The notes beneath the pieces were generated by a model that did not search any database, was not told the origin of the DNA, and was given only the letters and a program-made list of their open reading frames with translations. Of a stretch of 64,000 nt of DNA, positions 1 to 64,000 are shown piece after piece. The DNA comes from Robertmurraya dakarensis (GTDB lineage Bacteria > Bacillota > Bacilli > Bacillales > Cytobacillaceae), in assembly GCF_900156875.1 (NCBI RefSeq), contig NZ_LT707409.1, forward strand, positions 3,094,909-3,158,908, read 5' to 3'. The number at the start of each line of letters is the position of its first letter. Position 1 is the first letter of the stretch. Both the position numbers and the translations under genes were made by a program.

Positions 1-2662
1 AAGTCTTGTTATCTTCAGTTACTGCAATAGCACCTTCACCGAATTTCTCCATTCCTTCTAGTGCTGCTTTAACAGCTGCCACTGATTCACCTGACAATGC
101 TTCAGTAAATGTGATAGTTACAGTCTCTCCAGCATCTAAAGTAGAATTACTGTTTTGGTCAGCGATAACCATAGATTGAGCTGCAGGAGCAAATACATCT
201 TCAACAGTTACATCAAATTGATAGTCAACCTCAACAGTTTTTCCATTGATCACAACTTCTTCAACATATAAAGTTGCGTTACCTTCAGAAAGAACGACTT
301 CATCAGCGTTATCAGCATTTAAAGTAAATGATGCATCAACGCTGTCTGCGATAACAGCCTTCTTATCAGATACAACTGAGAAAGAAGTAATGTTTGAAGA
401 ATCTACAGTATCCCCATCTTGAGTAATTTCTAGAGCAGCTTGGATTTCTGCAAATAAGTTAGTTGTGTTGTCTACAACAATTTCATCTTCAGTTTGAGTT
501 AATTCGTAAGCAGGCGTTGAGTCAACAACTTCGAATTCAGTGTTGATTACCTCTAACTCACCTACAGTTACTTTTAATGTGTAAGTCCCAGCTTCTGTTA
601 CCTCTAAGTCACTTTCATAACCAAGAGTAACAGTACGTCCATTAGCCGTATCAACTACTTCTCCATCTTCATCTTCAACGACATATTCTGCATTAACTGC
701 ATCAGATACTTTTACACCATCTTCATCAACAGGGAAAACTTGAAGTGTAGTAGAACCGTCAGTTTCGTCGTCTCCATCATTAGCATGATATAAATCAATA
801 TCTTCTAAACCTTCTAATTTGTAGTCTGCAATCTCTCCAGCTTCTACAATAGATACTTCTAGAGTTTCAACAATTTTACCATCTTCATTTTTCACAGTAA
901 TTGTAGTCTTGCCAGTTTCACCATCTACTGCAGTTAAGTTTAATACAAGTGCACCAGATGTAGTTGTAAGGCCTTCACCCTCTTGATCCACCTCTACTGA
1001 ATCACCTTTAACTTCAACAGTTAAGTCTTCTTCAGATGCTGTGAAATCTTCACCATATTGGTCTAATAGTTGAACTGTTACTGTTTCATTATTAATAACA
1101 CTTGGATTAATTGCTAATTCAGAAATAGCGTCGCCTTCATCGTTACGGATTTCAATTTCATCAAATTCTGCTTCAGCAACAACTTGAATTGTTATTACCT
1201 TAGTAATGTCTCCTAAAGTTACCTTAACATCTGCAGTACCAACTTTACGTGCTGTTAATGCACCAGTTTCTTCGTCAATAACAAGGATGCTTGGAGAAAG
1301 TGATTCAAATTTAACTGCATCGTCGTTAGCTTCTTCACCATATTGATCTAAAAATCTAACATCCAAGTTCATATCTTCTTGACCTATTGCGATATCATGG
1401 TCTGCTTCAAAATCCTCAGCTTCCCAATCATTTACAGCATTTGCTTCTACTGAATACGCATCAAATTCTACTGCTTCGCTAGCATTTGCAGAAATTTTAA
1501 TTCTTTCACTCTTAACATCATCAGCTTTAATTTCAATAAATACTGAGTTCCCGTCTGCTAAATCACCAGATGCAATAACACCTTCTGCACTTACGATACC
1601 TGTTTTATCGGCATTAAAAATCACTTCAGTTTCTTCCGTTACATCTACACCAGTATCTGTTAAAACTGTGTATTCAATTTCATAGTCTTTTGAAGGGTCA
1701 ATTGTCTTGCTTGAAGCTAGGATTTCAGAAACTTCACCTAGTACAAAGTCAAGAGTGTAAGATAATTCTTCTTCACCAGCATTGATTGTGAAATCGTATG
1801 AAGTTTCATCTTTAAGTGCATCATATAACTCAAGTGAAGCAGATTTTCCATCTTCAGCTAGTTCTACTGATTTAACGAAAATACGATCTTCATCTTCATC
1901 CTCAATCACAACATCATTACGGTCAAATGCTTCTACAGCTTGGTTAAACTGAACTTCAACTGTTGTTGTTGTATCAACATCAATGTTTGTAATTTCTGAT
2001 TCAACAATTTCAGGAACTTCCGGTGTATTAACAGCCTCCATTGCACGAGTCATGAATAATGTGAATGCATAGCGGCTAACTGGAGCTTGTGGGTTGAACT
2101 CAGTTTGAGTTGTAATACCGTGTGAAGCTAAAATCTTAATGTACTCAGCCATTTCAGTTGTTGCTTCATCAAGGTCAGTTATGTTTACTTCAACATCTTC
2201 GTTTAATTTCAAATCAAAAGCTTTAACGATAAGCTTTGCCATATGTTGACGTGAAATTTGTGCGTAAGGCTTGAACGTTCCATCTGTGTAACCAGAAGCA
2301 ATTTCTTCATTTACTAGAGCTTCAACTGCACCGATCAATTCGATATCACCAGTTACGTCAGTGAAGTTAGTATCTGTATCTGCTTTAGAATCTAAACCAA
2401 GTTCTGCTACACGTGAAAGCATTAGGGCTACTTGACCACGTTTCACATTTTGCCAAGGATCAAATTTAGTTCCGTTATCGTAACCTTTAACAACACCCGC
2501 ATCAGCTAAAGCATTGATCGCCGCTTGTGCTTCAGCGTCAAGTGCTACGATATCTTGGAAGTTATTTTCAGCTGCGCTTACTGCTGGTGCTACCGCAGAT
2601 GCTACTAATGCTGCTGTTACTGATCCGGCCATGAACTTGTTTAGTTTCGTATTTTTTTTCAT
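1..2662 (-). CDS. S-layer-like SLH surface protein, copy A (3' end outside window)
   Basis: Reading frame opens with the ATG at 2660-2662 and runs off the left edge; by alignment with the copy at 7201-10008 the last 140 bases (46 codons plus stop) are missing. It encodes a signal peptide, three SLH domains (about residues 33-220) that in the family bind pyruvylated secondary cell-wall polymer, then Ig-like/BIG2-type beta domains. I checked indels against the other copies: it is 6 bases shorter in the shared part (one 3-codon loss, one 1-codon gain), so the frame is intact. About 1684-2662 matches copy B and about 1-968 matches copy C. The middle, about 969-1683, is diverged from both. It is the third member of the 3,673-bp tandem array. 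Role inferred as S-layer or cell-wall surface layer; exact function unknown. Confidence 0.88.
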   Translation of the reverse strand, partial: MKKNTKLNKFMAGSVTAALVASAVAPAVSAAENNFQDIVALDAEAQAAINALADAGVVKGYDNGTKFDPWQNVKRGQVALMLSRVAELGLDSKADTDTNFTDVTGDIELIGAVEALVNEEIASGYTDGTFKPYAQISRQHMAKLIVKAFDLKLNEDVEVNITDLDEATTEMAEYIKILASHGITTQTEFNPQAPVSRYAFTLFMTRAMEAVNTPEVPEIVESEITNIDVDTTTTVEVQFNQAVEAFDRNDVVIEDEDEDRIFVKSVELAEDGKSASLELYDALKDETSYDFTINAGEEELSYTLDFVLGEVSEILASSKTIDPSKDYEIEYTVLTDTGVDVTEETEVIFNADKTGIVSAEGVIASGDLADGNSVFIEIKADDVKSERIKISANASEAVEFDAYSVEANAVNDWEAEDFEADHDIAIGQEDMNLDVRFLDQYGEEANDDAVKFESLSPSILVIDEETGALTARKVGTADVKVTLGDITKVITIQVVAEAEFDEIEIRNDEGDAISELAINPSVINNETVTVQLLDQYGEDFTASEEDLTVEVKGDSVEVDQEGEGLTTTSGALVLNLTAVDGETGKTTITVKNEDGKIVETLEVSIVEAGEIADYKLEGLEDIDLYHANDGDDETDGSTTLQVFPVDEDGVKVSDAVNAEYVVEDEDGEVVDTANGRTVTLGYESDLEVTEAGTYTLKVTVGELEVINTEFEVVDSTPAYELTQTEDEIVVDNTTNLFAEIQAALEITQDGDTVDSSNITSFSVVSDKKAVIADSVDASFTLNADNADEVVLSEGNATLYVEEVVINGKTVEVDYQFDVTVEDVFAPAAQSMVIADQNSNSTLDAGETVTITFTEALSGESVAAVKAALEGMEKFGEGAIAVTEDNKT

Positions 2663-3527
<865 letters not shown>

Positions 3528-6335
3528 TTACTTCGCTACAGTGAAGAAAACTTCTTCTTTTGCAGCATTTCCATTTCCATCTTTAATAATATTAACGATG
3601 TCAGTAGTAAATCTAACTCCGCCTTCTGTAGTGCTGATAGAAGCACTTTCACCAGCAGTTATTACGAAAGTCTTGTTATCTTCAGTTACTGCAATAGCAC
3701 CTTCACCGAATTTCTCCATTCCTTCTAGTGCTGCTTTAACAGCTGCCACTGATTCACCTGACAATGCTTCAGTAAATGTGATAGTTACAGTCTCTCCAGC
3801 ATCTAAAGTAGAATTACTGTTTTGGTCAGCGATAACCATAGATTGAGCTGCAGGAGCAAATACATCTTCAACAGTTACATCAAATTGGTAATCTACTTCA
3901 ACAGTTTTTCCATTGATTACAACTTCATCAACAAATAATGTTGCAGTTCCTTCAGAAAGAACAACTTCAGCAGCATTTTCATCATCTAGAGTAAATGATG
4001 CATCAGCGCTATCTGCGATAACAGCCTTCTTATCAGATACAACTGAGAAAGAAGTAATGTTTGAAGAATCTACAGTATCTCCATCTTGAGTAATTTCTAG
4101 AGCAGCTTGGATTTCTGCAAATAAGTTAGTTGTGTTATCAACTACAATTTCATCTTCAGTTTGAGTTAATTCATAAGCGGCTTCAGTATCAACTACCTCA
4201 AATTCAGTGTTGATGACTTCAAGGGCACCTACAGTTACTTTTAATGTGTACGTTCCAGTTTCTGTTACAGCAAGTTCGCTTCCAAAACCAAGTGAAACTG
4301 AAGTTCCAGTTGCACTATCGATCTCAGTACCATCTTCATCAACAACTACGTACTCAGCCTCAACAGCACCCGCAGTTTTCACATCATCTTCATCAACTGG
4401 GAATACTTGAAGTGTAGTTTCGCTTACAGTATCTTCGTCATCATCAGAAGAACCATAAAGATCAATTTCCTTTAAGCCTTCTAATTTATAGTCAGCAATC
4501 TCTCCAGCTTCTTCAATAGAAACTTCTAGAGTTTCAACAATTTTACCATCTTCATTTTTCACAGTGATAGTAGTCTTGCCAGTTTCACCATCTACTGCAG
4601 TTAAGTTTAATACAAGTGCACCAGATGTAGTTGTACGGCCTTCACCCTCTTGGTCCACCTCTACTGAATCACCTTTAACTTCAACAGTTAAGTCTTCTTC
4701 AGATGCCGAGAAATCCTCACCATATTGGTCTACTAGTTGAACTGTTACAGTTTCATTTTCATCAACATCAGGGTTAATTGCTAGGTTAGTAATAGCATCT
4801 CCCTCATCGTTTCGAATTTCTAAAGCATCAAACTTCGCTTCAGCCACAACATCAATTTTAACTACTTTTGTAACATCTCCCATAGTTACTTTAACATCTG
4901 CAGTACCGACTTTACGTGCTGTTAATTCACCAGTCGCTTCATCAACTACAAGGATGCTTGGAGAAAGTGATTCAAATTTAATTGTTTCGGCTGCTTCTTC
5001 ACCATATTGGTCTAAGAATAATACATCTAGAGATAATCCGTTTTGGCCGATTGCGATATCATGGTCAGCTTCAAAATCATCAGCATTCCAAGCATCTAAG
5101 TCGCCAACAGGTTCAGACACTACTGAATAAGCTGAGAATTCTGTTGCTTCTCCATCATTAGCAGTAATTTTAATTCTTTTGCTCTTAACGTCACCAGCAA
5201 CGATTTCGACAAAAACAGATTGTCCATCTTCTAAATCATTAGCAACAATTACACCAGTTGAAGTATCAACATCAGATCTGTCATCATTGAAAGTTACGTC
5301 AGTTTCTTCAGTAACATCTACTCCAGTATCTGTTAATACAGTGTATTCAATTTCGTAGTCTTTTGAAGGGTCAATTGTCTTGCTTGAAGCTAGGATTTCA
5401 GAAACTTCACCTAGTACAAAGTCAAGAGTGTAAGATAATTCTTCTTCACCAGCATTGATTGTGAAATCGTATGAAGTTTCATCTTTAAGTGCATCATATA
5501 ACTCAAGTGAAGCAGATTTTCCATCTTCAGCTAGTTCTACTGATTTAACGAAAATACGATCTTCATCTTCATCCTCAATCACAACATCATTACGGTCAAA
5601 TGCTTCTACAGCTTGGTTAAACTGAACTTCAACTGTTGTTGTTGTATCAACATCAATGTTTGTAATTTCTGATTCAACAATTTCAGGAACTTCCGGTGTA
5701 TTAACAGCCTCCATTGCACGAGTCATGAATAATGTGAATGCATAGCGGCTAACTGGAGCTTGTGGGTTGAACTCAGTTTGAGTTGTAATACCGTGTGAAG
5801 CTAAAATCTTAATGTACTCAGCCATTTCAGTTGTTGCTTCATCAAGGTCAGTTATGTTTACTTCAACATCTTCGTTTAATTTCAAATCAAAAGCTTTAAC
5901 GATAAGCTTTGCCATATGTTGACGTGAAATTTGTGCGTAAGGCTTGAACGTTCCATCTGTGTAACCAGAAGCAATTTCTTCATTTACTAGAGCTTCAACT
6001 GCACCGATCAATTCGATATCACCAGTTACGTCAGTGAAGTTAGTATCTGTATCTGCTTTAGAATCTAAACCAAGTTCTGCTACACGTGAAAGCATTAGGG
6101 CTACTTGACCACGTTTCACATTTTGCCAAGGATCAAATTTAGTTCCGTTATCGTAACCTTTAACAACACCCGCATCAGCTAAAGCATTGATCGCCGCTTG
6201 TGCTTCAGCGTCAAGTGCTACGATATCTTGGAAGTTATTTTCAGCTGCGCTTACTGCTGGTGCTACCGCAGATGCTACTAATGCTGCTGTTACTGATCCG
6301 GCCATGAACTTGTTTAGTTTCGTATTTTTTTTCAT
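3528..6335 (-). CDS. S-layer-like SLH surface protein, copy B
   Basis: 935 aa. The N terminus MKKNTKLNKF plus a hydrophobic stretch ending in AVSAAE is a typical Bacillus signal peptide. Three SLH domains follow: residues about 33-90, 98-150 and 160-215, with the usual turns GYDNGTKFDP, GYTDGTFKPYA and TEFNPQAPVSR. The rest is acidic and beta-rich, including a BIG2-like repeat (ESLSPSILVVDEATGELTA). SLH domains anchor proteins to the wall, so this is a secreted surface-layer protein, probably abundant. The AGGGGG ribosome site lies 11 bases before the ATG. It differs from copy C mainly in a block of about 630 bp (about 3889-4515, residues about 605-815) and in scattered, mostly silent changes in the SLH-coding part. 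A terminator follows at 3409-3456. Confidence 0.92.
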   Translation of the reverse strand: MKKNTKLNKFMAGSVTAALVASAVAPAVSAAENNFQDIVALDAEAQAAINALADAGVVKGYDNGTKFDPWQNVKRGQVALMLSRVAELGLDSKADTDTNFTDVTGDIELIGAVEALVNEEIASGYTDGTFKPYAQISRQHMAKLIVKAFDLKLNEDVEVNITDLDEATTEMAEYIKILASHGITTQTEFNPQAPVSRYAFTLFMTRAMEAVNTPEVPEIVESEITNIDVDTTTTVEVQFNQAVEAFDRNDVVIEDEDEDRIFVKSVELAEDGKSASLELYDALKDETSYDFTINAGEEELSYTLDFVLGEVSEILASSKTIDPSKDYEIEYTVLTDTGVDVTEETDVTFNDDRSDVDTSTGVIVANDLEDGQSVFVEIVAGDVKSKRIKITANDGEATEFSAYSVVSEPVGDLDAWNADDFEADHDIAIGQNGLSLDVLFLDQYGEEAAETIKFESLSPSILVVDEATGELTARKVGTADVKVTMGDVTKVVKIDVVAEAKFDALEIRNDEGDAITNLAINPDVDENETVTVQLVDQYGEDFSASEEDLTVEVKGDSVEVDQEGEGRTTTSGALVLNLTAVDGETGKTTITVKNEDGKIVETLEVSIEEAGEIADYKLEGLKEIDLYGSSDDDEDTVSETTLQVFPVDEDDVKTAGAVEAEYVVVDEDGTEIDSATGTSVSLGFGSELAVTETGTYTLKVTVGALEVINTEFEVVDTEAAYELTQTEDEIVVDNTTNLFAEIQAALEITQDGDTVDSSNITSFSVVSDKKAVIADSADASFTLDDENAAEVVLSEGTATLFVDEVVINGKTVEVDYQFDVTVEDVFAPAAQSMVIADQNSNSTLDAGETVTITFTEALSGESVAAVKAALEGMEKFGEGAIAVTEDNKTFVITAGESASISTTEGGVRFTTDIVNIIKDGNGNAAKEEVFFTVAK

Positions 6336-6936
6336 ATTTTAAATTGCCCCCTGTAATGTATGTTTTAGTATTTTAAAATCTAGTAAAATCGACTTATATA
6401 ATTTCAAGTAAATGTAAGCTCTCTCGCTCACAAATAGAATAGTAACATACAAATCTCATACATTTATAGAGGTGAAACATGGAAGAACTGAGAAGATTCT
6501 CTTGTAAACGCTCACTTTGAATGTTTTTTACCTATATTGTTCATCTCATTCCAAAAGTTTACATTATAAACACAATGAAAATCAAAAAAATAAAAACCAC
6601 CCATTAAAAAGGTAGCATAGTAAGCTATCGCACAACTGTCCACCAACGGTGCCTAGTACCGAACTTTCAAAAATGGAAGCACTTCGACGTAAGAAAGATC
6701 AGAATTGTGCTCTTTCTAGTGAACACTATTGTCCTTGGACTAAGGTTTCGATATAAGCTTCAAACCACCCGCCTTTACCACATCACTGAATTTATGACTC
6801 CACTTAGTTAATAGCATTAACGAAAATTTTAGATATTTGCTAGCATTTATGCGGAGTATTCGGATAAACTCTCTATTTGCCCTTTAGAATTTTGTCTTGC
6901 ACAACTTCGGCAATGATCTCTTTTAATAATTCCTTT

Positions 6937-6968
<32 letters not shown>

Positions 6969-7081
6969 GGTTTACATCTACCATCTAATTTGGACAGTTT
7001 TTGCACATAAAGGACAGCCTATTAACTATTGCTGTATTTAAACGTTGGTGCATTCAGCATAAAGTTTCTTCTAATTTCCAT

Positions 7082-7129
7082 AAAAAAGAGAGCCCCCAAT
7101 ACCCTCCAACGGATATTGAATGACTCTCT
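7082..7129 (-). terminator. Terminator of S-layer copy C
   Basis: Exact duplicate, 3,673 bp away, of the hairpin plus T-run at 3409-3456. Confidence 0.8.
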
Positions 7130-7200
7130 GACTGGTTATAATATATAGGCTGTCTGTCTTACGTGGACAGTGTCCACGGGTAGTACCTGGTACCTTTTTA

Positions 7201-10008
7201 TTACTTCGCTACAGTGAAGAAAACTTCTTCTTTTGCAGCATTTCCATTTCCATCTTTAATAATATTAACGATGTCAGTAGTAAATCTAACTCCGCCTTCT
7301 GTAGTGCTGATAGAAGCACTTTCACCAGCAGTTATTACGAAAGTCTTGTTATCTTCAGTTACTGCAATAGCACCTTCACCGAATTTCTCCATTCCTTCTA
7401 GTGCTGCTTTAACAGCTGCCACTGATTCACCTGACAATGCTTCAGTAAATGTGATAGTTACAGTCTCTCCAGCATCTAAAGTAGAATTACTGTTTTGGTC
7501 AGCGATAACCATAGATTGAGCTGCAGGAGCAAATACATCTTCAACAGTTACATCAAATTGATAGTCAACCTCAACAGTTTTTCCATTGATCACAACTTCT
7601 TCAACATATAAAGTTGCGTTACCTTCAGAAAGAACGACTTCATCAGCGTTATCAGCATTTAAAGTAAATGATGCATCAACGCTGTCTGCGATAACAGCCT
7701 TCTTATCAGATACAACTGAGAAAGAAGTAATGTTTGAAGAATCTACAGTATCCCCATCTTGAGTAATTTCTAGAGCAGCTTGGATTTCTGCAAATAAGTT
7801 AGTTGTGTTGTCTACAACAATTTCATCTTCAGTTTGAGTTAATTCGTAAGCAGGCGTTGAGTCAACAACTTCGAATTCAGTGTTGATTACCTCTAACTCA
7901 CCTACAGTTACTTTTAATGTGTAAGTCCCAGCTTCTGTTACCTCTAAGTCACTTTCATAACCAAGAGTAACAGTACGTCCATTAGCCGTATCAACTACTT
8001 CTCCATCTTCATCTTCAACGACATATTCTGCATTAACTGCATCAGATACTTTTACACCATCTTCATCAACAGGGAAAACTTGAAGTGTAGTAGAACCGTC
8101 AGTTTCGTCGTCTCCATCATTAGCATGATATAAATCAATATCTTCTAAACCTTCTAATTTGTAGTCTGCAATCTCTCCAGCTTCTACAATAGATACTTCT
8201 AGAGTTTCAACAATTTTACCATCTTCATTTTTCACAGTAATTGTAGTCTTGCCAGTTTCACCATCTACTGCAGTTAAGTTTAATACAAGTGCACCAGATG
8301 TAGTTGTACGGCCTTCACCCTCTTGGTCCACCTCTACTGAATCACCTTTAACTTCAACAGTTAAGTCTTCTTCAGATGCCGAGAAATCCTCACCATATTG
8401 GTCTACTAGTTGAACTGTTACAGTTTCATTTTCATCAACATCAGGGTTAATTGCTAGGTTAGTAATAGCATCTCCCTCATCGTTTCGAATTTCTAAAGCA
8501 TCAAACTTCGCTTCAGCCACAACATCAATTTTAACTACTTTTGTAACATCTCCCATAGTTACTTTAACATCTGCAGTACCGACTTTACGTGCTGTTAATT
8601 CACCAGTCGCTTCATCAACTACAAGGATGCTTGGAGAAAGTGATTCAAATTTAATTGTTTCGGCTGCTTCTTCACCATATTGGTCTAAGAATAATACATC
8701 TAGAGATAATCCGTTTTGGCCGATTGCGATATCATGGTCAGCTTCAAAATCATCAGCATTCCAAGCATCTAAGTCGCCAACAGGTTCAGACACTACTGAA
8801 TAAGCTGAGAATTCTGTTGCTTCTCCATCATTAGCAGTAATTTTAATTCTTTTGCTCTTAACGTCACCAGCAACGATTTCGACAAAAACAGATTGTCCAT
8901 CTTCTAAATCATTAGCAACAATTACACCAGTTGAAGTATCAACATCAGATCTGTCATCATTGAAAGTTACGTCAGTTTCTTCAGTAACATCTACTCCAGT
9001 ATCTGTTAATACAGTGTATTCAATTTCGTAGTCTTCTGAAGGATCAATTGTCTTGCTTGAAGCTAGGATTTCAGAAACTTCACCTAGTACAAAGTCAAGA
9101 GTGTAAGATAATTCTTCTTCACCAGCATTGATTGTGAAATCGTATGAAGTTTCATCTTTAAGTGCATCATATAACTCAAGTGAAGCAGATTTTCCATCTT
9201 CAGCTAGTTCTACTGATTTAACGAAAATACGATCTTCATCTTCATCCTCAATCACAACATCATTACGGTCAAATGCTTCTACAGCTTGGTTAAACTGAAC
9301 TTCAACTGTTGTTGTTGTATCAACATCAATGTTTATAATTTCTGATTCAACAATTTCAGGAACTTCCGGTGTATTAACAGCATCCATTGCACGAGTCATG
9401 AACAATGTGAATGCATAACGGCTAACTGGAGCTTGTGGATTGAACTCAGTTTGAGTTGTAATGCCGTGTGAAGCTAAAATCTTAATGTATTCTGCCATTT
9501 CAGTTGTTGCTTCGTTAAGATCAGTGATGTTAACTTCTACGCCTTCTTTTAATTCTAAGTCAAAAGCTTTAACGATAAGCTTTGCCATATGTTGACGAGA
9601 AATTTGAGCGTAAGGCTTGAAAGTTCCATCTGTGTAACCAGATGCGATTTCTTCATTTACTAGAGCTTCAACTGCACCGATCAATTCGATATCACCAGTT
9701 ACATCAGTGAAGTTAGTATCTGTATCTGCTTTAGAATCTAAACCAAGTTCTGCTACACGTGAAAGCATTAGAGCTACTTGACCACGTTTCACATTTTGCC
9801 AAGGATCAAATTTAGTTCCATTATCGTAACCTTTAACAACACCTGCATCAGCTAAAGCGTTAATTGCTGCTTGTGCTTCAGCATCAAGAGCTACGATATC
9901 TTGGAAGTTATTTTCAGCTGCACTAATTGCTGGTGCTACTGCAGATGCTACTAATGCTGCTGTTACTGATCCTGCCATGAACTTGTTTAGTTTCGTATTT
10001 TTTTTCAT
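7201..10008 (-). CDS. S-layer-like SLH surface protein, copy C
   Basis: 935 aa, the copy farthest upstream on the coding strand. It has the same architecture as copy B: signal peptide (AISAAE), three N-terminal SLH domains, then Ig-like/BIG2-type domains and a C-terminal domain with a Ca-binding-like DQNSNSTLDAGE stretch. The SLH part carries many silent differences from copies A and B plus a few substitutions (LELKEGVE for LKLNEDVE). Its 3' variable block is the one shared with copy A. The 5' leader, 10009-10250, is homologous to the leaders of the other two copies, so all three are probably expressed from similar promoters. An equivalent terminator sits at 7082-7129. SLH-protein family membership is secure; S-layer identity is inferred. 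Confidence 0.92.
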   Translation of the reverse strand: MKKNTKLNKFMAGSVTAALVASAVAPAISAAENNFQDIVALDAEAQAAINALADAGVVKGYDNGTKFDPWQNVKRGQVALMLSRVAELGLDSKADTDTNFTDVTGDIELIGAVEALVNEEIASGYTDGTFKPYAQISRQHMAKLIVKAFDLELKEGVEVNITDLNEATTEMAEYIKILASHGITTQTEFNPQAPVSRYAFTLFMTRAMDAVNTPEVPEIVESEIINIDVDTTTTVEVQFNQAVEAFDRNDVVIEDEDEDRIFVKSVELAEDGKSASLELYDALKDETSYDFTINAGEEELSYTLDFVLGEVSEILASSKTIDPSEDYEIEYTVLTDTGVDVTEETDVTFNDDRSDVDTSTGVIVANDLEDGQSVFVEIVAGDVKSKRIKITANDGEATEFSAYSVVSEPVGDLDAWNADDFEADHDIAIGQNGLSLDVLFLDQYGEEAAETIKFESLSPSILVVDEATGELTARKVGTADVKVTMGDVTKVVKIDVVAEAKFDALEIRNDEGDAITNLAINPDVDENETVTVQLVDQYGEDFSASEEDLTVEVKGDSVEVDQEGEGRTTTSGALVLNLTAVDGETGKTTITVKNEDGKIVETLEVSIVEAGEIADYKLEGLEDIDLYHANDGDDETDGSTTLQVFPVDEDGVKVSDAVNAEYVVEDEDGEVVDTANGRTVTLGYESDLEVTEAGTYTLKVTVGELEVINTEFEVVDSTPAYELTQTEDEIVVDNTTNLFAEIQAALEITQDGDTVDSSNITSFSVVSDKKAVIADSVDASFTLNADNADEVVLSEGNATLYVEEVVINGKTVEVDYQFDVTVEDVFAPAAQSMVIADQNSNSTLDAGETVTITFTEALSGESVAAVKAALEGMEKFGEGAIAVTEDNKTFVITAGESASISTTEGGVRFTTDIVNIIKDGNGNAAKEEVFFTVAK

Positions 10009-10275
10009 ATTTTAAATTGCCCCCTGTAATGTATGTTTTAGTTATCTAAATGAGTTATTTTAATCTAGTAAAATCGACTTATATAATTTCAAGTAAATGT
10101 AAGCTCTCTCGCTCACAAATAGAATAGTAACATATAAATCTCATACATTTATAGAGGTGAAACATGGAAGAACTGAGAAGATTCTCTTATAAGTACTCAT
10201 TTTAAGTGCTTTTTACCTATATTGTTCATCTCATTCCAAAAGTTTACATCATGAACACCATGAAAAACCGCAAAA

Positions 10276-10308
10276 TATAAAAAATCTACCTCATAAAAGA
10301 GGCAGATT
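10276..10308 (-). terminator. Terminator after the EAL gene
   Basis: Minus strand AATCTGCCTC, six-base loop, GAGGTAGATT, then TTTTTATATTTT. It closes the transcript of the EAL gene before the S-layer leader. Confidence 0.75.
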
Positions 10309-10396
10309 AGCTATTTTCACTATAAGTGTCCACGTAGAAAACACAAAACTAACAAAACTGTCCACGAGCGGTACCAGGTACCATTAGATTGTACCA

Positions 10397-11119
10397 TTAG
10401 ATTAGTCGTTTTGGTTTGGAGATGTGGTAGCCCTGCAGGAGGGGCACCCCTATGTTTTTGGCTGTGTGTAGGTCATCTTCTGTTTCGATGCCTTCTAGGA
10501 CCAACTTCATGTCGTTGTTGGTGTATTGCAATAAATATGAGACTAGTTGTTGTTTTTCTTGTGACTGGGATAAGCCTTTTGATCTTGTATGATCGAGTTT
10601 GACGAAATCAGGTGATATAGTGTCCATCTTTTTTATGGAAGCACGGGTGATCGATAAATCGTCGAAAGCAATGCGCAATCCAAGAGATCGCAAAAACTCG
10701 ATACGCCGGAGAAAAATTTCCTGGCTCCAAATGAATTCCTCATTCCAATCTTCATTCAACTCAAAAACAATGCGATTTTTCACATGAGGATAACATTCAA
10801 ATAAGCGATTTATAAATTTCTCAAAATCAGCATGAACTAAAGTAGACGGCAGCACATTAATGAATAAGTAGTGTTGCCTAAGATAGGAATTGGGATATTC
10901 TCGAATCGCATTCTTCATAGAGGCTGTATCTAATTCATACAGTACCCCGCTTTTACGAGCATGCCGAAGGATAGTAAGAGGACTTATTCTAGGCGTGGAC
11001 CGCATCAAAGCTTCATAACCATAAATACAATCATTGCTTGAGTTTAGGAGAGGCTGATATTCACTGTACAATTTATTTTCTCTAATGAGTTCTGTCACAT
11101 GATAGGAGTTTATCTTCAT
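10397..11119 (-). CDS. EAL-domain c-di-GMP phosphodiesterase, stand-alone
   Basis: About 240 aa, almost exactly one EAL domain with no GGDEF, PAS or membrane segment. The expected metal/catalytic residues are visible: E of YEALMR, N of FINVLP, E of FELNED, DD of FDDLS, K of VKLD, E of LEGIE and Q of LQGY. Loop 6, normally DDFGTG, is DDLSITRAS, so activity or dimer control may differ. I place the start at the ATG of MKINSYHV because AGAAGGGA lies at ideal spacing before it; a TTG five codons upstream overlaps that site. Family function is hydrolysis of c-di-GMP to pGpG in the cytosol. It is the paralogue closest to the EAL protein at 32065-32805 and is monocistronic. Confidence 0.85.
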   Translation of the reverse strand: MKINSYHVTELIRENKLYSEYQPLLNSSNDCIYGYEALMRSTPRISPLTILRHARKSGVLYELDTASMKNAIREYPNSYLRQHYLFINVLPSTLVHADFEKFINRLFECYPHVKNRIVFELNEDWNEEFIWSQEIFLRRIEFLRSLGLRIAFDDLSITRASIKKMDTISPDFVKLDHTRSKGLSQSQEKQQLVSYLLQYTNNDMKLVLEGIETEDDLHTAKNIGVPLLQGYHISKPKRLI

Positions 11120-11187
11120 CACATCCCTTCTCAAGGAGCTAACTACATTCTTTAGAGTACGAAATTCTTTTCATAAAATAAATGAGA

Positions 11188-11243
11188 AAGATCACTGAAA
11201 TGTTCATATTTACGAAATTTCCATGAACTTTCCCGTGATCTAT
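11188..11243 (-). terminator. Possible terminator or stem downstream of no obvious minus-strand gene but the EAL leader
   Basis: AGATCAC pairs with GTGATCT around an inner GTTCAT/ATGAAC stem. There is no long T-run, so terminator function is weakly supported. It lies between the start of the EAL gene and the end of the LysM gene, where it could end the LysM transcript. Confidence 0.35.
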
Positions 11244-11288
11244 TTAATTAATGGTCACATTAATATCCCCAGCACTCTTTTTATTATG

Positions 11289-12152
11289 CTAAAGCTTTCT
11301 TAATTCCAAAAACTGAACCGTTTTCCCATCACGGTCCACCCGCACTGTAAGCTCCTGGCCGTTCAGGGAATACTTAAGCTCTTCACATTTGGCCGACTCA
11401 TAGCAAGAAACTTCCTTTTCCACAGTTGGATCCCCAAAAACCTTTAACACACTTTTCTTTGTAAAAGGAATCCCTGGATAATGACTTTTATTGAGAAAAT
11501 CCGGGTAAATCGTGAAAATCTCAATCTTTCCATCATCACGATTAAAGGTTGCTGTTATACCTGCACCATCACCTTTATAATAGAGAGAGTTTGTAAGGTC
11601 CTGATTCGTGACCTTTTTCGCCACACCAAAATGCGCTTCAATATCATTAAAAGTATCACCAGTCTTAACTCCCAGGATATTCAACGGGATAACCTTAAGA
11701 ATATATGCGTCACCAAACCCCAGCTTTTTCACCGCTTTTAACTGTTGCTCTGCATTTTTTCGATCCTTAAAGGCACCTGCTTGAACACGATAATGAACGC
11801 TGCCATTAATAACTGCCTCACTCACAGCTGCGGACAGGCCAGCTTCCTTAAGAAGATCAACTTGATTTAACGCATGTTTCTTAACCGTAAACGATCCGGT
11901 CATCACCTTAAACAATTCCCCCTGCTCTAAAAGCAAGCGCTGCCCCGGATAAATCGTCAAATTCTCCAGCAGATTCAGCCTCTTGATCTCCTTGACACTG
12001 ACATGATGTTTTTTCGAAAGCCCGTAAAGCGTATCCCCCTTTTTCACCGTAATCACTTCATCAGACGGGACATGGTTTGCTTGAACTCCACTCCCAAAAA
12101 CGAACACGACCATCAAAATCATGATGGAGAAAAAATATTTAATCCTTTTCAT
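11289..12152 (-). CDS. Secreted LysM and SPOR-like domain protein
   Basis: About 287 aa. Starts at the ATG of MKRIKYFF, because TTGAGGTGA lies five bases before it; a frame extension six codons upstream has no good site. A signal peptide (to about residue 25) is followed by a LysM domain (ITVKKGDTLYGLSKKHHVS, ending IYPGQRLLL), which binds peptidoglycan glycan strands. Next is a SPOR-like region (VHYRVQAGAFKDRKNAEQQL), a fold that binds denuded septal glycans. The C-terminal about 130 residues (LGVKTGDTFNDIEAHFG...) are of a type I cannot name. Expected to sit at the cell wall and to act in division, wall remodelling or spore envelope; this is inferred from domains only. Confidence 0.8.
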   Translation of the reverse strand: MKRIKYFFSIMILMVVFVFGSGVQANHVPSDEVITVKKGDTLYGLSKKHHVSVKEIKRLNLLENLTIYPGQRLLLEQGELFKVMTGSFTVKKHALNQVDLLKEAGLSAAVSEAVINGSVHYRVQAGAFKDRKNAEQQLKAVKKLGFGDAYILKVIPLNILGVKTGDTFNDIEAHFGVAKKVTNQDLTNSLYYKGDGAGITATFNRDDGKIEIFTIYPDFLNKSHYPGIPFTKKSVLKVFGDPTVEKEVSCYESAKCEELKYSLNGQELTVRVDRDGKTVQFLELRKL

Positions 12153-12246
12153 TGTTGTCACCTCAACCATTTAGACGAAGAGGTAGCAGTGAAGTTGCAG
12201 AAGTCTAAGCCCATTTTTCGATGAGGGAGTCCAAATTTTTTTTATA

Positions 12247-12279
12247 AAAAAATAGCAAAGGGGTGATCTCCCCTCTGCA
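12247..12279 (-). terminator. Terminator of the 45-aa gene
   Basis: Minus strand GCAGAGGGG, AGATCA loop, CCCCTTTGC, then TATTTTTTTAT: a strong rho-independent terminator directly after the stop. Confidence 0.85.
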
Positions 12280-12282
12280 AAT

Positions 12283-12420
12283 TTATTTATATTCAGGAAT
12301 GCAAATCCTTAGCCTTTCTGTCATATCCTCTATTATTTCTTTGACCGTTAGATCGTCCTGTTGTTCACCTTTTTCATAGGACTCTTTTAAAATATCAATA
12401 AAAATTGTTGTTTTGTCCAA
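12283..12420 (-). CDS. Small protein, 45 aa, unknown function
   Basis: TTG start with a GAGGTGTG site seven bases upstream, and a terminator immediately after the stop. The product begins MDKTTIFIDILKESYEKGE and ends RLRICIPEYK. It is charged, probably helical, with no signal peptide or membrane segment. The well-formed ribosome site plus dedicated terminator make this a real short gene rather than a chance frame. I do not recognise the family. Confidence 0.6.
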   Translation of the reverse strand: MDKTTIFIDILKESYEKGEQQDDLTVKEIIEDMTERLRICIPEYK

Positions 12421-12487
12421 TCCACACACCTCAAACTATAAATTATTATTGATAACACATACATCATGCACCTACTAATAATTCAAG

Positions 12488-12979
12488 TTACTCTCTCTTC
12501 CTCCAAATAAACAAAGGAACATAGATCATCAATGCCATAACTGCCCCAGTTAAATCCAGCATAACATCATTTAAGAGCGGAGTCCTTCCACCTGTTAAAT
12601 ATTGGTGATACTCATCTATTGCAGCATAAACACCTGTAAAGATAAGAACCCAAGTGACTACCGGCCATATTCTTTTCGGACGAAAAAACATAAACACCCT
12701 AAAAGTAGCCACAGCAAGACAACCAAATAAGAACAAATGAGCAAACTTACGGATCAAAAACTCTATAAAATGATAATATCCCCTCGTCTCAATTGATATG
12801 ACTGTATCCCAATATGATATCTGTAAATTAGAAAGCATTTCCTCGCCAGGTTTGCCTGGCAATAATTCTCTCAGAAGTGGGACGACAGACTGTTCCTGGT
12901 ACGTTTGTGAAGAAAAATAGAAAATGAGTGCTGCTACAAATATTAAAAATCCTAAGACAAAGCCTCTCGACCTCACCAC
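12488..12979 (-). CDS. VanZ-like family membrane protein
   Basis: 163 aa with four predicted transmembrane segments (about residues 7-24, 75-95, 105-122, 140-158). It carries the VanZ-family signatures RKFAHLFLFG in the second segment and DEYHQ...GR...NDVMLDLTG in the third and fourth, close to the usual family length. VanZ relatives influence teicoplanin sensitivity or act as uncharacterised envelope proteins; a defined reaction is not established for this type. It stands alone with no neighbour in operon spacing. Confidence 0.85.
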   Translation of the reverse strand: MVRSRGFVLGFLIFVAALIFYFSSQTYQEQSVVPLLRELLPGKPGEEMLSNLQISYWDTVISIETRGYYHFIEFLIRKFAHLFLFGCLAVATFRVFMFFRPKRIWPVVTWVLIFTGVYAAIDEYHQYLTGGRTPLLNDVMLDLTGAVMALMIYVPLFIWRKRE

Positions 12980-13236
12980 ATCACCTCAACAAAACGAATA
13001 TCCTCTCAATATGAACGATTGTATAATTTTATCATATCACGTTCATATTGCTATGATAGAAATGTAGCATCTTAGCTAGAAGCTTATCCGTCTGTCGCAG
13101 GCATACTATGGGCATAGGTCATTTACACTTATGTTATGGTAAAATTTTTCAAATGATACAAATGAACGGGGGCTATTTTTTGTTTTATCTTTTTTCTCAG
13201 TTATCACAGGTTTAGAGTTGTTTCACATAAAGATAA
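12980..13236. other. Intergenic region upstream of VanZ-like gene
   Basis: AT-rich, with no frame or hairpin that I can support apart from the terminator that starts at 13237. It presumably contains the VanZ-like promoter. Confidence 0.5.
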
Positions 13237-13293
13237 AAAAAACGACTGAAATGGAGGCTTACAACATTCTTCCTCCCTTTCAGTCAATTTTTA
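13237..13293. terminator. Bidirectional terminator
   Basis: A-run, then GACTGAAATGGAGG, loop, CCTCCCTTTCAGTC, then TTTTT. It serves the thioesterase gene on the minus strand. Confidence 0.8.
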
Positions 13294-13348
13294 TAATCCG
13301 AGAATATGCTTTTTTACTACTTATAAGTAAAAATCCCTATACCCTTGG

Positions 13349-13792
13349 TTAACTCTTTTTATTCTTCTCGTATCGATAGAATGTGCCTGATGTTCTGCAG
13401 AGCAATTCACCATTTTCATTCTTCACTTCCGCTTCCATAAAGGAAACTTTGTAGCCCTCTTTTACATAACGAGAGGTCGCAATCAATTTCCCTGTTGCTG
13501 CCGCTTTATAAAAAGATGTTTTTAATTCCAGGGATACATACGGTGCATCCTTGTGGCGAAAATTCAAATGCCCCATGGCCGTGTCCGTAATGAAGGTGAA
13601 AATCCCGCCATGCACAATGCCGCTTGGGTTATGCATAATATCCGTAACCGGGCATGTGATTGTACATGTTTTCGCTTCATCATCATAATCAAACTGAAAT
13701 TGCAGCAGCTTAAACATAAAGATCTGTTCCGGTTTCTGCTGGTATGTATCGTATACATTTTCCACATGAGCCATAAATTCTTGCTTGTCCAC
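13349..13792 (-). CDS. PaaI-family hotdog thioesterase
   Basis: 147 aa single hotdog-fold domain. The HGG signature (NPSGIVHGGIFTFITDTAMG) contains the helix-cap His-Gly-Gly and the Asp of TDTAMG that are used for thioester hydrolysis in the PaaI/4-hydroxybenzoyl-CoA thioesterase clan. Usual length is 130-150 residues. It hydrolyses an acyl- or aryl-CoA in the cytosol; the substrate cannot be read from the sequence. It has its own terminator and no operon partner. Confidence 0.85.
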   Translation of the reverse strand: MDKQEFMAHVENVYDTYQQKPEQIFMFKLLQFQFDYDDEAKTCTITCPVTDIMHNPSGIVHGGIFTFITDTAMGHLNFRHKDAPYVSLELKTSFYKAAATGKLIATSRYVKEGYKVSFMEAEVKNENGELLCRTSGTFYRYEKNKKS

Positions 13793-13907
13793 TTCTCATC
13801 ACCCTTTTATTAAAAAATAGATTCTCCTCTATCATAACACAATAGTTAGAATTTTAAGATAAGTGTTAATACAGAAAAACTCACTACAAAGGCAGTGAGT
13901 CTCGAGT

Positions 13908-14483
13908 CTACTCTAAATCAATATATTCATACAATTCTAGTTTGTACGCTGCGAGTTTAATACATTCAGAGATCGTGCTAAAAAACGGACCCTTTGTACT
14001 ATACCAAGGACTCTGATTCTCAGCCGCTACGTAAATCAAGTCAAAATCACTATCTTTAAAAACCTTATCAAACGTAAATTTTGTTCGTCTCATATGATAA
14101 TCAGAGGAAATCACAATAGCAGATGTTAACTGGTGCTGTTCCATTTCGGACTTTGCAAATGCAGCATTTGTGTATGTGCTAGTGGCATTCTCCTCAAGAA
14201 TCAGTGCATCTTCTGGAATCCCAATTTCAACCGCATCCTTCACGGTTAAATGAGGATCGTGCGCTCTCGTCAGCATGACATAGTCTGCATAATCTTCTTT
14301 ATAAAGCTGCGCCGCTTTTTCTAAACGACCTATATTGCCACTAAGCACAATAATAACATCGGATTTCTCCGGCTTTTCATTGACCACTAGAAAATCCTTT
14401 CCCACGATCATAACTAAGGTGGACAATATAACCAATATTACCAGGCTAAATATAACCGCTTTCATCTTCCTCATGCAATTCAA
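13908..14483 (-). CDS. DUF218/YdcF-SanA-like membrane-anchored protein
   Basis: About 191 aa. An N-terminal transmembrane helix (VIFSLVILVILSTLVMIVG) is followed by a DUF218 domain with DVIIVLSGNIGRLEKA, the TSTYTNA segment and SDYHMRRT. Related proteins include SanA, YdcF and ElyC, which affect envelope integrity or lipid-carrier metabolism. I choose the TTG start at 14481-14483 because AAAGGA lies six bases before it; ATG codons 3 and 6 codons further in have worse spacing, and the most upstream ATG (14522) has no site. The exact start is uncertain. Confidence 0.78.
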   Translation of the reverse strand: MNCMRKMKAVIFSLVILVILSTLVMIVGKDFLVVNEKPEKSDVIIVLSGNIGRLEKAAQLYKEDYADYVMLTRAHDPHLTVKDAVEIGIPEDALILEENATSTYTNAAFAKSEMEQHQLTSAIVISSDYHMRRTKFTFDKVFKDSDFDLIYVAAENQSPWYSTKGPFFSTISECIKLAAYKLELYEYIDLE

Positions 14484-14591
14484 TACCGTTCCTTTATAAT
14501 CTAGAAAACCACACACTACCATGAGACAGAATTAATACTATTAAACCTATTTAAATATACCATAAATTCCATCCACTTGGCAGAACCACAA

Positions 14592-14623
14592 CATTCGACA
14601 AATTCCGGGTCGTCACAGGGACG
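14592..14623 (+). repeat. Dispersed REP-like repeat 1 (short form)
   Basis: ATTCGACAAATT block, then CCGGGTCGTC and core ACAGG between GTC and GAC. Overlaps the 3' end of the ADP-ribosylglycohydrolase gene and provides its stop codon. Confidence 0.85.
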
Positions 14624-15485
14624 CAAATTGCAACTGATTCGAGATCTCCACCAAAGTGTCCTTTTCTAGTAAAGCTTCACGGTATTCTTTTGGGATTCCT
14701 TCATATCCAAAGGCTAATCCCGCTAACCCTCCTGCAATCGCTCCTACGGTATCGCTGTCTTCTCCTTCATTTGCTGCCCCAACGACTACATCTAAGAAGG
14801 TTTCACTGCTCATCAGCCAATACAGCACCCATTGCATCGTATGAACGACGTAACCATCAGGGAGGCAGGTTGGTTTCTTCCCCTCAAGAACCGTTTCATA
14901 AATGGTCCCTTTCACTTCTTGAGCAATCGCTTCACTTAAATCTCCGCCATTTAAGACTTTATAAGCAATTCGGTTATAAATTAGACAGGCTTCAGCTGCT
15001 TTGTTATCATAATGAGTCATTTCGGATTGCCGTTCTGTGATTTCTTCAACTTTTGTGAGACTTTTGTACGAAAGTGCCACCGGCAAACACCTCATCAAAG
15101 TCCCATTTCCAGCAGAAAGACCGCCTAAATACTTCTCATGCGCCAGCTTAGCCGCCGCAAACCAGTCACCATCATACAGTTCAAAAACGGTTCTAATAAT
15201 ATTTCCAATATCCTTAGGATTTGATTGATACCACTCCAGAAAATACTCGCCAATCGCAGAAATCGGGTCATCGGGATTCTTTATAATCCCCTTCGCAACA
15301 GCCAACGTCATTGCAGTATCATCCGTTGTCTCCCCTTTTTCCAGCTTCCACACCCCGCCGCCAACGATCTCAGTCAGCCTGCCATACTTCTCCTTAACTT
15401 CTTCCTTCGACAAAAATTCAGTCGTCCCACCCAACGCATCACCAATCGCCAAACCAAACAACGCACCTTTTATCCGATCCAACAT
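14613..15485 (-). CDS. ADP-ribosylglycohydrolase family protein
   Basis: About 290 aa, DraG/ARH fold. Metal-binding signatures are all present: GDALGGTTEF near the N terminus, ETTDDTAMT, GNGTLMR and EDSDTVGAIAGG. The family removes ADP-ribose from proteins, nucleic acids or small molecules using two Mg2+. Start is placed at the ATG of MLDRIKGALFG, preceded by GGAAGGGAG; an upstream in-frame ATG 17 codons earlier lacks a site. No DarT, macrodomain or toxin partner lies next to it. The last codons and the TGA (ending ASL) are supplied by the dispersed repeat at 14592-14623. Confidence 0.87.
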   Translation of the reverse strand: MLDRIKGALFGLAIGDALGGTTEFLSKEEVKEKYGRLTEIVGGGVWKLEKGETTDDTAMTLAVAKGIIKNPDDPISAIGEYFLEWYQSNPKDIGNIIRTVFELYDGDWFAAAKLAHEKYLGGLSAGNGTLMRCLPVALSYKSLTKVEEITERQSEMTHYDNKAAEACLIYNRIAYKVLNGGDLSEAIAQEVKGTIYETVLEGKKPTCLPDGYVVHTMQWVLYWLMSSETFLDVVVGAANEGEDSDTVGAIAGGLAGLAFGYEGIPKEYREALLEKDTLVEISNQLQFASL

Positions 15486-15535
15486 CAAAACACTCCCTTC
15501 CTCACTAATATCCCCAACACAAAACATAATTTTCA

Positions 15536-15574
15536 TTCGACATAATTCGAGCTATCTCGGGTCGTCACAGTGAC
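15536..15574 (+). repeat. Dispersed REP-like repeat 2 (short form)
   Basis: TTCGACATAATTCGAG block, CGGGTCGTC, core ACAGT. Lies between the hydrolase leader and the terminator of the nuclease gene. Confidence 0.85.
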
Positions 15575-15582
15575 AAATAATA

Positions 15583-15620
15583 AAACAACCACTTGCAGCA
15601 TTGGGCAAGCGGTTGTTTTT
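15583..15620 (-). terminator. Terminator of nuclease/nucleotidase operon
   Basis: Minus strand AAAAACAACCGCTTGC, loop, GCAAGTGGTTGTTTTA. It lies 40 bp after the nuclease stop codon. Confidence 0.75.
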
Positions 15621-15660
15621 GTGATAGTTCAGGTCAGGTATCATTCTATTGATTAGTTTA

Positions 15661-18600
15661 TCATTGGTTGTTCATTTTTTGCAGATCTTGAATATTCTCT
15701 GCGCCTCTAATTTCTGCGACATTTTCCATATCAATGATAACCTCTTTTATGTTCGTCCCTTTAAAGTCAATAATCGCACCAGTTTTCTCTGGTTTGATCG
15801 TAACCGTTAGGTCTGCGAAGCCTTCTCCGCTAAGTTCCACATATTCTCTGCTCGTAATCGTAACACCTTCTGTAATCTCAACGGTATCGTCAAGATGAAC
15901 AGAAATGCTTGGCGAAGAAAGGGTTAATTGTTTCGTTTTAAAATCCTTAAGAGTATACGACTTTTCCGCAACCTCATCCTCTTCCTCTACGTCATCAGCA
16001 ACTGAACTAAACTCATACACGGCAACTGTCCCTGAAACTTCATGTGTAGCGGCAAGCAGACTTTTGCCTGTTGGGCTCACAGCAGCCGGAATGAATTGCA
16101 AGCCTTCAGGAGACACATCCCCTTTGACATCAGCCGAGAAATCGCGGCTTGAAAGCAGCGTGACAAATTCAGGTTTTGCCGGATTTGTCAGGTCATAGAC
16201 CATAATCGCACTCGTCCGTTCTAATGCGATAAACGCATAAGTTTTTCCATCAATCATACCTGTTACAACTGTTTCCGGTTCGGGTCCTTTTGAAGAACTT
16301 CGTTTGTCATATGCTAATTCATCATTATTTGTATTAAAATGTTCTGGCAAAGCCTCCGCAACAACTCTCTCAAACTCACTGCCGCTGTCATAGACAAGTT
16401 CCATCGTCTCAGCATCAAAAATGGAGAAACTGCGTCCGCCGTATGAGTAAAGAGCCTCGTATTTTCCTGTAGCTTCGTTAAATCCATTTTCCTTCGTGAT
16501 GTTTGTCTTTGCCATCTCCTCCAAAAGACCATCTGCCACAAGCTGATCTAGCTCTTCCTGTGTATAGCCTTCATAAAAATCAGCATTTAACTGGATTTGA
16601 TCCGCAATGTCCCCTATGCTAGCTTCTTCGGAGTAAGCGTCATAATCACGGGCGTCCCCTTCATTCGGTGTGACAATATAAGTTTTTCCGCCAACGGTAA
16701 AAGTATCAATCGCATCAGGCATATAAAAACCAAGAAGCGGAAGCTTTTCAATTTTCGTCTGACCATCTCTCTTACCATCCAATTCATTTCCGGCAGCAGA
16801 ATGATCCTTCACGCCAAGGCCTTTCACATCAACAATAGAGTCATTTTCAAGATTGATCGTCGCGATTGCATTGTTCTCTTGCATAGACACATAAGCACGT
16901 TTACTATCTTCGGAAACTGTGATAAATTCCGGCTCTAGCTGTGCCAGGGTATCACCTTTTGAGCTGACTCTCACTTTTTCATCAAGAGAAACCCCTTCAA
17001 ACGATAAAGTTTTAACAGCCTTCGTTTCGACATCAATAATGGAAACCGACCCACTCGGATCAACACTATAATCATCACTTGGTTCGCCTTCATTCGCCAC
17101 AAGTATTTTCTTTCCATCATGGGTGAAGGTTACCATATCGGGCAGAGAGCCAACCTGAATACTATCCACCAACTCTCCCTCTTTTGTTAAAAGAACAATA
17201 TAGCCCGGGTCCGTTTTTGGATTGCTGACAACCGAGAGTGCTACGAGATCTTTCGTTGGGCTTACTGCAACACTAGTAATATCATCCACATTCTCAATCT
17301 CTAAATCTTGTAACGATACATGTTTCTTCGATTTAATAGCTTTAAATTCTCCCGATTTCAGCGCATCAAACGAAAGAATATCCATCCCTGATTTCGCACC
17401 ATTTGTAACAAAAGCTAAATTAGAGTCTGCATCATAAGCTAGAATTTCCGTTCCGCCTTCTCCTGCACCACTATCATATTGGGCAATTTGCGTAACTTTT
17501 AGCTTATCCTCTTTATATTGAAAAAATGGCGGCTGCTGAGCTGCTGCATTGGCTAGGTCCACTTGGACTAAAACCGGATCATGATCACTCGCACGACCGG
17601 CCATATCGGTAAAATCTGCATTAATATGAAGAATATCCACTTCAGTCGACTGTGCTAGATTATTAGATATCAAAATATGATCCAATACTTGCGAGTTTCC
17701 TTGATATAAATACGTATAACGATCAGACTTCTCAACCTCGTTAATCATGTTGGTCATATGCTCCCCTTCATGAATTTTTAATGACTCGGAGAATTGGAAA
17801 TCATTAAAATCACCAAGAGAAACGATGTTAGCATCCGGATCTTTTGTTTTAATATCATCGATAAAACCAGCAACAATTTCAGCTATCTTATGACGCTGTT
17901 CTTCACTACCATAAACAGGAGGCTGCGTGGATCCAAACAATGGCGTGTCACCTGACTTCGAATTCCAATGATTCGCAATCACGACAACACTTTCACCTTG
18001 GAAATCAAACTGTGCAGCTAACGGCTTCCGGCTGTTATCAAACGCTTCATTCGTTGGATCGATTCGGCCAGGATTCAATGTTAATTTTCCATCTTCATAA
18101 CCAACAGCTGTCGTTGCGTCACCAGCCGGGATATCCTCTGTTAAAGAAACCCGCTCAGGATTATATAAAAATCCAACGCGAATATTGGCATTTGGCGCAC
18201 CGCCATCCTCGTTATTGACAGGGTCGATATTCACGTATTCATATTTCACACCGCCAGCCTTTTCAATTTCAGATATTAACCTTTCGTAACTTTCATTCGC
18301 TGCCGAATCGCCTTGATCTTGCCCATTATTATCCTGAACCTCGGTCACCCCGATAATATCTGGACTCTGCATATCTTTAACGAAGGCTCTTGCTAACTTT
18401 TGCGCTTTATCATCTGAAGTTTCTGATGTATTATTTGAAAAATTCTCCAGGTTATATGAAGCGATCGTTAATTTCCCATCCTCTTTTACAATCGTGGTCG
18501 TCTCAGGTACTGCTTCACCAACGGTATGAGCCTTCTCCATCGTCTCTAATGGAACGTTGATTTTATAATTCTGGAAAGAGTAGCCGACAACCCCTGTGAT

Positions 18601-20709
18601 TGGACCAGAAAAAGAATCACCCGTCGCCACTTCGAAGTCACGCGCAGGTCCATTCGGTTCCATGCGGAATTGAATGCGGTCTGGGTTCGCATTATCCTCT
18701 TCTAGTAAAACTCCGCCATTCACCGTATCCGTTTCTCTATTTTCCAGCACGGTAATCAAATCCCCATGCTCCTGAGGCGCAACAGCCTTCACATTGCCAA
18801 CTTCAACACGCATGCCCTCTAAGCTTTCCCAAAAATCAACCGCATCTTCTTCTGGATCAAACTCAGTCAAGGCATCATTATCAATCACACTTGCTGTTAG
18901 ACTGTTCTCGTCAATTAAAATTGGCTTAGGCAGTTCAACATCTTCTTCAACTACCTCTACCTTTCCACCTTGATCATCTCGCACATTAATTTGCGTAAGC
19001 TTTAGATCTGTTTGCTGACGATCACTAAATCCATCGATCGCGTATTCGTCCACTTCACCCGTAACAGCCACTAAATCACCTACATTAACCGGCCAAGCAT
19101 TTCTCCCGCTGTACAAAATGATCCCTTCCGATGTATTCGGGTTATCATCCGCCCACTCGTCAGGTGTCTGAATATGATAATAAGTGGAGCCGTTTAGCTC
19201 AAAGGTATAAGTCACAACTCCTTGCAGGTCCTCGACAAATTGACCATCAAATGGAGAATGATGCCCGTCTCCTTGAATATCGTGGATATGCAGTTCATCA
19301 ATAATCTCATATTGGAAGGTTTCTACCTCACCTTCACGACCATCATCTGTGATCACCTTGGCTTTTACCGTTGTGTCTTCTGTAATCGTAAACGGTTCAT
19401 TATAAATCAAACTTGAATCACTAGTAGGCTCACTTCCATCAAGTGTATAATAAATGACCGCGTTCGCAGTACTAGTGCTCAGCTTAACGGTTGTACTTCC
19501 AACAAACGTGCCGCTTCCTGGGCTGGCCAGAACAGGCTGAATAACTGAGCTGTCGACCACAATGTCTTCTCGAGAACGAGGAATGATTTGATAATCATCA
19601 TCGAACTGCTGCACAATTCCAGTAATAGATTCATAGCTATTGCCAACACTTAAGCCCAAATCATTATTTTCATCACGAACGATAAACTCATTCTCACCAT
19701 CACTTGCGGTAAAATTGGCCCAAGAACCGCCGTCCTGCACATCGATCAATTCAATATTTTTTACAGTAACCAGCTTTGACTCATTATCCTCGGCAACTTC
19801 TGCACCTGTTACATCCAATGGACTTGGTGCGCCAACATTCTCCGTTTTTTCCACCACTGTGGCACCATCTAACTGCAGCAACCCACGGTAGTCCGCCAGC
19901 GTACCTGTTAGGACGACTTCATCTCCAACAGAGATATTCAAACTAGTTGGACGAACGGCAATTCCACCAGTCTCATCCTGAACGGAAAACGTGTTTTTCA
20001 GATCAGCCGCGACAACACCTTTAATGGTGACGGTTTCTCCTGGTGCTTTCGTTCGTGCATCAGCGATAGTAATGACTTCGGCTGGTGCTTCCTCTTCATC
20101 CGGCGGAGATACCGGACCTGCCTCACCAAGAGAATGAGTTCCTAAATTGGAAGAGTCATCCTTAGGGAGTGCCGTCCATCCCACAGCAGGATCAAATTGA
20201 TCATCAATAACGGTATCACCGGTGAGAACATCACTGTTTCGAACGTATGTAACATCCTTTAAATTTTCAACTCTTGATCCCACTTGCCCAATTGAATCAA
20301 TGACTTCACCTGACTTTTTTAAAACAATCGGGTCATCCCCGTTAAAATTAATAACAGATGAGTTCTCTAGGTCTCCTTTGCTTTTAATATCATCATTGGC
20401 ATCACTATGATACAATACATACGTCTCGCCATTTTTCAAAGTTCCTGTTAACTCAACGGTTTGAGAAGCTGTTGAAGCCCCGTTGGAATAAAGTTCAAGT
20501 GTGTACACACTTAAATCAATATCAGAACCTGTCCCATTATAAAGCTCAATTGCTTTGTTAAAGCTTGAACCTTCAATATACTCAGAAATAATTAAGTCCG
20601 TCGCAGTACCTGCTGCCGCTGCCGGCGATGCTGCTGGCACAACAATGCTTGACACTAAACTAGCCGCAAGAAATGCATTTAGTGGTTTATTTAACTTCCC
20701 TTTGCTCAT
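15661..20709 (-). CDS. Secreted multidomain extracellular nuclease fused to choice-of-anchor I propeller
   Basis: 1,682 aa. In order: signal peptide (1-32); lamin-tail domain (about 36-150, LIISEYIEGSSFNKAIELYN); OB-fold repeats (about 212-385); chitobiase-C-like domain (about 390-468, VIYYTLDGSEPTSDSS); a further OB region; an endonuclease/exonuclease/phosphatase domain (about 745-1085); then a large choice-of-anchor I beta-propeller (about 1098-1570). The nuclease motifs are intact: SYNLENFSNN, GVTEVQDN, VIANHWNSKSGD, SLGDFNDFQ, LDHILISN and SDHDPVLV. ExeM/NucH-type enzymes degrade extracellular DNA. No SLH or LPXTG is seen, so anchoring is unclear. The gene begins 36 bp after the 5'-nucleotidase, so the pair should convert DNA to nucleotides and then to nucleosides and phosphate. 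Confidence 0.87.
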   Translation of the reverse strand: MSKGKLNKPLNAFLAASLVSSIVVPAASPAAAAGTATDLIISEYIEGSSFNKAIELYNGTGSDIDLSVYTLELYSNGASTASQTVELTGTLKNGETYVLYHSDANDDIKSKGDLENSSVINFNGDDPIVLKKSGEVIDSIGQVGSRVENLKDVTYVRNSDVLTGDTVIDDQFDPAVGWTALPKDDSSNLGTHSLGEAGPVSPPDEEEAPAEVITIADARTKAPGETVTIKGVVAADLKNTFSVQDETGGIAVRPTSLNISVGDEVVLTGTLADYRGLLQLDGATVVEKTENVGAPSPLDVTGAEVAEDNESKLVTVKNIELIDVQDGGSWANFTASDGENEFIVRDENNDLGLSVGNSYESITGIVQQFDDDYQIIPRSREDIVVDSSVIQPVLASPGSGTFVGSTTVKLSTSTANAVIYYTLDGSEPTSDSSLIYNEPFTITEDTTVKAKVITDDGREGEVETFQYEIIDELHIHDIQGDGHHSPFDGQFVEDLQGVVTYTFELNGSTYYHIQTPDEWADDNPNTSEGIILYSGRNAWPVNVGDLVAVTGEVDEYAIDGFSDRQQTDLKLTQINVRDDQGGKVEVVEEDVELPKPILIDENSLTASVIDNDALTEFDPEEDAVDFWESLEGMRVEVGNVKAVAPQEHGDLITVLENRETDTVNGGVLLEEDNANPDRIQFRMEPNGPARDFEVATGDSFSGPITGVVGYSFQNYKINVPLETMEKAHTVGEAVPETTTIVKEDGKLTIASYNLENFSNNTSETSDDKAQKLARAFVKDMQSPDIIGVTEVQDNNGQDQGDSAANESYERLISEIEKAGGVKYEYVNIDPVNNEDGGAPNANIRVGFLYNPERVSLTEDIPAGDATTAVGYEDGKLTLNPGRIDPTNEAFDNSRKPLAAQFDFQGESVVVIANHWNSKSGDTPLFGSTQPPVYGSEEQRHKIAEIVAGFIDDIKTKDPDANIVSLGDFNDFQFSESLKIHEGEHMTNMINEVEKSDRYTYLYQGNSQVLDHILISNNLAQSTEVDILHINADFTDMAGRASDHDPVLVQVDLANAAAQQPPFFQYKEDKLKVTQIAQYDSGAGEGGTEILAYDADSNLAFVTNGAKSGMDILSFDALKSGEFKAIKSKKHVSLQDLEIENVDDITSVAVSPTKDLVALSVVSNPKTDPGYIVLLTKEGELVDSIQVGSLPDMVTFTHDGKKILVANEGEPSDDYSVDPSGSVSIIDVETKAVKTLSFEGVSLDEKVRVSSKGDTLAQLEPEFITVSEDSKRAYVSMQENNAIATINLENDSIVDVKGLGVKDHSAAGNELDGKRDGQTKIEKLPLLGFYMPDAIDTFTVGGKTYIVTPNEGDARDYDAYSEEASIGDIADQIQLNADFYEGYTQEELDQLVADGLLEEMAKTNITKENGFNEATGKYEALYSYGGRSFSIFDAETMELVYDSGSEFERVVAEALPEHFNTNNDELAYDKRSSSKGPEPETVVTGMIDGKTYAFIALERTSAIMVYDLTNPAKPEFVTLLSSRDFSADVKGDVSPEGLQFIPAAVSPTGKSLLAATHEVSGTVAVYEFSSVADDVEEEDEVAEKSYTLKDFKTKQLTLSSPSISVHLDDTVEITEGVTITSREYVELSGEGFADLTVTIKPEKTGAIIDFKGTNIKEVIIDMENVAEIRGAENIQDLQKMNNQ

Positions 20710-20745
20710 ATCGTTAAAGTCTCCTTTTTTTATAGGATTGGTTAC

Positions 20746-24981
<4,236 letters not shown>

Positions 24982-25075
24982 GTTAATTCCTCCTCATCTT
25001 TCTTCATATAAAATTCAACATGTCGAATCATCTCACCCTAACAATTTATCACCGTTTTTTGAATTTTTTGGTTGT

Positions 25076-25114
25076 TTAATAAACTCTTAACAAAAGCTTT
25101 ACGATCACTTTTCA
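25076..25114 (+). promoter_or_regulatory. Possible PhoP (Pho box) array
   Basis: Four hexamers, TTAATA, TTAACA, TTTACG and TTTTCA, begin at 25076, 25087, 25098 and 25109, exactly 11 bp apart, resembling the TTAACA-like repeats bound by PhoP in Bacillus. They lie 95-133 bp upstream of the nucleotidase but read on the opposite strand, towards the phosphoesterase at 25305. Two of the hexamers deviate from consensus. Confidence 0.35.
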
Positions 25115-25117
25115 ATT

Positions 25118-25149
25118 AAAAAAGACCCACCACCAAATAGTGATGAGCC
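25118..25149 (-). terminator. Terminator-like hairpin next to dispersed repeat 3
   Basis: Minus strand GGCTCATCAC, TATTTG loop, GTGGTGGGTC, then TTTTTT. No minus-strand gene ends here, so it may travel with the repeat rather than serve a gene. Confidence 0.6.
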
Positions 25150-25172
25150 AAGAATTCCAACAAAAACCTTGA

Positions 25173-25223
25173 GTTTCGACAAAATCGGTCAAAACCCAAC
25201 AAAACCCGGGGCGTCCCTGTGAC
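25173..25223 (+). repeat. Dispersed REP-like repeat 3 (short form, extended)
   Basis: TTTCGACAAAATCGG, an inserted CAAAACC duplication, then CGGGGCGTC and core CCTGT. Lies between the divergent nucleotidase and phosphoesterase genes. Confidence 0.75.
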
Positions 25224-25304
25224 TACATTAAAGAGGAAATTCTCAATAAACTATTGAATACCCTATAGTAAGGATTTTTTTATATAAAGAAAGGAGTGAA
25301 GTTT

Positions 25305-26042
25305 GTGAGATTTGCAGTGATTACAGATGTGCATGGAAATGCGGCCGCTTTAAAGGCGGTACTTGCTGAGATTGATAGAAGGAAAGATGTTGATCATATT
25401 TTTTCACTAGGAGATATGGTTGGGATAGGGCCGGATACGAATGAGGTATTAGAAACTTTGTTTTCGAAGGATAATCTCTCGATGATCACGGGTAACCATG
25501 ATGAAGCGGTCCTTGCTTTGCATCAGGGACAGGAATACCCTCAACGATATAAATTTATACGTGAGCATCATAGCTGGATTGCTGATCGTATTGATCCTGC
25601 ATTTGTTTCGCATATCGAAAAAATGCCGCGTACCATCCAAAAGAAAATAAATGGCCATTCTTTGTTTTTTATACATTATCATATTGATCCCCACAAACTA
25701 AACAAGCACATCAGCAATGATCCATTCAGCGATATCGTTGATCCTAGTCTTGAGAACATGCAGCAAATTTTTAAGGATCATCAAGATGATCTCATCTGCT
25801 TCGGCCATCATCACCCGATCCATTTCTTTCAAGACAGCCGCTCCATTTATTTAAATGCCGGCGCATTAGGCTGCAGCCATGACCCCATTGCAACATACGC
25901 CATCGTAACAGTTCACGATAACAAAATTGAGGTTAGCCTTGAAAAAACAACCTATGACAAAGCCGCCTTCCTAGAATCTTTTCACAAATTAAAAGTCCCG
26001 GGCAGAGAATTTCTACTAAAAGCCTTTCATGGACATTCCTAA
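25305..26042 (+). CDS. Metallophosphoesterase, YfcE/calcineurin-like
   Basis: 245 aa. The motifs DVHGN, GDMVGIGP, GNHDE, HYH and GHHH are those of a two-metal calcineurin-like phosphoesterase. I choose the GTG at 25305 (product starting MRFAVITDVHGN) because AAAGGAG is eight bases upstream; the GTG nine bases earlier overlaps the site itself. The substrate is unknown: relatives hydrolyse small phosphodiesters or phosphatases of nucleotides. No signal peptide, so cytosolic. It is transcribed away from the nucleotidase and ends in a hairpin at 26049-26076. Confidence 0.87.
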   Translation: MRFAVITDVHGNAAALKAVLAEIDRRKDVDHIFSLGDMVGIGPDTNEVLETLFSKDNLSMITGNHDEAVLALHQGQEYPQRYKFIREHHSWIADRIDPAFVSHIEKMPRTIQKKINGHSLFFIHYHIDPHKLNKHISNDPFSDIVDPSLENMQQIFKDHQDDLICFGHHHPIHFFQDSRSIYLNAGALGCSHDPIATYAIVTVHDNKIEVSLEKTTYDKAAFLESFHKLKVPGREFLLKAFHGHS

Positions 26043-26048
26043 CTCAAT

Positions 26049-26076
26049 TAAGCCAACAATATGCTGTTGGCTTAAT
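26049..26076 (+). terminator. Terminator after metallophosphoesterase
   Basis: AAGCCAACA, six-base loop, TGTTGGCTT, then AATT. The T-tail is short; it could serve both strands. Confidence 0.6.
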
Positions 26077-26688
26077 TCATGAACTCCCATCGTGGAACAA
26101 TCCTGTGGAACAAGGTTTTCCGACATATTTCGGGTCGTCCCTGCGTCTATCAAGTTCAGCACAATACTCCCCCCTCTTCTCTTCTGCTGTTCCTTGATAA
26201 AAGTCGAGAATATAATCAGTATTCATAAAGTCAGGCTGTTCAAAACCGCTGTCTTTAAACAAATAATAGCTGCTCCATGAATACCCAGATGGATGGTTAA
26301 CCATTCTAGCTTCAACCGGATTTAAGTGGATATACCAGCTAACCGCAAGGATTCCCCTTCTATCATCAACCCGATCACCACGGAAACGTTTCTCAAACAC
26401 ATGACCGGTTAATCCATACCGATTATTATAATAATTCGCATATCGCTTGTTTATCAGGGACATTACTTTTGAAAGAGGAACTTCGGGAGAACGCATGAGT
26501 AGATGGAAGTGATTGGTCATCAGACAATACGCGGCAATTTCAAATGGATATTTCTCATAAACTTGCTTAAGGATATGAAAAAATGCTAGAAAATCAGCAT
26601 CCTCCCAAAAAAGCGGATCACGCCGATTCCCCCGGCTAACAACATGATAAAACCGGTCCGGAATCCATAGTCTTCTCTTATACGGCAT
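26077..26688 (-). CDS. REP-associated tyrosine transposase (RAYT, Y1_Tnp family)
   Basis: 203 aa. IS200-like HUH transposase domain: the metal-binding pair is in TNHFHLLMRS, and candidate nucleophile tyrosines lie in INKRYANYYNNRYG, followed by the typical HVFEKRFRG and WYIHLNPVEARM stretches. RAYTs are single-copy, domesticated relatives of IS200/IS605 transposases that act on short palindromic REP sequences rather than on insertion-sequence ends; no terminal repeats flank this gene. The last about 22 codons (from RRRDDPKYVG to the stop) are read through the dispersed repeat at 26091-26145, so the conserved domain ends before it. In this window it is the only intact transposase and the natural candidate to mobilise the 15 dispersed repeats. 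Confidence 0.88.
   Translation of the reverse strand: MPYKRRLWIPDRFYHVVSRGNRRDPLFWEDADFLAFFHILKQVYEKYPFEIAAYCLMTNHFHLLMRSPEVPLSKVMSLINKRYANYYNNRYGLTGHVFEKRFRGDRVDDRRGILAVSWYIHLNPVEARMVNHPSGYSWSSYYLFKDSGFEQPDFMNTDYILDFYQGTAEEKRGEYCAELDRRRDDPKYVGKPCSTGLFHDGSS
26091..26145 (+). repeat. Dispersed REP-like repeat 4 (composite)
   Basis: Contains both the GTGGAACA pair of the long form and the TTCCGACATATTT block of the short form, then CGGGTCGTC and a variant core CCTGC ending GTC. Lies inside the 3' end of the RAYT gene and encodes its last residues. Confidence 0.8.
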
Positions 26689-26926
26689 AAATTTCCCTAC
26701 CTTTATATGAATATATTTTCATAACAACATTTCAACATTTCTTGCATATATACTACAGGGAATCACCTCCTTAATAAGGCAGATGGGTACGGAAGAAAGG
26801 AAAGGTTAGCAGGCGGCAAAACGAATAGGAAATAAAGTGGCGTGGCAAGATGGAAAGTGAGAGATTGAAGCCATATCACACATTGAAAATTCGACAAATT
26901 CTTCATAAATCCTTCTAAATCCACAC
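26689..26926. other. Intergenic region upstream of RAYT gene
   Basis: Holds the RAYT leader. Short frames here on the minus strand have no ribosome site and look random. A partial short-form block (ATTCGACAAATT at about 26888) is present without the rest of the dispersed repeat. Confidence 0.45.
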
Positions 26927-26960
26927 AAAAAAAAAGAGTCAGTGAATACACACTGAACTC
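26927..26960 (-). terminator. Terminator of the DUF368 gene
   Basis: Minus strand GAGTTCAGTG, TGTATT loop, CACTGACTC, then nine Ts. It lies after repeat 5, about 90 bp past the stop codon. Confidence 0.8.
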
Positions 26961-27008
26961 CTCTATCCTTAACTTCCCTTAAACCCCAAATCCCGCACGC
27001 ACCCACTC

Positions 27009-27055
27009 CGTGAAACATCCTTGTGAAACAAGATTTTTCGGGTCGTCACAGTGAC
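27009..27055 (+). repeat. Dispersed REP-like repeat 5 (long form)
   Basis: CGTGAAACA, spacer, TGTGAAACAAGATTTTTC, GGGTCGTC, core ACAGT. Supplies the final TSL-stop of the DUF368 gene. Confidence 0.9.
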
Positions 27056-27888
27056 GTTTGCGGTTCGAGTTTTTTATTTTCGATTATGCTGAGCAGGTAG
27101 GAAGCTAGCAGACCGAATAAGAAGGCTATGATGCTTGCGATTGTAATTGCCAGGTTCGAGCTGAATCCTGGATAGATGACGACAATGGACCCCGCTACGA
27201 AACCAATCATGACTGCATAGGTAGCAATGCGGTATTTTACAAACAGGAAAGCAATGAGTTTACTCGTTAATAACAGGCCAATCACAACTCCGAAACCAAC
27301 TGTCATAATCACAGAAATATTCAAAGTAGAAACAGCGTTGATCACGGTAGGATATAGCCCTAATAGTAAAAGAACAAAAGACCCGCTGATCCCCGGCAAA
27401 ATCATGGCAGAGCTAGCTAACCAGCCGCCAATAAACAAAAATAAATAATCGCTCCAAACAAGTTCACTCATGACGGCAGCCATTTCATTCTCCTTAATCA
27501 AAACGGTTATCGCCACTAATACCGCAGCGATTGCAAAAAGGATATAATGATTCGTTTTAAACGTTTTTTTATAATTAACCTCTTTTAAAAGCATAGGGAT
27601 AATACCAATGATCAACCCAAGGAAAAAGAAAAAAGTTGGTTCCGGATACTCAGCTAGCAGCCATTCCATGATATGACTAAAAGTAAGTACAGCTATGCCA
27701 ATCCCAATTCCAATAGGAATAAGAAAAGCGATGTGCTTTTTCCAATCCTTGCTTAAGATACCATTTATCGCAGCAACTAATCTTTGATAGATTCCCAATA
27801 CAAGAGCAATCGTCCCGCCACTCACACCTGGAATGACATCACTAATGCCCATCAACATTCCTTTAAAAACATTTTGCCATTGAAACAA
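27046..27888 (-). CDS. DUF368 family polyprenyl-phosphate translocase (PopT-like)
   Basis: 280 aa with about eight hydrophobic segments. The two inverted DUF368 signatures are visible: GISDVIPGVSGGTIALVLG near the N terminus and AMILPGISGSFVLLLLGLY about residue 165. Members of this family have been shown to recycle undecaprenyl phosphate across the membrane for cell-wall synthesis. Length matches the family. It is monocistronic, and its stop codon lies inside dispersed repeat 5, with the terminator beyond. The function is assigned by family only. Confidence 0.87.
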   Translation of the reverse strand: MFQWQNVFKGMLMGISDVIPGVSGGTIALVLGIYQRLVAAINGILSKDWKKHIAFLIPIGIGIGIAVLTFSHIMEWLLAEYPEPTFFFFLGLIIGIIPMLLKEVNYKKTFKTNHYILFAIAAVLVAITVLIKENEMAAVMSELVWSDYLFLFIGGWLASSAMILPGISGSFVLLLLGLYPTVINAVSTLNISVIMTVGFGVVIGLLLTSKLIAFLFVKYRIATYAVMIGFVAGSIVVIYPGFSSNLAITIASIIAFLFGLLASYLLSIIENKKLEPQTSL

Positions 27889-28100
27889 TGTATTTGTCTC
27901 CTTTACATTCGATTATCAAAAAAATCAACACACAACACGTAACAATACATTAGTATAACATTCTTTCCACTTGCCAAATATAACTTACCATAAATTTTTT
28001 ACATCTTATAAATAGAAGGTATTATTAGTAGGAAATATTTTAGAGACCGTTCTAGTTCACCGCATGTCCAATAATAAATGAATAAAAACCCCTACTACAT

Positions 28101-28135
28101 AAAAAGGCTCTACAGAGAAACCCCTGCAGAACCTT
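28101..28135 (-). terminator. Terminator of the chemotaxis/c-di-GMP operon
   Basis: Minus strand AAGGTTCTGCAG, loop, CTGTAGAGCCTT, then TTT. Lies about 90 bp after cheY, beyond repeat 6. Confidence 0.8.
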
Positions 28136-28172
28136 ATTCCAAAGCCTATCTAAAACACATCTATTGAACCCT

Positions 28173-28220
28173 CGTGAAACATTCCCCGTGAAACAAGATT
28201 TTTCGAGTCGTCACAGTGAC
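28173..28220 (+). repeat. Dispersed REP-like repeat 6 (long form)
   Basis: CGTGAAACA, spacer, CGTGAAACAAGATTTTTC, GAGTCGTC (one change from GGGTCGTC), core ACAGT. Ends five bases from the cheY stop codon. Confidence 0.9.
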
Positions 28221-28225
28221 GGCTT

Positions 28226-28582
28226 TTAAAGCACCTTTTCGATGGATTCCTGAATTCTTTCTGGTGAGAATGGCTTCACAACGAAGTCTTTGGCTCCTTC
28301 TTTGATGGCTTCGAGGACGAGTGCTTGTTGTCCCATGGCGGAGCACATGATGACTTTGGCACTGCTGTTGATTTTTTTGATTTCTTTTAGTGCTTCAATG
28401 CCGTTCATTTCTGGCATGGTGATATCCATGGTGACGAGGTCCGGGCGCAATTCCTGGTACTTGCTTACGGAAACATGCCCGTTCTCCGCTTCCCCCACCA
28501 CTTCATGTCCTAACTTAGTCAAAATATCTTTCAATTGCATCCTCATAAATGCCGCATCATCTGTTATTAAAATTCTTGCCAT
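28226..28582 (-). CDS. cheY: CheY-type response regulator, receiver domain only
   Basis: 118 aa single receiver domain. The acidic pocket DD at residues 8-9, phospho-acceptor Asp of TMDITMP (about 52), the switch Ser of MCSAMG (about 80) and the Lys of VKPF (about 102) are all present. There is no output domain, as in CheY. It is last in a five-gene operon, 15 bp after cheX, whose product should dephosphorylate it. The kinase (CheA) is not in the window. It may be a second CheY serving this receptor set rather than the main flagellar one. Confidence 0.88.
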   Translation of the reverse strand: MARILITDDAAFMRMQLKDILTKLGHEVVGEAENGHVSVSKYQELRPDLVTMDITMPEMNGIEALKEIKKINSSAKVIMCSAMGQQALVLEAIKEGAKDFVVKPFSPERIQESIEKVL

Positions 28583-28597
28583 ACATCAGACCTCCAT

Positions 28598-29077
28598 TTA
28601 CCTCATTCCTTTAAAAGCATCCAACAATAAGTAAATCCCCATTTCTCCAGCTCTTTCGAAGGTAGCTGGAATATGTAATGCCCGCTGAAATCCGGATAAC
28701 GTGGTATTCCCGCTTAACACCGTGGGTGAAGTAATATCCGTTTTTAATCCATTTTCATAGATTTGCGAAGATAGTCCTCCCGCAATCATATTTCCCAGCT
28801 CCCCGCTAAAAGAGGACAGCATCTCATCACCAATTTTCATACCAAACATCACTTCGCCAATGTTCCCAAACACATCCGAATCCCCAGACAGGACAAGCTT
28901 CCCTTTCATATCACCCGTCATCCCAATCAGCACGCCATATTGAATATCCAGCGATTGCCCCAAAATGCGGGGGTTATCAATCGCCAGATTCAATGGAACA
29001 ACATTCTGAATGGCATTCTTTGTTGCAGATACAAGAAGCATTTGCGCACTTTTTTCCATATTAATAGCCAGTTTCAC
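28598..29077 (-). CDS. cheX: CheX-like phospho-CheY phosphatase
   Basis: 159 aa. The CheC/CheX/FliY active-site pattern (D/S)xxxExxN is met by SFSGELGN near residue 96, and is followed by the usual MIAGG helix. Only one such motif is seen, as expected for CheX, which works as a homodimer. It should remove phosphate from the CheY encoded next to it. Its start overlaps the stop of the soluble MCP gene by four bases (ATGA), showing translational coupling. Confidence 0.85.
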
Positions 29078-30042
29078 TCACCCCTTTGATCATCTAACGC
29101 AGCCACCTGCTTGCTCGTTTCCTCCAGCTTCTCATCCACCTTGCTCGCTTCTTCAATATGCTCAAGGATTAACTCCTTCACTTCCTCAAATAATGTACTC
29201 GTATTGCTGATTTCCCTCATAACTTCTTTCGAATAACCTGTTTGCTCCTCAATACTATTAATTACGCCCTTTACCTCAGCTTCAACCTGCCCAATCACCG
29301 AAGAAATAAAATCAATTTTACTGGAAGTATTTTTACTTAAATCAATTCCTTCCCGGATTATACTTGTACTAGCCGTCGTTGATTGCATCGTATCTTTAAT
29401 ATCATTTTGGATATTTTGCGTGAGAGTGCTAATCGAGTTCGTGCTGTCGGAAGTGCTTTCCGCGAGCTTGCGGACTTCTTCTGCTACAACCGCAAAGCCC
29501 TTGCCGTGCTCCCCGGCCCGCGCCGCTTCAATCGAAGCATTCAGCGCAAGAAGATTCGTCTGATCCGCAATATCCTTAATTACTTTTACAATCATTTCGA
29601 TTTCCTTCGAACGTTCATTCAAGTTGTTCATCTTATGATAGGTTTCCTCAAGCTTTTTACCAAGACCGGAGATCAGCCCCTCCACTTGATTAACTAAGCT
29701 CTTCCCTTCTTCAGATCGGACGACCATATCCTGAGAAGACTGAATTAATGCTTCGCCTTTTTGTAAAAGATCAACAGAATTATCAAACGATTTTTGGCTG
29801 ATGGTATTCACCTGATCAAAATGATTTTTAATCTGCGCGACCATATCTGCCATCACATGGTGCTGACCATTCACGATTTCATGCTGTTCAATCGTTTTAG
29901 CCAAATCTTCACTGAACTTTTCCATAAAAATTTCAAAAAAGGCTTCCTTTTCTTTGCACTCGGAGTAGATTTCATCAAACTTGGCTTGCAAAGCCATTTT
30001 TTCCTCTTGTATGGCTGTTAGGCGTTTTTTCGTAGTAAACAT
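29074..30042 (-). CDS. Soluble methyl-accepting chemotaxis-type signalling protein
   Basis: 322 aa with no transmembrane segment. The N-terminal about 110 residues are charged and coiled-coil. The MCP signalling hairpin is centred on [22 protein letters not shown] and followed by [16 protein letters not shown], the contact site for CheA and CheW. Lacking an obvious ligand domain, it may sense an internal cue or act as a partner of the membrane receptor encoded 36 bp upstream. It is third in the operon. Confidence 0.85.
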
Positions 30043-30078
30043 CGTTTACCTCCATCTACTTTCTTTATAGAAAGCAGC

Positions 30079-32049
30079 TTAATATTTAAACTTCGCAATT
30101 AAATCTTTCAACTCTTCCGCCATCTTCGACAAGGAGCTGGCTGATGCTGAAATTTCCTCCATTGACGCAAGCTGTTCTTGTGTTGATGCCGCTACTTCCT
30201 CCGACGTCGCTGCGTTCCCTCTAGCAATGTCCGCTAATTCATTGGCTGTCGCTGTCACCTCTTGAACAGCCGAAGCAATCTGCTGCGCAGTTGAAGAGAC
30301 ATCCTCCATCTGCGGAGTTATTTCCTTCGTACTTTGTAAAATTTGATCAAACTTCTCTATCGCTTCATTCGAAACTTGAACTCCAACCTGTACATCATCT
30401 GCCACGCGCGCCATAATCTGAACGGAGCTCTCTGTATCTTTTTGAATCCGCTTAATGATCTCGTCAATTTCCTTGGCAGACTGCTGAGATTGTTCCGCCA
30501 GCTTTCTTACCTCATCTGCTACGACAGCAAAGCCTTTCCCGTGCTCACCAGCTCTTGCCGCTTCAATCGCTGCGTTCAATGAAAGCAGATTCGTTTGATC
30601 AGCAATTCCTGTAATCACATCTAAAATCGAACTTACTTCCTTAGAACGGTCATATAACGATTTAATCATCGAATTTGACTCTGACACCGATTCATGAATA
30701 GAGTTCATTTGGTTGACCGTTTTTGTAACAGCCTCTCCCCCAACTTCTGCTTGAGCAGTCGTGTGCTGTGAAAGCTCCGCCACTCTCATCGAATTCTCAG
30801 CAATCAGCCCGATCCCCTTCGAAATTTCATCTAGTGACTGCGCATTATGGTCAACTCCAGCAGTTTGTTTTTCTGCACTGCCTGCAACTTCTTGAATGGA
30901 AACGGATACCTGTTCCGTAGCACTTGCCGTCATTTCTGCACTTGCTGTAAGTTCCTCCGCAGATGCTGCCACTTGATCCGCATTGAAATCCACTTGTTTT
31001 ACGACTGCCTTCAGACTTTCCTGCATTTCATTAAAAGCGGCCCCAAGCTGTCCAATCACGTCATTAGATTTAACGATAACTCCCTCAGTCAAATTCCCCT
31101 GACTGATCGTCAACGCCTTTTCTCGTAGTTCTCGCATTGGCTTGAAGACCGAAATCATAATGATCGTAACAATTCCAGAACCCGCCACTAAAGAAATGAT
31201 AATAACAAGCAATGTGTTGTTAAAAATAGGCGAAGCCGATTGGTCAATTTCAGAAGTATACATATTTCCGGCTATTTTCCATCCTGTTAATTCATTGGTC
31301 ACAAAGCTCATCACTTTTTCTTCGCCTTCAAATAGATAATCAAATTCCCCTTTTTCTTGCTGGTACATTTGATCGTAAAACTCTTCAGCAGCTTCACTGC
31401 CAGGTTCTTGTGTAGGATGGGCGATGTAATTTTTATTTTTATCTAAAAGAAGGGCGTAACCATTCTCGCCAACTTTCACTTCACTTGTTAGCTCTTGAAT
31501 ATGACTTAAGTAGATATCAACCGCAATAACCCCAGAACCGTCACTGGTTGTTTTAGAAACCGTCACAACCATCCCAGTGGTTCCTGCCGAGGAGTAAGGG
31601 TTTGAAATAACCGCTTCACCCTTTTGTTCCATTGCATCTAGATACCAATCTCTCTTTCTAGGATCATAGTTCTCTGGCATTTCAATGTCCGAGGGCTCTT
31701 GAATAAACTGCCCTGTTTCTGTACCCACATAGATAGCGTCAACTTCCGGATGCAATTGGATATACTGATCTAACTGACTTTTTAACTCTTGGCTGCCCTC
31801 TCCTTGATAAGCTTCCGAGGTCACAGACTCAGCAAGATAGTCAATATCATGGATCTTCGGTTGAATTGTACTATCGATCGTCGAATTTAATAGATTTATA
31901 TTTTCCCCAATACCCGCGAGTATCTCTTTTTCAACCGCACTTTTTGCCGTTATGTATGCGCCCGTTCCAATCGTAATGGATGGGATAAAAAGGATAATAG
32001 CAAACGCTAAGATTAATTTTGTTTTGATGCTTCTAAAGAAGTATTTCAT
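30079..32049 (-). CDS. Transmembrane methyl-accepting chemotaxis protein with dCache domain
   Basis: 656 aa. Order: TM1 (about 12-32), double-Cache extracellular sensor (about 35-270, with [13 protein letters not shown] and [21 protein letters not shown], the small-molecule-binding signature region), TM2 (about 280-303), HAMP (about 305-357), and a long signalling coiled coil with the tip [21 protein letters not shown]. It resembles B. subtilis McpA/B/C-type receptors that bind amino acids or organic acids; the ligand cannot be read. Gene two of the operon, 15 bp after the EAL gene, so c-di-GMP turnover and chemoreception are made together. Confidence 0.9.
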
Positions 32050-32064
32050 GTTGTCAGTCCCCTT

Positions 32065-32805
32065 TTAAATAATTTCTGCTTTTCTTAACATCTCCAACGG
32101 CATGGGCTTTGAAATATAGTAACCTTGCAGCAAAGGCACCCCCAATTCCTTAGCGGTTATTAAATCTTTTTCTGTTTCGATGCCCTCAAGCACTAGTTGC
32201 ATTTTTTCATTCGTATACTCTAGAAAAAGAGAAACCAATTGCTGCTTATCCTTCGAATGCGAAAGTCCATTTGATTTTGTATGATCCAGCTTCACAAAGT
32301 CTGGGGAGATGGATTCCATTTTTTCAAAAGAAGCCCTTGCCACAGGCAAGTCATCAAATGCAATGTGAAACCCCTGTGACTTTAAAAAGTTGAGCCTTTC
32401 ATAGAAAAGGATGCTAGACCAAATCTCTTCTTCCGCCACATCCTCGTTTATCTCGAAAACAACACGTCCTCTAATATGTGGAAAGCAGGTCATTAAATTA
32501 TTGATAAAGTTTTCAAAATGATGATGAACGAGAGTTGACGGCAATAAGTTGATGAAAAGGAAATGATGTCGATAAAGGGTGAAGGGAAATTCCTTTACTG
32601 CATTCTTGATACAATTTGTATCCAAGTCATATAAAACCCCATGGCTTCGAGCAAATCGAATTAACGTTAAGGGATTAATTCTCGGTGTCGTACGCATCAA
32701 GGCTTCATAAGCAAAGATTTGATCATTGCTAGAATTCATGAGAGGTTGAAATTCACTGTACAGCACTTCCTCTTTCATTAAGTTCAGTAAATCGATTGTA
32801 ACCAC
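32065..32805 (-). CDS. EAL-domain c-di-GMP phosphodiesterase, first gene of chemotaxis operon
   Basis: 246 aa, EAL domain alone. Key residues are present: E of YEALMR, N of FINLLP, E of FEINED, DD of FDDLPVAR, K of VKLD, E of LEGIE and Q of LQGY. As in the paralogue at 10397-11119, loop 6 departs from DDFGTG. It starts at a GTG after GGAAAG; an ATG ten codons inside is an alternative start. Its transcript begins at a promoter near 33172 and passes through a c-di-GMP-I riboswitch and a terminator, so the amount of this enzyme should be set by its own substrate. Confidence 0.87.
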   Translation of the reverse strand: MVTIDLLNLMKEEVLYSEFQPLMNSSNDQIFAYEALMRTTPRINPLTLIRFARSHGVLYDLDTNCIKNAVKEFPFTLYRHHFLFINLLPSTLVHHHFENFINNLMTCFPHIRGRVVFEINEDVAEEEIWSSILFYERLNFLKSQGFHIAFDDLPVARASFEKMESISPDFVKLDHTKSNGLSHSKDKQQLVSLFLEYTNEKMQLVLEGIETEKDLITAKELGVPLLQGYYISKPMPLEMLRKAEII

Positions 32806-32978
32806 CTAACTTTCCAGTACCTTCCTTTTGGGATAAATATAAGTACTCTTACCTAATTACACCATATAGAATGTACTATAACGAAATAAGCAAAGCCTAA
32901 ATATGACTTTTATCACACTTTCAAACTTGAAACATGTTTGTCTTAAAAAGCCCAGCACGCACAGCTAAATCTATGGAC

Positions 32979-33011
32979 AAAAAAAGACCATTCTAAAAAA
33001 CAAGAATAGCC
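32979..33011 (-). terminator. Riboswitch expression-platform terminator
   Basis: Minus strand GGCTATTCT, loop, AGAATGGTC, then TTTTTTT. It lies about 30 bases after the riboswitch aptamer and 173 bases before the EAL start. No other gene ends here. Confidence 0.85.
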
Positions 33012-33040
33012 AGATTTTAATAAACATAAATTTAAAATTT

Positions 33041-33140
33041 GGTAACCAGGCGATCATAGCAATAAGGAAGGCATATAACCCCCTATAACCTTAGACCCTA
33101 AGCTTTGCGTCCTGCCCTTTCAGACAGTTTGCCTTTTCGT
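33041..33140 (-). ncRNA. c-di-GMP-I (GEMM) riboswitch
   Basis: The minus-strand RNA reads AAGGCAAACUG, a CUGUC/GGCAG hairpin closed by a GAAA tetraloop, then the hallmark GGACGCAAAGC. This is followed by a GUCUAAGG segment and a 3' closing GAUCGCCUGGUUACC. These are the conserved positions of the class-I c-di-GMP aptamer in order and spacing. It is placed between a consensus promoter and a terminator, leading into the EAL-MCP-MCP-CheX-CheY operon. Whether ligand turns transcription on or off cannot be decided by eye. Confidence 0.93.
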
Positions 33141-33178
33141 TTAAAATATAGTCCTAAAGATTCATATGTCATACAGCT

Positions 33179-33207
33179 ATCATAAGGGAAAATATGACCG
33201 AATTCAA
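33179..33207 (-). promoter_or_regulatory. Sigma-A promoter of riboswitch operon
   Basis: Minus strand -35 TTGAAT, 17-base spacer, -10 TATGAT; transcription should begin near 33172, about 30 bases ahead of the aptamer. Confidence 0.75.
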
Positions 33208-33314
33208 CAAAATTCTACAAAAAATTTCCTATTCTTAATATAAAAATGTTGTTTTCTAGTAATTAATGACTACCCCCTGCAATGATCAATCATTCCCCTC
33301 AAAAAATTCCTTCC

Positions 33315-33365
33315 CGTGGAACATTCCAACCTGTGAAACAAGATTTTCCGGGTCGTCACAGGGAC
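33315..33365 (+). repeat. Dispersed REP-like repeat 7 (long form)
   Basis: CGTGGAACA, spacer, TGTGAAACAAGATTTTCC, GGGTCGTC, core ACAGG. Between the divergent riboswitch operon and the hydrolase gene. Confidence 0.9.
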
Positions 33366-33548
33366 GACGGTATAAAAGGTCTATTGGTAAAAATAGTAAG
33401 AAAGGGATTAGTGATGATGGTGTTTGAGTTGTATAATTGGAAATTATATATCTGAATATTCAGTATATGTAATTTTTACATACTTGATTTCAGTTACTCC
33501 GCAGGTTGCTGCGTGGTAGTATATTAAAAATTTTTAGGGGGCTGATGT

Positions 33549-35372
33549 ATGGTTTTAAACAAGAAGAAATTAGGTGTACTAATTCTAGCGCTCATCATGA
33601 TGTTGTCATTGATTCCAAATTTATCTTTTGCTTCAAATCCTGATACAAAAGACATCATTATTGAAGATGTTATGGTGACCATGAGGGATGGTAAACAGCT
33701 GGCAACAAAAGTTTATCGTCCGAAGAAAGATGGAAAGTATCCCGTTTTATTAACAAGAACACCCTACAATAGCGGTGCTTTTCAAGAAAACGAAGACGGC
33801 AGTCAGAAACTAGGAGACTACTCAGATGTTGGAAAAAAGTTCGCCAAAGATGGTTACGTCGTGGCAGTCCAAGACCTGCGTGGAGTCTTTAAATCAGAAG
33901 GCCGATATACGCTCAGTCTCGATGATGCCAAGGATGGCCATGACACAGTTGAATGGTTAGCAGAGCAGCCTTGGAGTAATGGAAAAGTTGGCACATTTGG
34001 TTCTTCTGCTAGAGGAATCACCCAGACGTTACTAGCTCCTGAACAACCTGAAGGCTTAGAAGCGATGTTTATCATTGTCGCGCCTTCACAAATATTTGAG
34101 GGATCCCTTTTCCAAGGCGGAGCCTATCGACTTGAATTTATTCAGAACTGGCTTGCAGGTATGAATGTTACCAATGCTCAAAAGTTACTAGAAGAGGAGG
34201 AAATTACCCAAGAGAACTTTGAAGATGTAGTGAAATATGCAGGAGAATTCCCCGAAAATTATTGGAAGATGCCATTAAAGGATCTTTACCCTATGAATCT
34301 ATTAGGGGCATATAATGATTTATTTGAGCATTATGTGAAAGATGGTTATTACGATTATCGGGACGTTCAATTAAACTATTCAAACATTAATGTTCCAGCT
34401 TATCATGTCGGCGGATGGTATGATGTGTTTGCTGAAGGTCCAATAAATAACTTTGTTGGTCTGCAAACGAAAGGTGGTAAAGGCGCGAGAGGAAATCAAA
34501 AGCTTCTGATGGGACCTTGGAGTCACCGTGATGTTGGAGATAGTAAGAACTTTACAGGCGATGAAGTTGATATCAATGCTGAAATGAAAAAATGGTTCGA
34601 TTATTGGCTGAAGGGCATCGATAACGGAATCATGAAGGAGGCTCCAATCCGCTATTATACAATGGGGGATAACGAATGGAAAACAGCAAATAAGTGGCCT
34701 GTTCAAACTTCCAAAAGTGAAAAGTGGTATTTGAATGACGGGGAAAGCGGAAGTGCAGATTCGCTAAATGATGCTGTTTTATCCAAAAAGGTTCCACGCG
34801 CTAAGACTGCACATACATTTGAATATGACCCTGCTGATCCAAACATCACCATCGGCGGTCCGAATTTATATGGATTCTACGGCGTTGGCCCAATGGATCA
34901 GAGAACTAGTGAGAAAAACTCTTTAACATACACTTCTGAAGTTTTAAAAGAGGATGTTGAGATTACAGGAAACATCACCGCCACCCTCTATGTGTCTTCT
35001 GATGCAAAAGACACTGACTTTACTGTGAAATTAACAGATGTCTCACCAGACGGAACCTCTACCTTATTAAATGATGGAATCCAAAGAATGCGATTCCGTG
35101 AAGGGTTAGACAAAGAAGTCTTCATGGAAGATGGGGAGGTCTATAAAATTGAGGTTATTCTAAATGATACAAGTCACGTATTCAAGGAAGGTCATAGAAT
35201 AAGAGTTGCAATTTCAAGCAGCAACTTCCCAAGATTCGATCGAAACCCTAACACCGGAAACCCATTTGGTGTAGACACCGAGAAAGATTTCATCATCGCC
35301 AACAACACCGTGCACCTAAGTTCGAAATACTCTTCACATATAAGCTTGCCAGTAGTGAAAAACAGAAAATAA
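33549..35372 (+). CDS. Secreted CocE/NonD-family (X-Pro dipeptidyl-peptidase-like) hydrolase
   Basis: 607 aa. A signal peptide ends near NLSFASN. The alpha/beta-hydrolase domain contains TVEWLAEQPWSNGKVGTFG followed by SSARG, giving the nucleophile Ser in a GxSxxG setting (canonical is GxSYxG). The His is in GPWSHRD, and a C-terminal jelly-roll domain (from about residue 430, ITATLYVSSDAKDTDFTVKL) is typical of cocaine esterase, glutaryl-7-ACA acylase and X-Pro peptidases. It cleaves an ester, amide or X-Pro peptide outside the cell; the substrate is unknown. AGGGGG lies before the ATG. Ends in a terminator at 35378-35421. Confidence 0.87.
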   Translation: MVLNKKKLGVLILALIMMLSLIPNLSFASNPDTKDIIIEDVMVTMRDGKQLATKVYRPKKDGKYPVLLTRTPYNSGAFQENEDGSQKLGDYSDVGKKFAKDGYVVAVQDLRGVFKSEGRYTLSLDDAKDGHDTVEWLAEQPWSNGKVGTFGSSARGITQTLLAPEQPEGLEAMFIIVAPSQIFEGSLFQGGAYRLEFIQNWLAGMNVTNAQKLLEEEEITQENFEDVVKYAGEFPENYWKMPLKDLYPMNLLGAYNDLFEHYVKDGYYDYRDVQLNYSNINVPAYHVGGWYDVFAEGPINNFVGLQTKGGKGARGNQKLLMGPWSHRDVGDSKNFTGDEVDINAEMKKWFDYWLKGIDNGIMKEAPIRYYTMGDNEWKTANKWPVQTSKSEKWYLNDGESGSADSLNDAVLSKKVPRAKTAHTFEYDPADPNITIGGPNLYGFYGVGPMDQRTSEKNSLTYTSEVLKEDVEITGNITATLYVSSDAKDTDFTVKLTDVSPDGTSTLLNDGIQRMRFREGLDKEVFMEDGEVYKIEVILNDTSHVFKEGHRIRVAISSSNFPRFDRNPNTGNPFGVDTEKDFIIANNTVHLSSKYSSHISLPVVKNRK

Positions 35373-35377
35373 GAAGC

Positions 35378-35421
35378 ACCCCCATTAGAATAGGTATTAT
35401 ACCTATTTCAATGGGGGTTTC
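35378..35421 (+). terminator. Terminator of secreted hydrolase gene
   Basis: CCCCCATTAGAATAGGTA, TTA loop, TACCTATTTCAATGGGGG, then TTT. Confidence 0.85.
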
Positions 35422-35432
35422 CTATTTAAGCA

Positions 35433-35484
35433 CGTGAAACAAACTCACCCTGTGAAACAAGATTTTTCGGGTCGTCACAGTGAC
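35433..35484 (+). repeat. Dispersed REP-like repeat 8 (long form)
   Basis: CGTGAAACA, spacer, TGTGAAACAAGATTTTTC, GGGTCGTC, core ACAGT; 12 bases after a terminator. Confidence 0.92.
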
Positions 35485-35539
35485 GGTTGGAAACCGGCCA
35501 CTTCATTCTGAATACACTATAAGAGGAGGTGAAAGTTAA

Positions 35540-35926
35540 ATGAACATCATCGTCCCTATTACCCGAGTGTTTTTAGGGCTCATCTTCCTATTCGGAGGGG
35601 TAAATGGATTTTTTGTTTGGTTTTCTGGTCTAGAGCCCTTTATTTTCGTTAGCCGGGAAGCCATGGCCATCCTGCAATACGATTATTTATTAGTAGTGGA
35701 AAAGTCATTGGAAGTCATATGCGGCCTACTCCTTTTACTGGATCGCTACGTCCCACTCGCGCTTGCGATATTAACCCCCATCATCGCAAACATCTTATTA
35801 CTGCACTTATTCATAGATCCTTCGTTCCTAGCTTTGGCCATCTTGCTTTCCACCGCTCAAACCACTCTCTTAATTCATTACCGCAGCAATTTCAAAGGCT
35901 TATTCGAAAAATCCCCTTCCCACTAA
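35540..35926 (+). CDS. DoxX-like small membrane protein
   Basis: 128 aa with four hydrophobic helices (about 5-25, 48-68, 72-92, 95-112). The N terminus ITRVFLGLIFLFGGVNGFF matches the start of DoxX/DoxD-like proteins, and there are no catalytic motifs. AGGAGGTGA lies before the ATG. DoxX relatives are linked to redox or quinone biology in other organisms; no specific role can be claimed here. Confidence 0.7.
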   Translation: MNIIVPITRVFLGLIFLFGGVNGFFVWFSGLEPFIFVSREAMAILQYDYLLVVEKSLEVICGLLLLLDRYVPLALAILTPIIANILLLHLFIDPSFLALAILLSTAQTTLLIHYRSNFKGLFEKSPSH

Positions 35927-35950
35927 CACCACCAACAGGACCAAACAAGC

Positions 35951-35985
35951 AAAGGCCGGTTTCCACAAAAAGTGGACCGGCCTTT
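35951..35985. terminator. Bidirectional terminator between converging DoxX-like and SLH genes
   Basis: AAAGGCCGGT, loop, ACCGGCCTTT with short A and T flanks. Confidence 0.8.
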
Positions 35986-36020
35986 CCCTAGAATTCCAAA
36001 TAGTTAAGCTTCATACCGCT

Positions 36021-36067
36021 CGTGAAACACACCCGTGAAACAAGATTATTCGGGGCGTCCCTGTGAC
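36021..36067 (+). repeat. Dispersed REP-like repeat 9 (long form)
   Basis: CGTGAAACA, four-base spacer, CGTGAAACAAGATTATTC, GGGGCGTC, core CCTGT. Encodes the last six residues and stop of the SLH gene. Confidence 0.9.
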
Positions 36068-37959
36068 CTAAGATCCGCAACAACTACTAGTTTCACTGCT
36101 TCACTGTCATTATTGGATGGCCATACACTGTATGACATTCCTCCTGATTGAAAGTAAACTGTCTCTGTCGCGTTCAGTGAATCTTTCAGCGAGTTAGTGA
36201 CCTCCTCATCACCAATGCTTGTTTCATAGCTTTTCATAATGTCAGTAACCACTTCCAGCGTTTCATTAGAAGTATCATAGATATTAATCCAAAGCTCCTG
36301 CTCAAAGACCGAAACGTTCATAAGTGGCTGATCCTCTTTCACTACCTTTGCATCCCGATCAGGGTGATCACTTCCAAGAATCACTTCATACGGCTCGCCA
36401 ACAACCTGTCTCAGCCTTTCAACAAGCGAGTTGGTTGTAATTTCCGGTTCTATATATTGATGCAAGGAAATCGGTGTACTTTCTAATGTTGCTAAGTTCA
36501 GCATGAACGTATCATTACTTCTAAAATTATAGAATACATGATTATTGAAAACCGCTTCTATATTTAGGTCGCCAGATAACGGAATAACACCTTGCTCATT
36601 TTTTCCGTTCAGGCTATTTTTATAAAGAAAATAACCGCTGGATGAATTTTTCACATAATAAATCCCTTTGTTATATATAGCAAAATCTGAGTTTGGACTC
36701 ACATTAGCAGCTAGCAGCTCCTTTTGTGAACCGTCCAGTTTCATTCGATAAAGTGAAAAATCGCCATTTTTCTCTTCTAAATAATAAATCCAGTCCTCTT
36801 CAATTTTAAAATCCACACCATGGATATCATAAGATGTTTTCTTCCCGTTAAAATCGATATGTGTGAGCCAAGCATTGTAATATTCCTCTAAAAACCAAAG
36901 TCCATTTGAAGAAACCGATAAAGACATCGTTGGTTTATTATGTACTTGTGTCAACGAGCTTCCATCATGTTTGACTTTAAAAATATACCCCTCGTATTGC
37001 TTGTTGGAACTAACAGAAAAGTAGATCCACTCATCTGTAATATTCATATCGCCAAGCCAAACTTTTTCCATGTTGACTGGGATATCAGCAGCCGTAACAA
37101 TCGTTTTCTCATCTGTTTCATCTGGTTTAATCGAAACAATTTTCTGATCATCCGTAAAAGAATTCACGTAAAACCTATCGCCCCATACTGCCAGCTCCCC
37201 TTCAGGAAGGTTAGCAATCTCAGGACTATTCCCATCTAAATCCATGGAGCACATCGCTCCAACCTCATTTTCATCGAAACACCATGTAAAGATACGATTC
37301 TTATATTCAATGGTTGAAGCAGCTTTCACACTATTTCCAAAGAATGCCGCTTTTTCTTCCCTAAACTCCGGATTTAACGCGCGGCTGATAAACAAGGAGA
37401 ATTGCATACGTGTTGTCTCATTTTCCGGTTTAAACGTTCCATTAGGGTAACCGGTTGTGATGTTCGAAAATCCCAGCCTAGCAATATATTCATTTGCCCA
37501 ATGATCTTCCTTTACATCTGAAAAGCTCTTAGCCGGACCTGTAGGAAGGTTAAAAGCATTTGCTAGGATTTTTGCCATTTGCGCACGAGTTAATGTACCA
37601 TAAGGATTAAAAGTGGAACCCTTTTGAATAATCTCTTTTTCAACCGCAACCGCTAGATAACGATAACCCTCAGTTCCTTTCTCCACATCAGAAAAACCAG
37701 GATCCGCTAGATTAGTTGTTTCCCAATTCAAAGCACGCCCCAGCATGGTAATAGCTTGAATCCGTTTCACCGTTGTATTCGGTCTAAATGTTCCATCCTG
37801 ATAGCCAGTAATGACACCTCGTTCAATCAAGTACTCAATCTCTTCCCATGAAGCATGATTGGAGTCGATATCTTTAAATGACTCCGCTGCAGACACTGTA
37901 TGATTCAATCCCAAAAGGAAAAGAACAGTACTCATCAAACTTATAATCGCTTTTTTCAT
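36046..37959 (-). CDS. SLH-domain surface protein with DUF5050-like propeller
   Basis: About 637 aa. Start at the second in-frame ATG (MKKAIISLMS), six bases after AGGAGG; the first ATG abuts the site. A signal peptide ends at SAAE. Three SLH domains cover about residues 25-195 (FKDIDSNHASWEEIEYL, GYQDGTFRPN, TRAQMAKILANAF, GYPNGTFKPEN). About residues 225-510 form repeated blades with IYYVKN/WIYYLEE-type motifs, as in DUF5050 propellers. The C-terminal about 120 residues are unassigned. It should be held on the wall by SLH domains; function unknown. Its stop codon and preceding SQGRPE are contributed by dispersed repeat 9. Confidence 0.85.
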   Translation of the reverse strand: MKKAIISLMSTVLFLLGLNHTVSAAESFKDIDSNHASWEEIEYLIERGVITGYQDGTFRPNTTVKRIQAITMLGRALNWETTNLADPGFSDVEKGTEGYRYLAVAVEKEIIQKGSTFNPYGTLTRAQMAKILANAFNLPTGPAKSFSDVKEDHWANEYIARLGFSNITTGYPNGTFKPENETTRMQFSLFISRALNPEFREEKAAFFGNSVKAASTIEYKNRIFTWCFDENEVGAMCSMDLDGNSPEIANLPEGELAVWGDRFYVNSFTDDQKIVSIKPDETDEKTIVTAADIPVNMEKVWLGDMNITDEWIYFSVSSNKQYEGYIFKVKHDGSSLTQVHNKPTMSLSVSSNGLWFLEEYYNAWLTHIDFNGKKTSYDIHGVDFKIEEDWIYYLEEKNGDFSLYRMKLDGSQKELLAANVSPNSDFAIYNKGIYYVKNSSSGYFLYKNSLNGKNEQGVIPLSGDLNIEAVFNNHVFYNFRSNDTFMLNLATLESTPISLHQYIEPEITTNSLVERLRQVVGEPYEVILGSDHPDRDAKVVKEDQPLMNVSVFEQELWINIYDTSNETLEVVTDIMKSYETSIGDEEVTNSLKDSLNATETVYFQSGGMSYSVWPSNNDSEAVKLVVVADLRSQGRPE

Positions 37960-38075
37960 ACCCATCCTCCTAAAAATTAGTTCAATAGGTATTATAACCC
38001 AACTACTATTATAGGAAAATAGTAGTCAGTATTTCAGACCAGTAGGAGACATATTGGTAAGATACTGTTCTCCAC

Positions 38076-38112
38076 AAAAAAAACCGCCAGGACCCGAAAT
38101 CCTGACGATTTT
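38076..38112 (-). terminator. Terminator of the NSS transporter operon
   Basis: Minus strand CGTCAGGA, TTTCGGG loop, TCCTGGCG, then eight Ts. Confidence 0.9.
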
Positions 38113-38116
38113 TTCT

Positions 38117-38224
38117 TTAATTATTCTGTTTCGCTTTCCTTACCGCATGCCCGATACTCGCTGCAAGGCCGCCCCAAATAATTACCATTCCAATGATCAT
38201 CATTGTAATTGCGCTTCCGTCCAT
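38117..38224 (-). CDS. MetS-like small subunit of methionine/alanine importer
   Basis: 35 aa: begins MDGSAITMMIIGMVIIWGG and ends AVRKAKQNN, one transmembrane helix followed by a basic tail. The ATG overlaps the stop of the NSS transporter gene by one base (TAATG). Very small single-helix proteins of this kind accompany NSS-family methionine/alanine importers (MetP-MetS) in Gram-positive bacteria. A terminator follows within five bases. Confidence 0.8.
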   Translation of the reverse strand: MDGSAITMMIIGMVIIWGGLAASIGHAVRKAKQNN

Positions 38225-39738
38225 TATTTAGAATCCCCCTTGCTATCTTTTACTTCAAAATCGGTTGATTTGCCCCATTTTACTTTCGAGAAAAGAACTC
38301 CCAGGATAATTACTAAGGCTGCGATGACCCAGCCGTAAGCCGACACAAACCATGTTTCGTAACCGCCATAGTTCTCAGCGATGTTCGTTCTAATATTATC
38401 GAACATCATGTAGCCAAGAACGATCGGGGTAATAAAGCTTAAACAAATTCTCCACCAAACGCCTAGCTTGATATCAGAAACTGAGTCTGCATGATTCTGA
38501 AGGTTTCTAAGCTCCTTCGCAAACCAAGCGATCGCTACAACTTCTACTAATCCTGCTAACGCGACTCCAAAGTTATTAATGAAATAATCGACAACATCCA
38601 GGAAGTATAGTCCGCCTTGTGTAGCAAACGCAATCGAAATGATGGCTGCAAGTCCGCCTCCGTACATAACCGATTTCGTACGTGACACATTGAATTTATC
38701 CTGAACCCCTGCAACGAACGTTTCCACAATGGAAATAAGCGATGATAACCCAGCTAACACTAACGATGCGAAGAACAGGAATCCGAAGAATCCATTGAAG
38801 GCAGGAAGTTCATTGATAATCGCAGGAAATACTACGAAAGCTAATCCCACACCGCCTTTAACAACCTCATCTACTCCAACACCTTGCTGCATAGCCATAA
38901 ATCCTAAAATACTGAATACCCCAATACCCGCTAATAATTCAAATCCAGAGTTTGCAAATCCGGTGATAAACGCATTGTTGGTGATATCAGACTTCTTTGG
39001 CAGATAACTAGAGTACGTGACCATAATCGCAAAAGCGATGGATAAACTAAAGAAGATTTGTCCGTAGGCTGCTACCCAAACCTTCCCGTCCATAATGACT
39101 TCCCAATTTGGCTTGAAAAAGGCATTTAGACCATCTACTGCTCCATCTAATGTTACGGCGCGAATAACGATAATTAAAAATAATACGAAAAGTGCTGGTA
39201 AAAAGATTTTATTCGCTACCTCAATTCCTTTTTTAATTCCTTTAAATAAAATCCCTAATGTAACCACCCAAACAATAACAAGCGGAATGAAAACTCCTGG
39301 TACTAAACTTCCGAATTGTCCCGGTGTTTCTGCTAGATGCAAGTAGCTTCCATACAAGAATCCCTCGGTGTCACTTCCCCAGCTTTGGTTGAATGCAAAA
39401 ATGGAATAGGACATGGCCCATGCTATGATCGCTGCATAATATACCGAGATGAAGAACGAAATTCCTACTTGCCACCATCCGATCCATTCCATTTTTCTGT
39501 TTATTCTGGAAAATGATAACGGAGAAGATCCTCTATACTTGTGACCAATCGTAAATTCCATGATTAAAAGCGGAATCCCTGCGGTCAAAAGAGCGAATAA
39601 ATAAGGTAAGAAGAACGCCCCGCCTCCATTTTCATAAGCGGTTGCCGGGAATCGCCAGATGTTCCCTAATCCAATTGCTGACCCGGCTGCTGCTAAAATA
39701 AAACCAGCGCGCGTTCCCCATTGTGGACGATTATCCAT
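38224..39738 (-). CDS. Sodium-dependent amino-acid transporter, NSS/SNF family (MetP-like)
   Basis: 504 aa with about 12 transmembrane segments. The NSS signature RAGFILAAAGSAIGLGNIWRFP is at the N terminus, followed by ENGGGAFFLPYL, which contain the sodium and substrate contacts of LeuT-type carriers. Co-transcribed and overlapping with a MetS-type small subunit, which favours methionine and/or alanine uptake; the substrate is inferred. GCAGGGGGT lies before the ATG. Confidence 0.88.
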   Translation of the reverse strand: MDNRPQWGTRAGFILAAAGSAIGLGNIWRFPATAYENGGGAFFLPYLFALLTAGIPLLIMEFTIGHKYRGSSPLSFSRINRKMEWIGWWQVGISFFISVYYAAIIAWAMSYSIFAFNQSWGSDTEGFLYGSYLHLAETPGQFGSLVPGVFIPLVIVWVVTLGILFKGIKKGIEVANKIFLPALFVLFLIIVIRAVTLDGAVDGLNAFFKPNWEVIMDGKVWVAAYGQIFFSLSIAFAIMVTYSSYLPKKSDITNNAFITGFANSGFELLAGIGVFSILGFMAMQQGVGVDEVVKGGVGLAFVVFPAIINELPAFNGFFGFLFFASLVLAGLSSLISIVETFVAGVQDKFNVSRTKSVMYGGGLAAIISIAFATQGGLYFLDVVDYFINNFGVALAGLVEVVAIAWFAKELRNLQNHADSVSDIKLGVWWRICLSFITPIVLGYMMFDNIRTNIAENYGGYETWFVSAYGWVIAALVIILGVLFSKVKWGKSTDFEVKDSKGDSK

Positions 39739-40117
39739 AGTGTATAATACCCCCTGCTTTAGTTCCTTACAGAGTTAAAAGAAGAATAGGAACTTTTTTT
39801 ATTTTCAGATTATTTAATAACTTAAGGATAGTATAGCTAGTTTTCATTCATCTGTCAAAACATTATTTTAGAAAAATGACACTTTTTTTTCAGCCCATAA
39901 TACCAACGAATGTAAACGCTAACAAAACAATATAATCCTTATTACAATATAATCTGACTGTGTTTTCACCTCCTTTTTTTGAATATATTCCTAGATTCCT
40001 AAAACTTTACTCTTTTTACAAAGTCAAAAGAACTAGGACAACCAAATTTTTGAAGTAAGCACTATAAATAGTGTGTTAAAATTTAATACATAATGTAGAA
40101 ATGGAGAGCTATCAACC
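39739..40117. other. Divergent intergenic region, NSS transporter / MCP-like gene
   Basis: 379 bp, AT-rich. It must hold both promoters; no riboswitch, operator or small gene could be supported. Confidence 0.5.
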
Positions 40118-40939
40118 ATGATAAACAAAATTCAATCTTTAGATTACATCGTTACGATGATCCCACTTATAAAAGCAGCGATTCCTGCGGATCTTTCTAT
40201 TGCTGTATGCGATTTAGAAAAATTTATTGCTTATTCTCCCGGCAAGAACATAAATCTAGGCATTAAAGTAGGACAGCCCTTGAACCCTGAAGAGCCTCTC
40301 TCTATTGCATTGACTCAAAATAAACGACTGCAGGCAAATGTTCCGGCAGAATTCTATGGCTTTGAATTTACCGGAACAGCCCTGCCGCTGCATGATGAAC
40401 ATAACAGAGTCATAGGTGGAATGGCGGTTCAAATCCGGAGGCAAAGTGAACTGCGCGCAATTGCTCAACAAATTTCGGAATCATTATCATTGGCAAACGA
40501 ACAAATCAGCCAGGTGGCCAACGGGTCTAGTTCTTTAGCTGATTTTTCTAAAAACCTGCTGCAACAATCGCAGCAAGCGGGAGAAGATGTCAAAAATACA
40601 GATGAAGTACTCACGATGATCAAGAGGGTCTCCGACCAAACAAACTTACTGGGATTAAATGCAGCGATAGAAGCGGCTCGTGCTGGGGAAAAAGGCAGAG
40701 GATTTGAAGTGGTCGCAAACGAAATCAGAAGGTTTTCAAAAGAAACCGCGACATCCACTCAAAAAATCCGTGAAACGATGTCGCAAATCCAATCCATTAC
40801 AAAAGAAATGGGAGCATCCATTGAGCAAATCGCCACCGTCGGCCAAGCACAGGCCGAATCCATACAGAAAACATTAACATTCATCACAGAAATCGAAGAA
40901 TTCTCAAAAAAACTCAACGAATTCGCCCATAAACTATAA
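40118..40939 (+). CDS. Soluble MCP-like chemoreceptor with N-terminal PAS/Cache-like sensor (YfmS-like)
   Basis: 273 aa, no membrane segment. The N-terminal about 115 residues ([21 protein letters not shown]...GMAVQIRR) resemble the small sensor domain found in YfmS-type proteins. The signalling tip is [21 protein letters not shown] followed by [17 protein letters not shown], shorter than in transmembrane receptors. Expected to feed the CheA/CheW array from the cytosol. Monocistronic; terminator at 40943-40971. Confidence 0.83.
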
Positions 40940-40942
40940 CCA

Positions 40943-40971
40943 AAGGAGAGTCCCCGCCGGACTCTCCTTTC
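40943..40971 (+). terminator. Terminator of soluble MCP-like gene
   Basis: AAAGGAGAGTCC, CCGCC loop, GGACTCTCCTTT. Confidence 0.85.
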
Positions 40972-40973
40972 CT

Positions 40974-41025
40974 CGTGAAACAATCCAATCCTGTGAAACA
41001 AGATTTTCCGGGCCGTCACTGTGAC
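40974..41025 (+). repeat. Dispersed REP-like repeat 10 (long form)
   Basis: CGTGAAACA, spacer, TGTGAAACAAGATTTTCC, GGGCCGTC, core ACTGT, the reverse complement of the common core ACAGT. Starts three bases after a terminator. Confidence 0.9.
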
Positions 41026-41035
41026 CAAATTTATT

Positions 41036-41092
41036 CGAAAACGCCAAAAACGCCTTCATTTTTCAATTTTAAGGGCGTTTTTGGCGTTTTCG
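41036..41092. repeat. Inverted repeat with about 19-bp perfect arms
   Basis: CGAAAACGCCAAAAACGCC and GGCGTTTTTGGCGTTTTCG separated by about 19 bp. Could act as a bidirectional terminator; it lies just after repeat 10 and upstream of the sigma-factor gene. Confidence 0.85.
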
Positions 41093-41208
41093 TTCTGTTT
41101 TTGCCTTCAAAAGTGATTTTTGCTCGTTCGATTAAAACTGCACATCCCGCTATTGTAAAGGTACCCGGGAATACAAGAACAAAGCGCGCTTTCTAAGGGG
41201 AAACACTA

Positions 41209-41703
41209 ATGGAAAGCTTTGAACAGATTGCCGAACAATATACGCCGATGATTTACAGCATTATGCGCAGGTTGACAATTTATAAAAACAAAGAGGAGTT
41301 CTTTCAGATGGGGCTGATTGCCCTTTGGGAAGCGCAGCAGCAATTCAATCCTAGAAAAGGAAGTTTTACAAACTATGCCTATAACCATATTCTCGGAAGG
41401 TACCTGGACGAATTTCGCAGGTTAAATAAGGAGGCGGAACACACCACCATCCCGACTGAGGAATTTTGGCAATACCTTATTGATGAATCAGTCTCTTCCC
41501 TTCTAGATGAAGAGACTCTCCTTGCCTATTGTCAAAACGGCCAGCTCTCTGAGAACCAGACCAAATGGGTATTGTACACCTTTTTAAAAGGATTCGATAC
41601 CAATCAAATCGCGGAAATCGAATGTGTCAGCCCGTCAGCAGTAAAACATTGGAAAACCAAGGCCACAGAGAGATTACGTAAAACGGCTAGTTTATTTAGC
41701 TAA
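41209..41703 (+). CDS. Sigma-70-family RNA polymerase sigma factor
   Basis: 164 aa. Region 2 (residues about 8-75, MIYSIMRRL, GLIALWEAQQQFNPRKGSF, NYAYNHILGRYLDEFRR) and region 4 helix-turn-helix (about 105-158, FDTNQIAEIECVSPSAVKHWKTKATERLRK) are present, with little between. This is the size of an ECF or ComX-like alternative sigma. AAGGGGA lies before the ATG. No anti-sigma gene is adjacent; target promoters are unknown. It is followed by a 130-base structured 3' region and a terminator. Confidence 0.8.
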   Translation: MESFEQIAEQYTPMIYSIMRRLTIYKNKEEFFQMGLIALWEAQQQFNPRKGSFTNYAYNHILGRYLDEFRRLNKEAEHTTIPTEEFWQYLIDESVSSLLDEETLLAYCQNGQLSENQTKWVLYTFLKGFDTNQIAEIECVSPSAVKHWKTKATERLRKTASLFS

Positions 41704-41831
41704 ACAAGAGATCTTGTTGCTACCAAAATGGCTATGAATTAGTTATCACCTCTAGGAGCCAGCGTTAGTCGGCATAGCAATCGTGAGAACAAATAGACGT
41801 AGCATTAACTGTAAGGAAATTATTTAGATAG
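41704..41831 (+). other. Structured 3' untranslated region of the sigma-factor transcript
   Basis: CAAGAGATCTTG palindrome, then TTGCTA pairing with TAGCAA about 55 bases later and enclosing GGCT/AGCC. There is no coding frame. Possible small RNA or processed 3' element, but I cannot match it to a known family. Confidence 0.35.
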
Positions 41832-41858
41832 GACGGTTTCCCATTGAGACCGTCTTTA
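41832..41858 (+). terminator. Terminator of the sigma-factor transcript
   Basis: GACGGTTTC, CCATT loop, GAGACCGTC, then TTTATA. Confidence 0.8.
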
Positions 41859-42053
41859 TATTAGAAAGTATTAGAAATTATAATATTTAATAATCTTTTC
41901 TCTTTTATTAATTCTTCTCCCTAATTTCCTGCATATTTTCACAGCAATCCTGTTCATTTGATAATGTAATTTCTCAGTTTTTCTCAAGATTCCTAGAGAT
42001 TAAGAGGTTTAGATAGGAATTTGACGATGGAAAGTGGGTATAAATGAAGAGGA

Positions 42054-42104
42054 AATTGGGGGTTTTTTCTGGAATTATTGAGGCATAGGGAAAAAACCCC
42101 TGAG
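42054..42104. repeat. Hairpin in leader of orphan gene
   Basis: GGGGTTTTTTC and GGGAAAAAACCCC arms around about 23 bases, 26 bases before the orphan start codon. No T-run, so possible leader structure only. Confidence 0.45.
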
Positions 42105-42129
42105 ATCATTTCGGAAAGGTAGTGATACT

Positions 42130-42444
42130 ATGATGCTAGTTTTACGTCGAGTTCCAGCACAATCCCACACTTCCAAAGGAAATGAAATTCTAGAGCCTAT
42201 CCAGCAGGTTCGCCGTCAGAAAGTGATGACGATGTTCAAAACACTTGAAAAAGTGCAGCGCGTTTCCCGACAGCTGGCACAAACAGGTGAGGTCCATTCC
42301 AAGCATGGAAGCAGAGTTTCCAGCTTGATCCGAATACAAATTGAGGACGCGAAAGCGAAAGTAAGAGCCCTTTCTCCTTCGGCATTACAATTTATCGGTC
42401 CAGGTGATAGATTCGAAAATCCAACCACGAAAGGAGGGCAATGA
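42130..42444 (+). CDS. Hypothetical protein, 104 aa
   Basis: GGAAAGG lies 10 bases before ATGATG. The protein is basic in its first half (VLRRVPAQ, VRRQKVMTMF) with predicted helices, and ends GPGDRFENPTTKGGQ. No membrane segment, signal peptide or known motif is seen. It lies downstream of the sigma-factor gene but beyond that gene's terminator, so it should have its own promoter. A strong terminator follows. Probably real; function unknown. Confidence 0.55.
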   Translation: MMLVLRRVPAQSHTSKGNEILEPIQQVRRQKVMTMFKTLEKVQRVSRQLAQTGEVHSKHGSRVSSLIRIQIEDAKAKVRALSPSALQFIGPGDRFENPTTKGGQ

Positions 42445-42495
42445 CAAACGTTTTCTTTTAAAAAACTAAATACCCTCAATACAGGCCGGCCGCCT

Positions 42496-42537
42496 AAAAA
42501 AATAGCGTTCCTTAGTTGGGGATACGCTATTTTTTTG
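42496..42537. terminator. Terminator of orphan gene, bidirectional
   Basis: AAAAAAATAGCGT, loop, ACGCTATTTTTTT. Confidence 0.85.
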
Positions 42538-42563
42538 TTTTCATAGATTCTATTTTTTTGCAC

Positions 42564-42601
42564 AAAAAATCACTATTCCATCAAGTAGAATAGTGATTTT
42601 C
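42564..42601 (-). terminator. Terminator of ahpCF
   Basis: AAAAAATCACTATTC, loop, GAATAGTGATTTTC. Confidence 0.85.
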
Positions 42602-42617
42602 TATGAAAGTCTTAAAT

Positions 42618-44147
42618 TTAATTTCGAATCAAGTAATCAAATGCACCTAATGCTGCTGTTGCACCTGATCCCATTGAAATGATGATTTGGTTATAGGCGC
42701 TGTCAGTACAATCCCCAGCAGCAAATACGCCAGGAATGGTTGTTGCACCGTTCTTTTCGACGATGATTTCACCGATACGGTTGCGCTCAAGCTGGCCTTC
42801 TAACCAATCTGTATTTGGTACAAGACCGATTTGGACGAACACACCTGCTAATTCCACATGTGTTTCTTCGCCTGTGTCGCGATCAACATACGTAATTCCG
42901 TCTACTTTGTCAGTACCGGTAATTTCTTTTGTTGCTGCATTTTTCACGACTGTTACGTTTGGAAGGCTGTAAAGACGCTTTTGCAGTACTTCGTCTGCTT
43001 TTAATTCTGGCATGAATTCAATAACTGTTACATGCTTCACAATACCAGCAAGGTCAATCGCTGCTTCAATACCAGAGTTACCTCCGCCGATTACCGCTAC
43101 ATCTTTACCTTCAAATAATGGACCATCACAGTGAGGGCAATAAGCTACCCCTTTGTTTTTGAACTCTTGCTCACCAGGAACGTTCACATTACGCCAACGA
43201 GCACCTGTTGAAATGATTACTGTCTTACTCTTAAGAACAGCGCCATTTTCAAGTTCAATTTCAATTAGGTCTTTCTTTTCTAGGCCTTTTGCACGCTGAA
43301 GATTCATGACATCGATGTCATACTCTTTCACATGCTCTTCAAGAGCCGCAGCAAGCTTAGGACCTTCTGTATTTTTCACAGAAATGAAGTTCTCAATGCT
43401 TAGTGTATCAAGGATTTGACCGCCGAAACGTTCTGCGACAATTCCTGTGCGGATTCCTTTACGCGCTGCATAGATCGCCGCACTCGCACCAGCAGGACCT
43501 CCGCCGACAACAAGAACATCATATGGATCTTTTTCAGAAAGGGTATCTGCACTTGGGCCTTCCCCTAACTTCGCAAGAATTTCTTCAATCGACATACGTC
43601 CATTTCCGAATGGCTCTGCATTTAAGTATATAGCCGGAACAGCTAATACATCTTTACGTTCTACTTCTTCTTTAAAAGCTGCACCATCGATCATCGTATG
43701 CGTAACATTAGGGTTCAACACACTCATAATATTTAAGGCTTGTACCACATCTGGGCAATTATGACAGCTTAAGCTGACATATGTTTCAAAGTGGTGTTCA
43801 CCTTTAATATTTTTAATCTGATCGATCACGCTTTGGTCTACCTTTGGAGCTCTTCCGCTCACTTGTAAAAGAGCTAGAACCAATGAAGTGAACTCATGCC
43901 CTAGCGGTACACCTGCAAAAGTAACGCCCGTCTCTTCACCGACACGGTTGACACTAAAGCTTGGGGTTCTTGCTAGTTCTACTTTTTCCACTGAAATTCG
44001 AGGAGACATGGAGGCCAGCTCTTCAACTAGAGCCAGCATCTCCTCTGAAACTTTGTCAGAACCTGCACTAACTTTAAGGACAAGATCGCCTTCAAGCATT
44101 TGCAAGTACTGACTTAATTGAGCTTTAATATCTGCATCAAGTGCCAT
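42618..44147 (-). CDS. ahpF: Alkyl hydroperoxide reductase subunit F (NADH:AhpC reductase)
   Basis: 509 aa, typical length. The N-terminal tandem thioredoxin-like domain has [10 protein letters not shown] (CxxC, about residue 130). The FAD-binding [10 protein letters not shown] follows at about 215. The redox-active CPHCDGP (about 340) and the NAD-binding [10 protein letters not shown] come next, then the second FAD motif [13 protein letters not shown]. It passes electrons from NADH through its disulfides to AhpC. It lies 14 bases after ahpC in a PerR-type operon. Confidence 0.97.
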
Positions 44148-44161
44148 TTTTATCGCTCTCC

Positions 44162-44725
44162 TTAGATTTTACCTACAAGATCAAGGCTTGGCTTAAGAGT
44201 TTCTCCGCCTTCTTGCCATTTAGCTGGGCAAACTTCACCTGGATTGTTGCGTACGTATTGAGCTGCTTTGATTTTGTTTACAAGAATGCTTGCGTCACGG
44301 CCGATTCCGCCAGCGTTGATTTCAAGAGCTTGTACAACTCCGTCTGGATCGATGATGAAAGTTCCACGGTCAGCAACACCATCTTCTTCGATTAGAACGT
44401 CGAAGTTACGAGAAATCACGTGAGAAGGATCCCCGATCATTGTATAAGTGATTTTGCCGATTGCTTCTGAAGAATCATGCCATGCTTTATGAACGAAATG
44501 AGTATCAGTTGAAACTGAGTATACTTCACAGCCAAGGCTCTTTAATTCTTCATATTGGTTTTGAAGATCTTCAAGTTCAGTTGGGCAAACGAAAGTAAAG
44601 TCTGCAGGGTAGAAACAAACAACACTCCATTGACCTTTAAAATTTTGTTCTGAAACTTCTACAAATTCACCGTTTTTGTAAGCTTGTGCTTTAAATGGTT
44701 GTACTTCTTTACCGATTAATGACAT
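44162..44725 (-). CDS. ahpC: Alkyl hydroperoxide reductase subunit C (peroxiredoxin)
   Basis: 187 aa 2-Cys peroxiredoxin. The peroxidatic Cys is in [14 protein letters not shown] and the resolving Cys in GEVCPAKW near the C terminus. It reduces H2O2, alkyl hydroperoxides and peroxynitrite, and is re-reduced by AhpF. First gene of ahpCF; two PerR-box-like sequences lie about 120-150 bp upstream. Confidence 0.98.
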
Positions 44726-44846
44726 AATAAAATTCCTCCAATATGTAATATTTAAATATTATAGAAAGTGAAACATTTGGTCGGTTCTTTTGTTTCTTTT
44801 AAGGAAAACAATTATAGGCAGCCGGCCATATAACCCGCTCACTTAA

Positions 44847-44878
44847 CTATAATAATTATTAATTTATAATTATTATCA
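44847..44878. promoter_or_regulatory. Two adjacent PerR-box-like operators upstream of ahpC
   Basis: Against the consensus TTATAATNATTATAA, 44864-44878 matches 14 of 15 and 44847-44861 matches 13 of 15. PerR represses ahpCF in Bacillus until peroxide oxidises its metal site. Confidence 0.75.
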
Positions 44879-45110
44879 TATAACCTAAACTATTTGTCAA
44901 CTAATTATACAATTATCACTTTCGTAAAAAATTATCAAATAGTTTGACCTATTGTAACAAAATATACTTATTTAAGTGTAGAATGCGTTTCAAGAAGTTC
45001 AGTTCAGCAGGCAGACATCATTCTCAATACCCTTCCCTCCTTCTCAAAAAAACTTCCTATTATCACCCTCTATCAGTATTGCGCACGGTCATGAATTTAA
45101 TACCAATCCC
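44879..45110. other. Intergenic region between ahpC promoter region and lactate-oxidase terminator
   Basis: No frame with a start site and no hairpin that I can support. Confidence 0.5.
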
Positions 45111-45144
45111 AAAAAAAGAAAGCACGGTATCCCCCATGCCTTCC
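45111..45144 (-). terminator. Terminator of the lactate-oxidase-like gene
   Basis: Minus strand AAGGCATGG, loop, CCGTGCTTT, then CTTTTTTT; lies beyond repeat 11. Confidence 0.65.
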
Positions 45145-45158
45145 TACTATCATACCTC

Positions 45159-45209
45159 CGTGAAACAATTTCCATTGTGAAACAAGATTTATCGGGTCGT
45201 CACAGTGAC
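45159..45209 (+). repeat. Dispersed REP-like repeat 11 (long form)
   Basis: CGTGAAACA, spacer, TGTGAAACAAGATTTATC, GGGTCGTC, core ACAGT. Encodes the final VTVTTR and stop of the oxidase gene. Confidence 0.9.
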
Positions 45210-46325
45210 CCTCTGCGATAAGTCCGCTATACCCGATAGAGCAAGTGATACTTCGGTTTCCTGCACAAATCGTTCGAGCACTTTCTCTACGCCTTGTTGT
45301 CCGTGGACTGCTAATCCATACAGAAATGGGCGGCCAATTAGCACAGCATCTGCGCCCAATGCCAAGGCTTTAACTGCATCAATCCCACGGCGTACTCCAC
45401 TATCTAATAGAACAGGAATTTTCCCATCGACCGCCTCCACAATCCCTGGCAGCGCATCAATCGAAGCAATCACCCCATCAAGCTGCCGGCCGCCATGATT
45501 GGAGACAATAATCCCATCCACTCCATAAGATAAAGCCGTTTTTGCATCATCCTGATGTAATATCCCTTTAATCAACACAGGCAGTTTTGTCCGTTTCTTC
45601 ACCTCAGCGACATCCTTCCATGTTAAAGAAGGGTGCTGAATATTTTCCAGGATCCCCGCAACAATACTTTCCAGATCATGATTCTCCAACGACTTCATGA
45701 ATACTGGATCGCTCACATAGTTCCCTTTTCCATACCCCAATGACAACGGCGAAAACTGATTACGCATATCCGTCTCTCTCCACCCTGCCATCGTCGTATC
45801 AACCGTAATCACAATCGCTTCATAGCCCGCTTTTTCTGCTCGTTCTACCATGCTGTAAGAAAGCTCAGGATTCACAGTGGAAAAATAAAGCTGAAACCAA
45901 TTACAGCCATTTGGCGCGGCTTCCGCAATTTCTTCTAATGAATACGCAGATACCGTACTAACAATAAACGGAACGCCCATAGCCTCTGCCGCTTTAGCCG
46001 TGGCCAGTTCCCCTTCCTCATGGGCAAGAGTCTGCATGCCGATCGGCGATAAAAGAAATGGCGTTTTGTATCGGCGACCAAAAAGATTAACACTCATATC
46101 TACATTAGATACATCATTAAGCATTCTCGGAACAATCGCCCATTTCGAAAAAGCCTCTTCGTTTCTTTTCGCCGTTTCATTTCTCCCCGCTCCCGTACTT
46201 GCATATCCATAACCGCCCGCATGCATTACCTCGGAAGCCTTTTGTTCCCATTCTTCAAATGAAAGTGGAAAATCCGTTTCCTTACTTATGTCCTTCATTA
46301 GTATATCTCGATTCGCAACAGTCAT
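45189..46325 (-). CDS. FMN-dependent alpha-hydroxy-acid oxidase (lactate 2-monooxygenase/oxidase-like)
   Basis: 378 aa. TIM-barrel FMN enzyme: PFLLSPIGMQ, WFQLYFS, ITVDTTMAGWRETDMRN, PVLIKGI, the catalytic His in SNHGGRQLDG, LLDSGVRRG and IGRPFLYG. The family oxidises L-2-hydroxy acids such as lactate, glycolate or mandelate; the TMAGWRETD insertion is closer to lactate 2-monooxygenase-type members. It is followed upstream by YjiH and an aminotransferase on the same strand, suggesting a catabolic group, but terminators separate them. The last six residues and stop derive from dispersed repeat 11. Confidence 0.87.
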   Translation of the reverse strand: MTVANRDILMKDISKETDFPLSFEEWEQKASEVMHAGGYGYASTGAGRNETAKRNEEAFSKWAIVPRMLNDVSNVDMSVNLFGRRYKTPFLLSPIGMQTLAHEEGELATAKAAEAMGVPFIVSTVSAYSLEEIAEAAPNGCNWFQLYFSTVNPELSYSMVERAEKAGYEAIVITVDTTMAGWRETDMRNQFSPLSLGYGKGNYVSDPVFMKSLENHDLESIVAGILENIQHPSLTWKDVAEVKKRTKLPVLIKGILHQDDAKTALSYGVDGIIVSNHGGRQLDGVIASIDALPGIVEAVDGKIPVLLDSGVRRGIDAVKALALGADAVLIGRPFLYGLAVHGQQGVEKVLERFVQETEVSLALSGIADLSQRVTVTTR

Positions 46326-46409
46326 CTCAAATGCCTTCTTTCCTTTAAAATAGTGGGAGGACCTATATATGGAAAAAAGAGCACCTCAAAAGGGCACTCT
46401 CTTCCAATT

Positions 46410-46445
46410 AAAAAAAGAAACACGAGAACCGCCCCCACGTTTCTT
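46410..46445 (-). terminator. Terminator of the YjiH-family gene
   Basis: Minus strand AAGAAAC, GC-rich loop, GTTTCTT, then TTTTT. It abuts repeat 12. A second weaker hairpin (AGAGTGCC/GGTGCTCT plus T-run) lies at about 46376-46402. Confidence 0.65.
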
Positions 46446-46446
46446 C

Positions 46447-46497
46447 CGTGAAACAATTCTCATCGTGAAACAAGATTATTCGGGTCGTCACAGTGAC
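46447..46497 (+). repeat. Dispersed REP-like repeat 12 (long form)
   Basis: CGTGAAACA, spacer, CGTGAAACAAGATTATTC, GGGTCGTC, core ACAGT. Nine bases from the YjiH stop codon. Confidence 0.92.
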
Positions 46498-46506
46498 AAG
46501 AAAACT

Positions 46507-47886
46507 TTAAAAAACAAACAAATGTGCAATCAATACAATGATTGGCAATGTAATAATTGTTCTTTCGATAAATATAATGAATAGCTCACCGAAGCTTAAC
46601 GGAATGTTTGAACGCAGAATCAAGATCCCGATTTCTGACATGTAGATTAATTGTGTTAAAGAAAGTCCTGCGACAATGAAACGTGTTAATTCACTTTCAA
46701 TCCCGCTCCCGATCACTGGCGGCAAGAACATGTCCGCAAATCCAACCAGCATCGTCTTCGCAGCCGCACCCGCTTCAGGCACCTGCATCCATTCTAAAAT
46801 CGGAACAAATGGATAAGAAATGATATCAAAAACAGGTGTATATTCAGCAACAATTAACGCAAGGGCTCCCAAACTCATAACAAGCGGGATCAACCCTAAC
46901 CAAATATCTAAAATCGTCTCAACCCCATCTGAGAGCAGCTTCTTCGCACTTGGCGCAGTTCTCGCCTTGTTCAGTGCTTGCTCCCAACCCCACTTCACTT
47001 TCGATACGCCTTCTGGAATCGTTTCATCAATTTTCTGACCAACAGGTTCATAATAAGTATCCGGTTTTCTTGATAGCGGCGGAATTCTCGGCATAATAAC
47101 CGCTGCCACCACACACGCTACGGAAACGGTTAAGTAAAATGGAATGAACATATGTCCCAGTCCAACGACATTCGCCACAATTAAACTAAAGGCAATCGAG
47201 GCGATTGAAAAAGTGGTCGCAATAACCGCAGCTTCCCTTTTTGTATAATAACCTTCATCGTATTGTTTCGTTGTCACCAACACCCCAACAGTTCCTGCCC
47301 CCATCCAGGAAGCCAGTGTGTCAATGGAAGAACGCCCTGGCAGCGTAAATAACGGCCGCATGATCTTCTGGAAAAGGGCTCCAATAAATTCCATCAATCC
47401 AAACTCTACTAATAAAGGCAGTAGAATTCCCGCAAATAAGAACCATGTCATTAACACTGGAGCCAAATCATAAAGCACGACTCCGCCTGTATTACGGCTC
47501 CAAATAAACTCTGGTCCCACTTCAAAAATCGTCAGGATCCCCACCAAGAACCCGAATAATCTGGCTGCTAAACCGAACATCCCAATATCAAATAACCCTT
47601 TAAAAAACTTACTCTCCATAATAAAGCTCGGCTTAAAAATCTTTGTCACGATTGTTCCAGCGGTTGATAAACCCAAAATAAAGATAATAAATGCCGGAAT
47701 ATAAGCACTAAAATAACCGTTCAAAAGTGATGCCAAAATGCCGACACCAATAGTAATTTCCCCGTTGAATTTGATTGGAACGAGAAATAACAATACCCCA
47801 ATCAACGAAGGAATCAAAAACTTTAACTGGCCGCCACTCGACGCGGCCGTTTCACTCTCCTGTTTGACCCTTGCTTGTGCCTCCAC
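46507..47886 (-). CDS. YjiH-family transporter with nucleoside-recognition (Gate) domain
   Basis: 459 aa, about ten hydrophobic segments. The Gate-like stretches SWMGAGTVGVLVTTKQYDEG and MLVGFADMFLPPVIGSGIES identify the YjiH branch of nucleoside-recognition membrane proteins. Substrate unproven. It begins 28 bp after the aminotransferase gene on the same strand, so the two should form an operon, suggesting transport of a compound handled by that enzyme. Confidence 0.8.
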   Translation of the reverse strand: MEAQARVKQESETAASSGGQLKFLIPSLIGVLLFLVPIKFNGEITIGVGILASLLNGYFSAYIPAFIIFILGLSTAGTIVTKIFKPSFIMESKFFKGLFDIGMFGLAARLFGFLVGILTIFEVGPEFIWSRNTGGVVLYDLAPVLMTWFLFAGILLPLLVEFGLMEFIGALFQKIMRPLFTLPGRSSIDTLASWMGAGTVGVLVTTKQYDEGYYTKREAAVIATTFSIASIAFSLIVANVVGLGHMFIPFYLTVSVACVVAAVIMPRIPPLSRKPDTYYEPVGQKIDETIPEGVSKVKWGWEQALNKARTAPSAKKLLSDGVETILDIWLGLIPLVMSLGALALIVAEYTPVFDIISYPFVPILEWMQVPEAGAAAKTMLVGFADMFLPPVIGSGIESELTRFIVAGLSLTQLIYMSEIGILILRSNIPLSFGELFIIFIERTIITLPIIVLIAHLFVF

Positions 47887-47914
47887 ACCATTTCCCCCTT
47901 TTTAAAAAACCCCT

Positions 47915-49228
47915 CTATCCTCTAATCCCCAATTCTGCTTCATACTCAGTTAGCGCCTCATCCAGCAATGCAATTCCTCTATCTAAGTTCTCTTTGTCAA
48001 CATTTAACGGCGGCATCATCCGGATAACCTCGCCTTTATTTCCACTTAGGTAAAAAATCACGCCTTTATGCAGGCATTTTTCAAGAATATTCATAAGTCC
48101 TTCGCCATTTGGTGCACCAGTTACAGGTTGAACAATCTCAATCCCCAGCATCATGCCAATGCCTCGCACCGTCCCCATCACGGGGTGCTTTTCTTTTAGG
48201 TCAATAAGCTTTCTAAGCGCGTATTCACCTAGATTTCTAGCATTTTCAACCATGCCCTCTTCTTTTAGAACATCAATCGTTGCACAAGCTGCTGCACAGG
48301 CAATTGGATTTCCTCCAAAAGTGGTACTATGACTGCCAATCGACCATTGCTCCATCAGTTCTTTAGAAGCAACCGTTGCACTTAACGGCAAGCCGCTTGC
48401 AATTCCCTTCGCAATCGCCATGATATCTGGCGTCACTCCAAAGCGACTCGCTGCAAACCAATCACCCGTACGTCCAAACCCCGTTTGCACTTCATCAAAA
48501 ATTAATAGAATGCCGTGCATATCGCAGATTTCACGTATTTTTTGCAGCCAAGCTCTCGGCGGGATGACATAGCCGCCTTCCCCAAGCACTGGTTCTAAAA
48601 TAACCGCTGCCACTTCGTCCGGAGCCACTTGATGATTAAATAGTTTTTCAAAGTCTTTTTCTACGTGCTCTGACCAATACACATCATGGTCTAATCCGTC
48701 GGGGGTTTCCGTAATTTGTGCGTATGGCAGCTGGTACGTCATCCCCGCTCCGACAGGCAAGCTTCTTCTGTACTTGCTTTTCGAAGTTGTCAGGCTGAGC
48801 GCTCCCATTGTTCTTCCATGAAATCCGCCAAGGAAAGATACAACATAAGGTCTTCCTGTCACATGTCTAGCGAGCTTCACTGCCCCTTCAATCGCCTCAG
48901 CGCCGCTATTTCCAAAGAAAAAGCAGTCTAAGGATTCTGGTAAAATTGTCTGCAGTTTCTTTGCTAAATTAATAATAGATTCATAGTTGATAATCCCGAT
49001 CGGTCCATGAACCAAAGAATCCACTTGATCCTTGATCGCAGCAACTACCTTCGGATGGCGATGCCCAGTATTTTCAGTCGCAATCCCTGAAGTAAAATCC
49101 AAGTACTTCTTCCCATCAACCCCGATGTAAAATAACCCTTCTGCTTTAGCTACTGGCAGGTTCGGAAAATCCTTCGCCATTGTGGGTGCCAATAAGCCTT
49201 CTTCATTAATGGTGTTCCAATCTATCAT
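47915..49228 (-). CDS. Class-III PLP aminotransferase (4-aminobutyrate aminotransferase-like)
   Basis: 437 aa from the ATG of [11 protein letters not shown], which is preceded by AGGAGA; a longer frame upstream has no site. Motifs: [44 protein letters not shown], and the PLP Lys in [12 protein letters not shown]. Such enzymes transaminate GABA, beta-alanine, taurine or related omega-amino acids with 2-oxoglutarate or pyruvate. Divergent from a LysR regulator and followed by the YjiH transporter. Confidence 0.87.
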
Positions 49229-49598
49229 AATGCCATCTCCTAATATCCAATGAATGTTTAATGAATTTTCTCTCAATATGCATGATTAGTCAATTTCAAT
49301 CCATAAGAAATATTAATAGTAAATATCGGTAATTAGGGAGGTGATCCGTTGTGATGACTGCTTTTTTTTAAAAAAACAGGCTAAACACATGCTCGATACT
49401 AGAAAAGTCAGGCAAAAACCATTAAGAAAAATTATGAATCATTATGGATAAAGTTGTATATTTATGAATCTCATGCAGTCACTCTTCCAAATCCTTCTAT
49501 ATGAAAAGGCCCGCCAATTGCTATGCTATAATATTAAGAGATTATCTAATTTGTACGTATTTTAAATTCAGAATTGTTTTTCAAAAAGAGGTGATGAC
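49229..49598. other. Divergent regulatory region, aminotransferase / LysR
   Basis: 370 bp expected to hold the LysR operator. A perfect-looking GGGAGGTGATCC ribosome site at about 49337 precedes only a six-codon frame (MMTAFF) in a T/A-run, so either a leader peptide or chance. No clear T-N11-A dyad was settled by eye. Confidence 0.4.
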
Positions 49599-50498
49599 AT
49601 GGAATTACGTAATTTAAAAACCTTTCAAGTCGTGGCAGAGGAATTGAATCTCACGAAGGCGGCAAAAAGATTAGGCTATACTCAGCCTACTCTCACATTA
49701 CAACTACAAGCACTTGAAAAAGAGCTTAATCACACCCTGCTCACTAGAATTGGAAAGAAGACGCTGCTAACCGCTGCCGGGCAAAAACTGAAAGGGCATG
49801 TCGACCAATTATTTGACCTCATCGATGAGATGGAAAAAGATATGGAAGAATTGCATGGACCTGCCGGGGTGCTGAACGTGGCGGCATCTGAGTATTACTG
49901 CAGGCATCATCTATCACCGATAATTAGCAAATATATGGAAATGTACAGTAACGTGCGGGTCAACCTTTTGCCACTTAATAGCGTTCACGGCATCCAAAGC
50001 GTGAAGGACCGTGTCGCCGACATTGCGATTATTGCCAGCGATTGCAATGAAATGGATATTAAACAAACCTTTTTAGAAGAAGAAAAGACGTTTTTAGTTG
50101 TGTCATCAGGGATAAGCAAGATCAAAAGCCTGGAAGAGATTTATAGTCAGTATCCCTTTATCTCCTACGATAAAGATTGCAGTTTCAGCAGTATCATTGA
50201 CCGCTATTTTAAGAGCAATGAACTTCAGCCACAGTCCATGATTGTAGTGGGCGGCAGCGACGAGACGATCAAAAGAGCGGTCTTAAACGGTACCGGCTAT
50301 GCTATTTTAGGGGAAAATATCATGAAGAATGAATTGGAAGATGGATCGATCACCATCCTGCAACAGGTGGATGAACCGATTATTACTTCTATGATCAATC
50401 TAAAGGTGCGTGCGGAAGAACCTAATATACAGACTTTTAATGAGTTTATTCGCGGGGCTTGGAAACATGGAGAAAGTTCCCTTGTTTCCTTGCTTTAA
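49599..50498 (+). CDS. LysR-family transcriptional regulator
   Basis: 299 aa. N-terminal winged helix-turn-helix (residues 1-60, NLKTFQVVAEELNLTKAAKRLG followed by YTQPTLTLQLQALEKEL) and a C-terminal periplasmic-binding-like effector domain (about 90-290). Transcribed away from the aminotransferase-YjiH operon, the standard arrangement for a LysR activator of the neighbouring genes. The ligand is probably the transported substrate or its derivative. GAGGTGATGAC lies before the ATG. Terminator at 50521-50560. Confidence 0.92.
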   Translation: MELRNLKTFQVVAEELNLTKAAKRLGYTQPTLTLQLQALEKELNHTLLTRIGKKTLLTAAGQKLKGHVDQLFDLIDEMEKDMEELHGPAGVLNVAASEYYCRHHLSPIISKYMEMYSNVRVNLLPLNSVHGIQSVKDRVADIAIIASDCNEMDIKQTFLEEEKTFLVVSSGISKIKSLEEIYSQYPFISYDKDCSFSSIIDRYFKSNELQPQSMIVVGGSDETIKRAVLNGTGYAILGENIMKNELEDGSITILQQVDEPIITSMINLKVRAEEPNIQTFNEFIRGAWKHGESSLVSLL

Positions 50499-50520
50499 CC
50501 TTAGTATTAAAAAGTTACCT

Positions 50521-50560
50521 AGGAACTACCAGTCATGAGATGGGCAGGTAGTTCCTATTT
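50521..50560 (+). terminator. Terminator of the LysR gene
   Basis: AGGAACTACC, loop, GGTAGTTCCT, then ATTTTATT. Confidence 0.85.
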
Positions 50561-50717
50561 TATTAAAATCTTATCTATTAAATGGGTTGTAATTTACAGA
50601 TACCGGAGCGAGAGGCAGCCCCTGAAATATTGATTGGTAGAAGAATATATAAATAGAAGGGGTTACGAAGTACAGGAGATGAATTTTTCACAATTAATGG
50701 CGTACGTTAAACTGCGC

Positions 50718-51122
50718 TTAGCTTAATTGTCTTTTGATATTGCCAATCTCCCTTTCATTTCTTGCTGTTTTCTCCCAAATAAAATCCTGGTCATTTTCAA
50801 TAGCCTTAAAGCGATCTACTATTTCTTTATGGCGTTCCTCCCCTTTGGTTTCTATCTCTGGGAGTTTTATTTGCATCTCTTGTTGGATTTGCTTCATTTC
50901 TTGCTGGTCTCGTTTCATTTCTTGTAGATCCTGCTTCATTTCTTGTTGGTCTCGTTTCATTTCTTGTAGATCCTGCTTCATTTCTTGTTGGTCTCGCTTC
51001 ATTTCTCGTAGACTTGTCCTCAGATCTTGTTGATCTTTCTTCATGCTATGCTGCTCAGCTTGAATTCCCCCTACCATCCCTATTAATTGTGCCAGCATAT
51101 CCTCAATTTTTTCACCATTCAT
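50718..51122 (-). CDS. Coiled-coil protein with 14-residue repeats
   Basis: 134 aa. It starts MNGEKIEDMLAQLIGMVGGI, then a long charged coiled coil with tandem 14-residue units of the type EMKRDQQEMKQDLQ (about residues 39-85), and ends EKTARNEREIGNIKRQLS. AGGTGAGG is found before the ATG. No catalytic domain, signal peptide or membrane span. Proteins of this kind are common in Bacillus and unassigned. The units are coded by near-identical 42-bp repeats. Confidence 0.7.
   Translation of the reverse strand: MNGEKIEDMLAQLIGMVGGIQAEQHSMKKDQQDLRTSLREMKRDQQEMKQDLQEMKRDQQEMKQDLQEMKRDQQEMKQIQQEMQIKLPEIETKGEERHKEIVDRFKAIENDQDFIWEKTARNEREIGNIKRQLS
50891..51012 (-). repeat. 42-bp coding tandem repeat, about 2.9 units
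   Basis: Alternating TTCATTTCTTGTTGGTCTCG and TTCATTTCTTGTAGATCCTG blocks (coding-strand complement) with only one or two changes between units; in frame, so unit number can change without breaking the gene. Confidence 0.85.
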
Positions 51123-51277
51123 TTTCCCTCACCTCCTTTTCACATATTATATATCGAATAACTCATTTTGGATATCTAGTTTTTTCTCAGCGAAAGGCAG
51201 GGACAGTTCCATTACCAACCCCGTAATCTCACTTCCCTCCCCTCGTCAGAAAGCATGGTTCCCACCCAAACTTCCTT

Positions 51278-51325
51278 CTGTGGAACATTCTTGTGAAACA
51301 AGATTATTCGGGTCGTCACAGTGAC
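51278..51325 (+). repeat. Dispersed REP-like repeat 13 (long form)
   Basis: TGTGGAACA, spacer, TGTGAAACAAGATTATTC, GGGTCGTC, core ACAGT. Supplies the last residues (RSL) and stop of the EAL gene. Confidence 0.92.
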
Positions 51326-52071
51326 CGAAGTTCGCTAAATAGGTTTCCGTCTTTGATTTTCTCTGGTTTTCCTAATAGATACCCCTGTGCAACAGGAACT
51401 TGTAAAGTCTTAGCGATTGCTAAATCCATCTCTTGTTCTAAGCCTTCTAAAATCAAGATCATCCGTTGCTTGGAATATTGCACTAAAAGCGAAAGCAATT
51501 GTTGTTTATCTTTTGACGTAAATAATTCTCTAGAAAAATACTGATCTACTTTAATAATATCCGGGGAAAACTCAACGATTTTCTGTAGTCCAGCAGCTCC
51601 CTTACCAATATCATCTAATGCAATGATGAAATTTTTTTCTTTTAAAAACTTGATCTTCTCTTTTAATTCTTGAATTCTCCAAATATGTTCCTCATTTTTA
51701 GTCTCGTTTAATTCAAATACGATTCTTCCTATTGCTTGTGGATATTGAATAAGCAGCTGTTCAATAAACGATTCGAACTGATCATTCAACAACGTAGATG
51801 GGAATATATTGATAAACAATAATTCTGAAAGCGATTGTTCAAAAGGAAAACTGCTTATTGCCTTTGAAATAGACAATGTATCTAGTTCATATAAACTTCC
51901 TTCTCGCCTAGCTTCATCAAATATGGCTTCAATATTTTGATTCTGAGCCCCCTCAGTAAATCTTAATAGAGCTTCATACCCGTATACTTTCCAGTTATGC
52001 AACTGCCATAATGGTTGATAAGCATGCTCTACTCGTTCATAACGTACTTGATTTATGAAATTGATATTCAT
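51316..52071 (-). CDS. EAL-domain c-di-GMP phosphodiesterase, third paralogue
   Basis: 251 aa EAL domain alone. E of YEALLRF, N of FINIFP, E of FELNET, DD of LDDIGKGAAGL, K of IKVD, E of LEGLE and Q of AQGY are present. Loop 6 (DDIGKG) is closer to the canonical DDFGTG than in the two other EAL proteins of the window, so this is the best candidate for an ordinary phosphodiesterase. AAGGAAGGGAG precedes the ATG. It lies 23 bp after a small zinc-ribbon gene, so probably a two-gene operon. C terminus completed by dispersed repeat 13. Confidence 0.85.
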   Translation of the reverse strand: MNINFINQVRYERVEHAYQPLWQLHNWKVYGYEALLRFTEGAQNQNIEAIFDEARREGSLYELDTLSISKAISSFPFEQSLSELLFINIFPSTLLNDQFESFIEQLLIQYPQAIGRIVFELNETKNEEHIWRIQELKEKIKFLKEKNFIIALDDIGKGAAGLQKIVEFSPDIIKVDQYFSRELFTSKDKQQLLSLLVQYSKQRMILILEGLEQEMDLAIAKTLQVPVAQGYLLGKPEKIKDGNLFSELRSL

Positions 52072-52094
52072 GTGCCCGCCACTCCCTTCCTTAT

Positions 52095-52292
52095 TTACGA
52101 AAACTTTTTAATACCCAATGCTTTACATCTAGGACAAGTAATTGTATTTGCAGGTTTAAATTTAATCTTCTTAAAATCACTCCGCACAAAAGTAGGAAAA
52201 ACATTATATTTGAAACCACAATTACAAGTGTTACGGTCTTTTACAACATGTGTTAAATTGTCTCCTTTATCAAATACTGTTGGATAAAACAT
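52095..52292 (-). CDS. Small zinc-ribbon-like protein
   Basis: 65 aa. Two cysteine pairs, CNCGF near residue 24 and CPRCKALG near residue 55, could bind one zinc. GGGGAAAGG is before the ATG. Located directly upstream of and on the same strand as the EAL gene (23 bp gap). Function unknown; a regulatory or nucleic-acid-binding role is possible. Confidence 0.6.
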   Translation of the reverse strand: MFYPTVFDKGDNLTHVVKDRNTCNCGFKYNVFPTFVRSDFKKIKFKPANTITCPRCKALGIKKFS

Positions 52293-52732
52293 ACCTTTCC
52301 CCTTCTTTCATATTTGGATAATTTACTAGTTTCTCTGAGCTGTTCTAAATCTTCTAAATTTATACTATTATTATGTTGGAAACCAGATGGAAAAGAAATC
52401 AGCTAGTACTCTTATTCTCACCATTTAAGAGGATTAGGAACCTGTTCCTATTTCATTCTGAGCTAATTTATTTTTGGCTCTTTAGCTCCCCATACATCCG
52501 CATTCTAAATTTGTAAGGTATACATATATTTTGATAAGGGTTGTTTCAAAAGGATTCTCTTTATTAAACAGGAGAATCCTTTCTTTAACTTTATTGTTTT
52601 CTGAATATTCAAATAACTATAGAAAGGATGTGTTACCGACATTTCCTAACTAGTCAGCCGCTAACAAAGTCACTTAAGCAACAAGAGCAATCCGCGTGAA
52701 CTATTTTTCAAAAAATAAAGGAGTGATGACGT
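52293..52732. other. Divergent region, zinc-ribbon/EAL operon and MFS gene
   Basis: 440 bp. Contains a hairpin AAAGGATTCTC, loop, GAGAATCCTTT, TCTTT at about 52549-52582 that could be a terminator or attenuator in the MFS leader; otherwise no frame or motif that I can support. Confidence 0.5.
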
Positions 52733-54079
52733 TTGACTGTTAAAAATGAATCCCCGCCAAGAAAAGGATTTTGGACTTATCTTTCCTATAAGGAATTAGA
52801 TCAGTATCCTACGCCAGGCTTGCGTTTGTGGCTGATGTTGATCCTTGTTTTTGCATGGACGGTGGAGCAGTTTGAAAAAGCAAAGATGGCTCCCGTGTTG
52901 TCGTATATCATGGAGGATTTTGATGTTAGTCTGACCACATGGGGAGTTGTTGCCACCATTGCGACCATTCTTTCTGCCCTTTCTGTCTATATCTTTGGGT
53001 ATTTTTCAGATCTTTATGGTAGAAAAAAGTTAATGATCTGGCCCATGTTTATCTATGTGTTCCTGGCAATTTTGACCGTGATGGCACAAAACTTTATGAC
53101 GGTTGCGGTATTTTATGTCCTGGGACTTGTCATCATATCAGGACTCTACCCCGTTGTCGCAGCCGCTTTCCGGGATGTGTCTCCTAGGAGCGGAAGAGCC
53201 ATTTCCTACTCTTGGCTATCATTAGCATTTGTGCTTGGTTCTCTGACATCCAACGGTGCCGCGTCCATGACAATCCCCATCTGGCCGGGATGGAGGCCGC
53301 AATACTGGATCGCTGCTGGAGTAGCATTAATTATGGTTATCATCGTTGGGTTCTTGTATAAAGACTTATCAGAAAAAGTACGCGGTAAGGTCTACAAGGA
53401 TCAAACAGAAGGCTTAAAAAGCGAAACAGTCAAACAAGAAGTTAGTGTCGAGGAAGCGAAGAAAAGCGGGAATTTGATTTACAAGGATTGGAGAATTTGG
53501 TTCCTCAACATGGCGCTATTATTCTGGGGATGCGTCTATGCGTCCATTATGGCCTACGTTCCACTCTACTTCACACAATTTTTTGGAATTGAACCTGCAA
53601 GAGCCGCCTCTTTAACAAACGTATTTTGGTTTGTCGCTATTTTCTCTATCTTTTTCGGTGGTTGGCTTTCAGATAAACTGCAATTGAGAAAAATCGTTTC
53701 CGCCTTAGGAGCAATCGGGACAGGGGCCATGCTCATTATTTTGTCAGTATTGCCAGCAAATACTTCGGAAACCATCCTTATTCTGATCTGGGGATTGTCT
53801 GGTATTACGATGGGCTTCATCTACCCCGCATGGTGTGCCTTGCTTTCAGAAAACGCCGAATCAATCAGTTCATTTGGAGTAGGAAGAGCCTTTGCCATTT
53901 CTGGAATATTCAGCGCCGTTGGGGGCGTATTCCTAAACCTGGGACTTCCAGTAATCGTAGAAAACTGGGGCTGGTCCGCATGGATGTTAACATCCGGTTT
54001 CTGCTGTTTCGCCGTTGCTTTATTTGTTTCGTTTGGGAGAGGACCTTGGTTCATCCCAAAGCAAAATAAATCGAGTTGA
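52733..54079 (+). CDS. MFS transporter
   Basis: 448 aa with about 12 membrane segments and a central cytosolic loop (about residues 215-250). The MFS signature between helices 2 and 3 is GYFSDLYGRKK, with the matching GGWLSDKLQLRK between helices 8 and 9. TTG start after AAAGGAG at good spacing; the nearby ATG leads to an immediate stop. Substrate unknown; proteins with this layout often carry organic acids or sugars. Confidence 0.87.
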   Translation: MTVKNESPPRKGFWTYLSYKELDQYPTPGLRLWLMLILVFAWTVEQFEKAKMAPVLSYIMEDFDVSLTTWGVVATIATILSALSVYIFGYFSDLYGRKKLMIWPMFIYVFLAILTVMAQNFMTVAVFYVLGLVIISGLYPVVAAAFRDVSPRSGRAISYSWLSLAFVLGSLTSNGAASMTIPIWPGWRPQYWIAAGVALIMVIIVGFLYKDLSEKVRGKVYKDQTEGLKSETVKQEVSVEEAKKSGNLIYKDWRIWFLNMALLFWGCVYASIMAYVPLYFTQFFGIEPARAASLTNVFWFVAIFSIFFGGWLSDKLQLRKIVSALGAIGTGAMLIILSVLPANTSETILILIWGLSGITMGFIYPAWCALLSENAESISSFGVGRAFAISGIFSAVGGVFLNLGLPVIVENWGWSAWMLTSGFCCFAVALFVSFGRGPWFIPKQNKSS

Positions 54080-54093
54080 GTGCAGATACTTAG

Positions 54094-54132
54094 GCCTGGT
54101 GTCCTTGAAAAAGGTCATCAGGCTTCATTTTT
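54094..54132 (+). terminator. Terminator of MFS gene
   Basis: GCCTGGTG, loop, CATCAGGC, TTCATTTTT; a second small hairpin (TTTTTGCT/AAGCAAAAA) follows to 54153. Confidence 0.8.
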
Positions 54133-54159
54133 GCTGCATTAAAAAGCAAAAACATCCCC

Positions 54160-54211
54160 CTGTGAAACATTACTATTCATGAAACAAGATTATTCGGGTC
54201 GTCCCTGTGAC
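54160..54211 (+). repeat. Dispersed REP-like repeat 14 (long form)
   Basis: TGTGAAACA, spacer, CATGAAACAAGATTATTC, GGGTCGTC, core CCTGT. Lies between the MFS terminator and copC. Confidence 0.92.
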
Positions 54212-54290
54212 ATTTCATACATATTTCACATCTATTTTATAAGATAACCAATATGTTAATACTAACTTAAGCAATGTTTAGGAGGAATAC

Positions 54291-54884
54291 ATGATGAAAC
54301 GTATATTTACCGCCACTGCAGCAGCTTTATTGGCCATGTCGATTTCGAACAGCGCATTTGCTCATTCGCATGTTACAGGAACCATTCCAGCAGATGGTGA
54401 GGTTGTAACAGAAGAAGTAAATGAGATTGTTCTGAATTTTGACGGTCAAATTGAACAAGGCAGCTTTATCGATGTTACGACGTCAGAAGGACAAGAAGTT
54501 GAAATACAAGAAATAATCATTGGTGAGGGCACTTTAACAGGCACAGTAGCTGAGCCCCTGCCAAACGATGAATATGAAGTTAACTGGAATATTATTAGTG
54601 CGGATGGCCACCCATTAGAAGGAGGATTCTCCTTTACAGTCAACGCGCCAGTACCTGAAAATGTTGAAGAGGAAACCGTGGAGCCTACAGAAGCAGCCGA
54701 GCCAGCGACAGAAGATCAAGAAGAAGCTCCAACCGAAAAGGCGAATGAAGTTGAAGAATCGAATGAAGTCGAAGAAGCAAATAATGCTGAAGAAGCTTCC
54801 TCTTCGACGACAGTCTTACTCATCGTTGTTTTAGTTGTCATTGCAGCCGGCAGTTTCTTCTTCGTTCGTAAAAGAAAGAAGTAA
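54291..54884 (+). CDS. copC: CopC-domain protein with acidic linker and C-terminal membrane anchor
   Basis: 197 aa. A signal peptide ends FAHSHV, so the mature N-terminal His of CopC-type proteins is present, and the domain ends with ISADGHPLEGGFSF, the second Cu-ligand region. After about residue 120 comes a Glu/Ala-rich linker and a C-terminal transmembrane helix followed by RKRKK. CopC binds copper outside the membrane; here it is membrane-tethered, not free. AGGAGGAAT precedes ATGATG. Next gene, copD, starts three bases after the stop. Confidence 0.87.
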   Translation: MMKRIFTATAAALLAMSISNSAFAHSHVTGTIPADGEVVTEEVNEIVLNFDGQIEQGSFIDVTTSEGQEVEIQEIIIGEGTLTGTVAEPLPNDEYEVNWNIISADGHPLEGGFSFTVNAPVPENVEEETVEPTEAAEPATEDQEEAPTEKANEVEESNEVEEANNAEEASSSTTVLLIVVLVVIAAGSFFFVRKRKK

Positions 54885-54887
54885 TCT

Positions 54888-55979
54888 ATGGAAGCAATCG
54901 TTATGATAAGTCAGGCACTTTTGTATGTATGCTTTTCGGTCTTAGCAGGAAGTTTTATACTCATGCTGGTCCCGAACAACGTTCGTCCTGAGGTCAAGAT
55001 TCCAAAGCGCTTATTGTTAATTAGCGCTGGTACCCTGCCCATCTTCGCATTTTTTCCAGTGCTTGATATTACCCTATTTATCGCTCCACGGTTAGGACTT
55101 GTGGAATCATTTAAACTTGTGTTGACCACCTATACCGTTGGAACGGCTTGGAACTTTACACTCCTTGGTTCGGTTGTGTTGATACTATTAATCTCCATAG
55201 TGAAAGAAACGGAAAAAAGCCGTTTCGCCTATCTAGGGACATTGCTGACACTGGGGTTAATGTTGACCGTTGCTTGGTCGAGCCATGCCGGCAGCATCGA
55301 TCCAACCATGGGCTTAATCAGCCACTTTCTTCATTTAACAGCGGTAAGTGTTTGGGTGGGAATTTTATTGATGATTGGTTGGTGTGCTGTTAATCATCAA
55401 CATTGGCTTACATTCTTAAGCTGGTTCTCAGCCGTTGCCATTGGCTGTCTAGCTGCCGCTGTTCTTAGCGGTGTGCTGCTGATGGATGTAATGGTGGATG
55501 GGTATATTAGTTCTTGGGTGGGATCATATGGTCAAGGCTTATTAATCAAACATTTATTCCTGGTGCCGCTTCTTTTCTATGCATTAGTGAATGGCGTGAT
55601 TGTTAAATATAAACTTTCAAAAGATGCGGCATTCAATCCGATCCCTTGGATTCGTGTAGAAGGTTTTATCTTGCTGACTATCTTTATGATTACCGCTGCA
55701 TTCACGCAACAATCACCACCACATGGAAATAATTTAACGACTGAAGCCATCTCACCTTTGTTCAATCTATTTCACGGCAGCACGATTGAACCCGGCCAAT
55801 CCATTGGCTTTGTTGTGAACATGTACACCGTAGGATTCTTTTTCCTTTCCATCTTACTGTTTGGCGTACTAATACTATCGTTTTTAAAAAAAGCATCGAT
55901 ACTTCTATCTTTTCTAATAAGCTGCTTCCTAGTATCGAGTATCTACATCATGTTAATGGTCACCATGGTGATTCGCTAA
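54888..55979 (+). CDS. copD: CopD-domain membrane protein
   Basis: 363 aa with about eight or nine transmembrane helices. The central HAGSIDPTMGLISHFLHLTAVSVWVGILL and later His residues (CAVNHQHW) match the CopD domain for copper handling in the membrane. In B. subtilis the same functions are fused in YcnJ; here copC and copD are separate but adjacent, in operon spacing. Role is copper uptake or homeostasis by family; direction of transport cannot be stated. Confidence 0.83.
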   Translation: MEAIVMISQALLYVCFSVLAGSFILMLVPNNVRPEVKIPKRLLLISAGTLPIFAFFPVLDITLFIAPRLGLVESFKLVLTTYTVGTAWNFTLLGSVVLILLISIVKETEKSRFAYLGTLLTLGLMLTVAWSSHAGSIDPTMGLISHFLHLTAVSVWVGILLMIGWCAVNHQHWLTFLSWFSAVAIGCLAAAVLSGVLLMDVMVDGYISSWVGSYGQGLLIKHLFLVPLLFYALVNGVIVKYKLSKDAAFNPIPWIRVEGFILLTIFMITAAFTQQSPPHGNNLTTEAISPLFNLFHGSTIEPGQSIGFVVNMYTVGFFFLSILLFGVLILSFLKKASILLSFLISCFLVSSIYIMLMVTMVIR

Positions 55980-55996
55980 CCCAGAATCCATATCCC

Positions 55997-56027
55997 AATT
56001 CGACATTATTCGGGTCGTCCCTGTGAC
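55997..56027 (+). repeat. Dispersed REP-like repeat 15 (short form)
   Basis: AATTCGACATTATT, CGGGTCGTC, core CCTGT. Eighteen bases after the copD stop codon. Confidence 0.88.
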
Positions 56028-56156
56028 CATTTCACTCATACAGGGAGACGATGTTGAGAAAATTTCACGCTGAACTTCATGGCTTATCTACAGGAGATAA
56101 CTATAATGCATTATACTTGGTTTGGAGATTTTGAGAGTTGAAGCCACGTTCAAAAA

Positions 56157-56196
56157 TAAAAAGACAACAGCTGTACCATGCGAGCTGTTGTCTATT
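56157..56196. terminator. Terminator between copD and SGNH hydrolase genes
   Basis: AAAAAGACAACAGCT, loop, AGCTGTTGTCTATTATT; suited to both converging genes. Confidence 0.8.
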
Positions 56197-56227
56197 ATTA
56201 CTCCTGTTGCGAGGAGTAACTTATAAA

Positions 56228-56968
56228 TTAATTCGATTTGCTTTTATCAATCTTTTTCCAAAACTCTTTGGCTATTTGTTGGTATCCTTCTTCGCTTAGA
56301 TGGATGTCTTCAGGATTTGGCAGATAGGTGTCAGGATCTTTTGCAATAACTTTAGCCGTTGGGACGAAAGTATCTCCATTAATGTCCGTGACTTGTTCAA
56401 TTGCACCATTCAACGTTTCTAACAGTTGTTCTATCAACGGCTGGTGTCCTGGAAGGATATGAGGCATCGGATTGTAATAACCCATGACATAAACCTTTGC
56501 ATTTGGATTGATACCCTCGATTTCATTCAAAATTTCTCCTATATTGGCGGTTGTGTTCTCAATAGCTCTATCAATATCTTCAGGAGTTGCTCTTTGAACA
56601 AGAAATGCATTAAGGACTGGCAGCACATCGTTTGCACCAATATCGATCGTAATCAACTCAGCTTCCTTTATAGCATCCCTTAAACTCTCATTTTCCATAT
56701 CTTTCATTAAATCGATTGTTGTGTACCCACCTTTTGCAGAGTCATTATTAAAGTTAATAGTATATTGAGATTGCTCAAAGCGTTGTTTTATATAGTCAGG
56801 ATAACCCAACCCATCATCTCCATCAGGCGTGATTCCCGCTGCCAATGAATCCCCCATGGCCACATAGTCAATTACCTTTTTTTCCGGCACGTTGGCCAAA
56901 GCGGAAAGTGGCAATGTTAATAAAGCCCCCACCATTATTAAACTCTTAAACTGTTTACCTATTTTCAT
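56228..56968 (-). CDS. Secreted SGNH/GDSL-type lipase-esterase
   Basis: About 246 aa from the ATG of MKIGKQFKSL, five bases after GGAGGGG. The signal peptide ends near ALANVPEKK. SGNH blocks: Ser in AMGDSLAAG, Gly in AKGGYTT, Asn in DIGANDVLP, and Asp/His in NPEDIHLSEEGYQ. Family enzymes hydrolyse lipids, esters or wall-linked acyl groups. Monocistronic, convergent with copD. Confidence 0.88.
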   Translation of the reverse strand: MKIGKQFKSLIMVGALLTLPLSALANVPEKKVIDYVAMGDSLAAGITPDGDDGLGYPDYIKQRFEQSQYTINFNNDSAKGGYTTIDLMKDMENESLRDAIKEAELITIDIGANDVLPVLNAFLVQRATPEDIDRAIENTTANIGEILNEIEGINPNAKVYVMGYYNPMPHILPGHQPLIEQLLETLNGAIEQVTDINGDTFVPTAKVIAKDPDTYLPNPEDIHLSEEGYQQIAKEFWKKIDKSKSN

Positions 56969-57073
56969 CATATCCCCTCCATAACTAATCATTCCAATTT
57001 AATAATAACATTTTTTTCAAAAAGCGTTCTTAATAATGAACAAATTTTAAAAATTAATTTTCCTATTAAATAT

Positions 57074-57240
57074 CGGGACGGTTCTTCTATTTCTATAGTC
57101 TCTATTAATAACGGTTATTACTGATAACCATATCAAATTAATGTTTCTAGAGTTCAGAAAAAAGCCCTGCAAAGATTTCTCTCCGCAAGGCTACTAATAC
57201 TTTATTTGTAAGGAATTAGGAAAACGAAAGAACCGTCCCC
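57074..57240. repeat. Inverted pair of GGGACGGTTCTT elements flanking a terminator
   Basis: GGGACGGTTCTT at 57074 and its complement AAGAACCGTCCCC ending 57240. Single related copies are at about 60195 (GGGGACGGTTC) and about 51201 (GGGACAGTTCC). A short dispersed motif distinct from the REP-like family. Confidence 0.65.
57157..57194 (-). terminator. Terminator of SLH-amidase gene
   Basis: Minus strand AGCCTTGC, loop, GCAGGGCT, then TTTTTT. Confidence 0.8.
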
Positions 57241-57251
57241 TAGTATCCCCA

Positions 57252-58706
57252 TCACCGCTTTTCATAATAAGCAAGTATTCCATTATAAATGGCGTCTGCA
57301 AATAAACTGCGTTGTTCTGCGAGCTTTTTGGCATCATCAGAATTACTAATGAACCCTAATTCAACGAGTACGCTTGGCATTTTCGTTTGAGTTATCACTA
57401 GAAATTCTGCATCTTTCACTCCACGATCCCTTGTTCCTAAAAGAGAGACAATTTGCTGTTGGATTTCAGCTGCTAACTTTTTACCTTCTGCACTTTGTGG
57501 GTTCTTGGAGGAATCGTAATAGGTTTCGGTTCCATGTGCGGTTGATGGGCCGGCATTAGCATGAACACTTACAAAAATATCTGCACCATTTTGGTTTGCA
57601 ATTTTTACCCGATCATTAAGAGATGGATAGACATCAGAACTTCGAGTCAAAATTACCTTAGCGCCTGTGTCCTTCATTTTTTGCTCAAGCAGATTGACAA
57701 CTTCAAACACAATGTCCTTCTCGTACATACCATGTCCAATTGCCCCTGGATCTTTCCCTCCATGTCCTGCATCAAGAACAATAACCTGGTTCTCAAGATT
57801 AATAGCTTCAGATGTAGTACTGCCGATATTAAGATAACTAGCACTTACATACCCTACTTGATCGTTATATAGAATTCTTGCCCAGCCCCCATCGACAAAG
57901 GTTATATTTACGATATTTCCAAAAGATAATTGGCCAATTACACGGGAATTGGTTGAAGATCCTGAACGAACATTTAAGATATCTGCCGTTACGGTCGCTG
58001 TTTTAGCTGATTGAGTGGGCTTTGTTTCTAGATTTGGCTGTTTATCCGTTGAAGGAATTTTACGGTAACTCGTATTTAGTGTTCGAGTTAGAAATGTTGC
58101 AAATTCTGAACGTTTAATATGCTTTCCGGGGTTAAATTGGTTACCCGATCCTGTGGTGATGCCAAGTTGATACAGAGTGCTGACATATGGTCTAAATTCA
58201 TGATTAATATAAACATCTGTAAAAGGTTCTACTTCATTGTTTTCAACGGTCAATCCAAATGCTTTTACAATAATTTTCGCCATTTGACTGCGTTTTAATG
58301 GTTCATCCGGCGCAAAGGTACCATCTTTTTTTCCATCAAAAATGTTTAATTGAACAGCCTTTTGAATCCAGCCCGCTGCCCAATGTCCTTTTGATACATC
58401 TGAAAATACCCTTTCAGAAACACGTGCTTCGTTTGCACCTTTGGCCAATACAATCATTTTCGCTGCCTGCGCTCTCGTTACCGTCCGTTCTGGAGCAAAA
58501 TAAGAGCCTTTTGAATTTTGATATCCGTTTATGATTGAACGGCTGCTTAAATAACGAATTTCCTGGCTTGCCCAATAAGAAGAAGGGATATCATAAAAAT
58601 TTGCAGATGCAGCATTTACCTTTGATTCTTTATAAGGTACAGCAATAATTAATGTACATAGTATAAAAAACAATCCGACTTTATAAAATTTAGATCTATT
58701 TTTCAT
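57252..58706 (-). CDS. SLH-anchored N-acetylmuramoyl-L-alanine amidase
   Basis: 484 aa. Signal peptide (1-32); three SLH domains (about 36-220, IPSSYWASQEIRYL, SKGHWAAGWIQKAV, GTFAPDEPLKRSQMAKI); bacterial SH3b domain (about 235-292, ILNVRSGSSTNSRVIG); amidase_3 catalytic domain (about 305-484). Zinc ligands: His of LDAGHGGKDPG, Glu of YEKDIVF, His of VSVHANAG; catalytic Glu of VELGFISN. It cleaves the bond between MurNAc and the stem peptide and should work at the wall in cell separation or turnover. SLH plus SH3b gives two wall contacts. Confidence 0.93.
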   Translation of the reverse strand: MKNRSKFYKVGLFFILCTLIIAVPYKESKVNAASANFYDIPSSYWASQEIRYLSSRSIINGYQNSKGSYFAPERTVTRAQAAKMIVLAKGANEARVSERVFSDVSKGHWAAGWIQKAVQLNIFDGKKDGTFAPDEPLKRSQMAKIIVKAFGLTVENNEVEPFTDVYINHEFRPYVSTLYQLGITTGSGNQFNPGKHIKRSEFATFLTRTLNTSYRKIPSTDKQPNLETKPTQSAKTATVTADILNVRSGSSTNSRVIGQLSFGNIVNITFVDGGWARILYNDQVGYVSASYLNIGSTTSEAINLENQVIVLDAGHGGKDPGAIGHGMYEKDIVFEVVNLLEQKMKDTGAKVILTRSSDVYPSLNDRVKIANQNGADIFVSVHANAGPSTAHGTETYYDSSKNPQSAEGKKLAAEIQQQIVSLLGTRDRGVKDAEFLVITQTKMPSVLVELGFISNSDDAKKLAEQRSLFADAIYNGILAYYEKR

Positions 58707-58999
58707 ATTCCCCCATACTTCCTTCTAGGTATTTTTTCATTACTAGACTATCAAAATTATATCATTATAACTAGTTTCTTTTAGAAAAATAAACTAGGTA
58801 TAATTGACTGTTTATCTAGTTTTAACAGTATTAACTACTGTCAGTCCTAAAAAACCCCTAATTAACTTCCTACTAACGCATTTTCTATGTAAATTATCTT
58901 ACTCTAAGAACAATTAACCATTTTCCAGATTCACAGACATATAGTGATCGTTATTGTCGAATGCTCTACTGAAAATAAATTTCAGGAGGAATACAACGA

Positions 59000-60148
59000 A
59001 TGAAGAACGGAAAACTCAAGAAGTCTATTATTAGCGGCACAGTAGCGACATCACTTATTTTATCTTTAGCAGTACCAGGCGCATTTGCAGATGAGGTGCC
59101 AACAGAACAACCTGCTACAGAAGAGACAGCAGCCGAAGCAGCTGTTAAAAATGATAATAATCTTGAAGATGTATCTAAAAATGATACTACGACCGAAGAA
59201 GAATCTAACGAAGATACGCAAGAAGATGAGCCATCTTTAGTACCTGGAGATTTCTTCTATTTTGTAAAAATTATGATGGAAAAAATAAGACTTGCTGTCA
59301 CAATGGATGATTATAAAGAAGCTCGTCTTTTAGCAGATTTTGCAGAACAACGTATAGCTGAAGCAAATGCTTTATTTGCTGAAGGTAAATCTGAGGAAGC
59401 AGAAGAGCTGCTTAAGGAAGCCATTGATACTCAGGTAGAAGCTGCTGAAAATCTAGCTCAATCACTAGAGACATCTGAGGAGAAAGAAGCTGCCGATGCG
59501 GAAGCAGATGAAGGAACAGAACAAACAGAGGAAAAATCTGATGAATTAGCTTCAGAAGATGATGCTGCAGCGGAAGATACTGATGAATTAGCTTCAAAAG
59601 AAGAGGCGGCAACAGAAGATACTGAAGCAGATGTTGTAGAAGTTAAGCTTGCGAATAACATCGACGCATTAACGGCTGCATTATCGCATGTGAAAAATCC
59701 TACAGCACAAAAAGCATTAATGAAGAATATTCAAAAGTCTTTTGCTAAATTAGATAAAAAACTTGCAAAGTTGGAGAGAAAAGCTGAGAAATTTGCTGCC
59801 GAAGAGAATGAAGATGCTGAGGAAATTGGATTAGAACCAATTAATGAAACAGCAGTAGATCAAGAGACTGAAGAAACAACTGTATCTGATTCTATTGAAG
59901 ATGAATCTACTGAAGACGTTCAAAAAGCAGCTGTAGCTCCGATTGTTGTTGAAAAGAAACAAAATGCTGCAGAAAATAAGCTAGCAGCTCAAGTGAAAAA
60001 AGAAGAAAAGCAGCAAAAAGCTAAAGAAAACAAGCAAAACGCACAAAACAAGAACAATGAAAAGAAGAATAATAATGCAAACAAAGGCAACGGACAAAAG
60101 AATAGTAATGAAAATAAAGGAAACGGCAACGGAAACGGTAAAAACTAA
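59000..60148 (+). CDS. Secreted, highly charged DUF5667-like protein
   Basis: 382 aa. The signal peptide ends PGAFADE. A DUF5667-like helix pair is at about residues 80-150 ([35 protein letters not shown]), found in extracytoplasmic proteins of Bacillus. Around it are Glu/Asp-rich segments, two near-identical ELASxxxAAxEDT repeats (about 190-212), and a basic, Lys/Asn/Gly-rich tail ([14 protein letters not shown]). The two halves have opposite charge. AGGAGGAAT precedes the ATG. Function unknown; divergent from the SLH amidase. Confidence 0.72.
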
Positions 60149-60417
60149 GTAAATACTGTGACAGACTATAGTAAGGGTGAAGCCATGAGGAAACATGGGG
60201 ACGGTTCGAGGCTACTGAAAATGTCTATCTATTTCCACCATGGCACTTGATTTTTTCCCAGTTTTAACCACAATAGCCTAAGAATTGTTATTTCCGTTTA
60301 ATTTATCGGGCGATTTATGCGGAGCGAGGGTCACAGACACTCTTTTTTGACTGGGCACTTTTATTTGAAGGAGCTATTTGTTCCAAGGAGAACCGAGGAC
60401 ACAGTATAAAAAAAAAT
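60149..60417. other. Region between secreted protein and insertion element
   Basis: No intact gene. Contains a GGGGACGGTTC element at about 60195. Confidence 0.45.
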
Positions 60418-60448
60418 GAGGCTGGGACAAAACCCTCCTCTGAGATGA

Positions 60449-60492
60449 AAAAGCCGGTGAAATTTTACGACGCGTAAAATTTCACCGGCTTT
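60449..60492. terminator. Hairpin at left end of insertion element
   Basis: AAAGCCGGTGAAATTTTAC, five-base loop, GTAAAATTTCACCGGCTTT: 19 perfect base pairs with a T-rich exit. Confidence 0.85.
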
Positions 60493-60591
60493 AATTATTT
60501 TTTAAATAAAAATAAGGACCACTTCTGATAAAATAAAGTTACCACACAAAATCTTACCGAAAGAAGGGTCCTTCTGTTTAAGAATTATATC

Positions 60592-62067
60592 ATGAATCAA
60601 TTATTTTGCCTTTAGATTTAAAAGTGAAATTACAAAAAAATGAATTGCCTTCCATGTCCATCATTTAGTTGGAGTATTCCTCAAGAAGCATTTGAACCAT
60701 TTCTGCGAAATGAGGGCTGTCCTGCCTATCATCCACGCATGATGCTTAAAATTATCTTATGTGACTACTCGCAATCTATTTTCTCAGGACGCAAAATTGA
60801 AGCACTATTAAAAGACAGTATCCGTATGATGTGGCTCGCTCAAGGGTATGAACCCAACTACCGCACAATTAACCGATTTCGTGTTCAACCAGAAGTGAAA
60901 GATTTAATTCGCCAATGTTTCGTCCAATTCCGTTGCCAGTTGATCGAAGAAAAACTTATCGATTAAGAAGCGATTTTTATCGATGGTACTAAGATTGATG
61001 CGAATGCGAATAAATTTACGTTCGTATGAAAGAAATCGATTGAGAAATATCATCAAAGTTTAATTGAAAAGTCGAACCAGCTATACAACGAGCTGCTTGA
61101 GAATCAAATCATACCTGAAATGGAACGAGAATGCGATGAACAGTTATCATTGGAAGAGCTGACTCAATTAGTTCAAAAAGTGGACGATGTCGTAACCAAC
61201 TATGATAAACAAATTGAAGCATCATTAGATGTTCTAGAACGAAAAGCATTAAGAAGTGAACGCAAATACCCGAAACAAGTGCGGAAGCAGTTGTTGGATT
61301 TTGTCGGGATGCGACATTTATGCGAATGAAAGATGATTATATGAAAAATGGGCAATTGAAAGCGGGTTACAATGTGCAAATCGCAACGGAAGGTCAATAT
61401 GCCCTTGCCTATAGCTTATTCTCAAACCCAACAGATACAAAAACGTTAATTCCATTTCTAGATGAAATCGAACAGCATTATTTTGAGATATCGAAACATA
61501 TTGTCGCAGATGCAGGTTATGGTAGTGAACAAAACTATAATGATGTCCTTTCGAACAGAAAACGAGAAGCACTTATACGTATAACATGTATTTCAAGGAA
61601 CAGAAAAAAAAGTACAAACAAAATACCTTCAATCCCGACAACTGGCAGTATGATGAAGCAAACGATACATATATATGCCCTAATCAGAAACTTCTTAAAT
61701 TTCAATACCGTTCTGTACGCACTGATCGTACAGGATTCCATCGGGAGTTCAAAATTTATGAGTGTGAAGACTGTTCGGGATGCCCATTCCGTTCATCATG
61801 TACAAAAGCAAAAGAAGGCAACAATCGAAAATTAATGGTGAATGAAAACTGGGAAAGCAAAAAGAATATGTAAGAGCGAAGCTTTCAGAAGAGAAAACAA
61901 GTGCCATTTATCGAAAACGTAAAATCGGTGTGGAACCAGTTTTTGGATTCTTGAAGGCTAATTTGCGTTTCACTCGATTTTCAATACGAGGAAAATCGAA
62001 GGTAGAAAACGAAATGGGCCTAGCGTTAATGGCAGTGAATTTAAGAAAATTAACTGCCATTAACTAA
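60592..62067 (+). pseudogene. IS1182-family transposase, broken
   Basis: The parts of a single DDE transposase are spread over three frames: IPQEAFEPFLRNEGCPAYHP, an IFIDGTKIDANANKFTFV block, ADAGYGSEQNY, a Cys-rich CEDCSGCPFRSSC motif and the end GVEPVFGFLKANLRFTRF. Lesions seen: a frameshift or stop in the first 20 codons, TAA at 60964-60966, TGA in place of Trp at 61027-61029, a deletion just before 61305 between LLD and DATFMRMK, and frameshifts near 61585 and 61850. It cannot make active transposase. Confidence 0.9.
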
Positions 62068-62098
62068 AGTAATAGAAGAATTTACACGTAAAAATAGA

Positions 62099-62136
62099 AA
62101 AAGGTGAATTTGAGTGTGCTCAAATTCACCTTTTTT
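62099..62136. terminator. Hairpin at right end of insertion element
   Basis: AAAAGGTGAATTTGAG, loop, CTCAAATTCACCTTTTTT. Confidence 0.85.
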
Positions 62137-62191
62137 ACTATTTGAAGCTAGTTATGTCCCAGCCTCGTTTTAATACCTTTCACCTAAAATC

Positions 62192-62872
62192 CTATTTGGA
62201 TGGCACCTGACATCCTATGCTTCGAAGCGTTTCATCGATCCAGGATCGATCTAGGCATTCCTTTTCGATGTCTTCGAAGATTTTCACTTCCTTATTGACG
62301 GTTTCAATGGACTTTTGGAACAGTTCCTCTGCCAGCTCTTTTGGGACCACCGCAATCCCGTCCTGATCACCGACAATAATATCGCCAGGATTCACAATCA
62401 CACCCCCGCACGATATTGGAACATTAATCTCTCCTGGTCCAGTTTTATGAGGTCCCCTCGGACTAACCCCCTTTGCAAAAACACTAAAGTCTAACTCGCG
62501 AATGCTATCAACATCTCGAATCGCCCCATCCACAACGAACCCAGCAATTTTCTTTTTCATCGCATACCTAACCATAACTTCCCCACAAACCGCATTCGTA
62601 CAATCTCCCTGTACATCAACCACAATCACATCTCCCGGTTTTGCCAAATCCAACGCCTTATGAAAAAATAAATTATCGGCTGTATTCGACTTCACTGTTA
62701 CAGCTGTTCCTACTAAATTAAATTGATTATAGGGGGTCAATTCACTATCCATTGCATAAAATCTTCCCATATTATCAGCAATAATTGATGTTGGCATACC
62801 TCTAAACTTGTTTACAAGTTCCAGATCGGCTCGCTCTATCTCTTCAATGATTCGATATCCTACCTTTGGCAT
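62192..62872 (-). CDS. RraA-like / 4-hydroxy-4-methyl-2-oxoglutarate aldolase-like protein
   Basis: 226 aa. RraA fold motifs: PTSIIADNMGR near residue 28, the glycine-rich GEVMVRYAMKKKIAG and the metal/substrate-binding DGAIRD (about 115-120), then GDIIVGDQDGIAVVP. Members are either RNase E-binding RraA or, in Gram-positives and with this Arg-Asp pair, class-II aldolases or decarboxylases for oxo acids. It is 23 bp downstream of a tripartite tricarboxylate transporter permease gene, so an enzyme acting on the imported carboxylate is more likely than an RNase regulator. Confidence 0.83.
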   Translation of the reverse strand: MPKVGYRIIEEIERADLELVNKFRGMPTSIIADNMGRFYAMDSELTPYNQFNLVGTAVTVKSNTADNLFFHKALDLAKPGDVIVVDVQGDCTNAVCGEVMVRYAMKKKIAGFVVDGAIRDVDSIRELDFSVFAKGVSPRGPHKTGPGEINVPISCGGVIVNPGDIIVGDQDGIAVVPKELAEELFQKSIETVNKEVKIFEDIEKECLDRSWIDETLRSIGCQVPSK

Positions 62873-62895
62873 CTCCTTACCTCCTGCTTCAGTTA

Positions 62896-64000
62896 TTATA
62901 GTGCCACTTCTTCCTCTTTTTTCTTCTTTCTATAATTTAAGATAATCGGTGATAAGATAGATAATAAAATCATGATGATCAACACAACACTTATTGGTCT
63001 TTGAAATAAATATAATAGAAAATCACCCTTTGCCATGACCATCGCTCTTCTCAATCCACCCTCAGCAAGCGGTCCAAGTATAATGGCAAGGACAACTGGA
63101 GCAGGATGAAACCCTGTTTTCTTCATTAAATAACCCACAACCCCAAAGAACACCATGACATAAACGTCAAACATACTATTATTAATCGCATACGATCCTA
63201 CTAATGAAAAAACAATAATCACAGGAATTAATATCGAAAATGATATATTTGTTACTTTTACAATATGCTTCGCTGCCAGCAATCCAATAATCCCCATAAG
63301 CAGATTTGCAAAAATAAGCCCTACAATAACGGAATATGTAGTTGTCGCATGTACGGTAAAAAGGTCACGCCCTGGAACCAATCCCTGAATCATAAGTCCC
63401 CCTAATAAGACCGCTGTCACCGCACTACCAGGAATACCCAAAACCAACAACGGAATTAGAGCTCCACCCGTTACCGCATTATTAGCCGCTTCCGGTGCTG
63501 CGACCCCTTCGATGCATCCCTTTCCAAACTTTTCTGGATTTTTAGATAGTTTTTTTGCTTCATTATATCCTACCCACGAACCGATATCTCCGCCGGCTCC
63601 CGGTAGCATTCCCACGAATAGCCCAATCACAGATGACAATGTGATAGTGGGACCAATTTTCTTTAGGCTTGTCCAAGACGGCAACACTTTTCCATCTACT
63701 TTATTAATCTGGTTCCGCTTAGCGTCCCTTATTGCTTCCATTTGCGAAAGCACTTGAGAAATGGAGAATAATCCTATCATGGCAGGTACGAGAGAGATAC
63801 CCGATTCAAGCTCTGATATACCAAAGGTGAACCTTGGAAATCCTGTTAAAATATCCGTACCAATTAAACCAATTAATAATCCAAACACACCTGATAGTAG
63901 TCCTTTTACCACTGAATCAGACGCTAAGCTTGAAATAATCGTCAATCCAAAAATAGCAATTAAAAAATATTCCGGTTCACTAAACTTCAAAGACACTAAT
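62896..64000 (-). CDS. Tripartite tricarboxylate transporter TctA-family permease (5' end outside window)
   Basis: At least 368 codons, open to the right edge. TctA proteins are about 500 aa, so about 130 N-terminal residues are missing and the GTG at 63994-63996 is unlikely to be the true start. Characteristic segments: GMLPGAGGDIGSWVGYNEAKKLSK, PEAANNAVTGGALIPLLVLGIPGS, and GFHPAPVVLAIILGPLAE near the C terminus. It is the large membrane subunit of a carboxylate uptake system that uses a binding protein (TctC) and a small subunit (TctB), both expected beyond the window. Ends KKKKEEEVAL. Confidence 0.9.
   Translation of the reverse strand, partial: LVSLKFSEPEYFLIAIFGLTIISSLASDSVVKGLLSGVFGLLIGLIGTDILTGFPRFTFGISELESGISLVPAMIGLFSISQVLSQMEAIRDAKRNQINKVDGKVLPSWTSLKKIGPTITLSSVIGLFVGMLPGAGGDIGSWVGYNEAKKLSKNPEKFGKGCIEGVAAPEAANNAVTGGALIPLLVLGIPGSAVTAVLLGGLMIQGLVPGRDLFTVHATTTYSVIVGLIFANLLMGIIGLLAAKHIVKVTNISFSILIPVIIVFSLVGSYAINNSMFDVYVMVFFGVVGYLMKKTGFHPAPVVLAIILGPLAEGGLRRAMVMAKGDFLLYLFQRPISVVLIIMILLSILSPIILNYRKKKKEEEVAL

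What the first reader, a model, noticed from the sequence alone, without database searches (positions are those of the whole stretch)
14592..56027. Fifteen-copy REP-like intergenic repeat, all in one orientation
Copies at 14592, 15536, 25173, 26091, 27009, 28173, 33315, 35433, 36021, 40974, 45159, 46447, 51278, 54160 and 55997. The long form is CGTGAAACA, 4-12 bases, then TGTGAAACAAGATTWTTC, GGGTCGTC and a GTC-5-GAC core; the short form replaces the first half with TTCGACA. I found no copy of the inverse (GACGACCC) anywhere. All 15 keep the same orientation although the genes they border are on both strands, so orientation may follow the replichore rather than transcription. No copy is in the middle of a gene. 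I do not know a named Bacillus element with this sequence, but could not search.
Basis: seen in the sequence. Interest (0 to 1): 0.85.

Follow-up and report, generated by a model that had tools for sequence, protein, structure and literature searches.

The report
One-way REP repeats with resident transposase
A short DNA repeat that points one way lines the gaps between genes around a single-strand-DNA transposase gene in Bacillus relatives, and it appears to mark the ends of DNA segments that move, somewhat like the connecting sites in a bacterial gene-cassette array.

Summary
In detail: 15 same-direction copies, no reverse copy, far above chance. The replichore idea fails: of 47 copies in the genome 20 point with the leading strand, and whole clusters disagree. 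Of 70 RAYT loci, mostly from Bacillaceae-type genera, 53 carry such repeats and 133 of 142 copies run antiparallel to the RAYT gene; one array has 54 hits in 180 kb. In 49 of 70 loci a YifB/ComM-family gene, whole or partial, lies within 400 bp of the RAYT; I saw this pairing in no paper listed. Homology between loci often stops at the REP 3' end (114 of 808 right ends within 5 nt), and 14 matches have a REP at both ends, two of them ComM-RAYT units. In two array genomes 23 of 26 open frames entering the hairpin use the frame of its TGA stop. Best reading: a direct-repeat variant of REP/RAYT whose REPs bound mobile segments. Most novel reading: an integron-like cassette system run by a RAYT.

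The parts
14592..14622 (+). REP copy, short head (TTCGACA); contains the stop codon of ORF 14613-15536
15536..15574 (+). REP copy, short head
25173..25223 (+). REP copy, short head with long spacer
26077..26688 (-). RAYT (REP-associated tyrosine transposase), 203 aa, HFH at 60 and YIHLNP at 119
   Evidence: Pfam Y1_Tnp E 6.3e-13; NCBIfam NF047646 72.5 bits, below its cut-off of 80; PDB 4er8 TnpArep E 7e-4; motifs
26091..26147 (+). REP copy with both heads; lies inside the 3' end of the RAYT ORF
27009..27055 (+). REP copy, long form; contains the stop codon of ORF 27046-27888 (VCA0040-like)
28173..28220 (+). REP copy, long form; 5 bp from the stop of ORF 28226-28582
33315..33365 (+). REP copy, long form
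35433..35484 (+). REP copy, long form
36021..36067 (+). REP copy, long form; contains the stop codon of ORF 36046-37965 (SLH)
40974..41025 (+). REP copy, long form
45159..45209 (+). REP copy, long form; contains the stop codon of ORF 45189-46325 (FMN_dh)
46447..46497 (+). REP copy, long form; 9 bp from the stop of ORF 46507-47886
51278..51325 (+). REP copy, long form; contains the stop codon of ORF 51316-52071 (EAL)
54160..54211 (+). REP copy, long form; left border of the copC-copD segment
55997..56027 (+). REP copy, short head; right border of the copC-copD segment

Best explanation
The repeats are the REPs of a Bacillaceae-type REP/RAYT system. Shown: the RAYT gene sits in the array; related RAYTs in many genera have repeats of the same design nearby (a TTCGACA or TGTGAAACAAGATT head, then TTCGGG, then a short palindrome); copies form local clusters, mostly of one direction, antiparallel to the RAYT gene; and the 3' edge of the palindrome is a frequent sharp border of DNA segments found in different contexts. 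Inferred: the RAYT, a Y1 HUH enzyme, cuts single-stranded DNA just 3' of the REP hairpin on one strand only. Because every cut has the same polarity, whatever lies between two successive REPs, from a bare REP to the RAYT-ComM operon, can leave as a single strand ending in one REP and be inserted nearby in the same direction, often at the 3' ends of genes. That makes one-way arrays. The ComM/YifB-type ATPase (recalled: a branch-migration helicase family) may help join the strand into duplex DNA; it is absent beside the window RAYT, and the one good match elsewhere in this genome is broken.
For: RAYT identity. Genome-wide copies and clusters. Antiparallel rule: 133 of 142 copies; 46 loci only antiparallel, 2 only parallel, 5 mixed, 17 of 70 without a copy (sign test 46 against 2, p 4e-12). 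In five more genomes 27 of 28 copies near the RAYT are antiparallel (RAYT places, copies; 3 further copies lie far away). G102: 54 hits in 180 kb, 52 on +, one - RAYT inside and one 6 kb beyond the edge. Border: 114 of 808 match right ends within 5 nt of the REP 3' edge; 147 of 770 ends within 60 nt against 35.5 expected. Fourteen matches with a REP at both ends in at least one partner, including a 3,592-bp, 93% and a 2,418-bp, 88% identical ComM-RAYT unit. Empty site: G096 has two adjacent genes where G102 has 1,038 more bases holding REP, a 221-aa ORF and REP. The array stretch is not colinear in six same-genus genomes, while a REP-free control stretch is. ComM within 400 bp of RAYT in 49 of 70 loci, in two gene orders.
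Against: Many of the 114 ends belong to one recurring ~400-bp block; among matches over 500 bp 9 of 193 right ends lie at a REP edge. Left ends are weakly enriched (41 of 820 at 0 to +15), and in none of the 46 left-end cases listed did both partners have a REP there. 8 of the 14 two-ended matches involve one REP-dense locus, L184. 21 of 70 loci have no ComM within 400 bp, nor has the window RAYT. The G000 copies at 0.04-0.53 Mb have no RAYT near: the three RAYTs lie at 3.07-3.19 Mb. A G010 cluster at 1.2-1.5 Mb is 6:6; G156 is mixed and often symmetric (15 + / 30 -). DNA folding of six sequences is not significant (z -1.92 to +0.43). RAYT sits on the leading strand in 50 of 55 clear loci, so 'antiparallel' and 'lagging' are nearly confounded there; one locus (L194) separates them. 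Self-comparison in the G000 stretches gave 1 of 589 matches with an end at a REP. No excision was observed.
Confidence: 0.62

Rival explanations
1. Ordinary REP spread: the RAYT moves only the ~50-bp REP, which lands near gene 3' ends because it does least harm there. Shared segments that end at REPs come from later homologous recombination between repeats, not from the transposase.
For: REPs downstream of genes and REPs concentrated near their RAYT are known (PMC3733652 abstract; PMC2817692 section 8). By my reading the gene at the G096/G102 site kept its displaced 3' end, as a plain insertion would. The two shortened C-termini compared fit random insertion plus selection. Left borders are weak.
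Against: One 1,038-bp insertion carries an ORF between two REPs, and 14 matches begin and end at REPs. Recombination between ~50-bp repeats should leave borders anywhere in the repeat, while 83 of 808 right ends fall in the 0-4 nt bin after its 3' edge.
Confidence: 0.25
2. A replication-polarity motif (KOPS- or Chi-like) that marks the direction of the replichore.
For: One direction over the 42 kb of the finding; RAYT is mostly on the leading strand.
Against: 20 of 47 copies in leading orientation; the two big clusters disagree; the 1.7-Mb contig C10 has only one weak hit (E 0.22); six same-genus genomes have no core match.
Confidence: 0.02
3. A regulatory 3' element: terminator, mRNA stabiliser or protein-binding site (the short head TTCGACA is, from memory, the reverse complement of a Spo0A box).
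For: Copies sit at gene 3' ends and five contain stop codons; predicted minus-strand terminators lie just left of four of the eight copies in 26000-45900.
Against: None of the 21 terminator-like sites in 26000-45900 is the REP palindrome; direction is fixed although flanking genes lie on both strands; 10 of 15 copies lack T(T/C)CGACA; patchy distribution (core in 32 of 193 genomes).
Confidence: 0.06

Closest known systems
REP/RAYT systems (REPtrons) of gammaproteobacteria, e.g. E. coli TnpAREP
   Same: Y1 HUH enzyme with HuH and Y---NP, with weak sequence similarity to PDB 4er8; short palindrome with unpaired 5' tag; copies in gene 3' regions; accumulation near rayt is on record for four proteobacteria (PMC2817692 section 8; PMC8266576 passages).
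   Different: No GT(A/G)G tag (0 of 15). Window RAYT flanked by direct, not inverted, REPs. One-way arrays. ComM/YifB neighbour in most loci. [quoted passage not shown]
CGTC-tagged REPs (Di Nocera 2013)
   Same: The window type contains CGTC at the start of the palindrome.
   Different: Theirs have an 8-9-bp stem, mostly head-to-head dimers and apparently no dedicated transposase (PMC3733652 section 6 and abstract); here a 5-bp stem, single direction, RAYT present, and relatives read CGTG or GGTG.
Integron gene-cassette arrays
   Same: Same-direction hairpin sites at gene 3' ends, a recombinase gene in the array, many unrelated genes, single-strand logic (comparison recalled).
   Different: Y1 HUH transposase instead of a tyrosine integrase; no attC core (1 of 15 chance-like match); genes on both strands; no single insertion site shown.
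IS200/IS605 insertion sequences
   Same: Y1 transposase and secondary structures at the ends (PMC6006769, start of abstract in the listing, and passages).
   Different: No fixed left and right end around the transposase; repeats far outnumber transposase genes (49 to 3 in G000).

Membership tests
REP/RAYT system | Y1 HUH transposase of class 2: HuH plus Y---NP | tested here: met
   HFH at 60, YIHLNP at 119; Y1_Tnp; NF047646 72.5 bits, under its cut-off of 80
REP/RAYT system | Multi-copy short palindromic repeat next to the rayt gene | tested here: met
   copies at 25173, 26091, 27009 around the gene; 49 matches in the genome
REP/RAYT system | GT(A/G)G tag 5' of the hairpin (canonical subclasses) | tested here: not met
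   0 of 15 copies in the 20 nt 5' of the palindrome; subclass 2.6 and class 3 also lack it (PMC6006769 section 12)
REP/RAYT system | rayt flanked by two inverted REPs (PMC2817692 abstract passage) | tested here: not met
   the three copies around the window RAYT are direct; 46 of 53 loci with copies have only antiparallel ones
REP/RAYT system | RAYT cuts single-stranded REP | not testable with these tools
   needs protein
CGTC-tagged REP superfamily | Terminal unpaired CGTC plus 8-9-bp stem | tested here: not met
   palindrome is 5 bp and includes GTC; definition from PMC3733652 section 6
Integron | attC core GTTRRRY (recalled) | tested here: not met
   in 1 of 15 copies on either strand
Integron | Tyrosine-recombinase integrase in the array | tested here: not met
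   no integrase domain among the 37 window ORFs scanned; other window ORFs and the rest of the genome not scanned for it
Integron | Mobile segments, each with one terminal hairpin site | tested here: inconclusive
   14 matches with a REP at both ends, one empty site; no excision seen

The most novel reading that the evidence does not exclude
Bacillaceae-type bacteria carry an integron-like cassette system built from a REP-associated Y1 transposase and a ComM-type branch-migration helicase. One-way REPs act as the cassette sites; the enzyme cuts 3' of each hairpin, so any gene between two REPs, the transposase operon included, moves as a single strand carrying one REP. Genes in the arrays have adapted to end on the stop codon inside the neighbouring hairpin. 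The 42-kb window stretch is such an array, now probably run down, since the ComM partner in this genome is broken.
Probability: 0.3. Interest if true: 0.93.

Novelty: new variant of a known kind. Interest (0 to 1): 0.74.

Why it matters
[quoted passage not shown] These systems keep REP, RAYT and a candidate helper in compact one-way arrays with clear borders, so the cut site, the moving unit and the polarity can be read from sequence and tested. If the segments between REPs really move as units, this Gram-positive group has its own gene-cassette platform, made from a different enzyme class than integrons.

Tried and rejected
Replichore rule: rejected. Terminator: the palindrome is not among 21 terminator-like sites in 26000-45900 (16.7 expected). 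Known RNA element: one Rfam match in the window, a c-di-GMP-I riboswitch, not at a copy. CGTC-REP membership: rejected. Insertion exactly at native stop codons: not borne out in the two genes compared; one is 4 residues shorter than three relatives, the other has the last 12 to 15 residues of two relatives replaced by 3. G102 against G080 as a syntenic pair: not syntenic. Self-homology inside the G000 stretches: 589 matches of at least 80 bp, 1 with an end at a REP, so the window genome itself gives little support for moving segments. Empty-site chaining: 146 chains, many of them caused by the repeats themselves; I examined one closely. The frame test fails outside the two array genomes: RAYT loci GTC type 2:1:3 (26 copies), GTG type 3:3:6 (115 copies; that hairpin has no TGA on this strand). 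My script's own gene calls for G000 missed genes and were not used. Rows dropped: I used 47 of the 49 matches, leaving out the C10 match (E 0.22) and the reverse side of the symmetric copy at 3218761; for G010 I set aside 4 symmetric copies (8 of 62 hits). One search left out the overlapping pair L181/L183; one search left out matches above 99.5% identity and 1,500 bp. Structure prediction and the viral, phage, plasmid and E. coli collections were not used.
Full report
Observation. The 15 copies are real, all on the + strand, with no reverse copy in the window. Ten Markov sequences, one strand each, gave at most one match at 4 mismatches, against 15 + and 0 - here. Each copy is a head (TG(A/G)AACA type in 11, T(T/C)CGACA in 5, both in one), then TCGGG or CCGGG (one CGAG), then the palindrome GTC-N5-GAC (one ends GTC), with all five pairs formed in 8 of 15.

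The missing gene. Window ORF 26077-26688 (-), 203 aa, is a Y1 transposase: Pfam Y1_Tnp E 6.3e-13, NCBIfam REP_Tyr_transpos 72.5 bits with a cut-off of 80, and the only PDB match at E 0.1 or better is TnpArep 4er8 at 7e-4. It has HFH and YIHLNP, fitting the class 2 signature given in PMC6006769 (section 19 read). Copies at 25173, 26091 and 27009 lie around it; 26091 is inside the 3' end of its ORF. So this is a REP/RAYT locus.

Whole genome. A sequence model of the copies finds 49 matches in G000: 48 on contig C11 and one doubtful on C10. Skew and gene direction in 20 sampled stretches put ter near 1.15 Mb of C11. Copies on the right arm are 18 + / 2 -, on the left arm 25 + / 2 -, so 20 of 47 follow the leading strand; 39 of 40 neighbours within 60 kb agree, though with 43 + to 4 - overall much agreement is expected. 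G010 gives a fairer test: neighbour agreement 35 of 46 against 25.8 shuffled (p 0.0017). Its clusters are 5:0, 6:6 and 1:8 on the right arm (the last reaching the terminus) and 25:3 on the left. So orientation is mostly a property of the cluster, not of the replichore. The six other genomes of the genus have no core match.

Relatives. P0001-like RAYTs at E 1e-10 occur in 109 of 151 family genomes; the window-type core occurs in 32 of 193. One named-genome scan gave 70 loci, mostly Neobacillus, Mesobacillus, Anoxybacillus, Peribacillus and similar genera by record title, plus two distant metagenome bins (L208, L209). With one regular expression, 53 of 70 loci hold repeats: same heads, same TTCGGG, but different palindromes (GTCACWGTGAC, GTGACAGGCAC, GTGCCTGGCAC). 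133 of 142 copies are antiparallel to the RAYT gene. In five further genomes 27 of 28 copies near the RAYT are antiparallel. G102 has 54 hits over 180 kb, 52 on +, with RAYTs on - at 763 and 886 kb; G156 is mixed, with many symmetric copies. RAYT itself lies on the leading strand in 50 loci, lagging in 5, unclear in 15, so most of these loci cannot separate 'antiparallel to RAYT' from 'lagging strand'; the G000 and G010 clusters and L194 can, and speak against the strand rule.

A partner gene. In 49 of 70 loci a match to a YifB/ComM-family protein lies within 400 bp of the RAYT on its strand: before it in 37, after it in 12, all 12 in Anoxybacillus records; by my reading of the list 36 are one near-full-length match, 4 are in two pieces and 9 are partial. 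19 loci have none, one is slightly further off or broken, and one locus had no RAYT match. Two examples score 473 and 441 bits on TIGR00368, cut-off 362. In pairs from different genera the shared DNA is often just this gene pair (60 pairs listed). In G000 the one strong match, beside the third RAYT, has four stops inside, and the window RAYT has no partner. That ComM is a branch-migration helicase is recalled, not tested. Paper searches: RAYT with YifB, no paper; ComM, Mg chelatase, transposase, IS200 (399 papers, 12 listed); Y1 transposase, chelatase, REP, TnpAREP (1,933 papers, 10 listed); RAYT with integron terms (52 papers, 10 listed); REP, RAYT, Firmicutes, Bacilli, YifB and ComM (5,742 papers, 12 listed); REP, Bacillus, tyrosine transposase, gene cassette (12 papers, all listed). 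No listed title or abstract start reports the pairing or a RAYT cassette system. Listings are capped and only open-access texts are held, so this is not proof of absence.

Borders. If REPs are ends of moving DNA, homology between unrelated places should stop at them. Among RAYT loci 147 of 770 match ends lie within 60 nt of a REP, 35.5 expected from random positions. With the 70 loci turned to one direction and the G102 array and window added, 114 of 808 right ends lie within 5 nt of the 3' edge of the palindrome, peaking at 0-4 nt (83). Left ends are enriched only weakly, 41 of 820 at 0 to 15 nt after a REP, and in one partner only. Fourteen matches have a REP at both ends, among them whole ComM-RAYT units shared by L146 and L150 (3,592 bp, 93%) and by L141 and L185 (2,418 bp, 88%); 8 of the 14 involve the REP-dense locus L184. 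These counts are not independent: one ~400-bp block recurs in many loci, and of matches over 500 bp 9 of 193 right ends are at a REP edge. Inside G102, 812875-813273 and 814845-815244 (91%) end together within 3 nt of the REP edge, and 822604-824071 is repeated at 861895-863331 (95%) starting at the left edge of the REP head; its other end is not at a REP.

An empty site. Where G096 has two neighbouring genes, G102 has 1,038 extra bases holding a REP, a 221-aa ORF and a second REP. The right-hand gene now ends EILGECFVSSQ in place of EILGEKYIIAKK, with the last residues and the stop supplied by the REP; my reading of the printed sequence is that its old 3' end (PIITKK and stop) survives on the far side. 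So here the array grew by insertion into a gene end, with cargo. One such site was examined.

Stop codons. In REP direction, a minus-strand gene on the right often reads into the palindrome and stops at its TGA. Counting open frames of at least 100 codons that enter the palindrome: G102 14 in the TGA frame, 1 and 0 in the others (55 copies tested); window 4, 1, 1 (15); other G000 stretches 5, 0, 0 (25). Together 23 of 26, binomial p 9e-9; in 21 of the 23 the TGA itself is intact. The RAYT-locus set shows no such bias (2, 1, 3 and 3, 3, 6). Two comparisons with relatives show shortened or replaced C-termini in the array genes. Selection for short tails after insertion can explain the frame; so can genes that have long lived beside interchangeable REPs.

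Is the window region itself an array of moved segments? Window 36200-56190 has only scattered matches in six same-genus genomes, the longest about 2.1 kb; in G005 and G006 the genes lie on different contigs. A REP-free stretch at 2.20-2.22 Mb is colinear in the same genomes, on one contig in three of them and over two contigs in the other three. This is one control only. Self-comparison within the fetched G000 stretches gave almost nothing at REP edges.

Mechanism. Shown: the enzyme class, mostly one-way clusters antiparallel to the enzyme gene, the 3' border, REP-bounded shared units, one empty site. Inferred: strand-specific cutting 3' of the hairpin, single-stranded transfer, local reinsertion and the helper role of ComM. 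I put 0.62 on the REP/RAYT segment-mobility account, 0.25 on plain REP spread with later recombination, and 0.3 on the full integron-like reading, which overlaps with the first.

Known or new. Known: REPs, RAYTs, accumulation near rayt in three gammaproteobacteria and one betaproteobacterium (PMC2817692 section 8), strand-specific cutting by E. coli TnpAREP (PMC8266576 passages). Apparently new, within the searches named above: the Bacillaceae-type family, direct instead of inverted REPs, absence of GT(A/G)G with one-way arrays, the ComM partner, cargo units and stop-codon use. The survey PMC6006769 (passages and sections 12, 19, 20, 25 read) has no occurrence of Firmicutes, Bacill- or chelatase in its main text.

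Noticed in passing
L150 3785-4175 and relatives in L166, L201, L202, L200, L161, L169: A ~390-bp block ending in a REP recurs across genera, sometimes twice per locus; it holds a ~50-aa ORF and an AACCACCC/GGGTGGTT stem and looks like a type I toxin-antitoxin unit (recalled).
   Followed up: partly
L173 1703-2640: REP-like matches at 1703-1740 and 2603-2640 bound two small ORFs that look by eye like a Phd/RelE-type toxin-antitoxin pair.
   Followed up: no
G102 C1 815001-815194 (L237 1-194) and 833546-833947: A different, self-complementary ~190-400-bp repeat with many copies on both strands, listed in five of the seven genomes of that genus in a capped list.
   Followed up: no
G102 C1 823960-825160: Other hairpin repeats (GTGAAACGGCAGAACC...GGTGTTTCAC, TGGTCAGACCCC) also mark borders of duplicated blocks in the G102 array.
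   Followed up: no
window 33038-33143 (-): c-di-GMP-I riboswitch (72 bits) upstream of EAL, MCP, CheX and response-regulator genes inside one inter-REP segment.
   Followed up: no
window 22443-24958: Long open frames (772 to 820 aa) on the + strand opposite the collagen-repeat gene 20746-24981.
   Followed up: no
window 3528-6335 and 7201-10008 (-): Two minus-strand ORFs of identical length (935 aa) starting about 3.7 kb apart, probably a tandem duplication.
   Followed up: no
window 26939-26956, 28104-28135, 40942-40970, 45116-45145 (-): Predicted intrinsic terminators lie within about 55 bp left of REP copies, as if copies settled next to existing terminators.
   Followed up: no
L202 7254-7506 and 8286-8639: Two group I introns near a RAYT locus of Oceanobacillus halophilus.
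   Followed up: no
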